Of a stretch of DNA of 64,000 nucleotides, positions 1-64,000 are shown one piece after another. Source of the DNA: Selaginella tamariscina (taxonomy: Eukaryota > Streptophyta > Lycopodiopsida > Selaginellales > Selaginellaceae). The position numbers and the translations under genes are program-made. The number at the start of each line of letters is the position of its first letter. Within the stretch, counting starts at the first letter, position 1. The notes under the pieces were generated by a model. That model saw only the letters and a list, made by a program, of their open reading frames with translations. It was not told where the DNA came from and ran no database searches. The stretch is from the NCBI GenBank assembly GCA_003024785.1, contig PUQB01000006.1, positions 135,258-199,257 on the forward strand, read 5' to 3'.

Positions 1-2350
1 TAAATTTCATACATTAATTTTAATTGATACTTTCACAATATGAAAACGTGGAAATTTCGACTGATGGTAGATGTGACCGTTAGCATGGAATTATAAATAA
101 CAAAATAATGCATTATCAACTTAATAATTAAAAACGTTATTTGAATTTCTTGATTGTCACATATGAAGTCTTAACTAATGGAAACACTTGCGTTTAAGAA
201 AAATTAATGTTATTGTAATAAAGATTTAACACCATAAATATTTATAGACTACCTTTAAAAATGATTTGAGTATTATAATAAATTGTGATATTCATTAATT
301 GTTATTATCACCCCGTTCACTAACGATCGACGAGATCTCATTCTAATACCATTACTTTTACTTTGAGGATCTCAAACTTATTACTTTCTTTTGCCTTTTG
401 AACGATTGTCACAAAGTTTGATCGGGCATTTCTTTGAACAATTATCACACAATTTTGGTAGGACATTTCTCTAGATAAAAACCTTTTATAGGTAAATAAA
501 TTTAATTCATGTCATGTAATTTGTTTAACCAAACTGATCAACTCATAAGAAGTATGTTCAACAAGCACTTAAAATATCTAAGGATAGGGAATTCAAATTA
601 CATATGTGGTTTAGTGGTTCACAAGTTTATAAATTCCATAAAGAAAATATATCAAGAATATTTTAAAACAAAAATTTTATATAAAAAGAATTAGAGTTTA
701 AGTATCTCAATTGAACACATCTAACTAGTTTACTTATTCTTCTTCTTTTGTGTTTATAAATAATATTTAATATTTTAATTCATTTTATTATAATTAGCAT
801 CTTACCTTACTATTTTTCCTTGAAATACAAGGGGCATTGAATGTACACACGTTACTGAAACTAAGTCTATGTCATCGATATTACGTCTAACAATATATGT
901 CTTAATTTTAATTTAAATCTCTAAACACTGAATATGGAGTTTACTTTTTTCCTGGAGTACCGGCTTAAGAAACTCCAAGAATGAGACTTGTATAGCCATT
1001 TGGCATTTCTCAGCATTATTTATCTTAAGCTGTTCATATGCTAAGTCCACACGCTTAAGTTAAACGCGTCAGTGATGTGTTTAAGAGCTTGTTCAATTTC
1101 CCTCACTTTTAAATATCTTAATGGGCAATTCTCATTCTTTCTCTGCTACATTTATGTTCCAAAATGACACAAATGAACCGATCAGACTGCACGATATTCT
1201 CATGTCAATGATTGGAGCTCCTGTCTCCGCTCCAATCCCAAAAGAAAGTCTGCAGGAAATTACTATAACGATTAGTAATAAGCAATCAAGATTAGCAATA
1301 TTACTGTCGAGGGACAGCCCACAGGCCTATACATTAGCCTTAGTGATTTATATACATGTTCAGGATTTCAACTCCACCGTTCTAAGAAAAAGTTTCATTT
1401 ACTAAAGGCACCCCGTAGTATTGATGTTAAGAATTTAAGATGTCGAATTTGTTTTTGAAGATAAAAAGAACCAACAAGGAACGCCGAATTTTCAACGGTA
1501 CTTAATAAAGGGACCGTTAACACGAGGTTAACTATTAATTGTCTGTTTCTTAATTACAGTTTTATGTTCATGGATATTAAGCATAGATGTATATATGTGA
1601 CTATATAAATTTTACTGACTTCAATTTTCCTTAAGGACCAGCTAAGTTCATCAAATTGTGTGTGTGTGTGGGGGGGGGGGGGGGGGTATCATTTTATAAT
1701 ATGGGATATTGTCTTTCAGCGACTGGATATGAAAGCATAATATATATATTTATAGAGCATATGTGCGATTTAATGGAAGTCAGGGCATGTTGTGTGAGAA
1801 AAAGTGTATGTTTGTTATTTGGTTACAATGTTGTGAACTGCTATGCCCTTAAACAGCAATTAATACTACTAAATTTTAATTATGTCCGTTTTCCATTGAG
1901 AATAGTGAAATGGACGATTTTTCCTCAGTTAGATTACAAGATATATTATAAATACAGTTTAAAACATATAATTTTAATCATGTAGTTTAAAAGCTTCGTT
2001 CAACAATATCACAACGTGTGTACTTAAACACAAAGATATACGACTTTTTAAAGTCCATTATAAACTTTACGTCTTTCTTACATAGCAAGTACCTCAGGAA
2101 ATAAAATCAAATTTGCGATGTAAATTTAAGTCAGAACTAGCAGCCCAGGTGCACATTTCTACAGTGGATGGCCAAGGATTTCTCCACTTAAAGTGTAGTG
2201 CAGACCAGTTTGCATGTAGTTTTGACTTTTTATTTAATTAATTAACCCTTGAAAAACTTCAATCGTAAACATATATGAAAAAATATATGAAAAATTCTGT
2301 TTATACCCCTCAAACTCAACAAAATTATAAATTCATCTATACAAGTTTTA
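1..2350. repeat. Left arm of a long inverted repeat
   Basis: This block is the reverse complement, at roughly 90 percent identity by eye, of 22935-25379. Base 1 pairs with base 25379 and the similarity runs inward to about 2350. Landmarks shared in opposite orientation are the terminal AT-rich segment, a 94-codon reading frame (1121-1405), the G-run at 1670-1687 (a C-run at about 23676-23684 in the other arm) and a segment at 2230-2350. Bases 2139-2229 are found only in this arm. The window starts inside the repeat, so its outer end is unknown. It could be a terminal inverted repeat of a large element or an inverted segmental duplication. It contains no recognisable transposase. Confidence 0.85.
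1121..1405 (+). CDS. Hypothetical 94-residue protein carried by the inverted repeat (left copy)
   Basis: I do not recognise this protein. It starts MGNSHSFSATFMFQNDTNEP and the same frame recurs at 23907-24191 on the minus strand, starting MSNSHSFSPTF. The N-terminal two thirds and the C-terminal VQDFNSTVLRK segment are conserved between the copies. The part between differs because a one-base indel is compensated by a second one about 50 bases later, so both copies stay open. No signal peptide, membrane segment or known motif is visible. It may be one exon of a longer gene. Confidence 0.35.
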   Translation: MGNSHSFSATFMFQNDTNEPIRLHDILMSMIGAPVSAPIPKESLQEITITISNKQSRLAILLSRDSPQAYTLALVIYIHVQDFNSTVLRKSFIY

Positions 2351-3725
2351 AAATTATAATGTCGAGGCATAACACTATCCTCTTTCTATGCCTCTCCTTA
2401 ATTATAAAGATTAAGAGCCAACGATGTTATAAGGAAAACTCTTATGTTATTTAATTAAATATAAATAAATTTAAGAACTTCTATGAATAAATTTGTAATT
2501 TTGCAGATTTGAAGACATAACATCACATTTTACAATTCCTTATGGAATAAAAGCAATCTTCTACAGTAATTATCATAGCATTATTTTTTTCTTTTTAATC
2601 ATAAAAACTAAAAGTTAATTAGTGTTACAAAGAAGTTCTTATACTAAATATAAATGACCTTAATCTACCACATTTCACAACTCTTCAACGGAATCAAAGT
2701 GATCTTCTATAGTAATTATAATAGCACTTAATCATAACAGCGATCTTTTATAATAATTGTCATAGCATTATCTATCTTTTTTTAATCATAAAAATTAAGA
2801 GTCAATTGATATTATAAAAAGGCTCATATACTATTTAATTAAATATAATTAAGTTAAAAATTGTTATTATCACTTCTCTTTTTTGATCACTCATGACACC
2901 CTTCTTTATTAAGTGAAGTACAAAAGACCCTTGATCACTCATGACACCCCTCCTTTATCTTCTCACTTGGTGCATCAATTCACAAACCTGTTCCTAATAA
3001 GAATCAAATTTAAATCAACTCCGTTATCAAGTGTATTTCCTTAGTTATAAAGATTAAAAATTAATTAGTGTTATAAGGAAGGTTCTTATATTATTTAATT
3101 AAACAATCTTGATCTGCTTAAGTTAAATGATTTCATTAGGTAAAAACTATAATAACAATCTTCATTTAACATAAACACCAATGCTCAATTAGTCATAATA
3201 AAATAAAATAAATAGAATATTTTAGATTATTTTAGTTGAAGGGTGTTGAAAGGTTGAATAAGGATATTTTTATAATATTTAAAACTTTATAAGGTCAAAA
3301 CTGTAATTTTAGAACTTCTAAAAGCAAATTTATAATTTTGTGAAGTTTAAAGGTATAAATGTAATTTTCTCATATATAATAATACGGTCCATAACCTTAA
3401 TAGAGATATGACTAATGTAATTACTTCTCCACACTCCATTAAGTCAGCTCTTAAAATATATTAATTCATAATTAATTTAATAATAATAATAAAATATTTT
3501 ATTATTTACTATGGACAAATTACCCACAGGATTTTTTATATTAAAAGATAAAAGTCTAGCAAATAACTTTGCACACAATTTATAATTATCTCTTAATTTA
3601 ATATAATTTAAATCTGCAATTAAGTTTCGCTAGCAAACTTTATAATTATTTCTTAAATTAATATAATTTAGTGGAAGAAAATTTCCTTAAATTGACCCAT
3701 TAAGAGCCTAGTGGGCATTAGAGTA
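2351..3725. repeat. AT-rich region with degenerate tandem and dispersed repeats
   Basis: There is no gene here. Diverged copies of an approximately 170-300 bp block recur at about 2383-2460, 2575-2650, 2755-2840 and 3033-3110. Each carries a (T)AAAGATTAA-like segment, then a TTATAAGGAA-like stretch, then ATTTAATTAAA. A shorter direct repeat, TTGATCACTCATGACACCC, occurs at about 2883 and 2932. Bases about 3200-3385 are a direct copy of 22860-23025. That makes this family present in both orientations around the inverted repeat. Confidence 0.6.
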
Positions 3726-3727
3726 AC

Positions 3728-4817
3728 TTAACAATGGTTGGCAACTGAGCCTATATTTTTAAAATATTCTATTAATATATAAAAATATACCAGTATCATT
3801 TTAATATATATATTAAAATTCAATTTTAATAATAAATAAAATATAGTGTTTTTCAAACGTGGTTTTTTTAAACAATGGTTAGGAAGCACTTGTGCACGAC
3901 TTACTGAAATATATAACGTTTCTCGGAAATACAATGTATTACCTTGAACATGTTTTAGACAGATATTAACAAGAAGAATAAGTTGATCATTTAAAGCTAA
4001 GTTTAAGTAAGTTTCACTTGTCATATATCTACAAGTTACTTCAAAATAAGAAAGAAAATTTCGGTCTAGTGGCACAAGTAAAATAAGGGACTCAACAACA
4101 TAAACACACAAAAGGGATACAGCAGCCACATAATAAGATGTTCAATCTCAATTCCACGTTGCACCGATGATATGTCTTTGGCATATTAATATGTATAAAT
4201 TCCCCCTCACACTGACAATTTTTCGATGTCGAAGCACTTACAGTGTTTGGTGCAGTTTATTTTTGACATTTTCAATATAATCTTCATACTGGTTGACAAA
4301 AAAAATTGGTACCTTCTTGTACCCTCGCTCACTTGCAAACACTGAAGGCTTTTAATGAAAATACACATTATTGTTACTGAAGAAATATAAAATGAGACAG
4401 TCATGGGCATCCAGGAGCGAGTACATCTCTTGACGTCATCTTTTTCTTCAAGAGCCATATGAGCAATAGCACCAACGATTACTCCTTGAAATACAAAATA
4501 CATTCCTACTATCTGATAAATATGGCCTGCAGAAGTGTTGTACCTATTTTCAGTGCTTACAAGCAAACCTGAACATTGTCGAACTCACTCTGAAGCACTT
4601 TTATAGCTTGCCTTGCTCTTCTCTTTGTTATAGCTTCTGATCCTCCAATTTCTGGATCAGCTGTAAATGTAATGGAATGAGAATCTTCTTGAGGAGCAGG
4701 ATTCCCAGGTGGAGTTCGAGAAGAATTTCCAATTGAAGCAGTGGCATTCCTACTTACATTTCCAATAGAATTTCCAATTGCATCACTCCCATTTTCAGTA
4801 GGAGCTTCCATGTTCAC
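3728..4817 (-). pseudogene. Small plant multi-pass membrane protein gene, interrupted
   Basis: Three coding blocks read in order on the minus strand. 4817-4575 has an acidic, Asn/Ser-rich N-terminus (MNMEAPTENGS) followed by RRARQAIKVLQSEFDNVQ. 4565-4380 continues with LVSTENRYNTSAGHIYQIVG and two hydrophobic segments (MYFVFQGVIVGAIAHMAL and MTVSFYISSVTIMCIFI). 4129-3965 adds a further membrane segment (AAVSLLCVYVVESLILLVPL). Blocks 1 and 2 join in sense but are one base out of frame at about 4562, where a G appears missing between CTTG and TAAG. The layout matches an uncharacterised family of small plant membrane proteins; I cannot give a function. Block 3 may be a separate exon. The gene lies between the inverted-repeat arm and element 1. 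Confidence 0.5.
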
Positions 4818-5988
4818 CTATCTATCACAATTCCTAACCTATTTATATTGAGATAATGTAAACAGAACAGTGAGTCAGAACTACATTTACCGTTTTCATG
4901 GTAAGAAGCCGTGTAACCACTGATATCTGACTTTATTTCCTACTAAACAATATATTAATTAATATTCGTTTCTTCTTTGATCCTTCAATCGATTTTGACA
5001 TTTAAATAATTAAGTTACGTATATATTGCGTGCTGAACTGTCCGGTTCTAATGCCGGTGGAAACGTTATTATTTATTTAGGGTTTTAGTAAGATTTAATT
5101 TGATTTTAGTTTAAATTTATATAGCTAGTGAATGTCAATAATGTAGTAAACTCTGCTTAGGTAATTATAATTGTAAAATAATTCAAATATTTTAATAATA
5201 TTCTATTTTAAGTAAGAAGGTTTTGAATACAATAGCTTAAGGTATTTTGTCCCGTGTGTGTATTTGATACATGGATGTTTAAACAATGTGTCCTTGTTAA
5301 CACGGAAATAACCGTTTGAAGGCTTAATATAAATATACATATGTATGGCATAACTTTGTTTAAGAAATGATAAATAAATTAAATTAGGATATAATAATAA
5401 TAGTCTGATATAAGGCATGATATTATGGCAACACATATTTTGGTACGCACCAGAGCGACTAATTTGGGCGTTGGGCTGTTATGTCTTCCATATAAAATAT
5501 ACCTATAATCTTTCTTCAGAAATTCTCAATGCCAAGGATATCGTCGTGGATGTTCCATTTAAGTCTCCATATGCACGGTAGATAAATAATTATGGTGGAC
5601 AATTAACCAGGAAGTCACGAAATAGGGAGTTGTCACGTGATAGTTATAGAGAGAGAGCACAATGTATATGCGGAATAAAAATTTTAAATACTGGTAATAA
5701 TTAATTTCTAATAACTGGCCTTAGAGAAAAGTGCATTAACTTCATATTTGAAAATGTAAATTCATACATACGTTTGCATATGGATTCGTGAATACTATTC
5801 ATATGAAATGTAAATGTAATACATATGCATGTAATGTGTGTACCTACAACTAAGGTATGTTAGTTCCATCTAGAACTTGTTGCACAAACAAGTGGGGTAT
5901 TAGGAGATTGTGACTTTGTATATACCTTATAGACCTTTGTCATAATGGAAGACCTATTTGAATGGTCCCTTTACCTTGTGCATGATTA
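4818..5988. other. AT-rich intergenic stretch, no gene seen
   Basis: Nothing codes convincingly here on either strand. The short frame at 5203-5436 has no family features. The stretch ends at the left boundary of element 1, immediately after an ATTA tetranucleotide at 5985-5988. Confidence 0.6.
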
Positions 5989-6015
5989 ATGCACATTGTA
6001 ACTAAAGTGGGCATG
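5989..6015 (+). repeat. Element 1 left terminal inverted repeat
   Basis: 27 bp beginning ATGCACATTGTAAC and ending TGGGCATG. It matches the reverse complement of 19828-19854 at 24 of 27 positions. All three differences are transitions, as expected for decay of methylated cytosines. The other copy of this end, at 63098-63124, differs at one base. Confidence 0.8.
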
Positions 6016-6387
6016 ATACGTGAAAATGGAATATAAAATAAATTACTAATTAATACTTAAGTTTTAATTATTAATTAATCATTTAATTAATATGTAATTA
6101 AGCCTTAAATATTAATTAATTAATTAATTAATCCTTCAATAACCTTACTTAGTAAGGAATATTCCTAAAATATCTTAGAATATTCATATTATTCTAAAAA
6201 TAGTTTACAATAATGAAGAAATACTATCAAACATAATTACAAATGAAATCATTTTCTTATCAACATGTTAATTTTTTATAAATACTTTCTTTAACCATAC
6301 AGAGAAATCTTGTCTAAATCATCACTCTCCGGATTAATCAAATCATTTTGGTCAATATCTTGATGTTGTTGCCACCACCTAACACTC
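6016..6387. other. Element 1 left subterminal region
   Basis: Non-coding and AT-rich, with a short run of ATTA units (6111-6132) and GAATATTC motifs at 6157-6164 and about 6178-6185. A single GGATTAATC, the core of the palindromes in the internal arrays, sits at 6331-6339 and is conserved in the second copy near 63450. The region lies between the terminal repeat and the stop codon of the FCP1-like gene. Confidence 0.55.
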
Positions 6388-7440
6388 TCACGAATGCAAT
6401 TGGGAGTTGCCATCCTTGTTAATACATAAGATGTAATAAGAAGGTCTGCATAAAGGCTCATCTAAAAATGACGTTCCTTAAGAATAATATTATAAAGGCC
6501 CGGTTGCTATCCTTCATTTTATAAAATTCAAAATCACGAGAAAGAAAAGCTTCAGGAAATGTTGATACGGTGGATACTGCTCACAAAAATTTTCGAGATT
6601 CTTCTTTCTGAGGCACGTATCCAAGTAGTTCACTAGCTCATCCATGATATCGGTATCAGAATATGGATCGAAAGTGATTGGATGAATACAAGCAATGTTT
6701 TGGTTGAGCATAGCCTTCTGAGGAGAGTCGTCTACTACTAAGATATGTGCATTCTTCATTATCCTTAAGCGACTGATCTCCCCATGAGTCCCAATTATTC
6801 TTTCATTCTTGAAGAAGTATGGCTTGCTTTCCTTTCTTATATTGTGAAATTCGAGAGGTTTATAACAATTCGCTGGTCAAAAATCCAATCTTTACGAATC
6901 ACCTCTTCTGCAACACTACAATGTTTCTTAAGCAAATTCAACAGCGGTGTTAAGTTATGAATCTGCATGCATGACCAAATCCCCACAAGCGCAAGCTTTT
7001 TTGAAAGAGACGATCCAACCCTGGACGAAAAATAATATCATATCGAAATTTACCATGACAAGGAATGAAATCTCCTTGTTTGATTTCTTTTTTCCTATCC
7101 TCGGGCCTTTGTCGATGAAGCAGAACACCATTGACATCCAACAACACAATATGGCCATGAGTAACATGGATAGCGTTGCCTCTTGAATACTTTGCAAATC
7201 ACTTGTTTGCTCCCTTTCACATTTATCCGTTGCCACTATCTCGTTGCCTATCCCTTCATCATTTAATTGTACATCATCCTTACAAGATTCAGATATTGCA
7301 TGCGCTGAAGAAATTGATTTCGGAACTGAAGCCAATAAAAATGATGATGAAAAAACTGAAGTGGCCCCCATGGTAACGATGTTTTGAGCTGCATTATTAT
7401 CCATTTCCTGCATGAACTCTGTCATTCTGACATGTGGCAC
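6388..7440 (-). pseudogene. FCP1-like (NLI-interacting-factor-type) HAD phosphatase gene, frameshifted copy
   Basis: The family hydrolyses phospho-Ser/Thr using an Asp nucleophile; the plant branch often has LDLNG in place of DxDG. In order on the minus strand this gene shows a Ser-rich N-terminal region, the catalytic motif HIVLLDVNGVLLHR (about 7165-7120), FRYDIIFRPGLD, then WSCMQIHNLTPLLNLL (about 6970), then KNAHILVVDDSPQKAMLN with the conserved DDSP motif (about 6757-6705), and a C-terminal NYLDTCL...CEQYPPY segment. The blocks lie in different frames, so this copy is broken or has short introns. The last part is open without interruption in the other copy (63507-63836), with its stop at the equivalent base. 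The neighbour upstream is the ParB-methyltransferase gene on the same strand. Carriage by at least two copies of the transposon makes it cargo or a working part. Confidence 0.7.
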
Positions 7441-7689
7441 AAGAAATTGTCGCCAAACCCCTCTCTTACCTCATGCCAATGCTGAAAATCCATGTTCTCA
7501 ATTGTTTCATTACATCTGCAAAATGATAATTAGCTGACCTTAAAATTATCAAGGTTTACCTTGTTAATGTGTGACCCATGTTTGAACTAAAAGCTTCATT
7601 AATCCTTGAGAATTTATTTTCTGTACAAATATAAACGAAATATACAAAAATGCCTTATGTTACTCATTTACAACTATTCGTCACTCTAA

Positions 7690-10600
7690 GAACTCATTAA
7701 CAATTCTTCTTCGCTATTACCTTCTGAGTGAGGCGAAGAAGGTCTAAGCCGCTTGTGAGATGGTTCAGATCTTCTGTATCTTCTATTGATGTTTCCATGG
7801 GTAATGGAGTGTGCGAATGTTCTGTACTCCTCGAGATAACTTCCGGTCTAATATCTGATTGAAGTTCGTCCTCAGACTCCGACATTGAACCAGATTCGTC
7901 TTCAGAGCTATCGCACTTATCGGAGGGAACTTTCTCAAATACTCCTTTATGGATTCGTTGGGGTAGTCAGTTGAGAACCTATCTATCCACTTGTTCAGGT
8001 CCTCAACCATGGTCTTATCCTTTTCAACGGCAAACACACATGTATCCGAAGGTAACACTCCTTCAAGACGGACCCCCTAGTGCAGTAGTCAAAAACCCAC
8101 GCATCACTGTGAGGACCCCTGATCAAGTTGACGATGCTCCGTGCCGCTTGACTTGTGATGTTTGGATAACGTACATTGCCGAATACGTCACTCTCAGCTA
8201 TCGGTGTATCGGATGGAGGTTCAGGGCCGTTGGAGTGCAAACAGATGCCTGGCCAGTCATTTGGAAGTTTGAAACTGTTTGGCGCATTCCTAACAACCAA
8301 GTGAACAACCGAATCAATGCACTTCGGATCAGCATCATTCATATAAAATCCTGTCCAACGATGTTTATTCCTCTTGGCAAAGGAGAAGGCAAAGGTATCG
8401 GTGACATGAGCAAGAATCAAGAAATAAATACCTGAAAACGTAGATATCAGTCAAGAGTGCAAGTATGAATTCAATAATAAATACCTTCTTTGTACATACT
8501 TGCACGCTAAGTTTCTCCACCAAATCCTCTAGTGTCCTGTCTGTCGAAGGATTTTTTGACACCCGCCGATCCATCACGAACAATTGAAACGGTTTCCTAC
8601 AAGCAGTGATGGTACCCCATAAAGTCTCCGAATCCAACAACAAACATCTGTAGGGCTTGTCGTGATTCGTAGCATCCTCCTTTATAAGGTTCAACTCGGT
8701 TCTCCGCTGCTGAAGGACTGCCATAAGAGAAGGCGTCATCGCAATGTTCTCCTTTTTGGCGTTGGCGTGCAATAGATTCTTGCCCAGATCTTCCGATTGA
8801 TTCACCCATTCGACAAGCATATCATCATTTGTCACATGCAAATATTTGCTGACCTCTTCGTATGTTGAAGCCGAAATCCAACCCAGTTTGTGGCAGTGTA
8901 TTCCCAACCACTCCTTGAAGTGCCTGACCGTCTTCAACTCCATTGCCTTGAGATGAAAAGGAGAGGTGGGGCTGCTGTTGTTAATCTGTAATTTGCCATC
9001 AATCACCAAATCAGCCAAGACTTCCATCTCCTCCATCGTTGTTCCATTTAAAGGCTTCAACCATGTGAGCTTTGAAATCGTTGTCTACATCCTTTATAGA
9101 TTGAACAGACTTAGCCTTCGGCGTCTTACTGGGTTTCTTTGCAGACTTCTGAGGGCTCCACTTCACTTGTCTGCTTCTTCTTCAGTGTTCCTTTTGCAAA
9201 GGATTCCATAATCCCCAACCATTTGGCAAAGATCCTATCCTCGGGACAAGAAATCAACATCATCAAAAAGGATGTTTCCTTCCCGCCCACCTGGGCAAAA
9301 TCAACTGCTACAATTTCTTCAACTCTCTGAAAAAAAGACAGATTAATATACCGGCGAGATAAATCCCGCCCAAACAATTTGCTTACCCGGTAGTCCGCAG
9401 ATTGTGTATTCCCTGCGGTAGCTCTTTGTGGTCGCTGAAGAGATTCCCACACGGCTCGCGTGTGTTTGAACTTCTCCCATATTTTGCTGTTGTAGTGGTT
9501 GGTGTCTGCAGCGTCCCATTCCGCCGATAACTTATGGTACTGCTCGATTGTGAGATTCGGCTTCGCTAAAAACGCCGATCTTTTCGTCAGCTTCTCACGG
9601 GTATGCTCGGAAAGTTTTGTTGCCATCGTTCCTTTGTTGTGTTCGTCGAGAAGTCGTTGGGCTGCCGTTATTGTGTGCTGGCCACTAATGATGTAGTACT
9701 TGATGATTTTCTATTCTCCGTCTGAACCTTCCTCATTTGTTCCGGTGTTGTGATCCACACTTTGTCAGCGCCTTTGTTTCTCTCGTAGTATGCGCACAAA
9801 ACAGCATTATGTGGAACGGTGTAAGAATTGTCGTCCTTCATCTTCTCCATGAGCTCAGCTACACGTTCCTGATTGAGTGGCCTGTAATTGAAGTTTGGGT
9901 TGACGCTGCAATACTTAACCCTACACTCGTAAATCCTATCATCCAACATCATTTCCTTGTGGCTTATTGCAGCATGGGACGCCACAGGTGCAGCTGACAA
10001 AACGACTAATGATTTTCTTCTACGATCCGAATCAACATGTGTGATCCCCGATTGATGCTGTTCTAATGTTCTCGGCACACTCTTCCAGCTCCCGAAATTT
10101 CTAAGCAAATTGAACGTGATCTGTAAAGAACCTGAGACCAAGCCACCCTCTCAATCTCCTTATGATGTCGCTGTGTTCTTCTTCAATGTGAAGAGGGAGA
10201 TTGCTCCACTTGTGATTTTCTGTATTGTGAAGCAATATCCTGACAATACACCTACTCGATGAGTCTGAAGATCTTCGAAGTAGACATCCAGTTGGATCCC
10301 CTCCATAGATGGGCTTTCGTTGAGTTGAAGAAGAACTCCAGGTCAACATCATTAGTGAACACGTGAACGTCATTATCCACAAGTCGACAAAACCACCCGA
10401 AATTAATGTTGTAACTGGCGACCTCTGGATCCGAGAACGTGACATTGGATGGAACAAGGCATATGTGTCGAGCATCGTTCAATCTGGGTTCAGCATGCTT
10501 TCGGATGCTTGACTAGCACACCCACTTTCCATTGTTTTGCTTGTCCATGCGATGTGACAGAGGTTAGTTTGACAGCAACCATGGTTTTCCAATGCGCTTC

Positions 10601-10870
10601 CCGTTTAGTTTGAAATATGGCCAAGTTGATTCCAGAATCCCCCTGCCCATCTCTTCTCCTGCTCTCGTCTTTAATGTCACCTCAATTCCACATCTGAATA
10701 CAAAAATGATTAGTTCAAGCACATATCCGAGTATAACAGATTTTATTTTAATTCTTACCCAGAATTTGACGAACTCCATACTAATGACTCGATCTCCTTG
10801 TTTAATTAAATCGTCCTTCTGCAAAATAATACACTATGAATACAAATCATATAAAAACGCACACACACTT
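7690..10870 (-). CDS. Element 1 ParB-like / beta-class methyltransferase-like protein gene
   Basis: The gene reads right to left. The N-terminal part (10824-10101) includes GIEVTLKTRAGEEMGRGILE and FGWFCRLVDNDVHVFTNDVD and resembles nothing I know. The ParB-like domain follows: YRPLNQERVAELMEKMKDD (about 9890-9835), then after one frameshift KYYIISGQHTITAAQRLLDE (about 9705-9645), the counterpart of the ParB xxDGHHRxxA motif. A helical region (9626-8365) leads into FQLFVMDRRVSKN, at the place of motif IV but lacking DPPY. Then come AWVFDYCTRGSVLKE (about 8105-8060), a motif-I-like glycine segment, and TCVFAVEKDKTMVEDL, the usual acidic strand after it. Motif IV before motif I is the beta-class order. 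An acidic tail ends near 7697. Apparent single-base frameshifts lie near 9710 and 8058. The start is uncertain. Palindrome array A begins about 230 bp upstream. I infer DNA binding plus a methylase fold of doubtful activity. Confidence 0.65.
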
Positions 10871-11099
10871 GTATAAACCCGAATATACAAAAATAATACA
10901 CAGAGAGAAGTGGAGGAATTAACTGTCCAAAGCTCACTTTGTGCTAGTGCAAAAGAAAGATAACATTTCGTTTTAGAACCACCACAAATGTGAGCTCTGG
11001 ACAGTTTTACATAGTTTCCTAGCTTTTACTCGAAATATTATGATAAGATGATAAAAGTAAATAAAATGAGATATGCAACTTATATATACTAATACACAT

Positions 11100-12335
11100 A
11101 TATATTCACATGGAAGGTGCGGCGGGATTAATCTCGCCACCCCTTCAATGCCTCCTGAAAGAGTGGGCGGGATTAATCTCGCCACCTTTCTGGAGGCCTT
11201 GAACGGGAGTGCGGAATTAATCTTGCCACCCTTCTCGGTCTCAGAGAGAACTGGGCAGGATTTATTTGGCACACCCCTTCAGTGACTCCAGAAAGGCGGG
11301 ATTAATCTCGCCCACCATGTAAGGGATGGTTAAATGAATCTCGCCACCCTTCCCAGTCTCTCCATTGGTATGTTGTAAACCTTCTACGTTTCAGACAGAA
11401 ACGTTTGGGATTGGTCCGACTCACCAAGGAGTAAAAAAGGAAGGGTGGCGGGATTCATCCCTCCAACAGGCATTGAAGGCTCGGCGGGATTAATCCCCGC
11501 CCAGGCCTTCACTCGGTCCCTATGCGGCGGGATTAATCCCGCCGGACGCCAATGCCCTACGCGGGAATCCGGCCTAGGCCCTTCAGGCAGGCCTTTGGCG
11601 GCGGGATAAATCCCGCCCGATTCCCGCAGGGCATGCGTACGCGGGATTAATCCCGCCGCCCAGGCCCTTCACTCGGGCCTTAGTCGGCGGGATTAATCCG
11701 TCGGACGCCAATGCCCTAGCGGAATCCGGCGGATTAATCCCCGCCTAGGCCCTTCAGGCAGGCCTTTGGCGGCGGGATAAATCCCGCCCGATTCTGCACA
11801 GGGCATGCGTACGCGGCGGATTAATCCCGCCGCCCAGGCCCTTCACTCGGGCCTTAGTCGGCGGGATTAATCCCGCTGGACGCCGAATGCCCTGTGCGGA
11901 ATGGCGGGATTAATCCCGCCGCCTAGGCCCTTCAGGCAGGCCTTTGGCAGCGGGACAAATCCCGCCCGATTCTGCGCAGGGCATGCATACACGGCAGGAT
12001 TAATCCCGCCGCCTAGGCCCTTCACTCGGGCCTTAGTCGGTGGGATTAATCCCGCCGGACGCAATGCCCTGTGCAGAATCCGGCGGGATTAATCCGCCGC
12101 CTAGGCCCTTCAGGCAGGCCAATGGCGGCAGGATAAATCCCGCCCGATTTCGCACAGGGCATGCGTAGGCGAAGGGATTAATCCTGCGCTCATTTGGCTA
12201 ACCGAATAACCTGCATGAAATGGCGACGGGATTAATCCCGCCGCCGAGTGGCTAATTATATAGCGGCAGGATTAATCCGCCGCTACACACGTCTCCATAT
12301 AGCGGTGGGATTAATCCCGCCGCTACACACACACA
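11100..12335. repeat. Palindrome array A of element 1 (about 25 GATTAATC-centred monomers)
   Basis: The core monomer is the perfect palindrome GGCGGGATTAATCCCGCC, repeated about 25 times at roughly 40-48 bp spacing, with some decayed copies (GATAAATC, GACAAATC, missing G). Between 11480 and 12200 the spacers alternate in a fixed order (a GCCTAGGCCCTTCAGGCAGG type, an AGGGCATGCGTACGCGG type, a CCCTTCACTCGGGCCTTAG type, a GGACGCCAATGCCCT type). That gives a higher-order repeat of four monomers; the last spacer recurs at about 11541, 11701, 11878 and 12057. The block is GC-rich in an AT-rich neighbourhood and lies directly upstream of the ParB-methyltransferase gene. Confidence 0.9.
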
Positions 12336-12660
12336 CACAGATATATATATATATGTATATGTGTGTGTAGGAGAGTGCTTGTGTGTGCTAGAGATAGTCA
12401 AATCAGATAAAATTTATATAGATACACACACACACACATATATATGTATATGTATATACAGGAGAGTGCGTGTGTGTGCAAGAGATAGATAAATAAATAT
12501 GTGTATATGTTATCATGTGTATGCGTGTGTGAAACAAATAAAATCATATAGATAAACAAACACACACACACAACACACAATATATAATATATATAATATA
12601 TATACAGGAGTGTGTGTGTGTGTGCGAGAGAGATCTATAGAGAGAGAGAGAGAAGGGATA

Positions 12661-12715
<55 letters not shown>

Positions 12716-12860
12716 CGAGTGTTCGTTGTGTGTGCGAGAGATAGAGATCTAATATATATTTTAAGATACACACACATATAAATATATGTGAATAAAAAAA
12801 ATAAATAAACTCAGAGGAGTGTGCGTGTGAGAGAGAGAGAGATCTCACCTATTGTGAGAG
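12336..12860. repeat. Microsatellite block (CA/GT, GA, TA) with recurring GAGAGAT(A/C)T phrases
   Basis: Alternating (CA)n, (GT)n, (TA)n and (GA)n tracts, including a GT tract of about 40 bp at 12671-12712. A larger phrase recurs about every 110-130 bp: an ACACACAC tract, TATATAT, then ACAGGAG(A)GTG, TGTGTGTG and GAGAGAT. So it is a tandem repeat of a compound unit, not simple slippage alone. The Cys/His/Tyr-rich frames across it are artefacts. Confidence 0.8.
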
Positions 12861-13196
12861 AGAGAAGAAGATTTCGCGCCGCCTTACAAACCTAGGAATA
12901 TACTTAAACCTTAAAAGGAATAGAATATATATTAACCCTAATCAAATATTCCTTCTAAGATATACTTAAACCCTAAAAAGAATAAATTATAGATTCGCCC
13001 TAAATGAATATTCTTTCATTATATTATCAGCGTGTGCATGTGCATGGGTGTATCACATACACCCCAAGAATAAATATCATGCAAGGTTTTAACACGTGTG
13101 TGTCCATGAGAGTGTTTAAAGTTTCACATGCAGCGATACATATATACACACATAGTATTATACACATAGACATACATAATATTAGTACATATTAAT
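12861..13196. other. Non-coding spacer inside element 1
   Basis: Contains two copies of an approximately 66-bp phrase (about 12897-12960 and 12960-13020: ATATACTTAAACC, AAAAGGAATA, CCCTAA, ATATTC). No gene is seen. Confidence 0.5.
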
Positions 13197-13870
13197 ATTA
13201 GAGACAGAGTACAGGATCATGTATGGGTGTATGTATGAGAGAAGAGTGACAATACATATTATGGATCATGCATGGTGGTGTATGTTTGAGAGAAGAGAGA
13301 CAATACATATTTACATGGATCTGCATGGTGTGTATGTATGAGAGAGAGAAGAGTGTTAACAAATTAAATTCATACACAATGTCATTGCATATTATTAGTA
13401 CACAATATACATACATACGTGTATAACACAAACATACATACATATTACATGTGTAAATTCAATGTGTTACAATAGGGTTTAGGGTTTAGGGTTAGGATGG
13501 ATATGCATGGTGTTTATGTATGAGAGGAGTGAGTGTTATATACAAATATACATTATACATATTACATAATATTGTAACATCAATACATATTATGGATCAT
13601 GCATGGTGTGTATGTATGAGAGAAGAGACAGGCTACATATTATGGATCATGATCATGCATGGTATGTATGTATGAGAGAAGGGATTATGCATGGTGACAC
13701 TGTGTATGTATGAGAGAAGAGATAGAGTGTTAACAAATGAAAACCGTACACATTGCATATATTAGTACACATATATACATACACACGTGTATACACACAA
13801 ATATACATGTGTAAATTCAATGTGTTACATATACACAGATTGAGTACATATAAATCATACATGTGTTGAA
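13197..13870. repeat. ATGGATCATGCATGGT tandem repeat with higher-order period of about 375 bp
   Basis: The phrase ATGGATCATGCATGGTGTG, then TATGTATGAGAGA, recurs at about 13217, 13260, 13314, 13497, 13592, 13642 and 13685. Two larger units (from about 13330 and about 13705) both continue with GTGTTAACAAAT, TTAGTACAC, ATACATAC, CGTGTATA and TGTAAATTCAATGTGTTAC, giving a higher-order period of about 375 bp. Non-coding. Confidence 0.75.
13474..13496 (+). repeat. Short interstitial plant telomere repeat
   Basis: About three units of TTTAGGG (AGGGTTTAGGGTTTAGGG, then TTAGG) sit inside the satellite block. This is far too short for a chromosome end. It could be a telo-box promoter motif or a repair scar. 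Confidence 0.8.
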
Positions 13871-14039
13871 CATGTGATTTTTCAATAAAGAAGCAACATA
13901 TAATTTCTCAAGTTTGGTTTAGGGCAATGTGCATGTGTGTGCATATGTGTCTTTGTAAGTGCTTCTAATGCGTGTGCACGTGTATATATAAATTTATAAT
14001 CGTGTTTATATATAATATGTGCAAAACAAACATCGAATA

Positions 14040-14770
14040 ATTAAGAAAATAATATTAATATACACACTATAAACATTTTAAATTATACATAATAATATAT
14101 GATTTTATCTAATATATAGCCATATATAGTTTTAATAATATATATTAATTTAATATTGATATAAGGTTTAACATTGGAATATTCTTGAAATAATAAGAAA
14201 TTAATTGAGAAAATCCCATTAATATATACAAATGTAGATCAAGTATTGAAATAATTAACTAAATTAATTATGTAATCATGTTTAATATTGAATATTCTTG
14301 GAATAATAAGAAAATAATAAAGAATATCACATTAATATAAAGAAGATTAATTACTCAAGTAATTAAGAAAATGAAATTAATATACACACTATGAACATAT
14401 TTTAAATTATACATAATAATACATCATTTTATCTAATATATAGTCATATATAGTTTTAATAATATATTAATTTAATATTGATAATAAGGTTTAACATAGG
14501 AATATTCTTGAAATAATAACAAATTAATTGAGAAAATTCTATTAATATATACAAATGTAGAATAATTACTGAGATAATTAAGAATAAGACTAATTTAATT
14601 ATGATAATCAGGTTTAATATTGGAATATTCTTTCAATATTAAGAAATAATAAAGAATATCTCATTACTAGTAGGAAATGTAAATTAATTACTCGAGTAAT
14701 TAAGAAACTAATAATAATAAACAGACTATGAATATATTTTAAATGATACATAATAATATATCAATTTATT
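14040..14770. repeat. AT-rich tandem repeat, period about 330 bp, about 2.2 copies
   Basis: Copies begin at about 14040, 14366 and 14700 (partial). Each carries ATACACACTAT(A/G)AACAT, TTTTAAATTATACATAATA, TAGTTTTAATAATATA and GGAATATTCTTGAAATAA in the same order. The rest of the 13870-15370 region is AT-rich with no convincing gene; the frame at 14933-15193 is a low-complexity accident. Confidence 0.75.
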
Positions 14771-15384
14771 TATTGTTAGTGTATATATATATATAATATA
14801 AAACTCAATAATATATACTTGAATATTAAGAATGTAGAACAATTATAAAAATTTCGTAATATTAAACAGCTTGAAGCACTTGAATAACATTAAATGCAAT
14901 TTTAAAATACTCATTGGAATTGGAGAGTATATATGTCAGACTGTTGGTTATTTGTTTCAACTCATCTTAAATTTTCTTTTTTGTTATTTCAAAAATTTCG
15001 AATTTCTGACATAAGTATTATCAGTCTGACATGTAAATTTGGAAATACATTTAATTTCCCACTCAAATTCAGATCTGGTTCTTTCTCCGGCAAGGGTTTC
15101 TTTATTTTTTTATTTTTCACTCTTCAGATTTTCTTTTTTTTTTTAGTGATCAGCTCAGGAGCGACATTAAATTGGGTGCGCTATTGTTTATAGGAAAGCA
15201 CAGCGCTTCAGTGCTGTTTACAAGTAAGTATTATAAACAAATTTAGATATATATAAAGATTCACTCTCTTACATTCTCTCTTAAATTTTAAAATTTAGGG
15301 ATTTAGGAATGCATTAGGATTACAATATATTTTGTTAGGATTTATCCCGTTTAAATATACCTTTAACTTAATATTCTCGGTTAG

Positions 15385-16095
15385 TCGGGGCGGCGGGATT
15401 AATCCGGCCATTTTTTTTCACCTCTTTGAAGAGGTGGCAGGATTAATCCCGCCACCATCTCTTTCATAATTATGGCAAAATTAGTTCGGGCAATGCTTTT
15501 CCGCCTCTTAAAAAGAGCGGCGAGATTAATCCCGTCGATAACTCTCTCAATTGATAATGATTTACTAAAAAGAGTTGTTGGCGGGATTAATCTTGCCAAC
15601 CATTTTAGGAGGCAGAGAAGGGGTGGCGGGATTAATCTCGCCAATACTTCCATGTTTTAAATATTTGTGGGTAGAATTCATCCCGAATCTCTTTGAAATC
15701 ATAGTTTCGGAGAGAGTTGTGGACGGGATTATCCCGCCGCTTATTCCCCGTCGTCAGAGTTGTGGGCTGGATTAATCCCGCCGCCTATTCTCTGTCGATG
15801 TTGTGGGCGGGATTAATCCCGTCCCCTCTTCCTCGTCGGAGGAATTTGCGGCGGGATTAATCCCGTCGACTCTCACATACGAGGAAGATCCGGCGGCAAG
15901 ATTAATCCCGTTGGTACTTCCTCGTCGGAGGGAGCCTGCGGCGTGATTAATCCCGCCGCCTCTCTCGACGAGGAAGTATCGGCAGCGGGATTAATCCAAA
16001 CGACTCTCTCCGATGGGGTAGAGTCGACGGCAGAATTAATCCCGCCGACTCACTCTGAAGGGGTAAAGTCTGCGGTGAGATTAATCCCGCCCATC
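15385..16095. repeat. Palindrome array B of element 1 (about 15 GATTAATC-centred monomers)
   Basis: Same core as array A (GGCGGGATTAATCCCGCC and variants) at about 40-55 bp spacing, but with different spacers, many of the type CTCTCCGACGAGGAAG or its inverse. It ends about 170 bp before the open reading frame of the transposase. Each divergent gene of element 1 therefore has its own array just upstream. Confidence 0.9.
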
Positions 16096-16263
16096 AGTTA
16101 TATTAATAAAGCATGAGATATTATCTTTATACATAATTATGTATTATTGCACATGCATATTATTAAGCAACCGCAGTTATGATTTCTTAGAAATATTGCA
16201 AACAGATATCATAAAAACACAATTATTTATGTGCACGACAATATGTATAATATGGAGATAAAG

Positions 16264-19252
16264 TATGTCTTCTTCGGAACAACGAGATAGTTGGCACTGG
16301 AACTGTGGAAGTTCGAGATGATAATGCATCATGTCACAATATTGCCCAAGGATCTTGTGTGTACGTATGGGTGAACACCATTTTCAAGCATGTTGAGGTT
16401 CCTGGAATGGAATTTGAGGAGGGTTCTCCTGTATTGTGGAATTTGGATGAAGTCAAGGCTGACACAGAATATACAGAGTCACAAACAAACAGTAGCACGA
16501 GTTTTCCAGATGATGGCTTGCCTGCTGTGATGGATGAGGTGATTCTCTTTCTTCATGAGATTGAGGTTGGGAGAGGCATCATCACAGCTATAAATCCAAT
16601 GGAAGCAGTGTCAGAAGAGAAACTAGGGTCCGACTTCGTGGGTGTAGTTGTGACAGAGGTTTCACCTAATGGCACTTGCATCCTGGATCCCTCGTGAGGT
16701 GGCGAACATCTGAATTAAGACGGCAAGATGGTTCAACATATTCTGGGTTGGATTTCAATAATAACAACCCGGAAGAACAACTCATATTTGAAGAGGTTCC
16801 TTGCATTGGTCCTATTAAAGAAAAAGGCGATTCATGGGTTGCAGATCTTCCCCTGCATGTTTCAGCAAGAGGGTGAAGATGGATCCTACATCTTCCGAAA
16901 GTGTTACGAGCATTTCCACGATTGACTGCTGCAAGAAGAAGTGTTGTCAGATGGCAGACCGGAATGAAATTACCCAATGTAGACATGTCTTTCGTACGCT
17001 CACCCAAAAGCAAAGGCATGAGTTTGTATATGCTGCACTAACTGGGTGTATTGATGGAATGGCTTCGGACACAGGTTATCAGAGTACATCCATGGTATTT
17101 AATAAGGTGGCCATCTGCTTCAAAGCTTGGTACAGTATATACGGGATCCCAAAGACCACGTTCTACCGTCGGAGGGATGAGTGGTTAGATGGAGCGCAAC
17201 CTCAGTACATGGGAACACTGGCTTGGTCAAAACCCGCTCTCACATTATGGCAGCCATAGAGATACTCAAGGCTTTTGTGGAAGCAAATGCAGACAGGATG
17301 CCTCACAAATGCCGAACCACAAATGCAGGGGTCAGGGAAAATCTCAAGGTTTTGCCTTCGATCTACACTCAATTGAAGCTGTGTGAACATGTGAACAAGT
17401 GCCTCAGCTTGATGGGGCTGCAAGCAATCTGCACTGGTACCTTCAACAACATATGGAATACTCATTTTAAGGATGTGGAGATTGCAAAACACTCTAGCTT
17501 TTCCAAGTGTGACACTTGTACATCATTGAAGGCTGCAGAGGCTTGTGCAAAAACCTTGGTGGAGATCACTGCCATTCAAAAGAAGATGGAGGCCCACATG
17601 ATTGCACAACAAACTTGCCGGTCTCAGTACTATGCACACCGCATGCTTTCTGTGTCACGCCCATCAGAGTACCTGTGCTTGATCCATGACAAGATGGATC
17701 ATTCAAAGACCAGCATTCCAAAGCTCGTTGCAACACCAAAGTGCCTTGGAAATGTCATGAAACTTCCGATTTCATTGACAGTGTGCTAACACATGGACAC
17801 GGTTGTGAGTCATATGGACACTTTTCACTTCCACATTGGTCTAGCGACTCCAATTTCACTATTGGGTCGTTGGCCATGTGTTTCAGAAGCCCACTCACAG
17901 ACAAGTCCTATCAGTGATCTCAAAGTGAAGAAACAACACCTTCAACCTTTACATAATGCTCTCATGAACACGTCTGCACTTGAGGCTACTTGGGAATATG
18001 AGAGGCATTGTCAGCAGCCTGCACAAAAAACAGATGGCCTGTTGAGAGTTCAGGTTCAGTGGAGGGATCTAGCTCAAATAGTGTACATGTGTCCTCAACA
18101 TCAAATAAGCTTCCTCGTCATTTGCTTTTACAGATGGATAATTGTGCAGGCGAGAACAAAAATAGGTAAATCATTTTACTTAAGGGTTTCTCAAGCTCAT
18201 ACTTACTTTTATTTTCTAGATATGTGCTAGCATACTTGTCAATGCTTGTTGCCAAAGGTGTGTTTGAAACAATCACGCTCAGTTTTCTTATGGTTGGTCA
18301 CACTCATGAAGATATTGATGCGTTCTTCAGCAAGGTCTCCAACTCTACAAAAAGGACAAGTGCACTTACCTTACCGCATATGATGAATCTTTTTGAAAAT
18401 TGCATCTCCAAAAAAAGTTGTGCTTTGCTTGTGACTGAGGTGCCAGACTTCAAAAAATTTCTCAAGGAGTATATAAAAGAGGGGAGTGATTCTTTAGTTG
18501 GTCACCTTGTGCCGCTACAATTCTTTTTCTCCATACGAGATGGTATACCTATTATGCAGTACAAGTTACGGCCATCAGAGCAGGAGTGGTTACCGAAAGA
18601 GGGGTTAATGCTCTTCAAAAGTGGAGAGAATGGAAAGCCACTTCTCCCAGAAGGACAACCAGACCCTATTCCATTGAGTGCCCAGCTCAAGGAACAAGAG
18701 GTTATTATTGATGGCATCAAAAAATATGTGGCATGGGTTCAAAAATCGATGCCAAAGAATTCTGATAAGGCAACTGGTTACTCAGAACTATATAAGCATG
18801 TGGTTGACTATTGGGAGACTGTTGTTCGAGAGTTGGAAGGGCCTACTGTCACAAGTACAGAATTGCAACACCCTTTTTGGCCTAAAACAAGGTGGCGAGA
18901 GGAGATTGAAATGACATCACTGAGCACAGACGACATAGAAGCCAGTAGTGATGTGGAAGTGCAAACCCCACACTTTGTTGGACAAAGGAACCAAAAACCT
19001 AAAGCATACTTTGATTGCTGCCAGGATCTTCAAAAACTAATGATGGTTCTCATTACTCCAGATGCGTCATATAATCAGCCTATTTGGATGGGTCAAATTA
19101 TCGACACACCTGAAGTAATCACAAAAAATAGTATTGTTAAGGTTGCATGGTTCAAACCACAAAAAAGGCGACACGAGAAGGAGAGCGAAAGATATAATGG
19201 ATGCCTAGAGAAAACATGGTCTCCCAATCAAAAAACCCAGCATGTTTTATAA
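16264..19252 (+). CDS. Element 1 transposase-like protein (DUF7869-type RNase-H-like domain)
   Basis: In order: an N-terminal region LLRNNEIVGTGTVEV...FKHVEVPGMEF (16264-16670); a Cys-rich stretch CCKKKCCQ with TLTQKQRHEFVYAAL (about 16925-17040); GIPKTTFYRRRDEWLDG (about 17140); LPSIYTQLKLCEHVNKC...AKHSSFSKCDTCTSLK (about 17350-17530), a likely zinc-binding part; and then the catalytic core. Its acidic motifs are IHDKMDHSKTSIPKL (about 17682), MDNCAGENKNRY (about 18133-18222) and FLMVGHTHEDIDAFFSK (about 18282). An intron lies at 18166-18219 (AATAG/GTAAAT...TTCTAG). This order is typical of the DUF7869 family, which looks like a DDE/RNase-H-fold transposase. Frames change at about 16676, 16850, 17250 and 17790-18130, so this copy is probably inactive. 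No upstream ATG stays in frame with the first block; an upstream exon is possible. Confidence 0.7.
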
Positions 19253-19827
19253 ATGTTAAATCCATTCGATATGGGTGGATGTCAAGAAGCGTTGATAAAG
19301 TCACGATTAACAAAACTGCAAGGGAATGTATGTTTTCTGAAGCTTAAAGCAATTACAAAATTATAAAATATCATATATTTAATATTCATAATTATTATAA
19401 ACTCTTTAATAATAGTACCAAATTGTTTACTTAACTATATAAATTTAAAAAATGATATGGAAGATTGACTATATTATTATAGGATTTTATATATATATTA
19501 TTACTACTACAAATTTTTAATTAATAATGTTATATTTAAATATTAATATTTTAATAACAACATCAATATTTATATAATGTACCTCTTATGCTCTTCCTTA
19601 ATTGTTATATTAGGCAATATATTATATATAATTTAATACCTTCTACTTTTATAATGTTATTAATTTTTGTTCAATGAATGCTATAATTTATTAAAGGGTC
19701 GAATACAAAATAGAATATTCTAAAGAATATTCTGTTTTCAAACATATATTCTAAAGAATATTCTTTAATATTAGAAAATGCTAATTAAATAGCTAAATTG
19801 CTAATTATTAGGAAATGGGACTAGAGC
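19253..19827. other. Element 1 right subterminal region
   Basis: Non-coding and AT-rich. Bases 19711-19766 hold a cluster of AGAATATTCT palindromes, including GAATATTCTAAAGAAT (19713-19728). The same 16-mer occurs at the left end of element 2 (33392-33407). Confidence 0.6.
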
Positions 19828-19854
19828 CATGCCCATTTTAGTTACAACATGCAT
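19828..19854 (-). repeat. Element 1 right terminal inverted repeat
   Basis: The reverse complement reads ATGCATGTTGTAAC and ends TGGGCATG, matching 5989-6015 at 24 of 27 positions. ATTA follows at 19855-19858. Confidence 0.8.
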
Positions 19855-19858
19855 ATTA

Positions 19859-21707
19859 GTTCCATTCATCAAATTCCCACAAGCAACTTTCTTGGAAATT
19901 TTTCATCTTTTTAATATGTTTACCATCTCTCATTGTAGGGATGTCTTTGGAAAGGGGCGTAATTAATTGGGGTGGTATTGATGGGTGTTCGAGCAAAAGA
20001 GTTAAACATTATATAAAAAGAAAACCCTACTCCCTTCAGAAAATCTATTTCCTTTAATGTCAAGTTTGTTCCTTTTTGCGACATGCCAAGGTCATGCAAT
20101 TCCTTAGGAACTTTTTTCACATATTTTTTAAAATGGTACACATAAATGATATTTCTTACACAAGAAACATGTCATAATGAACTACAATAAGCATTTTCTT
20201 CCTCATAGTAACAAGACCTACTCTCGGCTTTTTAGAATTGTTAGTTTTGTCTTAGTATTTGACTTCAAAAGAATATTCTATATTCACACATGCAAAATGC
20301 CCCCTACACCGGTTAATCCTTATTAATTCAGCAAAATCCTTCCAAACTCATTACTCTAAGTCCACACGTGTCCATCATCTTTTTATCAATTGACTATGTT
20401 CTTGCATATGACAAAGGGGGCAATTCAAAGACAATGTTATCATTGAAAACAAAGGGATTTCATTATAATAAGTTCTTTGACATATGTTCAGAAGTTACCT
20501 TGTGGTACTATTTTTGTCGATTAACTAATCAAACAATGCACGTTTTCCATATGGACGCATTGAGTCTTTGTCATAACGATATGTAAGACAGTGATGATAG
20601 GTTAAGATATAAAAACATAATTTGTTTACCCACCTTTATCTTTATTAAATTGATTTGGTTCTTGAAATTCACTAGATGTAATTTCTAGATCAATGATCAT
20701 TATGTTTTCTTTTTATTCCACAAAAAAAATCACAAAGATCAAGAAGGTAAATATCTGTTTTAGGAACAATGACCCTTGTGAGGTCATCGTTTACATGCTA
20801 GGTGATTTGAATTTTCAAATTGCTTAAATTTGAAATAAATGCAAAATAGAGTTATGAAATGGTAGAATAGATCCCATCTCACAATCATATTGCTAGGTAT
20901 AATTCTTTATTTAAATAGTTACATGATCCATAAGAATTGATTAGAAAAAAAAACAATATTATTAAGTGAGTGTTAATAATTTGAATGTCATGAATAATCA
21001 ATTAAAGACTATCATTTGAATTCGATTGTATTGCAGAAAAAAATATGGTTATTGAACACATTAAAACATTGCAACAATTTAATATTTAATAATATCATTA
21101 AGCATTAATTGATAATAAGAGATCTGACATTAACGAATTAATGCTGACATGTCATTTGAATATGCCATGTATGGACATGCAGACACAAGCAAAACGTCAA
21201 CCAAATATATGTTGTCTATGCATAGTGCATGTATCACATATATAATATATATATATATAAACTAGTCTATGATGACTAAGGCAAAACAAATCTAAGGTTT
21301 TTTGGAATATAATTTCTTACATATCTCCCATTCTCTCCTTCCAATTTCTTATTTTCTTGTATATGTTATTGAATCACTCTTCCATAGAATAGGAGCCCAT
21401 CCATTTTAAATCAGGTAAGCAACAATTTACTTGCAGATCCTAAGAAAAACTTGATGTTCTTATATATAACAGAAAATTTTGCATGCACACTTCCACATGT
21501 GTATCCCATACTCTCACACACACCCATTAGGAGAAATTAGATGTCCATATATATAACACAGATATTACATGCGCACTTCCATATGTGTATCGCTCTTTAT
21601 ACTATAAAACTTTTGGAGAGCAATTCGAAAAAAAGATATTTATAAAATTAAATGAGACAAAGCGCTTTAAATAGTTATTTGTTGCTTTTGAAACATGTTT
21701 AATTGTG

Positions 21708-21745
<38 letters not shown>

Positions 21746-22934
21746 TTTATGTTGTAAGTTTTTTATTGAGTTAGATGTAACTCATTTCAAGAGTCGCTTT
21801 TTAGATTGTTTATTGAGTATTACTAATGTTAATGCAAAAGAGCTTTAGCATTTTGTGTGGTTAATATTGAAAATGATGCAAGTTATGACTAATTTCTTTG
21901 ATGTTTAAAGAATATAATCAACAATGAATGTTGTCTAACATTGCTTTTTGATAAGTAGAAAGATGTTGTTGATGGTGTGTAATAAGTTTTTAGATAAGTG
22001 AAATATAATTATTGAATGAGACACTTGGTGAAGAACTTTTTAAAGGAGTTTAAAAGTTTGAAGCTTGTTCATCTAATCAATTTCTTTTGAGGAGGCAATG
22101 GGTGAAATGCATAAGAAAAATAAAGATACAACATCATGAGTGTTATTTATTATAAATAAAAGGCATTGGGCAATTATTTTTTTAAGAAGAACATTTTAGA
22201 CACTTGGATGCCCAATATAACAAAGTCTTTTAATGCTTACTTACTTGAAGCATGCAAATTATCAATCTTGAGTAATTAAATCGAAGTCAATGACTTAGTT
22301 TTTAAATGACGATTTAAAAGGTGCAAAGCTTAAGATGATGTTAATAATATGACTTTCACTAGATTAGTGAATACTGTTAAGGTTTATATTCATGAAGCAT
22401 GTAGTTATATTCACTATTACATCATTCGTTCGGCTAACGTAATAATATTTAAGATTCATTCAGAACACCATGTTTAAATTGTAAAACTTATAAAAAAGAC
22501 TTGTTCTTGTCTTAATTAGTAAAAGATCAATATTCTATTTACTCATGCAATTATATCTATCATGTTCCAAAGAGAATGTGTACAATATTAAGCCGATTCT
22601 TACTACTCACTTAAGGCTTATTGTGGGGCATATATAAGTGTTATTCATTTTTTTGTATAAGAATAATACATAACTGTTGAGAACACATTATTCTTAATAT
22701 GGTCGTTTAAAAAAAGAAATGTACATGAATGAAAAATAATGGTTAAAAGAAAGAGAGCTTTCCATTATGGACAATGTTATTAAGTTAAACATAGTTCATT
22801 GGACTTATTGACAACCAATTTAATTAATTTATTTTATTTGTTTTTCCCTTTAATATACATAACAAGTAAAATATTCTAGTTGAAGGGTGTTTAAAGATTG
22901 AGTAAGGATATTTTTTATATATTTAAAACTTTGT
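19859..22934. other. AT-rich intergenic region, no gene seen
   Basis: No coding block on either strand shows family features; the frame at 20368-20586 is unconvincing. There is a (TA)n tract at about 21710-21741. Bases 22860-22934 begin a repeat shared in direct orientation with 3200-3385. Confidence 0.6.
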
Positions 22935-25379
22935 ATAAATAAAATTATAATTTTAAAACTTTTGAAGGTAAATTTATAATTTTGTAAAGTTTGAGGGGTA
23001 TAAATGTAATTTTCCCTATATTTTTTTATATATGTTTTACAATTGAAGTTTTCAAAAGGTATATATGTAAATTTAAAACTTTTAGGGAATATACATGTAA
23101 ATATGATAAATTTAAAGAATATAAATATAATTTTCTCTTCAATGTAGTTCTGACTTAAATTTAGATCACAAATTTGACTATTTCCTGAGTATAAGAAACA
23201 GTATTAACAATATTAAAATGTAGTGTTTGATATCGTATGAAGGACTTTTAAAAGTTGTATACCTTTGTCTTTAAGTACACGTATTGTGATCTTGTTGAAC
23301 AAAGCTTTTAAACTATATGATTTAAATTGTATGTCTTAAACTGTATTCATAATATATCTGAGGAAAAATTGTCCATTTCCGCTATTCTCAATAAAAACGG
23401 ACATCATTAAATTTAGTAGTATTAATTGCTTTTTAAGGGCTTGGAGAGCATAGCAGTTCACAACATTGTAACCAATTCCACATATAACAAACATACACTT
23501 TTTCTCACACAGCATGTCCTCTACAGTCTCATATGGACCAATATCACACACACTTTCTCCATAAGGACTTCTATTAATACATTCTCATACACATGTGCTA
23601 GATATATATTATGCTTTCATAACCAGTACAAATGCGCTGAAAGACAATATCCCATATAATAAATTGATAAACCCCGGCCCCCCCCAATTCGATGAACTTA
23701 GCTGGTCCTTTTGAAGTCAGTAAATTTATATAGTCACATATATACATCTATGCTTCATATCCATGAACATAAAACTGTAATTAAGAAACAGACTATTAAT
23801 AGCTAACCTCGTTTACTGAAATTATTCGGCGTTCCTTGTTGCTTCTTTTTATCTTTAAAACAAATTCGACATCTTAAATTCTGAACATCAATATTACGGG
23901 GTGCCTTTAGCAAATGAAAGTTTTCCTGAGAACGGTGGAGTTGAAATCCTGAACATGTAATAAATCACTAAGGCTAATGTATAAGCCTGTGGGCTGTCCC
24001 TTGACAGTACATATTGCTAATCTTGAATGTTTATTACTAATCGCTATAGTAATTTTCTGCAGATTTTTTTCTGGGATGGAAGTGGAGACCGGAGCTCCAA
24101 TCATTGACATGAAACTATCGTGCAGTCTGATCGGTTCATTTGTGTCATTCTGGAACATAAATGTAGGAGAGAAAGAATGAGAATTGCTCATTAAGATATT
24201 TAAAAGTGAGGGAAATTGAACAAGCTCTTAAACACATCACTGACGCGTTTAACTTAAGCGTGTGGACTTAGCATATGGACAAATAGTGCTGAGACATGCC
24301 AAATGGCTATACAACTTTCATTCCTGGAGTTGGTTAAGCCGCTACTCCAGGAGAAAGAAGTAAACTTCAAATTCTTTTCTTTAGTTGGCACTTTGAATTA
24401 TAATTTATTTATTTTAATATTTAGAGATTTAAATTAAAATTAAACATAAGTACACGTATAATAGACATTGAAATATAAGTGTAGGTTGTTAAACTAACAT
24501 TCGCTCTCAAAGTTTTCTTTTTATTAGGATATTAATCGTTAGACGTATTACTGTGCATATGTAACGTGTGTGGACAATGCCTGTTGTATTTCACATCAAA
24601 GAAGAAAAATAGTAATAAACGTGTTCAATTGAGATACTTAAACTTTAACTTTAACCTCTTTTTATATAAAATTTTTGTTTTAAATATTCTTGATATATTT
24701 TTTGTGAACATGCTTATTGGCTTCTTATGAGTTGATCAGTTTGGTTAAACAAATTACATGACGTGAATTAAGTTTAATTCAATCATTTACCTATAAAAGG
24801 TTTTACTTAGAGAAATGTTCTGTGTGATAATAACAATCAATTTCTTAAATGAGTATGAATATCACAATTTTAGTATAACATTCAAGATATATTTATAATT
24901 GAATAATAATTTTATTGAATAATCATTTTTAATTTATAGTGTCAATCTTTATTACAATAACATCTATTCTTTTGTTTCCAATTTTTCTTAAACGCAGGTG
25001 TTTCCATTAGCTAAGACTTCATACGTGACAATGAAGAAATTCAAATAACATTTTTAATTATTAATGTGATATAGAAATATTTATCAATCTCGTGAGAGTT
25101 TGAGATGATGAGTTAAGAAGATTAGATATTCACGTTCATATAACAAAACATAAAACATAATTTTCTTCTACATAAGATATTGTATTTTTGCACCACACTT
25201 TACTCATATTTCTAATAAACTGTTATGCATAATTTGATTATCATATTTATATATTCAAACATAAAATTGTTATTTATAAATTCCATGCTAACGGTTACAT
25301 TTACCATCGGTCCAATATACTGAAATTTCCACGTTTTCATATTGTGGAAGTATCAATTAAAGTTAATGTATGAAATTTA
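22935..25379. repeat. Right arm of the long inverted repeat
   Basis: Reverse complement of 1-2350, read outward to 25379. Extra AT-rich sequence at about 23055-23130 is absent from the left arm. The two arms enclose about 20.6 kb, of which 13.9 kb is element 1. Confidence 0.85.
23907..24191 (-). CDS. Hypothetical 94-residue protein carried by the inverted repeat (right copy)
   Basis: Counterpart of the frame at 1121-1405, starting MSNSHSFSPTFMFQNDTNEP and ending VQDFNSTVLRKTFIC. Same length as the left copy, with a different middle segment because of two opposite one-base indels. Function unknown. Confidence 0.35.
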   Translation of the reverse strand: MSNSHSFSPTFMFQNDTNEPIRLHDSFMSMIGAPVSTSIPEKNLQKITIAISNKHSRLAICTVKGQPTGLYISLSDLLHVQDFNSTVLRKTFIC

Positions 25380-26040
25380 ACCAAGAGAAAAATAACCTTA
25401 TATATATAACGGCTCCTATTCAGAAAGTGTATATCAAGGGCAAAACATTCTATCTAGTTAAATAAGATAAAATATAATATTGTTAAATAATAATTAACAC
25501 ATAATTAAATATTCTCACTATGTGGTGGAACAATAACCTAACTTAATTGGCATCTCCAGCTCTGTAGGGACGTAACAAAATACAGATACATATGAACTAG
25601 TCAAAATATTTTTTAAACGTAAGAAGATACACACACATATATATATATATTGATAAAAATCAATAATAATATTTTTTTAAGGTTATTAATTTTATTATGT
25701 TTGTCCCTTCTTTAAAATGCCAGCACAAGGACTACCATTGTAGCCTTACGAACTCCTCACTCATACACACAGTACATGTATAATAGAAATGATTATATCC
25801 TTTAAAAGTCAGAAGTTGCGTGTCTGGACTGTTCACTCATGCTGATCAAAGCTCTTCTAATTTATATGCATTTCGTTTATTACTTCCTATACACATGTTT
25901 TTATAGCTCACCTACCTATACAAACATATTGTACATTTAACGGCATTCCTATGTAGTGCCAAGTCTTCAGGCCTGTTTGAACCTCACTTGTTAATCTCTC
26001 TCTCTCTCTCGCACACACACACCAGTATGTACCTGACATA
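25380..26040. other. Intergenic region, no gene seen
   Basis: AT-rich, with a (TA)n tract near 25641 and a (CT)n/(CA)n tract at about 25996-26024. Nothing coding is recognised. Confidence 0.6.
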
Positions 26041-27680
26041 TTCAACTATCATCATTGTAGTACAAATGTTCGTCAAGCCTGGGTGTGGCAGCTAGCTTGA
26101 GTGGGTTTTCAAGTATGACACTGTTAAATGCTAGCCTCATATCCACTTGTCCACCATTGGGTACAATCCAATCAAATGCATGAACTAAATTAGCAACTCC
26201 AAACAAAATCATGCACGTATAAGTGCTGCACCTGGGCAAACCCTCCTACCAGCTCCGAAGGGTTACTCGGGATCGAAGAGAGTGTCTAGGTCGTCCTGAA
26301 GAAACCTCTCTGGCTGAAACTGTAGAGGGCTTTCCCATACTGACGGGTTTCTACCATGAGTATGTGTTGATAAGTGCTCGTGTTCCCTTTTGAATTGTAT
26401 AGCCATTAAGTTCTGTGTCCTGAAAGATGAACGATATAAGCACGTGTGTGGAACTTAGACCAGGCTTAAACACATCATCAAAGCACAGCATTGTTTTAAG
26501 ATATTTGAGGCCTCTAGATGTAATATTTACACCCAAACATGCATATCTGCATGCAACTGCACAAGCATAGATGTCTTTCTTTGCATATGTGGATAGATGT
26601 GTGTGTATGAATGCAGGAACCTATATATATGACATAACAATTGGAACCTATATATACATACACACACTTGTATATGTCCTTATGTCTACCTGGGTGCAGA
26701 CGTGGGGGATGAGGAAGGCGCCAACAGGGTGAAGATGAAGGACTTCTTTGACAACAGCACGGAGGTACCTCAGGTGTTTTAAGTCGGACTCTTGGACAAG
26801 CCTGTGTTGGCCTCCTATAACCGTGTGTAACTCGTCACGGACTTTACTAAGCACAGATGGATTCCTAACAAGCTCTGCCATGCCCACTCGCTCGTGATTG
26901 CTGTTGTGTCAGTGCCTGCTGCTGCCATATCCTGTTGAAATACTATTACGTAAACACACATAATCACACACACACACATATGTATGTCTTCATCAATATG
27001 TATAATGACACTACAAACAAATTACACATCTATATTTCTGTGCTGTTTGTTGTGCATATGGAAGAAAACAAAACACTTACAATGAAAATGGCTTTGATGA
27101 CAGTGTGGCTGAGCCCTTCCTGCTTAAGCAAAACATCTACAAACTTGTCATCACTAGACAGACAATCCGTTCGACTCTCCTCTTTTCTCCTGTGCTCTTC
27201 ATTAACAGAATCGTATAACGCATTTTCCCTCCTGTAAATTCCAGCTTTTGTGCGTGCGTGCGTGTGTGTGTGTGAGAGAGAGAGAGAGAGATTACTTCAT
27301 TATTTGCTTCATCTTCCTTTCGTGACCCTGAAGATCAAACCACCGTAGAAACGGCAAATAGTCACCAACATTGAATGCATTGACCAAAGCGAACGCGTCA
27401 TATATGCTCTGCATCTTTATAGCTCGTCTCACCTGCTCCAAACAGACATTTATATATACATATATGTACATTGATACTTCATAAAATTACACGCATATAT
27501 CACAGTACATATTTACATGTGCTCTGTATGTATACATGTATTAAAACAAGCTCCTCTTACCTGGCCCAAAGAATCTCTTTCCTGTTTACATTCTCGCTAG
27601 ATTGTTGCTGGCCAAACATCCGAACTTATCCCGTAGTCGTATAACCACTTGGGGACCTACTAATCAGAACATCAATGCGC
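26041..27680 (-). pseudogene. CYP703-like cytochrome P450, decayed
   Basis: CYP703 enzymes hydroxylate medium-chain fatty acids for sporopollenin in the ER of land plants. Blocks on the minus strand: ARM-stop-TGKRFFGP (about 27595-27555); FNVGDYLPFLRWFDLQGHER (about 27380-27320); RRENALYDSVNEEHRRKEES and FVDVLLKQEGLSHTVIKAIF (27236-27083); the I-helix DMAAAGTDTTAITSEWA (about 26930-26885), followed by a one-base frameshift; AELVRNPSVLSKVRDELHTV, then SDLKHLRYLRAVVKEVLHLH where the ExxR arginine has become His (26880-26690); a TELNGYTIQKGTRALINTYS block (about 26420-26355); and FDPE-stop-PFGAGRRVCPG, the haem-binding loop (about 26276-26229). In-frame stops and the lost ExxR make it a pseudogene. 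The CYP703 assignment is by memory of the family; another A-type P450 is possible. Confidence 0.75.
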
Positions 27681-28053
27681 GTCATAGGTACACATGCAGA
27701 ACACAACGCATTTAGCCTACATCCGTATCTGTGTTGATATACTAATGTATAATTAAGTAGCATACACACGTGGTGTATCGTGAGTGTATCTGTTGTGTGG
27801 TATGTGATTTCTGCAAAGACTATTTACTCATTTATTAACAGGTATAAGAGTACACAGATAGATGAGTATCTATCTACATACGCACATATGTTGGCATCTA
27901 CTTCTACAAGCACATAACATGCGGTGTAATACTAGAAAATAATTAGAGATCATAGATGTGTATTGTGGCACTCTAACAAATAACTATGAATCGTATAAAA
28001 CATGATGATATGATATAACTTACTTGATTTGATATCTGCCGCTAACTTCAACC
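27681..28053. other. Intergenic spacer, no gene seen
   Basis: Short-repeat-rich non-coding DNA between the P450 relic and a short coding-like block. Nothing else is recognised. Confidence 0.5.
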
Positions 28054-28195
28054 TATTCTTGAGACCTCCTCGGACATTTCATCAGACATCGACTTCATCT
28101 CGAACTCATTCACGGCCATCTTCACCTCGGACTCTTGTACGGATATCTTCCACTGATCATATATAGACCGTAAAATGAGCCGTACCTCTTGATCT
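28054..28195 (-). other. Coding-like block of unknown origin
   Basis: On the minus strand this reads as an open stretch starting LDQEVRLILRSIYDQWKIS and containing FEMKSMSDEMSEEVSRIG. Its composition (acidic, charged, no simple repeats) looks like a real exon, but I recognise no family. It may be an exon relic of a neighbouring gene. Confidence 0.3.
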
Positions 28196-28235
28196 AGAAG
28201 ATCGATAAGGTATCATGAGATACCGGTATCGGACT
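28193..28235 (+). repeat. Copy of the OBL1-like gene 3' flank
   Basis: The stretch AGAAG-AT-GATAAGGTA, then ATCATGAGAT-CCGGTAT, matches the sequence just after the lipase stop codon at 52050-52095, in the same orientation. It sits immediately upstream of lipase copy 1. It looks like the tail of a further lipase copy in a former tandem array. Confidence 0.5.
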
Positions 28236-28656
28236 CGTGTGTAGAAGGTTTCTATCACTGGCCACGGCCTTGGCCCCGGTGGTCTCTTCTTGGGATGATA
28301 CACATGCACCATAGTGTAGATTGTTGTTAAAAATGAAACTTATGAGTGTTATGTAGAATCCAGCACATCGATTCATCATATTTAGATGCATATAAAGCAC
28401 ATTACAATAACATAATCTTTGAACTCCTATGTGTGAGAGAGACCTCAAAATGATCCTCAAAAAGTTTGCGGGAACTGGTAAGTTTGAACAAACTTCAATG
28501 TTTTCCTGTGCGTGTATATGTATATTTTCCATGGTTGGTATTTCGTTATATATTTATTTTGTTCGTGTTTATACAGCTTTATTGGTGCCCGAAGAAAACT
28601 CTGCGAATTATTGGACCTTGATAGTGTTAATACTAAGTTGAATATATGCACAACCC

Positions 28657-28728
28657 GGGCATGTAGCTCAGTGGTAGAGCACCTGACACCGGTGTGAGAG
28701 GTCCCGGGTTCAATCCCCGGCCTGTCCA
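28657..28728 (+). tRNA. tRNA-like sequence (tRNA pseudogene or SINE head)
   Basis: 72 bases fit a tRNA cloverleaf frame: acceptor GGGCATG with CCTGTCC (one mismatch, one wobble), D arm GCTC/GAGC inside an A-box (TAGCTCAGTGGTAGAGC), T arm CCGGG/CCCGG with loop TTCAATC inside a B-box (GGTTCAATCCC), discriminator A. The anticodon arm is poor. The loop would be CACCGGT with A instead of T at position 33, and the stem has two mismatches; the arm instead contains the palindrome CACCGGTG. So it is probably not a working tRNA. It most resembles a degenerate tRNA or the tRNA-derived head of a SINE. No poly-A tail or 3' CCA is seen. It lies inside lipase copy 1. Confidence 0.6.
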
Positions 28729-28798
28729 GATTCGTTTTCCAATTAAATTGAATAATAATATTACTGTTATAAGCAATCAGTTTTGTGCTTGTTCCTTT

Positions 28799-29103
28799 TG
28801 CAGATGCATGTAGCTGATATTTTGGAATGTATAAACAGTAAGTTGTGTGGGTTGTGTGTGCGTGGGTGAGTGAGTAAGAGAGAGAGAGAGAGAGAGCATA
28901 TGACTTTATGCTTACCAATACATAGGATATTACATATCATCTACTACCTTTTGCAGATGCATGTAGCTGAATATTTTGGAATGTATAAACAGTAAGTTGT
29001 GTGTGTGTGTGTGTGTGCGTGGGTGAGTGAGTAAGAGAGAGAGAGAGAGAGAGCATATGACTTTATGCTTACCAATACATAGGATATTACATATCATCTA
29101 CTA
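28799..29103. repeat. Tandem duplication of about 155 bp within a lipase intron
   Basis: The segment from GCAGATGCATGTAGCTGA to ATATCATCTACTAC occurs twice in a row (about 28799-28947 and 28955-29103), differing mainly in the length of the GT and GA tracts. The other lipase copy has it once (49841-49996). The duplication carries the small exon ATGCATGTAGCTG...ATAAACA with its donor site. Confidence 0.85.
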
Positions 29104-30350
29104 CATTGTTTTACCTTGAATTTATAAAAAGAGAGAATAAACATACTCAACATATCTTGACATTAATAGAGTCCCAACCGAAGAGTCGAACACAAATTTC
29201 GATTATAATTGACAGAGCCGAGGATGCACAGGTAACTTATTAGGAAACAACTATAGAAATATAAATCTCTCTTTCTCTCACTCACACACACACACACCGT
29301 GTATTGGCAATAATCGTTGCATTTCGTGGAAACAATGCCATTCAATGTATGTTTTAAAATCTGTTGAACTTGTGAGTTTTATTATAATTACATGCAAGGC
29401 TTTGAGCATGGTGGATCGGCAAGATATGGCTTTTTTTATTCGGCTCAAGAGGATATATTAGAGAAACTGGAAGAAAAACCTTAAACACAAGGACAATGAA
29501 CACGATGCAGAGGTAAACTACTAAATACAAAAATAAATAGATATAAAATAATGGAAGCTAGGTAATATGTAAATAGAGTTTAGATATTTACAGACTATCG
29601 CATGCGTATGTGTGTGTGTGTGTGTGAGATATATGCTTGTTAACAGGAACCGTCCCAGACTATAGAAGTTTCCGAAGGTTTACAGTCTGTTATGCCTTCT
29701 CATGGACATCAGTGATTTCAGAGTCGAAGTAAGCTATATTCTTATTCAATAAAATAAATAAGTAAGTCTATTCATTTAATCAGGAGAGTGCAGTCATATA
29801 ACGGGGGATTACAAAGCTCAAAGTCTGAGACCTTACCAGCTGAGAATGTGAGCAGTTATATTGAGAACCTTGATATAGAGAAACCCGGGCATCACCTCGG
29901 AGAGTACGGGCGTAAACCCAAACCCAGGCAGCACCTCGGACAGTACGGACCCATCTCGGATGTGTTTCCGTACAACTTGGACAGGGTGAGAGATACCATC
30001 TCAGAAGAAGACGAGGCCATTCATTCGGGTTTAAGTGAAGCCGACGAGAAGAACATGCATCGTCTAGCTTACGATGCAGTCCGTGACACGGTAATGGTTT
30101 TGGATTATTTATATCACTAATTAAGTATAATAATTATTAAACACTGTATAGCTCAAGGAGCTCTTGGAAACTCACCAAAAAAGCTAGAGTTTTCATAACC
30201 GGACATAGTCTTGGAGGCGCTACAGCTGCGGTATTCACTTCACTTCTTTTTCCACAGCAAGGAGATGCCATCGCAAGCAGGCACATGTACACACACGCAC
30301 GCACGCACACACACAGTTTAATATGCTATGAAATAGGTTAGCAGCTTGTA

Positions 30351-30984
30351 TAACTTCTTTAATAAAATGTGAAATTAAGTAACTTTATTTTCGACGTGGT
30401 TTATTCTTTACATTACTTAATTATTTATTTTAGTGCAGTTTGTAATACTTTTCATTCATAATAATTAAGAACCTGATGCTTGTCCCCAAATGCACACGAT
30501 TGCAAAACGATCAAAACTTGCCCAACAATTGTCTGCCCTTCTCAAACATCACCACTAGACTATTATTGTTCTTATATAAAACGTAAATATCTCCTTTCTT
30601 TCTTACATATACAAACATATGTTTGTGTCTGTTATTTATGATTTTCAAAGTTGACTCTTTTCTTCAAACGAGTTTTCTATTTATTTTAAAATTGACTCTT
30701 TTTTTTTAATTCATTTACTTATTACATTTATTAAAACCTCATGTTTATTATTTAAATAATCAATATAGTCTGTAACAGTGTAGATTTTTTGGTACACAAT
30801 TAACATTTTAAATGCTAAAGTTAAAAAATTAACATTTAAAATGCCAATTATGTATCAGAAAATCTGCACTGATTTATAAACGTTTAACTATATTATTGAA
30901 TTAATTAATCATCAAGTGCATCAAAGATGTGTGTTTGTGTTGTAAATATTAATACTATTTGTATTTTTACTGCGTGTGATACAC

Positions 30985-31021
<37 letters not shown>

Positions 31022-31033
31022 CACACACACACA

Positions 31034-31110
<77 letters not shown>

Positions 31111-31364
31111 AATATAATATCAGTTTAATTATACACTGTACACAGCACACTTATTATTGAAGTTTTAGCAACAAATGCTTTAGTTTAAGTTGCTTACATA
31201 ACCAGCCTACTATTTTATTTTCACTTCTTATTTTATTTATATTTTCTTACATACATGTAATATACGCAACTGCTGCTTGGATGTTAGTGTATGTTAGACT
31301 ATACTCCATGCATATGTTTGCGCGTGTGAACTTGATCTGCATCATACACATATAATAACTGTTA
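30351..31364. other. Intergenic region with microsatellites
   Basis: No gene. (CT)n, (CA)n, (TA)n and (GA)n tracts run consecutively at about 30987-31108. Confidence 0.6.
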
Positions 31365-32600
31365 AGACTCTGATGACTTGCAATTTGGTTTCAGAGGTTT
31401 GCAGCTCAATACCTTTCCAGGGCTCGCCACCATATTGCCAAAAAGTATACTGTGTGAATGTGTGTGTATGTGTATGTATACTGTGTGTTATACATGTAAT
31501 ACTTAGCAGGTACTACATGTATTACGTACATGTAAATGAGTGTCTTTATATCTAGTTCTCTCTCTCTCTCTCTCATGCACACACACACTCCTTGATTTTG
31601 TTATTACGTCTTAACATAGAGCTCTGTAGTGGTTCTTCTGCTGCTCCATTAACGACCTACCAAGCCCTAAACCGCTCCTCTTTTTCATGTTTAAAGCTGT
31701 TTAGTAGGCTCCAAAAGCTTCAACCTTGGGCTAGTTTGACAAAAATTGTCCACTTGACACATCACCTATATCAAAGCTTGCTCTCTCTCTCTCTCACGCA
31801 CATACACACACAAGAACACACACATATGCACACACCTGTTTAATAGGGTAGACCAATCTGTAGCCATAGAAAACCTGAGTTGGCTGTCACAGTGTATTCT
31901 CCCACGCGACTTTCTTCGTTGCCATTGTAGGTAGACACCTGAGGGAAAGCTAAATATTTTTTCAAGGGCTTGCACTGCTTTTGTAAAATATCTATCTCCT
32001 CTTCGAAACTCTGCGTTGTTCATCTGTTTCCAACTCTGAACCAAACTCATATCATACTAGCTATACGTGTGTGTGTGTGTGTGTGATTTCAAGTGTTAAT
32101 TTATTAATACTTTCATAATACTTAGTGGTGTGTCATCTTCAGCAGGATCTAGCTGGTGTCTGGATAATGCGACTTGCCTTGCTAACTCCTGAGCTCTTTT
32201 TCTTAATTGTTACGCTGCCTACTCTATTTCCCTCTCTAACGCCTCCTGCTTTCTCTCCTCCTGAGCTTTCTGTATAACGCTTAATGCACATGTGTAGAAA
32301 GAAATATATTGATAAATGTACATATGTATAGACACGAGTACATACACTCACACACATACACACGCATACCTCGATGGTCTTCTTAATCTTCATGTCATAA
32401 CTCTGTTTGAAAGCTTCATGAGCACCTTCAAGATATTCTCGTCCTCACAGGGATATATTAAATCAAAATTCCCTATATGCTCAGCCTCGTATTGTTCCAT
32501 CTCCTTAAAGTCCTTTTGCTGGTGTAAGTGATCAAGTTCTTCTTTTCTGCCATATAACCTCATTTTGGGAGAGTCCCGGTCCCGAAATTCCATTGTACAC
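31365..32600 (-). pseudogene. Partial copy of the TTLL6-like gene (3' half)
   Basis: High-identity copy of parts of 44700-46500 on the same strand. It keeps the exon with [19 protein letters not shown] and [13 protein letters not shown] (32593-32390), but lacks several codons (KDFKEMEQ where the full gene has five more residues) and the segment encoding the AHEAFKQSF helix. It also keeps the glutamine/arginine-rich exon (about 32130-32275), the exon near 31900-32040 and the final exon (31373-31430). About 430 bp equivalent to 44790-45225 is missing and the N-terminal catalytic part is absent. Not functional on its own. Confidence 0.8.
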
Positions 32601-32720
32601 GTCTTAAATAAAAAATATCAAAAGAATATTATAATTGTGGAGAAGAATATTCCACGGTCAGCACATTATTAATGTTAATTGCTGTAGACTCAAGCAAACA
32701 CTTAATTACACGTTTCTCTC

Positions 32721-33046
32721 TCTTTCTGAAGGGTTTGGCGTTCCGTGTTCTTTAAATATTGGGAACATCTAAATATTTTAATTAAAATTTTTTAAATATT
32801 ATTTAAATAAACCATCCATATAGAATTTAATTAAGAAAACACAAAATGTTCTTGATCGAGTTTTTTAACTAAAGTATTTCTTCTCTTTCTGAAGGGTTTG
32901 GCGTTCCGTGTTCTCTAAATATTGGGAACATCAAAATATTTTAATTAAAATTTTTTAAATATTATTTAAATAAACCATCCATGTAGAATTTAATTAAAAA
33001 AAATACAAAATGTTCTTGATCGAGTTTTTTAATTAAAGTATTTCGA
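32721..33046. repeat. Two-copy tandem repeat, period 163 bp
   Basis: The unit beginning TCTTTCTGAAGGGTTTGGCG starts at 32721 and 32884 and runs through TTCTTGATCGAGTTTTTTAA to ATTAAAGTATTTC. The copies are about 95 percent identical. Non-coding. Confidence 0.9.
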
Positions 33047-33229
33047 TGTCCCGGTACATAAAAAAGCATGGAAGGCCAAACCCTTTTCAACATTGCTACA
33101 ATCCTAGACCGTTAATGAGCCCGCTCCTATTGTACATTAATGTATTAATTATAATATACATTAACTATATACATCACACTTATATTCAAGCCCACACTTC
33201 GACTACATTTTCTCTTCTTGTTCAACACG

Positions 33230-33340
33230 TTGCGATCCTAGAATTGCTGCCTTGAGCCTCATGCAAAGGTGGCAGAGTTATTATCTCGTCGAGCTTAATG
33301 TTATTTGGGATTCTTAAATTGGCAATCCTCTCTAACTTGA
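33230..33340 (-). pseudogene. Older element-2-type methyltransferase gene, 3' fragment left of the insertion
   Basis: On the minus strand, 33340 downward reads KLERIANLRIPNNIKLDEI. This aligns with ELGRIAMNRIKENIQPEEI in the methyltransferase-like gene of element 2. The remaining part of the older gene continues at 41241. The last 17 bases (33324-33340) are repeated at 41241-41258. Confidence 0.6.
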
Positions 33341-33563
33341 GTCCCGACAAAAAGAGGCTTCCAGGCTTCCGGGCTTCCGGGCTTGGACCCGGAATATTCT
33401 AAAGAATCTACCAGAATATTCTTAGAATATTCCTAAATATTCTTAGAATTTAGGATTTTGGCTTAGTCGGCAATTAACAACAAAAAATATTTAAATCATA
33501 GCCATGTTTATACTGTATTATTAAAGTTTTATTTCAACACCAAAGAGTATAATTCAACACTTG

Positions 33564-36500
33564 TCACTTCTTCTTACGATTGAGCAGTGCTGCAATTCGT
33601 GAACCACCAGCCCTACTTGACGTTGCTATTGGTTGGGTTGGGATTTCCTCTGGCTGGATGTTCTCTTTAATCCTGTTCATAGCAATTCTCCCGAGCTCAG
33701 GGTTCTTCTCAGTCCCAACAATGTTTCTCCCCAGCTCGATAGCTGCAAGCATTGAGGACCCCATACCACTGCCTATATCCCAGATAAGATCATCTGGCCG
33801 GGTGAGTCGTTCTATCACGAGCTGCATCAATCGAGTGCTCTTCGGTTGGTAGTCCATCCTGCATGTGAAGATAATGGTAAATACTTAAATTGTTGAAATG
33901 AAATGCCTACCATGGTTCTTGGAACTACTCAGGATTATCAACAAGAATTGTTGATGACAAACGCAGCGGATTATCGCGCAATCCTCTAGATGCATCTTGG
34001 AAGACAAGAAGGAGCAGGATGCTCTCCTATTAAAACATCAAAAATCATTAATGAACTTCATGAATAAAGAAAAAAGTACCTTCATCTTGTTGCGGTAGCC
34101 CCAACCACGCCCTCTGTAGATGTAGTACGTTGCAGTAAGTTGAAGGTCCACCACACTTGCAGCTCGGACAACTTGATCCCAGGTGTTTGCTGTAGCAAAC
34201 ACAACCAACCAACCATTTGCAGCCATAGCATACTTGCAAACTGGAGTGGCTTCATCGAACTTCACTGGATCAAGGTAGAGGTATGGCGTATCACTCGTTG
34301 TATTTCCTGGCAAGGTCCCATTTGGAAGGTCGAAGATCACCAAGTTGAAACCATATTCTCCCGCAATATGCTGGTAGCGAGTCTGGCTGTCAGCTGTATG
34401 GTACCTGGCCACCTGTGTCTGAACTTTTCTATAAGGAACCAGTCTAGCGTCAGGAACCTCCTCTTCCTTCTCATCCGTGAGCACGGCCTGTTGCATCTCC
34501 TCGATGTCATCAATCGCCAAGAAATTATCACCTCGAGTTGTAGCAAGTGAAGGGACGAATGTGACCAAGTCATCCTTGATGTCCATGGTTCCCTGCGATG
34601 GTAGCACTTCAGATAAATTGAAGAAGGCAGCTGGATCGCGAGTAGTGGAGGTGCCAGCTACTGTATCTGAGGTCTTCTTTGACTGCTGCACAGGCTGACG
34701 CCGCTTTGCCTTGGCCTTTGTCTTCTTAATGAAGTCGACCTCTGCCGGATCCCATGAGATGCATGGGAGATCTTTTGAGTGTTCATTGTAGAGATCCTTC
34801 TCCCATGTTGGTGGTTGCCCAGGTGGATAATCAAGCCAGAACGGTACGTGTACACGTTCGAACTCTGTCAGGCCAGATCTTGTCTTCGACCACATGTGTG
34901 GTGCTTCCATGTAATCTGACCAGAATACCATAGTCTGTGTGTGAGGCACCTTTCTCGCTGCGACATACCTGTAATGAACATATAGTAGTGTCAGAATGTA
35001 ACAATGTCAAGAAGATCATCCTTACCTCCAAATCATCCTTCTTGCTGTCTCTTCGTGTTCGAGGAACTCTTTCGGCTCTATGGAGTAAGTGAACTTCACA
35101 CACTCATGGAATGGCTGGAACATCACGTTCTTGCATTTTACCCGCACTTCATCGTACCAAGTCGTGAAATCTGTAACCGGCCTGTCCACTCGCCATCCTC
35201 GATGAGTCCCGTGAGAATCTGACTGCCTCCTCTCTGATGCCGCCAATACAAATCGATAGTAAACCACCTTATCCACTCCTTATCCTGAACACCCGGCAAT
35301 CCAAGTGTCTCTTGCTCTCTCTTCAGATCGAGACGTACCAGTTTATTGAAGTACATGATTCTCGTCTCGTTTGGAATTCTCGCCCTTGAAAGCGCGTACA
35401 GCTTTTCCAACCCCATCCATCTGCATTGTTTCCATGTGATTTGGGTCACCTTGTCGAACCACTCTTCACCCAATGCAGGATCGATGATGGCTAAGATCTT
35501 CATCATGCGCTTGTCATGCTTAATGTAGACCTGTTGTTGCTCCTGGTATTTGTTGCCTTTGGATGCCCTTGCAGCCTTCTCAAGATCATCCTCAATCTCA
35601 CTCTGTAATTCACAGACGTAATCAACTAAGTAATATAAGTGTGAGACGTGGTACCTCAAAAAAGATCTTTGCACAGATCAAATTCGGAAGTGGATGCCAA
35701 GCTTGTTGTCCAGTCGCGCTTTCCTTCCACTTTCTTATGTCATCTCGTTCCTTGTCACTGAGCCTGGCCAAGATCTTCGCTGTGCCCTCCTCACTGGTGC
35801 AACATGTCTTCACAGATAGCAGAAGATGTGGCAGTGTGGTTTGCACTGCCGTTGCGGAGGAACTGCATATTTGAAAATCTCGAAGTTAGTTAATCCTATG
35901 ATCTAGAGGTCACTATGTTTACCTATTAATTTGCTGAAACATTGTCACAAGCTGAAGATTATCCATGACCCCAGCACGGATGAAGCCTGAACGCACTCTC
36001 ACTGCCCACTGATTCTTATCTTCCGTGTCTTCTGTGTACAGCTTCTGAAGCACCTTTAGCCTGTGATTACCATCCCAACAGATGAACTTCTTCATCGAAA
36101 GCATTGGTGCCCATTGCCGGAACATGTCAGACTGAAGCTCCTCCTCAAAAGCCAAATGCTGAGCATACATCGCTTCATCGCTTCTCAATGCTGCCAGATC
36201 TGCATCTGTCATGGGGTCCCCAACTTGAAGGATGAACTGAGTGGTGTTGCGCAAATAACCAACTGCCTTCTTGAAACTCCTAGTCAAAGATTCCAGATCC
36301 GCTGGATTGACTCTCCGCACCTGCTCATTTCCCAGAATTCGGCAAATAGGGACATCCGGTGCCTCTCCATATTCTCGGATTGTGATCTTCGCGAGAAGAC
36401 GCACTGCACTCTCCGAATGCATGCTGGCTGCAATGTTGTAAACTTCCTCATTATCTGGCACTTCTGCTTTACCCTTCTTCTTCTTCTTAGCAGCCTCTGA

Positions 36501-36865
36501 ATCTCCAGCAGCTTTGCGTCGTCTCTTCTTGCTCTTGGGTTCATCCTCTTCGTCACTCGACAAAGTCACTGCTGTGCTGTCTGCTCCTGTGTCTCCTGTG
36601 GTAAGACATCATCCTCAACTTCTTCAACAAAGTCTGATTGTTCTTGTTGGGGTTGAACTACATCCTCTTGCTCTCCTGACCAGTCCTGCTGGCTTGCCTG
36701 TTCAACTGGAGCATCACTTGAAGGTCCTTGTTCCTGAACCACAGCCAGCTTCCTACTTCCTCTCCCACGACCCCGACGCCCTCTCTGAATTGCAGCTCTA
36801 GCTTCTGCTTCTCTCTCAGTAGGCTCCTTCATCTTCTTTTCTTGTAAACGTTGTGAAGAGCGCAT
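33564..36865 (-). CDS. Element 2 ParB-like / beta-class methyltransferase-like protein gene
   Basis: Start at 36865 (MRSSQRLQEKKMKEP). A low-complexity acidic and Gln-rich region with an RGRRGRGRG stretch is followed by a nuclear-type basic run KSKKRRRK (36569-36480). The ParB-like domain includes RVNPADLESLTRSFKKA and ICWDGNHRLKVLQKLY (about 36090-36045), the counterpart of ParB DGHHR. Helical exons follow at 35850-35650 and 35600-35030. The exon 34970-34080 holds FNLVIFDLPNGTLPGN (motif IV position, DLPN instead of DPPY). After two short introns comes YQPKSTRLMQLVIERL, then LIWDIGSGMGSSMLAAIELG and IVGTEKNPELGRIA (motif I and the acidic strand). This is the N4/N6 beta-class order. The stop is at 33564. 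Apparent frameshifts lie near 36575 and 35165. The first palindrome of the array starts about 86 bp upstream. Catalysis is doubtful without DPPY. Confidence 0.75.
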
Positions 36866-36950
36866 CTACAAAAGCAATAAGGTTTAACAAAAAACTGTAA
36901 TAAATGTTCAAAGATGTTTAATAAAAATTAAAAAAACATACTAGCCCTCA

Positions 36951-37390
36951 CAGTCGGCGTGCCGACTGAGAGAGCAGTTGCTGTAAGTCCCAGTCGGCAT
37001 GCCGACTGGGCCTGGCACAAAGGGAGTCCCAGTCGGCATGCCGACTGGGACTGGCATCAAAGGGAGCCCAGTCGGCATGCCGACTGGGACTGGCAACAAA
37101 GGGAGCCCAGTCGGCATGCCGACTGGGACTGGCAACAAAGGGAGCCCAGTCGGCATGCCGACTGGGACTGGCAACAAAGGGAGGCCCAGTCTGGGACTGG
37201 GAACGAAGCAAGGCCCAGTCAAAATGCTAGGTGGGACTAGAACAGTCAACCCTAGTCAAAATGCTGACTGGGGCTGGAACAGTCAACCCCGGTCAAAATG
37301 TTGACTGGATCTGGAACAGTCCACCCCAGTCGGCCTGCCGACTGGGACGGACAACGAAGTCAGTCCGAGTCGGCAGGCCGACTCGGATTT
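36951..37390. repeat. Palindrome array of element 2 (CAGTCGGCATGCCGACTG), 39-bp period
   Basis: Five perfect copies of a 22-bp palindrome, whose inner 18 bases are CAGTCGGCATGCCGACTG, start at exactly 36989, 37028, 37067, 37106 and 37145. The period is 39 bp and the spacer is ACTGGCAACAAAGGGAG. An imperfect copy precedes them (36951). A copy at 37185 has lost the palindrome centre (CCCAGTCTGGG). Degenerate copies follow (about 37220-37310), then two more palindromes with changed centres at about 37323 (CGGCCTGCCG) and 37368 (CGGCAGGCCG). The array lies between the divergent genes, next to the ParB-methyltransferase start. The proteins it appears to encode in several frames are artefacts. Confidence 0.95.
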
Positions 37391-37879
37391 CTTGCAACTG
37401 TGAAGAGATGTAAAAAGATGAACAGATCATGAAAAGATCATGAGCAGATCATGAAGAAATCAGAAAATACTCACCCCCTCAATGGAAGCCTATTGTGATT
37501 AATCCCTGGAGCCACACTTGCTCCACGCTATGCCCCCAAATGAGCCCCTGCTCCACGAAAACCTAGCCGCCCTAGCTGCCCTAGCCGCCCTAATTGCAAA
37601 ACCCTAGCCGCCCTAAATCAATTAAAAACCAACCTAATTTCTGTAAACATATTGCATGCATGATCGCCACTTGTACATAGTAAAACTTTTTAATTTACAA
37701 AAAACCTACCCAGACGCAGTAAATTAATTTCACTCTTCTACCCAGACGCACGCAATTAATATTATTTTTAATATTTGTCAATGAAATGATTGCCTCACGA
37801 CTAACAAACACATTAACCATCGTGTGTAATATGTTCATTGTCTTTGAATTTTAACTTTTGTTTGTTCCATTTTTGCTAC
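37391..37879. other. Leader region of the element 2 transposase
   Basis: Contains short repeats (CCCTAGCCGCCCTA type, 37560-37610) and AT-rich sequence. No separate gene. It probably holds the promoter and 5' leader of the rightward transposase. Confidence 0.4.
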
Positions 37880-40800
37880 ATGGCAAGAATCAGCTACAAT
37901 GGTGTTGACAAGGACTTCCCTGCAGATGAAGATGGTATTGCATTTGTCTTTGAAACAGATCTCAGGTCTGCATTTGACATTCCACCTTGGCAATCTTTTA
38001 AAGTGCTGCATTTGATGTCTGTTGTTGGTGGAGATGCTGCGAATGTTGAGGTAGAACCAGAAGGGGCAAGAGCTAGCAGTTTTGTGTATTACACACTTCT
38101 TCCTTCCAAAGGACCGCTATTCCGGTTGGAGACAACAGATCGGGACAATTCTATGGTAACAATACTTCGCAATAGTCAGAGATGTAGGATTGGGAAGCAA
38201 CTGGTGGTCTCGTCATCGATTCAGCAAGTTGCTGAGGTCCCAGAAGATTGCAACGGAAATGTGATTTACGAGTTGCCAGCACACGAAACAATGAAGGACA
38301 AGTACAAAGGGATGAATAGGAAGGATGGGTGTGATTACTGGACTCAACGCTGCACAACACATTGGAATGTTCCAGCTCGTGTTAGTCGCAGTTCATGTAT
38401 TGGCCACATGAAATGCGTAAAGGAAACATGTCCGTTCATCAGCTTCAGTAAGAAAGCAAATGACTGCCAATTTAAGGGCACCATTGATAAAGTCCAGTTA
38501 TCTTCAGATGGTAGAGTGCTTGGAATGAAGTGTGTGCATTGCAACAATGAGCCCCTTCTAGTGCAGACATGCTCCGTTGTTGCATATTACATAATTCCAG
38601 ATGATATCACATGCACGAGGCTTTTCATCCATCTTGGAGAACATCAACACCCACGTAGACCACCCGAATCCATGGTCTCTAAAGACAGAGCTAAGGAGAC
38701 AATCAACAAAGCAGTCGCTGCAACCCCAAGAACTAATCAACGTGTCATAGAGTTTCAAGCAGCACGCAATATAATTTTGGAAAAACTGGTAACAGATTCT
38801 GGAGATGTATCATACGACAAGGTTCTGTCAGATCTACTACCACTCACAAATCACCGCCGGTAAGCAAAAAAATTATTATTTCCTTTTGAGAGCTTAACCT
38901 TTCCACTGTAGAACAAGAGAATGGATATCTCAGGCTAGAACAAGAGACACTCGTTTCAAAGAAGGTTACGAAGGACTTCTGCAGTTAAAGAAGAAGCTAT
39001 CAATCCCATTCATACATGTTATCCACATACCCGGAATGGACCTCAACGGAGCTGAAGAGCAGCCTTTAATCTTCAAAATGACGTTGCCGGCCCAGGATCC
39101 GGAATAGACTACATTAGAAGGTGTCAATCTGGAGGTGATCTCGAACAGCAGTGGGTGGTGCTAGACCACACATATCGTATTGATGATTGGTGTACACTGG
39201 GAATACATCTCTATGATCCATTGTAAGTATTAACATATCTATGTTTTAAAATACTTACTAATATAATGCACTTATGTTTGTGTAGTTTAAGGTCGATGGT
39301 GACACTTGCTTATGGTGACATGATCAGGGAGGATAGTGTGGCGGTGATCAAATTTTTGAACACTATGCTTCAAGTGTGCAGCAAGCAAGGACTTCATAAT
39401 GTGAACTTTGCGGGGTTCATGTCAGATGAGTCAGGTGCAATTTGGTTAGCATTGCGTCAAGTTTTCAACAATGGGTCAAAGATGAGAGGAAGAGAAAGGA
39501 GTTGTTTGTTCCATTACATGCAGTCAGTGCGTCAAGTTACAAAGAAGTGGATACTTGAGGAACACAGGGAGGAGCACATGAACCTTGCACGCTCATGGCC
39601 TGCAGCACTAACCAACCAAGATAAGTTGGAACGACGAGTAATGTTGGAGTCATTTTGGGAAGGCAGGTCCAGTAACGTTAGCGCTTTGCAAACATGGCTG
39701 TCATGGTGGGCAAGACATGAAGATCATATTTCCATGACAGAGATAATTGACTTGACAGAAGATGGTGTTGCGAATGTGCCTACCACTAACAACTCCGAAG
39801 TTGTTCATGCAAGAGCACGAAGAGCAAGGCTGACGAAGCGTGTTCCTTTGTTGGAGGCAACAATGTTAGATTTAACAGATGCTGTTTTCCAAAGTGCAAA
39901 GGTCAAGGCATCATTTGAAGGGAGATATTCAGGCACAGGTCCTTCCATGGAAACTCTTCTGAAACGTGCACAGCAGAAACTTTCAGCGGGAAAATCAGTG
40001 TCTCCAACAACTTTTGCAAATCTTGTTAGTGATGAAGAGCATCTTGCAAGTCCAGAGTTTGCCTCTACAACAAATGTTCGTGTTCGAACCGTTCGTCAAC
40101 CGTCAACTGGGGACCATGGGATTGATGCACTTCGTACACATAGACATGACACACAATATGCAGAACAAGTCATCCCAAATGCACGCAGGAAAAAACTCAA
40201 GTTTCAAGATGTCAATGTCACTGAAAGAGAGACGTTGATGACTCAGTGGGCCATCAGACGCATTGGGGAGGCAAGTCAGGTGAAATGTCTAGGTCTCACT
40301 CAGGACGGTAACAGCAAGTGTGGCAGACCCATAGGATATCCACATCGTGTACCGGCACCAGGATTTCACGGTAGACGGCAATATACAAATGCATTTGGGA
40401 ACATTGAGTTCACTCATCAGATGTTATGGTTCTGCCCACGCGATTCTTGTTGCTTCAGACGACCATATGCAGGGATTCCTCCTGAGAGTATTCCAGAAGT
40501 TCCAGAGGTTTGGCCAGTTCAAAAAGGAACAAACTTGAATGCAAATGAGGTTGAAGCTCTTCTGAAAGCAGGATTCAAGTTGGAGGGATTTGAAGAAATG
40601 GTAGACGACAGTAGTAGCCGAATGGATCGAACACCATCACCACCAAGAGGAGAGGGAGCACATAGAGTACCAACATACCATGGACGGAGTGTGCGAACAC
40701 CAACAAGAATGTCCAAGGAACATGAGAAACATTACAACCAGGCAAAGATTCTTCAAGGTCGGATCAACAACGTGGAGGTGGTTCAAAGAGGGAAGACTGA

Positions 40801-41073
40801 GGCCTTCATTGTCTCTGCAGGCATGCAATCTGCTAAGGTAACAATTTCTACTGTTCCGTCATGCACTTGTGCAACTTTTCAGAAAGCCAAGAACTGGAGC
40901 CCCTGCCAACACATGTATTTTGTGTACACTCATGTTCTTGGATTGACCCAACGATTACTTACTTCTTACAGAGGCGGACCCTTACTCCAGCAGAAGTGCA
41001 TCGGTTATTGGTTGATTGCAAGCGCAATGTCGAACCTGCGACTTTTAAGTTTAGTCGGTATAGTAAAGTCTAG
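37880..41073 (+). CDS. Element 2 MULE-superfamily transposase
   Basis: MARISYNG at 37880 is chosen as start; an in-frame ATG at 37838 adds 14 residues. Exon 1 (to 38862) carries a zinc-finger-like region with DYWTQRCTTHWNVP, CIGHMKCVKETCPF and HLGEHQHP, reminiscent of WRKY/GCM or FLYWCH DNA-binding domains. Intron 38863-38911. Exon 2 (38912-39222) has WVVLDHTYRIDDW with the first catalytic Asp, after one frameshift near 39090. Intron 39223-39284. Exon 3 has GFMSDESGAIWLALRQVF (second Asp) and CLFHYMQSVRQ, the CxxHxxQ signature of MULEs. TNNSEVVHARA probably holds the catalytic Glu. Near the C-terminus is CTCATFQKAKNWSPCQH, a SWIM zinc finger, as in many plant MULE transposases. A one-base shift near 40945 moves the tail (TPAEVHRLLVDCKRNVEP) to another frame ending at 41073. 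The DDE core is recognisable but this copy is probably damaged. Confidence 0.8.
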
Positions 41074-41240
41074 TCGGCAAATAATTAGCGTTTTTCACTT
41101 GTTGGTCGGCATTTTATATTGAAAGTTAAAGATAATCTACTTGGCAGAATATTCTAGAATATTCCCGTTTATTTGACAGAATATTCCTGGATATTCGGGA
41201 ATATGCGAAAAGCCCGTTGTACGAAGCCCGGTTTTTTGCT

Positions 41241-42560
41241 AATCCTCCTCTAACTTGAATGACTTATCTATTCTCAACACATTTTCCTAGGTTGATGACT
41301 ATAACAAAAGATAATTCTTGAGGTTATATCTCAAACGAGATCACCTTGTTTAGTTAGTTGTTCGATCATGAGTTGCATCAGCTGCACAGTCTTGAGTTAT
41401 AGAGAAAGCTTACAAATATTGAGTTACCAAAGAATTTAAGTAAGAAATTTTATTATAACTCATGATAATAATTTAATAAATCCACAAGGATTGTGCTACC
41501 AAATTGAAAGGGATTATTGATTAACAGGTTTTTCATAGGCTTGGAAAAGCAACATAAATAGTAAAGATTCCTAGAAATATAATTTTAAAAATTAAAAAAA
41601 ATGTGAATAGTACCTTCATCTCGTGACGATATTCACATCCATGTCTACGGTGAAAATAATATGTCACTGAAGTCCATGCCTACGGTGAAAATAATATGTC
41701 ATTGAAGTCCTAAATTAATGTTGAAGATCATATTTATAATTGTAAATACTTTATGGCTAAGTGCATGCTTACAAATTGAAGGCACTAAATTGTTGTATAA
41801 GAAAGAATTCAATAGCTCCAAGTCATTAGGTAGTCAAGAATTGTTAAATTAAAATCATATTCAGCTGTCTCTTCTAGAAACTATGTTTGAAAATCTGTCA
41901 TGTGATTTGATCACAAGATCTCACACCATATTATAAGTTTCACGTTGCTTTACACCCTCGTTAAAAAAAGATCTACCCATCTCATCGATGTCACATACGA
42001 CCAAATCATTTTTTTCTTGAGTATCCACCAAAGTTGTAATGAATATAACACAAGTTGGTCTTTGTAACTCTTGGAATGATGATGAAGTTAAAGGACTATA
42101 AACCCAAACCTTAAAATCAAGAATTTAAATGGAACATAAAACAAGAGAGAATTTTTTTAAGTCTTCTTAAATCTTCATCAAGTTTGATAAACGCTTGATC
42201 TTCATCAATGGGAGATCTTCTTAACATTCCTTGGTAATTTTAGAGACAAAGCTTTTAAAAAATCTTCATAGATCTAATCTAGATAATGTTAGAAGGATCT
42301 CCCAAGTCATTTATGAAGAGCAAGCTTTCATATAACAAGTTGGCTTCTTGAATTTTATAGTCTTTACATCTTATTTCTTCTCTTACTCCATGTCAATTGA
42401 GTAGCCTAATATATTGTAACTTCTTATAATGAGACGTTGCTCACCTCGTCTAACACACTATCTAGAATGGTCATCATATTTTGTAGCACTACCAATGTTT
42501 GTAGTAGGGAGTTGATTTGCCAGTTTCATTGTAAAAAAATGATAACAAAGCTGGAGGTCA
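41241..42560 (-). pseudogene. Older element-2-type ParB-methyltransferase gene, main fragment right of the insertion
   Basis: Strongly diverged but collinear with 33690-34640 of element 2. Matching places, plus strand, are ATATCTCAAACGAGATCACC with CTATATCCCAGATAAGATCA; GATCATGAGTTGCATCA with ATCACGAGCTGCATCA (41366 and 33814); TACCTTCATCTCGTGACG with TACCTTCATCTTGTTGCG (41610 and 34077); AGTGCATGCTTACAAA with AGCATACTTGCAAA; and CATCTCATCGATGTCA with CATCTCCTCGATGTCA (41980 and 34495). Stops occur throughout, so it is dead. It shows that element 2 jumped into an older member of its own family. Confidence 0.65.
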
Positions 42561-44646
42561 TTGTTAACTTAAAGATGAAAAAATAAAGCCTTTTTTATCA
42601 ACACCTGAACTTGAAGACTTTGTTTTTGAACATATATTAGACTATGTGGCACCAATGTTAATTTTACCTCCATGTTTAACTTAGTGCTTTTGTATTATAT
42701 AGTAAAGCTGTAAATCAAATAACTTAATTTTTAGTATATGGGAAGGGCGTGAAGGGCTTAGCAAGATTTATCTCACCAAGGGCCAGGGAAGATAGGAAGC
42801 TCTCCATAAAAAACTTATAGTTTTTGTGGGAAAACTTAAATTTATTTTATAACAAAAGATTATTCTATCACTAATGCCAATTAAAAAAAGTAAATGCCAA
42901 TCATCTTAGTTGACATAATATGTTAAAAAAGTGCATTGCATGAGAATTAATCTTAAATTTATTTTCTGGCAAAAAACTATTCTACCATTAATATCAATTA
43001 GGAAAAGCTAATGCCAACTATTTAAATTGGGATAATATATTACAAAAACAAATTGCATGGGATTTTAACTTATATCAACATAATATGTTACAAAGTGAAT
43101 TGCATGGTAATTGAATTTAGATTTATTTTGTAACAACAAATTAATATACCACTAGGGCTAACTAGGCAAGGTAATGTTAATTATCTTCGACATAATATGT
43201 TCACAAAAGTAAATAGCATGAGAATCGAACTTAAATTAATTTTATAGCAAAAGATTATTTTATCATTAATGGCAATTAGAAAAGGTAATGCCAACCATTT
43301 TAAAAATTTAAAATATTACACATTAAAGATTAAAGATTAAATGTGTTACATGTGTGTTGAGAAAGAACAAGTATTATATATTAAAAATTAATGTGTTATA
43401 TATGTGTTAAAAAAGAAATAAATGTTCAACATTAAAAAATTAATGAGTTACACATGTATAAAAAGAATGACTATGTACATTATATAATTTTAAAAATATA
43501 CAATTTGAAATTAAAAAAAAATTATTTTATATATTATATAATAAAGTGAAAGATGTATATTTTATAATTTGAGAAAAATATAATCTAAATCACATATTAC
43601 TTTAAAATGTTCATTTTTTACTTTTTATAAATAAAGATTTAAGATGTTATACATTAAAGATTTAATGTGTTACATGTGTATTTTAAAAAAATAAATTTTA
43701 TATATTAAAAATTCGATGTACTATATAAGTGTTTACATGTTGATATGTTATATATATATTGAAAAAAGAATAATTATGTGCATTATGTAGTTTTGAAAAT
43801 ATATAAATAAAAGAATTATTATTTATATTATATAATAAGTGAAAGACAAATATGATTGGGTATATTATATAATTTGGAAAAATGAATTACATGTTACTTT
43901 AAAATGTTTATCTTATATAAAAGAGAAAAGAAATTTATAAAATCATTTGACTTGTAAAAATATTTAACATCAAATAATTTAATAATAATTAATTAGTTTT
44001 TATTTAAAATATAAAAAACAAAAATTAATAAAATTAAAAATATCATTATAATTTAACATTTGAATTATTATTAAATATGAATTTTTTCTTTTTAGAGAAT
44101 TTTATATCTTAATAATACATAAATCCTCTTCTATAACAAGTTTTATAAAGAACTTTATCCATAATAAATCATCTAATTAGTCAATTTTAGTACTCTTTTC
44201 TTTAATATTTTAAAGTACTTTTTCTTTTAATTCATTCACTTATTTAAAAATGATTGTTTATAATAAATACTATAATTTAATAAACATTAGATATATCATT
44301 TAATTAAATAATAAGGTAAACAAATAGAAGTAAAGAATAATCTTTCTATTTTAAGGTGGATTTTTGACACTTAAAATATAAATTTCATATATATATATAT
44401 ATATCATTAAGCAAATGTTCTATAAAATATTTATATATAGAAAAGGGATAATAAATCTACTTGGAATTTATATTTTAAATTTAATTTCAAATCTTAGTAG
44501 GGCCATATTTTAAATCAGAAAATTTAAGAAATTTCTTTTTCTATTCGCAAAAATAAATAAATAAATAAATAATAAAAAAAATAAAAAGAAAGAGACTGTA
44601 CCAAAAAATATAACGAATCTTTGTCATGTTCTATGGAGGGACTTAG
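42561..44646. repeat. AT-rich region with degenerate tandem repeats
   Basis: No gene. Between 42820 and 43320 an approximately 125-160 bp unit recurs about four times (ATTGCATGAGAATT, CTTAAATTTATTTT, AACAAAAGATTATTCTA, AATTAGAAAAGGTAATGCCAA). From 43320 to 43900 shorter units with ATTAAAGATT and ATGTGTTACATGTG(T)ATT repeat. The rest to 44640 is AT-rich without recognisable features. Confidence 0.65.
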
Positions 44647-47154
44647 CTAAAGTAAGAAACCTATTGGGGTCTGTTTTGTGTAACAAAAGCATTCACAACT
44701 CTCTCTTTTGGTGGCAACAGTGACTCTGATGACTTCCAGTTTGGTTCCACAGGTTTGCAGCTCAATACCTCTCCCGGACTTGCCACCAGAAACTCCCTCA
44801 GTGACCTGCGTATACATACACGTGTTCATACACACGCACACAACAGCATAACTTTTGGCATATATCAATAGTACTTATACCAACGTCATTTAGTGCTTTG
44901 CCTCGCGTGTGTAGTTATATCTACACACACACAGAGTTTACCTTCTTGATTTGTAGGCCTCGTATCTGGGGATCCTCTTCAGGGGTTTACATATGTGGCA
45001 AACATGAACAGTGGCAGTACTTGCTTTGGAGGGGTTCTCTTTATGCTTAACCGCAGCCTTAACCACTTCATTAATCTGGAGTTTAGGGAACCACTTAGTT
45101 GCACTCTCTGGCGCTCGTGGTGGTTCTGTTCTCGATGAGTTTAAGACCGGGTCGTCGAAAATAAACCTAGCCGTGGGCAATGTACGTAGGGATAAACCAA
45201 ACCTGCAAAAGACAATGGGTGTGCATGTGTATGTATACTTTGTGTGTGTGTATGTGTGTGTAATACTTATCAGGTATTACGTTGTAAACGAGTGTCTTTA
45301 TCTAGCTCTTCTCTCTCTCTCTCTCTCTTATATACACACACACACACACACTCCTTACTTGATTTTGTTATTACGTCTTAACATAGAGCTCTGTTGTGGT
45401 TCTTCTTCTGCTCCATTAAACGACCTATCTGGACCGCACCAAGCCCTAAACTGCTCCTCTTTTTCATGTTTAAGCTGTTTAGTAGGCTCCAAAAGCTTTA
45501 ACCTCGGGCTAGTTTGACAAAATTGTCCACTTGACATATCACCTATATCAAAGCTTGCTTTGTACGTCTCTCTCTCTCACACACACACACACACCACACA
45601 CAAGAACACACACATATATACACACCTGTTTGATAGGAGGAAGTAGACCAATCTGTGGCCGGAGAAAAACCCGAGTTACCGTACGGGCTGTCATTCCGTA
45701 ATGTATTCTCCCATGCGATTTTCTTCGTTGCCATCGTAGGTAGACACCTGGGGGAAAGCTTGGTATCTTTTCGAGGGCTTTCACTTGGTGACTTAAAGCA
45801 GAAGCTCCCCATTCCAGCTGCTTTTGCAACATATCTATCCCCTCTTCGAAACTCTGCTGCTTCTGTTGTTGTTCATCTGTTTCCAACTGTATATATACAG
45901 AACCTTAAACCCAAACCCAGCTATACGTGTGTGTCTGTGTCTGTGTCTTTGTGTATTTTTCAAGTGTTAATTTACTAATACTTACAGGTTTTAGTGGTGT
46001 ATCATCTTCAGCAGGATCTAGCTGTTGTTTAGATAATGCGACTTGCCTTGCTAACTCCTGAGCTCTTTTTCTTAATTGTGTACGCTGCCTAAGCTTCCTT
46101 TTCTCCTCTATTTCTTTCTCTAAAGCCTCCTGCTTTCTCTCCTCCTGAGCTTTCTGTATAACACTTAATGTACATGTATAGAAAGCAGTACATTGATAAA
46201 TGTACATATGCGTATCATAACTCTATAAGATAGATATAGACGAGTACACACACACATATACACACGCATACCTCGATGGCCTTCTTAACCTTCATGTCAA
46301 AGCTCTGTTTGAAAGCTTCATGAGCACCTTCAAGACATATATTGTATATACTTTGCATATTCTCGTCCTCACAGGGATATATTAAATCAAAATTCCCTAT
46401 ATGCTCAGCCTCGTATTGTTCCATCTCCTTAGTAAGCTTATTAAAGTCCTTTTGCTGGTGTAAGTGATCATGTTCTTCTTTTCTGCCATATAACCTCATT
46501 TTGGAGTTTTTCTTCTCTGTTATCGACAGCTTAGAGAGCTCTGTAGGATCCACGTGGACCAGTGAGAGTGTGTCGCTTAAGAGGGCCTCTTTTACTTTGA
46601 GGTCCAATGGTGTGTCTATTGAAAACGATGGCGAGTGATTCACCTGCAAAATATGCTATACGTATGTATGCACACATATGTAGATACATATGAACATAAT
46701 ATATGCATACACAACTAACAACTAGACAACTAGAGAGATCGTTCTTAATAGCAGTACAATGTACTAATACAAGACGTGTATATGGGTTATATTCCCATAT
46801 AGGTCGCTCTTATATAGGTGTGTGTTTGTGCATACATGATATATAGATGTACACACACAGACACACGGAGCTTACCTCCAATAACCAAGGTTTGCACTTG
46901 TCATCAATCAAGATATCCAAACCAAGAACCTCAAAACAGGAGCGACCGTTATCATCTTCATTAAGACAAGTAGTGTAATTATGTGCTAAATACGGGGCAA
47001 TAGCAATAAAAGTCATAACCACAACCTTCTTAATCTGCTGCTTAAGCTTCTTAGTGTCATAACCTCGAGCTGCTAGTGCCCTGTAAAGCCCACTTAAACT
47101 CCATTTACTTCCCTTGTCCATCTCGCTCTCATCATACCTGCATACTTTGCATAT

Positions 47155-47228
<74 letters not shown>

Positions 47229-47963
47229 CGAGAGAAGAGAGAGAGAGAGAGAGAGATACATACAATATTATGCAGACGTGACTTACACAAAATTCGGGAC
47301 TGAACTTGTTAAAGAATAGTTTGTCAAGTGCATACAACTTTGTCGAAGATTGTCCCGAGTCGGCTTCATATATTTCATTGTGCAAAATCTCACTAAGCCT
47401 TCCCTGCAAAGATGTCATATATACAATGAATAAATATATGCAACACGTAGTTAATGTATAACTATACTTTCACTCAGCCAACATAAACCACACCACACAC
47501 AACGAACCTGTATAGGTAAAGCCGCAGAGGATCACAAGAAAGTATGAGAGTGTATATCCGCAAATCGAACTTGTACCCATTAATTAACATTGGATTTGTT
47601 ATATATTTTTGAGCAAGCATATTCGCTCCAGAAAACCACCAATTGCCTGCTTCACATCAGTAATGTTTGAACTAATGCAACCCTTCCCCTGCACAAAAAC
47701 TAATAAACTTTCAACTTAATGTACTTAATATCCAACAGTAACACATACTATTTAAATATAAAACAATGAAAACTTACTTGACTACCTACCTTTGAGGCAT
47801 GTACCTGAGACCCATTGTCAGGTTTGAGTATATACGTCCGGAGCTTCTGACAACTAAAAACGTGTGAGAAACTTTTGTAGCTGGTTTGGTAGTATATATG
47901 CACGAGGAAAGAATCTATATTCTGCAGGAACATCCTACAAATAATAGACACACCCTCAGTCTC

Positions 47964-48008
<45 letters not shown>

Positions 48009-48540
48009 TTTCAAATATTATATATAAATACTGGTTAAGGGGAAAGCAAGCTACTCACAGAACTACTTTCGCATTTGGAGAGATGTCGAGCTAATGAATT
48101 CTTCCGACATATTTGGAGCATCCCAAAGAAATGGTTCACCTTCTGCCCTCGTTTTAACGACATTAACCTGTCTGGACCAATTGAATTATCTGCAAAAAAC
48201 ACATGTATATTTACGTAGGTAAACATGTGTATCACGCACACCACACACACACACCGGTCCAGTAGAGGTGTGAGGGCCTGTCATCAAAAGCTTCCTGCCA
48301 ACCGAGCTTCTGTATAACAGTCCGAAGGACTTCATACTTACAATGTGAGAGATCAACACGGACTTCATCGCTACGCTTTAAGCGTTTCTTCTTGACAATC
48401 CTGTATGGCTCCTCGGATACGTCATTGCAATATAATCTTTTGCAACAAGTGCCAGGTAATCCTTCACTATTCCCTCCACATTCCTCACAGTTTCTGATTT
48501 GTTGAGCTCTCGTTTATGTGGAGAAGACCGTGGGGATGGG
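44647..48540 (-). CDS. TTLL6-like: TTLL6-type tubulin polyglutamylase
   Basis: TTLL6-type enzymes add glutamate chains to tubulin tails, mainly in axonemes. Exon blocks from 48420 down: [20 protein letters not shown] and [12 protein letters not shown]...YWT (to 48255); [20 protein letters not shown] (about 48170-48090); [13 protein letters not shown], an ATP-grasp start (about 47840); [18 protein letters not shown], then after a one-base shift [20 protein letters not shown] and [10 protein letters not shown] (47693-47510); [14 protein letters not shown] and [11 protein letters not shown] (47405-47280); [16 protein letters not shown] and [23 protein letters not shown] (47138-46875); [20 protein letters not shown] (46645 on), completing the ATP-grasp/ligase core. 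Downstream are a coiled, charged exon ([20 protein letters not shown], about 46150) and four more exons ending at 44647. Upstream exons are not resolved. It is divergent from the OBL1-like gene. One frameshift is seen at about 47620. Confidence 0.8.
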
Positions 48541-48966
48541 GAACAGGCATCCTGAACAAAAACCCATTTCTCATATAGAAAATCCCTGAAAACCCATGTA
48601 GGAATCCAGAAAACCACATCAATTCCCAGAAGAAATCCCACAGAACTTCAGGAAAATTGAGCGGATTCTCAAGGAAAACCAATCTAGTTCCATCCGATTC
48701 CAGCAGCTGCGAGTATTTAATGCGGGGAAACAGGGGAGATTTGTGGGAGATTTTGCTAAAACCCGAAATACCTCGGATCCGACTTGCACGGAGCGCGGGA
48801 GATCCCAAATGCCGCCAAAAAAATACCCTTTCAAATTCAAAATATGTAGCCTAAAACAGGGGATAAGCCCTAGCGGTTTAGGTTCTTGAGAGATGCTTGA
48901 GTGAGAGTGAAGCTGGGGAGATGCGGGCAATGTCAATGTCTTTGGAAGAAGTGATGCCTGATCGGT
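48541..48966. promoter_or_regulatory. Shared upstream region of the divergent TTLL6-like and OBL1-like genes
   Basis: The two genes start in opposite directions from this roughly 0.4 kb, less AT-rich stretch. It probably holds both promoters and any 5' leader or first exon of the TTLL6-like gene. No TATA box or other element can be called with confidence. Open frames on both strands here lack family features. Confidence 0.35.
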
Positions 48967-49131
48967 ATGGATATGGCCGAATCAAGGCAGCATTCCACGG
49001 ACAACTATGCGATATTCAATCCCAAGGAATGCAATCTCCTGTCTGTGTTCTTTTCTCTGTTTCCAGATGCCTCTGCACGTGCTATGCGATGCACTCCTTC
49101 ACTCCGATCTCGTGTGGATTCAAGCTTCCAG

Positions 49132-49176
<45 letters not shown>

Positions 49177-50162
49177 GAGAGGTGTTATTGTGCTTGTGTA
49201 GGCAAAGTTTGAATGTGGATGATGGCAGTACTGCATACGATTGCAGCGGGTCTTGCCTTGGTGGGCAAGTACATAGAGATTTGGCTCAACACTTTCCATA
49301 TCAACGGCGGGCTTATCAAAATGATCCTCAAAAAGTTTGAGGGAACTGGTAAGTCTGAACAAACTTCAATGTTTTCCTGTGCGTGTATATGTATATTTTC
49401 CATATGTTGGTTATTTCGTTATATATTTTATTTTGTTCTTGTTTATACAGCTTTATTGGTGCCCGAAGAAAACTCTGCGAATTATTGGACTTTGATAGGA
49501 CTATTGGACCCGAGAAAGACCTTCTAGTTCACCATACTGTGATGAATTCAGAGATCATAGCAGGTAACACACACACACACACACACACAGGTATTCTTAC
49601 TTGTGAAGCTAACAGTTTCTTTGGGAGTGAGAATCCTGCATCTAAACTAATGGCTGATGCGTGCATGATGGTTTTCAAAACTGGCTTACGAGAATCCCAA
49701 TACTATTACGAGAGTGGTTACCGAGGACTGGAAAGTAAGCAATTAAATTGAATAATAAATATTATTATTATTACTATTTGATTGAGTAAATTTTACTATG
49801 TAAATACTGTTATAAGCAATCAGTTTTGTGCTTGTTCCTTTTGCAGATGCATGTAGCTGATATTTTGGAATGTATAAACAGTAAGTTGTGTGTGTGTGTT
49901 GTGCGCGCGCGCGTGTGTGAGTGAGTAAGAGAGAGAGAGAGAGAGCATATGACTTCATGCTTACAAATACATAGGGTATTACATATCATCTACTACATTG
50001 TTTTACCTTGAATTTATTAAAGAGAGAATGAACATACTCAAGCATCTAATATGTCTTGACATTAATAGAGTCCCAACCAAAGAGTCGAACACAAATTTCG
50101 ATTATAATTGACAGAGCCGAGGATGCACAGTAACTTATTAGGAAACAACTATAGAAATAAAA

Positions 50163-50210
<48 letters not shown>

Positions 50211-52047
50211 GATGTGCAGGCAATAATTGTTGCATTCCGTGGAACAATGCCATTCAATGCATACGACTGGAGTACCAACTTTGACAGCTCCTGGTACGAG
50301 CTTCCTGGCTGGGACGTTTCATGTTGGTTGCTTGGAGGTATTACAATTTAAACTTATAAAGCATAGATGTATGTATGAATGGAAGTATGTACCTGACGAA
50401 ACAGAACTATGTATGTTTTAAAATCTGTTGAGCTTGTGAGTTTTATATAAATTACATGGAAGGCTTTGAGCATGGTGGATCGGCAAGATATGGCTTCTTT
50501 TATTCGGCTCAAGAGGAATATATTAGAGAAACTGGAAGAAAACCTTAAACACAAGGACAATGAACACGCTGCAGAGGTAAACTACTAAATACAAAAATAA
50601 ATAAGATAAAAATAATGTCTGAAATTGTATATTCGTTCTTTGGAGGAAGCTAGGTAATATGTAGATAGAGTTTAGATATTTACAGACTATCGCATGCGTG
50701 TGTGTGTGTGTGATGTGATATGCTTGTTAACAGGAACCTACCAGACTATAGAAGTTTCCGAAGGTTTCAGTCTGTTATGCCTTCTCAATGGACATCAGTG
50801 ATTTCAGAGTTGAAGTAAGCTATATACTTATTCAGAAACAAAGATGTTTATTTTATAGATAAGTAAGTAATCTATTCATTTAATCAGGAGAGTGCAGTCA
50901 TATAACGGGGGATTACAAAGCTCAAAGTCTGAGACCTTACCAGCTGAGAATGTGAGCAGTTATATTGAGAACCCTGATATAGAGAACCGGGCATCACCTC
51001 GGAGAGTACGGGCGTAAACCCAAACCCGGACGGTACGGACCCCACCTCGGATGTGTTTCCGTACAACTTGGACAGGGAAGAGATACCATCTCAGAAGAAG
51101 ACGAGGCCATTTATTTCGGGTTTAAGTGAAGCCAACGAGGAGAACATGCATCGTCTAGCTTACGATGCAGTCCGTGACGCGGTAATAGTTTTGGATTTAT
51201 TTATATCACTAATTAAGTATAATGATTATTAAACACTGTATAGCTCAAGGAGCTCTTGGAAACTCACAAAAAAGCTAGAGTTTTCATAACCGGACATAGT
51301 CTTGGAGGCGCTACAGCTACGGTATTCACTTCGCTTCTCTTCCACAGCAAGGAGGATGCCATCACAAGCAGGTACATGTACACGCACGCACGCACCACAC
51401 ACACAGTTAATATGCTATTAATTATATGTTCACTATAGGCTAGCAGCTGTATATACCTTTGGACAGCCGAAAGTAGGAGACCCAGAGTTTGCATCGAATA
51501 TGATGGTTGAGCTTAATCTCCCAGAGAATAGATTTTTTCGAGTTGTTTACTCTAATGATCTTATAAGTCGGCTTCCATTTGGAGATCTTGTGTTTCGGTT
51601 TAAGCATCTGGGTCCTTGCTTCTTTTACAGCAGTAATTACGAATCAGAGGTTCATATTGTGTGTGTGTGTGTATGCGTGCATGTGTGTATATATATGTAC
51701 ATATTTGTTTGCAGACAGTGAACGAAGAACCAAGTAAAAGTTTCACAGCAGCAAATTTGCTTCCATCACAGGCAACTGCAACATGGGAGCTTCTTCAGAG
51801 TCTCATGCTACAATACAAGTTTGGAGAGGCTTATAAGGAGACTGTCGCCTCCACTGTATTCAGGGTTGTTGGATTGTTCTTCCCTGGTACTGTGTGGTGC
51901 GTGCGTGCGTGCGTGCGTGTGTGTGTGCAAACACACACATACACATATTGTATAGGTATTGCTGCACATAGCCCTGTTAACTATGTCAATGCTATTCGGC
52001 TTGGTCCGGAAATATTGGATGCTGAAGTGATGCCTTCTTACGAATAA
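48967..52047 (+). CDS. OBL1-like: OBL1-like oil-body triacylglycerol lipase (class 3 lipase)
   Basis: OBL1 hydrolyses triacylglycerol at lipid droplets. Probable exons: 48967-49131 ([20 protein letters not shown]; in-frame stop at 48952 fixes the first ATG), 49202-49348 (hydrophobic [20 protein letters not shown]), 49451-49563, 49591-49734, 49847-49880 ([12 protein letters not shown]), 50220-50337 ([24 protein letters not shown]), 50463-50576 ([18 protein letters not shown]), 50734-50814, 50888-51181, 51244-51371 ([15 protein letters not shown], catalytic Ser in GHSLG), 51439-51649 ([26 protein letters not shown] with the catalytic Asp), 51715-51886, 51956-52047 ([17 protein letters not shown] with the catalytic His). 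Order and triad match the family. Defects: exon 2 joins out of frame at its start (a TGA precedes the open part), shifts near 50320, and a damaged 50888-51181 exon. So this copy may be a recent pseudogene or contain read errors. Confidence 0.8.
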
Positions 52048-54345
52048 CAAGATAGAAGATTGATAAGGTAATCATGAGATGCCGGTATACTGTACATATC
52101 TACCGTATTCATAGTCAATGTAATGATCACGTAATTATGAATTTATAGATTAAGGCTTCACTTAATTATATCACAATTAATTAAATGCTACTTTATTATA
52201 TTATATTTGATATGTTCTCGTTGCTTGTTATCATATATTTGGAATATATTAAGTTTTATCAACGTTAAATAATTTTTGATATATAAACAGGGAAGTTCTA
52301 ATGAGTAGTTTCAAAGATTATGTCTAAAATATAATCTTTATTACACATGGACAAACTTTACTAAATTATCAATAATATGTATCTATCCTTGTTTATTTAC
52401 AAATTATAAATAAAAACGTACAACTTAAAACATGTGTGTGTGTGCGTTTTGTGTGTGTGGCGTGTGCGTGTGTGTGTGTGTGTGTGCATAGGAATGTATT
52501 TGAATAATTATACAAATATGTAAATGTTTATTGTGTATGCATATCAATTCTGGATGTTTAATTTAATTAACTGGATAAAGAACTGAATAAACTCATAAAT
52601 TCTATAAAATAGCCATTTTAAATTCTAAACTGAGGTGCTTTTAGAATAAATTCATTATATTAAAGATATTAATTGTCCAGCTTAATAACGATCCTTAACC
52701 ATGTTGTTATTCTTAATTAAACTTCAAAAATAACTTATAGATAAATTCACTAAGTTAAAAATAATAATTAATTCAAAATCATAAATAATTAAGCCATGAT
52801 AACAAGAAATAATTAAGAATAACAATTCAGTTAAAGTTCTAATTAAAAATAAATTCATTAAATTAAATATAATCATTAAGTTAAGAGTCATTAAATAATT
52901 AAGCCTAAGCATAAGAGTTTAAATATAAAAGAATAACAATTGAGTTAAAGGTTTATTAATCAATAAAGTATTATTAAATAATTAAGTCCACAATGGTAAC
53001 ATTTGTATTAATTCTTATAATAAAGATTAATTAATTTTCATGAAATCTTAATTGAGTGTCAAAGCCACTTTAATATAAAGATTATTCTTTAATACCAAAT
53101 GTTACCTTATTAATTGAAAACGTTTGCAAATTACATTACTTATTTTAAATAATAAACATAATGTCTTAATAAACCCTAAATGCTAAGTGAAAATTTAAAA
53201 AAAGGGTATTTTAATTATTAAAGAAAAAAGATAATAATATTAATTATATATACAAACATTTACAACATTTGTTAATGATTATTCTTCTCAGTAATGAGCG
53301 AACAGTCTTGAGTTCAAAACTCAAGTTATCTTTTAAAGTGCCACATGTTTACATGCCACGTCAAGTTGAAGCGATCGGTATTGCGTTCAAAAACTCCTCA
53401 AAGTTTCCTTCATAAATTGCCACGGTGGCTCGTTTCTTGTACGTGACACGGTTATACGTAACGGTTTTTACATAAGTAAGTTTTGTTTATAATAAAAATA
53501 TATTTATAATAGGTTCACTTTACACCGTGATAAATTAGAAAAATGCCACATCATTAATAATAGTTACCACTGCACTTTCTTATTGAAGTAATTAATTAAA
53601 TTAAAAATTAAATTACTAATGCACAATTTCTATTTACCTGGTTATTAAAGCACCTACTCAATATATTTAATTCAAAAATATGTCAAAACGTTACTCTTTA
53701 GTGCCTTTACTGTTATTTCTTATATGAAATCATTAAATATAATTTACTTACTATTTGTCTCTCTTTATATATAAAACTAAACAATGTATACATAATGCAT
53801 ATATTGTGTAAAGAGAAACAGAGGTACACACACACACACACACACACACACACTCGTGTACATAAGAATTGTTTACTGTTACTCTCTCTCTCTATAAGAA
53901 TATGTAAATTCTTGTACATATATAAATTAATGTTATACATGTGTGTGGTGTATATATATATTATATATATATATAACATTGTGCTTATTTTGATCAGTCT
54001 GGTCAATTTGCACCTGCACTTATATTTAAAAATTTGAAGTGTAGCAATTAAAAAGTTAACGGTTTGTATATTCACACATAGAAATTTTAAAGTGATTTTT
54101 GTGATTTAATTACACATTTTAAGACTTGTTGTGTTCGCACATGATAGCGAATTTGTCCTCAAATTTTAACCTAAATGCGTGTCTCTTCGTACATAAAACA
54201 CTTAAATTTTGTTAATGTTTTCATCTCCGAATATGTTTTCACCTTTAAATTTTACTTAAAATTCAAAAATTCAAATTCAAATTTTTAAATTCAACATTCC
54301 ACAAAGTTTGAAAACTTAAACAAACCATATAACTAAAATCAACGA
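52048..54345. other. AT-rich intergenic region, no gene seen
   Basis: (GT)n at 52434-52486, (CA)n at 53825-53852 and (TA)n at 53951-53975. Between 52700 and 53000 there are diverged repeats of a phrase like AATTAAG-ATAACAATT-AGTTAAAG. No coding block is recognised. Confidence 0.6.
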
Positions 54346-55803
54346 TCAGAATGAATCAAATCGTTCTACGACGGTGGTGGCAAAGCTTGATGGTGAGGTC
54401 CTCCGAATCTCCTGAGCATCCCCTGCAGCATGCAAGTACTCCCAAGGCTCCTCCTCCGCCACCACAGGATCGCCGTATTCCTCATAGATCTGTAGCTCCT
54501 TCAGCCTATCAACCTCCTGCTCCCATGCTCGGATCTCAGCTTTGATGTCGGTTTCCCCAACATCAATCAAAAGTTGTGCAAGATGCAGCAACTCATAATG
54601 ATCGAGAGATAACTCGGCTGCACCTTTTGCTTTTGATCCAAGCATCTGAACTTCATTTTCAAAAGTCCAAATGCTTGCTCAATAACAATCCGAGCAAGGT
54701 GGTGTTGGAGATTGTACTCCGCCTCCCCGCCGTGAGTCGAGGACCTGGTTGAATTCAAAAAATGAAAAATGAAAAACTATTACTTACTTGGGTAGGGTGT
54801 CATCAGATGCTGTTGAAGTTGGTACCCCTTGTCTCCCACCAAATACGGCTGGATCCAAGTGTCAAAGCCAAGCTCCACGGGTGCTGTCAAAAGCTCTCCG
54901 GCATCGATCTTCTGTCTTAGGGTCGAGTTTCGAAAAACTCTCATGTCGTGAACACTTCCTGCACAAGAAAACGTGAGAACTGATGGAAAAAAACAAACAA
55001 ACAAGAATTACCTGGCCAGCCTGCGTACACACTCAAAATCTCTTTTGAGCATCACAAACACCTGCAAGATTACCGAATATCGCTGCTTGCGATCAAAGTA
55101 CTGAATCAATCTCGAAATGAGTGCAGTCGATCGCCCAACAACATTCGAAAGCCGGGTCTTGGTGTGTTGTTGAAAGCTAGCTGCTACTGCTCGAACGTCC
55201 TCCGTTGTTGACGGGAACCGGATCTTGTACCCGAGGCACTTCAATCGCAGCTGTAGTCTCCAGGACAATCTCGTGTGCTGTAGATTCCCCGATGCCAAAC
55301 TTGTCAGCAAGATCCGAGTAGTCGTTGTTCTTGAAGAGCTTGTACAAGGTCACGCCAAGACGAACATCCACCGACGCTCTCCTCCACTTGGTATCTTGCT
55401 TGCGGATCTCCCGGTCCAGCATGCCGCAGAGCGCAAGGAACGTCTTCTTCTCCATCCGAAGCTTCCTCTTCCACCGCCCGGATCATAGAACTCGAGGAAG
55501 AACTTGGTCCAAGTTGTTGTGTTCCGGCTTCACCCACCACAGCCCTGTACAAAACCTCTTCACCATCATGACTCGCTGAAACTCCTCATCATCCTCAAGA
55601 GTCTCCAACACCGGGATCTTGTCCTCAAAAATCAGCCTAAAGGCTTCAACAGCAAGCAACAAAACCTGGAAGAGAACTATGATGATCTTGTTGCTCATCA
55701 AAGCATCCCGGGTTGGGCGGAAAGAGAGGCTAGAGTATGCAGGTTTTGCACCTAAAAAAATAAAATAGAAAAACATTAAATTAAGTTTAAACTCCGCAAA
55801 CAA
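54346..55803 (-). CDS. PIF/Harbinger transposase (HARBI1-like, DDE)
   Basis: Blocks on the minus strand: PVLETLEDDEEFQRVMMVKR with CTGLWWVKPE (55640-55500); a helix-turn-helix-like part MEKKTFLALCGMLDREIRK to GVTLYKLFKNNDYSDLADKF, GIGESTAHEIV (55455-55260); FPSTTEDVRAVAASFQQ and NVVG, then IDCTHFEID with the first catalytic Asp (about 55130-55105, after a frame change); GSVHDMRVFRNS with the second Asp (about 54955-54915); YLVGDKGYQLQQHLMTPYPS (about 54840-54785); and ARIVIEQAFGLLKMKFRCL with the catalytic Glu (about 54700-54640). The C-terminal tail ends at 54346. Two introns or frame changes separate the blocks. All DDE motifs survive, but continuity is doubtful. Confidence 0.8.
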
Positions 55804-56341
55804 AACACTTAAACACTTCTAAAACTCGCCAACCCTAACAACCCTAAACATGTGGGCCTAAAAAGTGGGGCTGATGAACCCTAAAGATCCGGGTCTGAAG
55901 AAGAGCTCGGGTGAACTCATTGGGGTTGAACTCGGGCTGGAGTAGAAGAACTCGGGGCTAAGCTTGGGCCATTGAGGAAGCTACAAATGGAGGCAGAGAG
56001 GTTGACGATGGCTCCGCTAGGCTGGTGATGGCGATGGCCTTCTCCTTCTCTGTCCCGCAAATCTCCCGCTGACAAACCAAGTTCTCTCTGCTGCCATGCG
56101 AGGTTTTGCTCGTTGCGAGCAACCGACAACACGTTCCCCTCACCTAGGAGAACGGTGATGCTCTTCTCGGGCTTCTTGGAGGCTCTCTTCCTCTTCCCGA
56201 GCTCCCCGTCACCTTTCCAGCATCTCCTGGAGGATCCTCCCCCTCGGTGGGATCCTCACACTCCTCCTGAAACTCAGAGCATCCGAGTCGGCGACATGAG
56301 TTGGAGCTGTAGCAGCCTCCCCGAGAAAAGAATCCAGGGCA

Positions 56342-57200
56342 TCATAAACTACACAGGCAAGACTCGATTGTTGAGGGCAGGAAGAGCAAGCTTGGCCTCG
56401 GGTTCAGAGAGGCTGAAGTAGTCCGGTTTCCCTGTGCCCCGCTGAAAATCTCCGACATGCTTGAAGTCGTTGATGATGTTTGTCCACTTTGTCTTGCACG
56501 ACTTCCAGTCTTCATCATCCTGGCGTCTTGCATCTTCTTTGCAATGTGCTTCCACCGCTGAGTTGCAGACATTGCCGCTTCATCATCGATTCCCCGCCAC
56601 CTTTGCCAAATGGTCTTCCCTCTTCAACTCAATCATCATCATCGTCTCATCCATTTCTCCATTCTTCCCAGCTCGTTTTGGTGGTGGAGCAGCTGCCACA
56701 AACCCCTCCTCATCCGCAACCTCATCACATCATCATCCCCCTCATCGAGCCGAGATCATCCTCCACCTCCAGATCGTCGGCGGCGGCCTCCTCAACCTCA
56801 TCCTCCTCATCAGATTCAACCTGCTCCAACTAAGACTAAGCTACCTAAACCCGGAAAAGAGAAGAGAAAACATACCGGTGGGAAGGTGTTTTGCCTCCAT
56901 TTCGGAAGAAGAGAGGAGTTCGAGTGGTGGCTGGTGGTTCAGGGTTGCCACGCCCAGCTTCGCGCACCATGGGATTCACACGCCCAGCTCCAGGAGCTCG
57001 TGGAGCTGCAGGATTCCCCGTGTAGCTCGGGGATTCCCTCGTGGAGCTCTCGGATTGGCACACCCTAAACTTGGGCCCCGAGCTCCACCTCCAGCACCGA
57101 GTCGCCTCGGCCTCGATTGAGGCCTAAGTTCGCGCATCTCCTCCTCCCCGCTTGCTGCCTGATTGCCGCCCTGATCAGTGCCCTGCTCTTCCTCTGACAC
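56342..57200 (-). CDS. PIF/Harbinger Myb/SANT-like DNA-binding protein (ORF1)
   Basis: The trihelix-type domain is visible as TQRWKHIAKKMQDARRQDDE and WKSCKTKWTNIINDFKHVGD, then PDYFSLSEPEAKLALP (56560-56345). The upstream part on the same strand is acidic (ESDEEDEVEEAAADDLE, about 56830-56775), as usual for this protein. In Harbinger elements this protein binds the terminal repeats and helps the transposase reach the nucleus. Exon limits and the true start are unclear. Plus-strand frames across 56460-57120 are antisense shadows. Confidence 0.65.
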
Positions 57201-57386
57201 CCCTGATCTTCAGCATTGCATATTGTTCCATGAGAATGAAATAGACAGCTAAACAATTCAATGGTTGCATTTATGACTTCAAAACACTGGCATATTCATT
57301 ATATAACACAGTTGGCATGCATATCTCATGGTATCATCACACATGCAAGCATGCACACATGCACAATATACTACCACGTACTATTT

Positions 57387-57535
57387 CCAAGTACAGAAGA
57401 GGAGCTTGTAAATGCAGTAGCATATGGAGTGCAAAACAATATGAAAATCAAGGTAGTATCTGCATCTGCACACAGCATACCAAAGCTCGTATGTCCCGAT
57501 GGAGACACCGGCATATGTGATAAGCACAACATGTT
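57387..57535 (+). pseudogene. L-gulonolactone oxidase-like fragment (single exon)
   Basis: Reads FPSTEEELVNAVAYGVQNNM, KIKVVSASAHSIPKL and VCPDGDTGI, the start of the FAD-binding PCMH domain in plant L-gulono-1,4-lactone oxidases (aldonolactone family, ascorbate-related). Only this one exon is present and the next 80 bases move into a different gene. A captured or stranded fragment. Confidence 0.7.
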
Positions 57536-57617
57536 CTTCTTTAATTGACAAGTTATGTATGTTATGTGTGTATATGTATGCACATACGTACACATGCCAC
57601 ATATTGTGTTGTTGTAG

Positions 57618-58118
57618 ATACGGAAACGACGAGCAAAGAAGAAAGTGGCTTCCTCAACTTATTCAAATGGTTAAACTTCTAATTAAGTTAAACCTCCACT
57701 TAGTTCCATGTTTATGACAGGATTTCCTTTCGTCTTACTGTTTAACTGAACCTTCAAGTGGTAGTGATGCTGCATCTTTACAGGAAAAACAATGTTTATT
57801 ATATTATATATTAAGATTATACTTTACTTTTATTACATTATCGAGCTACTGATATGTTTAATTGCATTTTAGACTTCTGCAAGACAAGTCAACAATAGCA
57901 TGGACTATGTTTTAAATGGTTCAAAGGTATTGTAAGGCCACATTATATGTATGTAACTATTCTTTAAGATCGTTATAATAAAGATTAATGGAAGCTTTAT
58001 TTATTAATTACAGGCTTTTATTAGTGGAGGTGGTGCGAGTGATTCTGTATTTGGCTAGAACAGGGAGTCCTGGACCAAAAGGCATTTCTTGCTTCCTTGT
58101 TGAAAAGGTCGCGTGTGC

Positions 58119-58154
<36 letters not shown>

Positions 58155-58885
58155 CTGACTTGCTATTTTGGGACAGGGTACACATGGACTTTCGTTTGGT
58201 CGGCCTAAAAATAAGTTGGGATGGCGTTCTCAACCAACAACTGTGTATGGTAATTGTATAATAACAGACAATTCATATTTTACTTGCTACATACAGGCAC
58301 GCACACACACACACAGGAGAGAGAGAGAGAGAGAGAGAGATGCATACAGACAACATACTCTATATATTTATATATATAGTCCAGGTAATTTTGGAAGATG
58401 TACGTGTGCCTGTTGAGAATCTACTTGGCAAAGAAGGGCATGGATTTAATATTGCGATGACAGTCTTGATGGTGGCCGAATAAACATTGGTTCGTGCAGG
58501 TTCTCTTTATATACATGAATACATATACATATAACATGTATTATAATAAAGTTCTTTGCAATGTTGGTGGTGCTCAATATTGTTTGGATGCTGCAAGCAG
58601 TTATGTCTCAACTTGCAAACAGGTTTTATTTCTTTTATTTACTTAATTATCTCTTTTATTTATTTCTTAGAGTTATAGTTTGGGAAAAGTATAGCGGAGT
58701 TTCAAAACACTTAGTTTAAGCTAGCAGATATGCTAACCTCTATTCAAGCTTCACGATTAATGATTGCAAATGCAGCTTCTGCTTTAGATGCTCATTCACC
58801 AGTGGCTTATGTGGTGTTGAACTTTATAATGGTTTCTTATGCAGTATGTCAAAGCTTCTTCAGCATATCTTGGAAAGATATTAAT
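57618..58885 (+). pseudogene. Isobutyryl-CoA dehydrogenase (ACAD8-like), decayed
   Basis: This is a mitochondrial flavoenzyme of valine breakdown. Blocks in order: RYGNDEQRRKWLPQLIQM (57618-57671); CLTEPSSGSDAASLQ (about 57737-57781); SARQVNNSMDYVLNGSK (57876-57926); AFISGGGASDSV, then after a frameshift YLARTGSPGPKGISCFLVEK (58015-58109); GTHGLSFGRPKNKLGWRSQP (58178-58237); VILEDVRVPVENLLGKEGHG (58384-58443); GGAQYCLDAASSYVSTCKQ (58566-58620); and FKLADMLTSIQASRLMIANA (58720-58780), preceded by a stop. The flavin-binding and C-terminal helices are recognisable, but there is no N-terminal third and several stops. A pseudogene, next to an unrelated oxidase fragment. Confidence 0.8.
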
Positions 58886-60111
58886 CAGTAATATAAAATC
58901 CTGCCTATTGGGGAAAAATTGAAATGTAGCATATGTTGGAGTGTATAAAAATATCCCAATATAAATAAGCGAGCGGGTACGAGAGATGGCGCGGTCCTCT
59001 GCAATTGCCACCCCTAACATCAGCCGATCTAGCGCCAAAATCTGGTTGCCGCAAACCATAAACCTAGCCCTTAAAGAATCTTTATAAGAATCTTTTTGGA
59101 ATAATTATAAGTGCCCCTCCGAGGTTTTTAAATTTTTAATTTTTTTCTTTCTGAAACACTTAAATTTTAATGGTTACGCCATTAAATTTAAAATAGGTGT
59201 GGAGCAAACAACTTTAATTTTTTCACACTTAAAATTTAACTTAATGGCCACCCTTATCTCCTAAAATACATGTGCAGAGCAATTTAAGTGCACTTTTGAC
59301 CCTTATCTCTAAGTATAAGTGCAGGTGCGAATCGACCCTCTCTTAGGAAACTTGTGTCATTTTTAATTTAAATAAAACAACATATATATAGAGAGAGACA
59401 CACACACATCTATATGTGTGTGTTATAGATGAGAGATCTTTCAAAGACAGTGTCTATTATCTACATAAATTAAGTAATTAATTATGTCAAATGTGTATAT
59501 GTGTGGTGTGTATATAATATATATCTTACATGTAAATGATTAACATTTTGTTGAATTTCTACTTGCTTTCTAATTCTAAGTCATAAATTTTCTATTATAT
59601 ATATCTGTTTTTATAAATTTCTTTTAGAAATTAAAAATAAGAAAAACCTAATTAATTCATTTCATGACACTTGTTATTAATTTATACTTACAACCATGCA
59701 AAATTGCTTGATTATTGACTAACACCGAAAAATCAGATAAGCACCACATAAGTATTATGTAAATTATAAATAATAAATAATTAAAATATGAAAACCAAAC
59801 CCACAATAGAATAAATAATTTCTTTTAATTTAATTAATTAAAATAATTAATCATCAAGTGAAAAAGTGGGGATTTATTGTTTACATTGAAATATACTTAA
59901 AATATTTAGTTATAAGAATATGGTAATTAAAAATATAACTATATAGTCATCTTTCTATATCAGTTGCCAAATAAAAAATTTAGGACAACTCCGAAGATAA
60001 AGAAGATGCATTACACATAGGAGCGATTTAATTATGATTAAATAATATGTAAAAGTGAGAGTGAGTCATCAAGAAAGAATTTTTATAAGCTACATAATAA
60101 CCATATATAAA
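58886..60111. other. AT-rich intergenic region, no gene seen
   Basis: Low-complexity and AT-rich, with short (CA)n and (GA)n tracts near 59391-59420. No gene is recognised; the frame at 58796-59059 (minus) has no family features. Confidence 0.6.
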
Positions 60112-60725
60112 AGCAAGGACTAAAAAATGAAGTAGAAGAACAATTGTTTGGAAGTAATTAAATAAAGATCATTTATAAAAGATAAAAAAGAAACATAGCA
60201 TTAGGGAGAAGGAGAGAGAGTGAAAGAAGAGAGAGAAGGCTATACACATCAACATAATTAATCTAATTTTTAATTAAATATGTGATACATCTTTATATAT
60301 AAAAACAAGTTATATCAAGGGTTGAATTGAGTTTATTTGAAATTTTTCAAAAGATAAATGTGAACTACAAATTTAATTTGAGATGAATGATTGTAATTCT
60401 TTATATTAAAAATGACCTTTTACTAAAACCATTTAAACTTGTAAGAATCTTGACATTCAAATAATTTTATCCCCAAATTAAATTAATATATGTGATGTTT
60501 TTCCTTTTCTTTCTTTTTTTAAAAGCAAGGATTAAAAAATGAAGTAGAAGGACAATCATTTGGAAGTAACTAAATAAAGATCATTTATAAAAGATAAAAA
60601 AGAAACATAACATTAAGAAGAAGGAGAGAGAGTGAAAGAAGAGAGAGAAGGCTATACACATCAACATAATTAATCTAATTTTTAGTTAAATATGTAATAC
60701 ATCTTTCTATATAAAAACAAGTTAA
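60112..60725. repeat. Direct repeat of about 200 bp, spacing 412 bp
   Basis: A segment starting AGCAAGGACTAAAAAATGAA (60112) recurs at 60524 with about 93 percent identity and runs through GAAGGAGAGAGAGTGAAAGA and CTATACACATCAACATAATT to AAAACAAGTTA. The approximately 210 bp between the copies is unique. It could be a tandem duplication of a 412-bp unit or a short remnant of the Gypsy element 5' region. Confidence 0.8.
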
Positions 60726-60839
60726 ATTTCTCTCTTGAATACAATTTCCTCCTTTCTGCTCAAAGGTTCCGCCCTTTCTAAAGGTTTCGCCCTTTGCACA
60801 AGGTCATGACAGTTTGAATGATTCTCAGGTAGTGACAAG

Positions 60840-63097
60840 CTTTTGCTCTCGCTTGTCATCGATACCATTTTCTTTCTTTCTTCTTTAATTTTCTTTTTTG
60901 ATTCATCATGTTCGAGCATGCTCTTCATGAGCAAGTTGCTACACTCCAGCAGTAGCTCGAACAACTACACCTAGAGAATGATCAGCTCCGACAGCATGCG
61001 AATTCTCAAGAGCCAAAGATCAACATACCCAAGAAGTTCGATGGTACCCGATCGAAGTTCCGAGGTTTTCCCAATCAAGTTCGTTTGCGGATCGTGATGC
61101 AACCGAGGCGCTACAACACAAAACCTATTAAGATCGAATTAATTGGGTCGCTGCTTTCTGGTTCTGCTCTTTTGTAGTTCTTAGCCTTGCTGAAGAACAA
61201 TGATCCGATCCTTGGGAATTTTAAGGAGTTTGTGAAACGGTTCACGGCGATGTTCAGTGACGTGGATTGTGAGAGTGCTACCATCACCAAACTCCGCCAA
61301 CTTCACCAAGGGGGTACGTTGGTAGCAGAGTACGCCTCAAAGTTCCAACTCCTTGCTTGTGATGTCACCTAGGGAGATCATGCTCTCAAGGAGGTTTTTC
61401 GGTCGAGGTTGCAGGACAAGATCAAAGGCATGTTGCTAAATTTTGCTGTTCCATGATAGAGTTGGCAATCCGTTATGACAACCGGTTGATCGAGTAGAAA
61501 CAAGAACGTTGGCATTCTTCTTTCTTCCCAGTGCTGTCTTCTTTTATTTCTCCAGTCCTTGTTTCTTCATATGCTAATCCATCATCTTACTTAGTAGAAC
61601 CATTCCCGATGGAATTAGGGTGATCACGTTGAGGCAAGCTTTTACCAACCGAACACCAAAAACGGATCCAGTACAAGCTTTGTCTGTACTGTGGGGACAT
61701 GTACCACAAGCTAGAGAATTGTCATCGACATCCAAAGCAAGTTTGTGAAGTGGCCCTTACTGTGTTGCTGGGAAACAAGAAGATCTAGCCCGAATAGGAT
61801 CTGTCTAGCTGGATTGCCGTGGAACAACTCATGTTCCTCAAGGCTCTTCACTCAAAACATCTTCCCTTCCTCATCTTGGATTCATTCTATCCACGAAAGT
61901 GTGCAAGCCATTCCATGTTTCGGTGCAACTGAAGACGCCAGAGGTAGAGTTCTCTGATAAAGCTTTGGTGAATAGCGGAGCGAACACAAATTTCATCGAC
62001 AAGAATTTTGCTATTAAGCACGGGATTCGTCTACATCTTTTAAAAACTCCTGGTTCTGTACGGGTCATTGATGGATAAGATATCAAATCTAGAGCAGTAA
62101 TAAATGACACAAAGTTGTTGAGGTCGTTGCTTGCGATGCTGTGTGCAACATCTCCTTCAGTTGTTTTTATTTGGACTTACGATTATCCTTAGTTTGCTGT
62201 GGATCGAGTTGTGAATTTGGTTAGAGCAAACGTTTCATGAATAGTTTCCCAGCTGTTTCAACTCCGGCCACATTCTTTTATTCCGATCCTGTTTCAGTTT
62301 CTCCTCTGCTTCAAGTCTCGCATATCACCTTGAAGCAGTTCATGAAAGATGGCCAACATGACCCAGTGTCCGTGTTCGCGATCACAGTCTATCCCTACTC
62401 TGCTAAGGATGTTTCTGTTCATGTTCCTCCTGCCTTACCAAAGCAGTATGCTGATTTTGCAGACGTCTTCGATAAAAAGAAAACTTCTGCCTTACCACCG
62501 CACCGTGAGTATGATTGTCCTATTGAGGGTAAACAGCCATCCTCCGGTCCCATTTACGGTCTCTCACCGACAGAGTTGGAGACATTGAGGAAATACATTA
62601 AGGAGAATCTTGTCACCGAATTTATCCGTTATTCACGATCACCGGCTGGTGCCCTAGTATTCTTTGCTTTCAAGAAGGATGGAAGTCTCTGGCTCATGGT
62701 GGACTACCGAGATCTGAATAAGGTCACCATTCCAAACAAGTATCCTTCTCTCGTTTCCGACATGCTCGAGCGTCTTTCTAGTGTTCGGTATTTTACAAGA
62801 TTGATTTAAGAGGAGCTTACAATTTCATCCGAATCCGAGAAGGGGACGAGTGGAAAACAGCATTTCATACACACTACGGACATTTCGAGTACATCTATCA
62901 ACGTTTCGTTCGGATTTCTCCAAGATTGCATTGCCATTGATGAAGTTCACTGGCAAGGATGTTCCATTTGTCTGGTCCTCTGAGGCTGAGGAGGCGTTCG
63001 AGTTCCTAAAGAAGGCTTCACCTCGGCACATGTTCTTTCCATCCTGACCCTGCAAAGCCATATTTCGTGGAAGCTGATGCCTCTAACTTCACTATTG
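60840..63097 (+). mobile_element. Ty3/Gypsy retrotransposon fragment (gag-pol), internally deleted
   Basis: In order: a coiled gag N-terminus and NIPKKFDGTRSKFRGFPNQV (about 61020-61080); a gag core with FKEFVKRFTAMFSDVD and GGTLVAEYASKFQLLACDVT (61187-61372); a CCHC zinc knuckle CLYCGDMYHKLENCH (about 61680-61725); a protease-like ALVNSGANTNFID (about 61964-62002), where Asn replaces the catalytic Asp; then reverse transcriptase from YGLSPTELETLRKYIKENL to LWLMVDYRDLNKVTIPNKYP and [20 protein letters not shown] (62555-62870). The YxDD region is deleted, and the sequence resumes with [20 protein letters not shown] and ends at VEADASNFTID. Stops are frequent. Pol is cut at 63097 by the next insertion. 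No long terminal repeats were recognised. Confidence 0.85.
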
Positions 63098-64000
63098 ATG
63101 CACGTTGTAACTAAAGTGGGCATGATACGTGAAAATGGGAATATAAAATAAATTACTAATTAATACTTAAGTTTTAATTATTAATTAATCATTTAATTAA
63201 TATGTAATTAAGCCTTAAATATTAATTAATTAATTAATTAATCCTTCAATAACCTTACTTAGTAAGGAATATTCCTAAAATATCTTAGAATATTCATATT
63301 ATTCTAAAAATAGTTTACAATAATGAAGAAATACTATCAAACATAATTACAAATGAAATCATTTTCTTATCAACATGTTAATTTTTTTATAAATACTTTC
63401 TTCCTATCATACAAAGAAATTTCTTATTTTGTCTAAATCATCACTCTCCGGATTAATCAAATCATTTTGGTCAATATCTTGATGTTGTTGCCACCACTTA
63501 ACACTCTCACGAATGCAATTGGGAGTTGCCATCCTTGTTAATACATAAGATGTGATAAGAACCAGGTCTGCATAAAGGCTCATCTAAAAACTGACGTTCC
63601 TTAAGAATAATATTATAAAGCGCCCGGTTGCTATCCTTCATTTTATAAAATTCAATATCACGAGAAAGAAAAGCTTCAGGAAATGTATGATACGGTGGAT
63701 ACTGCTCACAAAAATTTTTGAGATTCTTCTTTCTGAGGCACGTATCCAAGTAGTTCACTAGCTCATCCATGATATCGGTATCAGAATATGGATCGAAAGT
63801 GATTGGATGAATACAAGCAATGTTTTGGTTGAGCATAGCCTTCTGAGGAGAGTCGTTACTACTAACATCTGTGCGTTCTTCATTATCCTTAAGCGACTGA
63901 TCTCCCCATGAGTCCCAATTATTCTTTCATTCTTGAAGAAGTATGGCTTGCTTTCCTTTCTTATATTGTGAAATTCGAGAGGTTTATAACATATTCGCTG
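63098..64000. mobile_element. Left end of a second element-1 copy (runs off the window)
   Basis: Starts ATGCACGTTGTAAC at 63098 and is collinear with 5989-6880 at about 97 percent identity by eye up to the window end, including the subterminal GAATATTC motifs and the FCP1-like gene. It interrupts the Gypsy pol right after ACTATTG, so it inserted later than that element. Confidence 0.85.
63507..64000 (-). CDS. FCP1-like phosphatase gene of the second element-1 copy (partial)
   Basis: The stop codon at 63507-63509 is at the same place as in copy 1. The C-terminal 109 residues are open here: MLNQNIACIHPITFDPYSDT, NYLDTCLRKKNLKNFCEQYP, then SNRALYNIILKERQFLDEPL. The preceding DDSPQKA motif is at about 63855. 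A difference near 63856-63870 (GTTACTACTAACATC versus GTCTACTACTAAGATA) shifts the frame just upstream. The remaining N-terminal part lies outside the window. It is better preserved than the copy at 6388-7440, which suggests the phosphatase has been maintained in the family. Confidence 0.65.

What the first reader, a model, noticed from the sequence alone, without database searches (positions are those of the whole stretch)
5989..41240. Two DNA transposons with unrelated transposases share a ParB-methyltransferase gene plus a palindrome array
Element 1 (DUF7869-like transposase) and element 2 (MULE transposase) each carry a divergent gene with a ParB-like motif (ISGQHTITAAQ; WDGNHRLK) followed by a beta-class methyltransferase-like domain (FDYCTRGSVLKE; WDIGSGMGSSMLAA). 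Both have tandem perfect palindromes at about 40-bp spacing next to the gene starts. Seen directly: the motifs, order, orientation and arrays. Known: bacterial ParB binds palindromic parS, and beta-class methylases have motif IV before motif I. Inference: a portable module in which the ParB-methylase protein recognises or marks the element's own palindromes, for silencing evasion, copy control or transposase recruitment.
Basis: partly seen in the sequence, partly recalled or inferred. Interest (0 to 1): 0.93.

Follow-up and report, generated by a model that had tools for sequence, protein, structure and literature searches.

The report
Transposons with palindrome-flanked methyltransferase-like genes
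An abundant jumping gene carries, next to its transposase, a second gene with a bacterial-type DNA-methyltransferase domain, and a row of perfect DNA palindromes lies between the two genes, which suggests that the element makes its own regulator or silencing-escape protein; whether the neighbouring element does the same is not shown.

Summary
The arrays are real: all 12 GC-rich perfect palindromes of 14 bp or more in the 64 kb lie in two transposons. Element 2 is 33339-41247, with 9-bp target duplications and two divergent genes. Twenty further copies were fetched, and 3 of 21 aligned copies encode an uninterrupted 1015-aa second protein. Its C-terminus is a beta-class N6/N4 methyltransferase (Pfam 3e-9; full-domain profile match to phage enzymes). 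A diverged sister family, E3 (64% identity in chosen blocks, synonymous sites saturated), keeps the gene, the same altered motif IV (DLPN), and arrays of the same half-site, TGCCGACTG (two loci: 9 and 7 sites, expected 0.2 each). That supports a selected protein plus a conserved binding site.

The ParB domain is unconfirmed in both elements. In element 1 no methyltransferase could be shown, and its protein shows no detectable relation to element 2's. So "one shared portable gene" is unproven; a similar layout in two elements is confirmed. Best reading: an element-encoded DNA-binding regulator acting at the shared promoter array, VANC-like in role, methylation activity uncertain. New variant of a known kind.

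The parts
33339..41247 (.). Element 2, full-length DNA transposon, starts GAGTCCCGACAAAAAG, ends TTTTTTGCTAATCCTC; flanked by 9-bp duplication CTCTAACTT
   Evidence: alignments of 20 fetched copies start at 33332-33396 and end at 41207-41256. read by eye: exact 9-bp duplication in 15 of 21 copies, 8 of 9 bases in two, partial or none in two, not readable in two
33564..36865 (-). Element 2 second gene (methyltransferase-domain protein), six exons: 36865-35923, 35862-35655, 35602-35026, 34968-34080, 34026-33911, 33858-33564; this copy broken (16-bp and 1-bp deletions, other small differences, TAG in fifth exon)
   Evidence: GT/AG at every intron in 19 of 21 copies; 3 of 21 copies (L012, L024, L027) encode an uninterrupted 1015-aa protein
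33564..33858 (-). Exon with methyltransferase motif I (DIGSGMGSS here; DIGSGTGSS in intact copies), SAM-binding half of the beta-class N6/N4 methyltransferase
   Evidence: Pfam PF01555 E 3.1e-9; phrog_67 E 9.9e-12; PDB MboIIA E 3.6e-4
34080..34550 (-). Part of exon with motif IV position, FNLVIFDLPNGT
   Evidence: profile alignment places DLPN on DPPY/DLPY/DIPY of phage methyltransferases; DLPN also in sister family E3
35922..36443 (-). Putative ParB-like region with WDGNHRLK
   Evidence: Motif only; no family match; AlphaFold single-sequence pLDDT 49
36960..37387 (.). Palindrome array between the two gene starts, 22-bp palindrome built of half-site TGCCGACTG, 39-40 bp period; 5 to 11 perfect cores per fetched copy
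   Evidence: at least one perfect palindrome in 10 of 10 loci found through the gene instead of the array (L031-L034, L042-L047)
37880..40985 (+). Element 2 transposase gene (MULE-like; SWIM-like C-terminus)
   Evidence: SWIM E 0.017-0.025, below cut-off; frame-broken in the three copies read
33392..33432 (.). Left subterminal GAATATTC palindromes (33392, 33414, 33425)
41147..41186 (.). Right subterminal GAATATTC palindromes (41147, 41157, 41179)
   Evidence: at least 2 in each terminal 300 bp in 19 of 21 copies
5990..19853 (.). Element 1, DNA transposon with terminal inverted repeat TGCAcaTTGTAACTAAAgTGGGCATG; second copy at contig C948 about 198351-213345, which enters the window at about 63094
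   Evidence: copy identity 92-95% over the two long pieces; 6-bp duplication TATTGA at copy 2, not exact at copy 1
7740..10800 (-). Element 1 second gene (ISGQHTITAAQ near 9690; FDYCTRGSVLKE near 8080); frame-broken here; this gene region is very numerous in the genome
   Evidence: 150 of 4895 candidates scored, 150 matches; no methyltransferase or ParB family match
6514..7470 (-). Element 1 third gene, NIF/FCP1-type phosphatase-like (LLDVNGVLL), frame-broken here
   Evidence: PF03031 E 6.6e-9, tested on the copy-2 sequence; counterpart visible in the window
11105..12330 (.). Element 1 array A, palindrome GGCGGGATTAATCCCGCC, beside the second gene's start
15395..16090 (.). Element 1 array B, same palindrome, beside the transposase gene's start
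16251..19252 (+). Element 1 transposase gene (DUF7869)
   Evidence: PF25273 E 8.5e-27
6157..6185 (.). Element 1 left subterminal GAATATTC (6157, 6178)
19713..19763 (.). Element 1 right subterminal GAATATTC (19713, 19725, 19756)

Best explanation
Element 2 is a two-gene, MULE-like DNA transposon. Its second gene makes a large protein with a C-terminal beta-class N6/N4 methyltransferase domain and an N-terminal region that may be ParB-like. Inferred: this protein, probably as a dimer, binds the half-site TGCCGACTG, whose paired copies stand about three helical turns apart in the shared promoter region. There it controls both genes and helps keep the element from being silenced, the job VANC proteins do for Arabidopsis VANDAL elements. 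Shown: anatomy, high copy number, intact frames in some copies, purifying selection between families, kept half-site. Inferred: binding, the binding partner, the effect on silencing. Element 1 has a similar layout and may work alike, but with a protein not shown to be related.
For: Divergent two-gene layout with the array between the starts. Twenty further copies fetched; 3 of 21 aligned copies with an intact gene. The 20 were picked by their array, so array and gene occurring together there is by choice; but 10 of 10 loci found through the gene also have the palindrome. Methyltransferase by Pfam, PHROG, PDB and profile alignment. Sister family E3: 64% identity over 345 codons in five chosen blocks from three loci, pN 0.24 against saturated pS 0.83. 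E3 arrays carry the element-2 half-site, one mismatch allowed: 9 in 700 bp against 0.21 expected, and 7 in 1501 bp against 0.15 (two loci of one family), with paired half-sites 32-33 bp apart (E2: 30 bp). Exact half-sites occur in the window only in the array. Array length varies from 5 to 11 cores, like the VANC target arrays described in PMC5735166 (passages read).
Against: No binding data. The transposase is about as conserved between E2 and E3 and could be the binder. ParB is unconfirmed. The motif IV aromatic is lost. No expression or methylation data. Element 1 does not show a related protein.
Confidence: 0.45

Rival explanations
1. The array is the transposase's own internal binding or promoter element (autoregulation). 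The methyltransferase-domain protein is a separate helper, for example in transposition or in protecting excision sites.
For: The transposase is about as conserved between E2 and E3 as the other gene (tblastx segments 38-79% against 40-79%), and the array lies between both gene starts.
Against: The exact half-site is absent from the element ends, where a transposase should bind (all 12 window half-sites lie in 36960-37345); the ends carry a different motif, GAATATTC.
Confidence: 0.25
2. The protein is an active N4-cytosine or N6-adenine methylase that marks the palindromes or the element, hiding it from silencing or controlling copy number.
For: Intact SAM motif DIGSGTGSS and D and P kept in motif IV; ParB-N6N4 methyltransferase fusions exist in phages (PMC12704722, passages read).
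Against: Motif IV aromatic replaced by N in both E2 and E3. No modification data available here. The palindrome does not show which base would be marked.
Confidence: 0.17
3. The palindromes are mainly structural: cruciforms or hairpin RNAs that feed or block host small-RNA silencing, and the second gene has an unrelated function.
For: Palindromes can form hairpins; element 1 has a similar layout with a different palindrome sequence.
Against: The half-site sequence, and not only its symmetry, is kept in E3, where the paired halves are separated by about 23 bp.
Confidence: 0.13

Closest known systems
Arabidopsis VANDAL elements with VANC anti-silencing proteins (PMC5735166, passages read)
   Same: MULE-type element (so classed in PMC12730594); extra gene besides the transposase; short motif arrayed in tandem in noncoding parts; array length varies between copies; targets differ between related families
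   Different: VANC has no methyltransferase domain (recalled); the VANC21 motif YAGTATTAY is not a palindrome and is arrayed in one orientation; anti-silencing has been shown for VANC, not here
Fungal DNA transposons of several superfamilies carrying TET/JBP dioxygenase genes (PMC12730594, abstract start and passages read)
   Same: A DNA-modification-type gene carried by DNA transposons, in that case by unrelated superfamilies
   Different: Oxidises 5mC; not a methyltransferase; no promoter palindrome array in the passages read; gene homology across superfamilies shown there, not here
Cytosine methyltransferases taken up by retrotransposons of dinoflagellates and charophytes (PMC5890265, title and abstract start seen in the listing)
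   Same: A DNA methyltransferase gene inside a eukaryotic transposable element, charophytes included
   Different: C5-cytosine methyltransferases in retrotransposons; here an amino-methyltransferase domain in a DNA transposon with a palindrome array
Phage and prophage ParB-CTPase fold proteins fused to N6_N4 methyltransferase (PMC12704722, passages read)
   Same: Proposed domain pair; methyltransferase family PF01555
   Different: ParB part unconfirmed here; eukaryotic, intron-bearing, transposon-borne; altered motif IV
Bdelloid rotifer N4-cytosine methyltransferase (PMC8885841, abstract start seen in the listing)
   Same: Amino-methylation of bacterial type in a eukaryote
   Different: A shown 4mC mark there; here a multicopy transposon gene with unknown activity

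Membership tests
Beta-class N6/N4 DNA methyltransferase (PF01555), element 2 | Match to the family model above the curated cut-off | tested here: met
   37.6 bits against cut-off 26.7, E 3.1e-9; SAM-binding half only
Beta-class N6/N4 DNA methyltransferase (PF01555), element 2 | Motif IV before motif I along one domain | tested here: met
   Profile alignment of E2+E3 to six phage enzymes over 180-210 columns, probability 98.7-99.1; the six (of seven fetched) were hits of element 2, so not independent for motif I
Beta-class N6/N4 DNA methyltransferase (PF01555), element 2 | Catalytic motif [DNS]-P-P-[YFW] (recalled) | tested here: not met
   DLPN in E2 and E3; D and the second P kept, aromatic lost
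Beta-class N6/N4 DNA methyltransferase, element 1 | Family or profile match | tested here: not met
   Nothing in Pfam or NCBIfam; profile score 10.4 against 20 shuffles of 10.3-21.3; reversed control 26.9
ParB-CTPase fold | Sequence or fold match to ParB | tested here: inconclusive
   No ParB match for E1 or E2; AlphaFold without alignment pLDDT 49; whole-genome search with PF02195 did not complete
ParB-CTPase fold | Arginine of the P motif (conserved, per PMC12704722) | tested here: inconclusive
   Element 2 has GNHR; element 1 has GQHT, without arginine; alignment to ParB not established
MULE (Mutator-like) superfamily, element 2 | 8-11 bp target duplication (recalled) | tested here: met
   Exact 9 bp in 15 of 21 copies, read by eye
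MULE (Mutator-like) superfamily, element 2 | MULE transposase domain match | tested here: not met
   No MULE model at E up to 1 in Pfam; SWIM E 0.025, below cut-off
VANDAL/VANC | VANC homology and sequence-specific loss of DNA methylation | not testable with these tools
   No methylome; no VANC comparison made; compared as works-like only

The most novel reading that the evidence does not exclude
A mobile ParB-methyltransferase and palindrome-array module, once of phage or plasmid type, has been taken up independently by unrelated eukaryotic DNA transposon superfamilies (at least the element-2/E3 lineage and the DUF7869 element 1). It acts there as a self-recognition system: a ParB-like clamp loads at the palindromes, spreads over the element, and marks or shields it from host silencing.
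Probability: 0.15. Interest if true: 0.92.

Novelty: new variant of a known kind. Interest (0 to 1): 0.66.

Why it matters
If the element-2 protein binds its array, it is a transposon-encoded regulator built on a bacterial-type amino-methyltransferase, which was not found for a eukaryotic transposon in the word searches made here (open-licence papers only). It would give a second case of array-targeted silencing escape besides VANC, with a defined half-site that makes the test simple. Two elements with unlike transposases and a similar layout would point to convergent or exchanged solutions to host silencing.

Tried and rejected
Protein database search: three searches, none with a match. Searches (element 2 with lysine-rich start, 7998 candidates scored, E up to 0.1; residues 600-840, 1801 candidates, E up to 0.01; element 1 reading frame of copy 2, 4096 candidates, E up to 0.01). 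The method needs shared 5-residue words, so this says little about distant relatives.

Structure: one AlphaFold job without alignment, unusable. No second job was run, because spliced proteins and loci of the fetch from genomes are not on the tool's list of accepted sequences.

Mutation footprint: copy-specific C-to-T/G-to-A changes gather at the ends of element 2 and nearly vanish around the array (37 singletons per 431 GC sites in the left 1 kb, 28 per 375 in the right 0.86 kb, 1 per 833 at 37390-39390). This would fit methylation of the ends with a protected centre. It was NOT taken as evidence: other changes also fall about tenfold outside the array, and repeat centres can be homogenised by assembly or polishing. 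No control family was run. L018 and L023 share their left flank, so the copies are not all independent.

Selection within the family: 30 nonsynonymous, 22 synonymous, 5 stop changes against 36.2, 16.7 and 4.1 expected; too weak to use.

Element 1 against element 2: blastp and hhalign gave nothing, and shuffles do as well (11 of 60 shuffles reach the ParB-region score). A reversed element-1 control scored higher against the phage enzymes (26.9) than the real one (10.4).

E3: the C516 locus is rearranged inside and the E3 5' part was not found in the C885 stretch, so E3's counterpart of the GNHR motif could not be read. In L059 the 700-bp stretch counted was chosen after the sites had been seen; the whole 5001 bp holds 11 sites with at most one mismatch.

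The seed-free-plant host was not tested (the PF01698 search did not complete).


Full report
What is there. The window is 64 kb of a 300.7 Mb assembly in 1391 contigs; intron-bearing genes show it to be eukaryotic, and the host was not identified. Element 2 is well bounded: 20 further copies, fetched because they carry the array, align from 33332-33396 to 41207-41256 (L018 ends with its contig, L011 has an inner deletion), the long pieces at 95-99% identity. Exact 9-bp target duplications can be read in 15 of 21 copies, 8 of 9 bases in two more (read by eye). Element 1 runs from about 5990 to 19853 with inverted ends TGCA..TTGTAACTAAA; a second copy starts at about 63094 and continues outside the window at 92-95% identity over its two long pieces.

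The palindromes. Of 115 perfect palindromes of 14 bp or more, 12 have GC 0.4 or more, and all 12 are in the two elements' arrays; 20 first-order resampled sequences gave 0-3. Element 2 has CCCAGTCGGCATGCCGACTGGG every 39-40 bp between the starts of its two divergent genes, with 5 to 11 perfect cores per copy in the 20 fetched copies. Element 1 has GGCGGGATTAATCCCGCC in two arrays, one at each gene start. Ten loci were reached through the second gene and not through the array: the four best matches and six of its more diverged ones. All ten hold at least one perfect element-2 palindrome; the six diverged ones hold one to six each.

The second gene of element 2. Six exons with GT/AG borders in 19 of 21 copies; 3 of 21 copies encode an uninterrupted 1015-aa protein, while the window's copy has a 16-bp and a 1-bp deletion, other small differences and a stop. 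Its C-terminal exon matches N6_N4_Mtase above the cut-off, phrog_67 at 9.9e-12 and MboIIA in the PDB at 3.6e-4. Together with its sister family it aligns over the whole domain with six phage methyltransferases, motif IV before motif I. Motif IV reads DLPN; the six phage enzymes read DPPY, DLPY or DIPY. So the SAM motif is whole, the aspartate is kept, and the aromatic that should hold the target base (recalled) is gone.

A sister family tests the idea. A whole-genome search with PF01555 scored 150 of 739 candidates, and 150 matched. Judged by their frames and bit scores, most listed rows are element-2 copies; others belong to a diverged family, here E3. E3 carries relatives of both element-2 genes, though the one longer locus read (C516) is internally rearranged. 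Its second gene is 64% identical to element 2's over 345 codons in five blocks chosen for being alignable, taken from three loci; synonymous sites are saturated (pS 0.83) while pN is 0.24. This is purifying selection on the gene across the split. DLPN is kept. E3's noncoding stretch next to this gene's start holds the half-site TGCCGACTG, one mismatch allowed, 9 times in 700 bp (resampled: mean 0.21, maximum 2 of 100 runs) in one copy and 7 times in 1501 bp (mean 0.15, maximum 1) in another. The two loci are of one family, and the 700-bp stretch was chosen after the sites had been seen. In E3 the halves are not fused but stand 32-33 bp apart, start to start; in element 2 the outward pair is 30 bp apart. 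A kept sequence with a kept spacing near three helical turns is what a protein-binding array should look like.

What is not there. Neither N-terminal region is recognised as ParB by any library used. Element 2 has GNHR, fitting the conserved arginine of the P motif (PMC12704722, passages read), but that is a motif, not a test; element 1 has GQHT. Element 1's supposed methyltransferase does not score above shuffles, and a reversed control scored higher. Elements 1 and 2 show no pairwise protein similarity above chance. Element 1's second gene is very common: 150 of 4895 candidates were scored and 150 matched. Element 1 also carries an NIF-type phosphatase-like gene. So the claim of one shared gene is unproven, while the claim of a similar layout holds.

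A further shared feature. Both elements, and the readable end of E3, have GAATATTC palindromes close to their ends: element 2 has 3 + 3 in the terminal 300 bp and none inside; element 1 has 2 + 3 (and 5 inside); the 41 kb of window outside the elements has 2. GAAnnTTC is also the core of heat-shock elements (recalled). Unlike transposases with like ends suggest a common host factor, or exchange.

How it probably works. The best-supported reading is a transposon-encoded DNA-binding regulator at a shared promoter array, in role like VANC of Arabidopsis VANDAL elements, where motif arrays that grow and shrink direct anti-silencing (PMC5735166, passages read). Shown here: layout, abundance, intact genes in some copies, selection, half-site conservation. 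Inferred: that the second protein and not the transposase binds; that it acts on silencing. Active methylation is possible but less likely because of motif IV. A mutation pattern that looks like protection of the centre is reported but not used, since assembly homogenisation predicts it too.

What is known. Carriage of DNA-modifying or silencing-related genes by transposable elements is known: TET/JBP genes in several fungal DNA transposon superfamilies (PMC12730594, abstract start and passages read), cytosine methyltransferases in retrotransposons of dinoflagellates and charophytes (PMC5890265, abstract start in the listing), and VANC. ParB-N6N4 methyltransferase fusions are known in phages (PMC12704722, passages read). 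A transposon with a beta-class amino-methyltransferase gene and a palindrome array was not seen in the listings of four word searches, which cover open-licence papers only. Hence: a new variant of a known kind.

Noticed in passing
6157-6185, 19713-19763, 33392-33432, 41147-41186: GAATATTC palindromes near the ends of both elements and of E3 (L051, contig C516 761099-761136), rare in the window outside the elements (2 in 41 kb); they resemble heat-shock elements (recalled)
   Followed up: partly
33339-41247 and copies L009-L028: Copy-specific C-to-T/G-to-A changes cluster at both element ends and almost vanish around the array; a methylation footprint or an assembly artefact
   Followed up: partly
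6514-7470: Element 1 carries an NIF/FCP1-like phosphatase gene reading DVNGV where the family usually has DxDxT (recalled)
   Followed up: partly
930-2360 and 22944-24374: Inverted repeats about 78% alike that lie on either side of element 1, about 3 to 4 kb from its ends; nature unknown
   Followed up: no
28947-30335 / 49837-51424 and 31457-32568 / 45214-46504: Duplicated segments (77-89% identity) on both sides of element 2; a tubulin-tyrosine-ligase-like reading frame at 46810-47469
   Followed up: no
L018 and L023: Same left flank of two element-2 copies on different contigs, so allelic or duplicated contigs in the assembly; many copies differ by small indels that may be assembly errors
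   Followed up: no
L059/L051 (contig C516 754300-762373): E3 copy in which an inner part of the element lies inverted relative to the rest
   Followed up: partly
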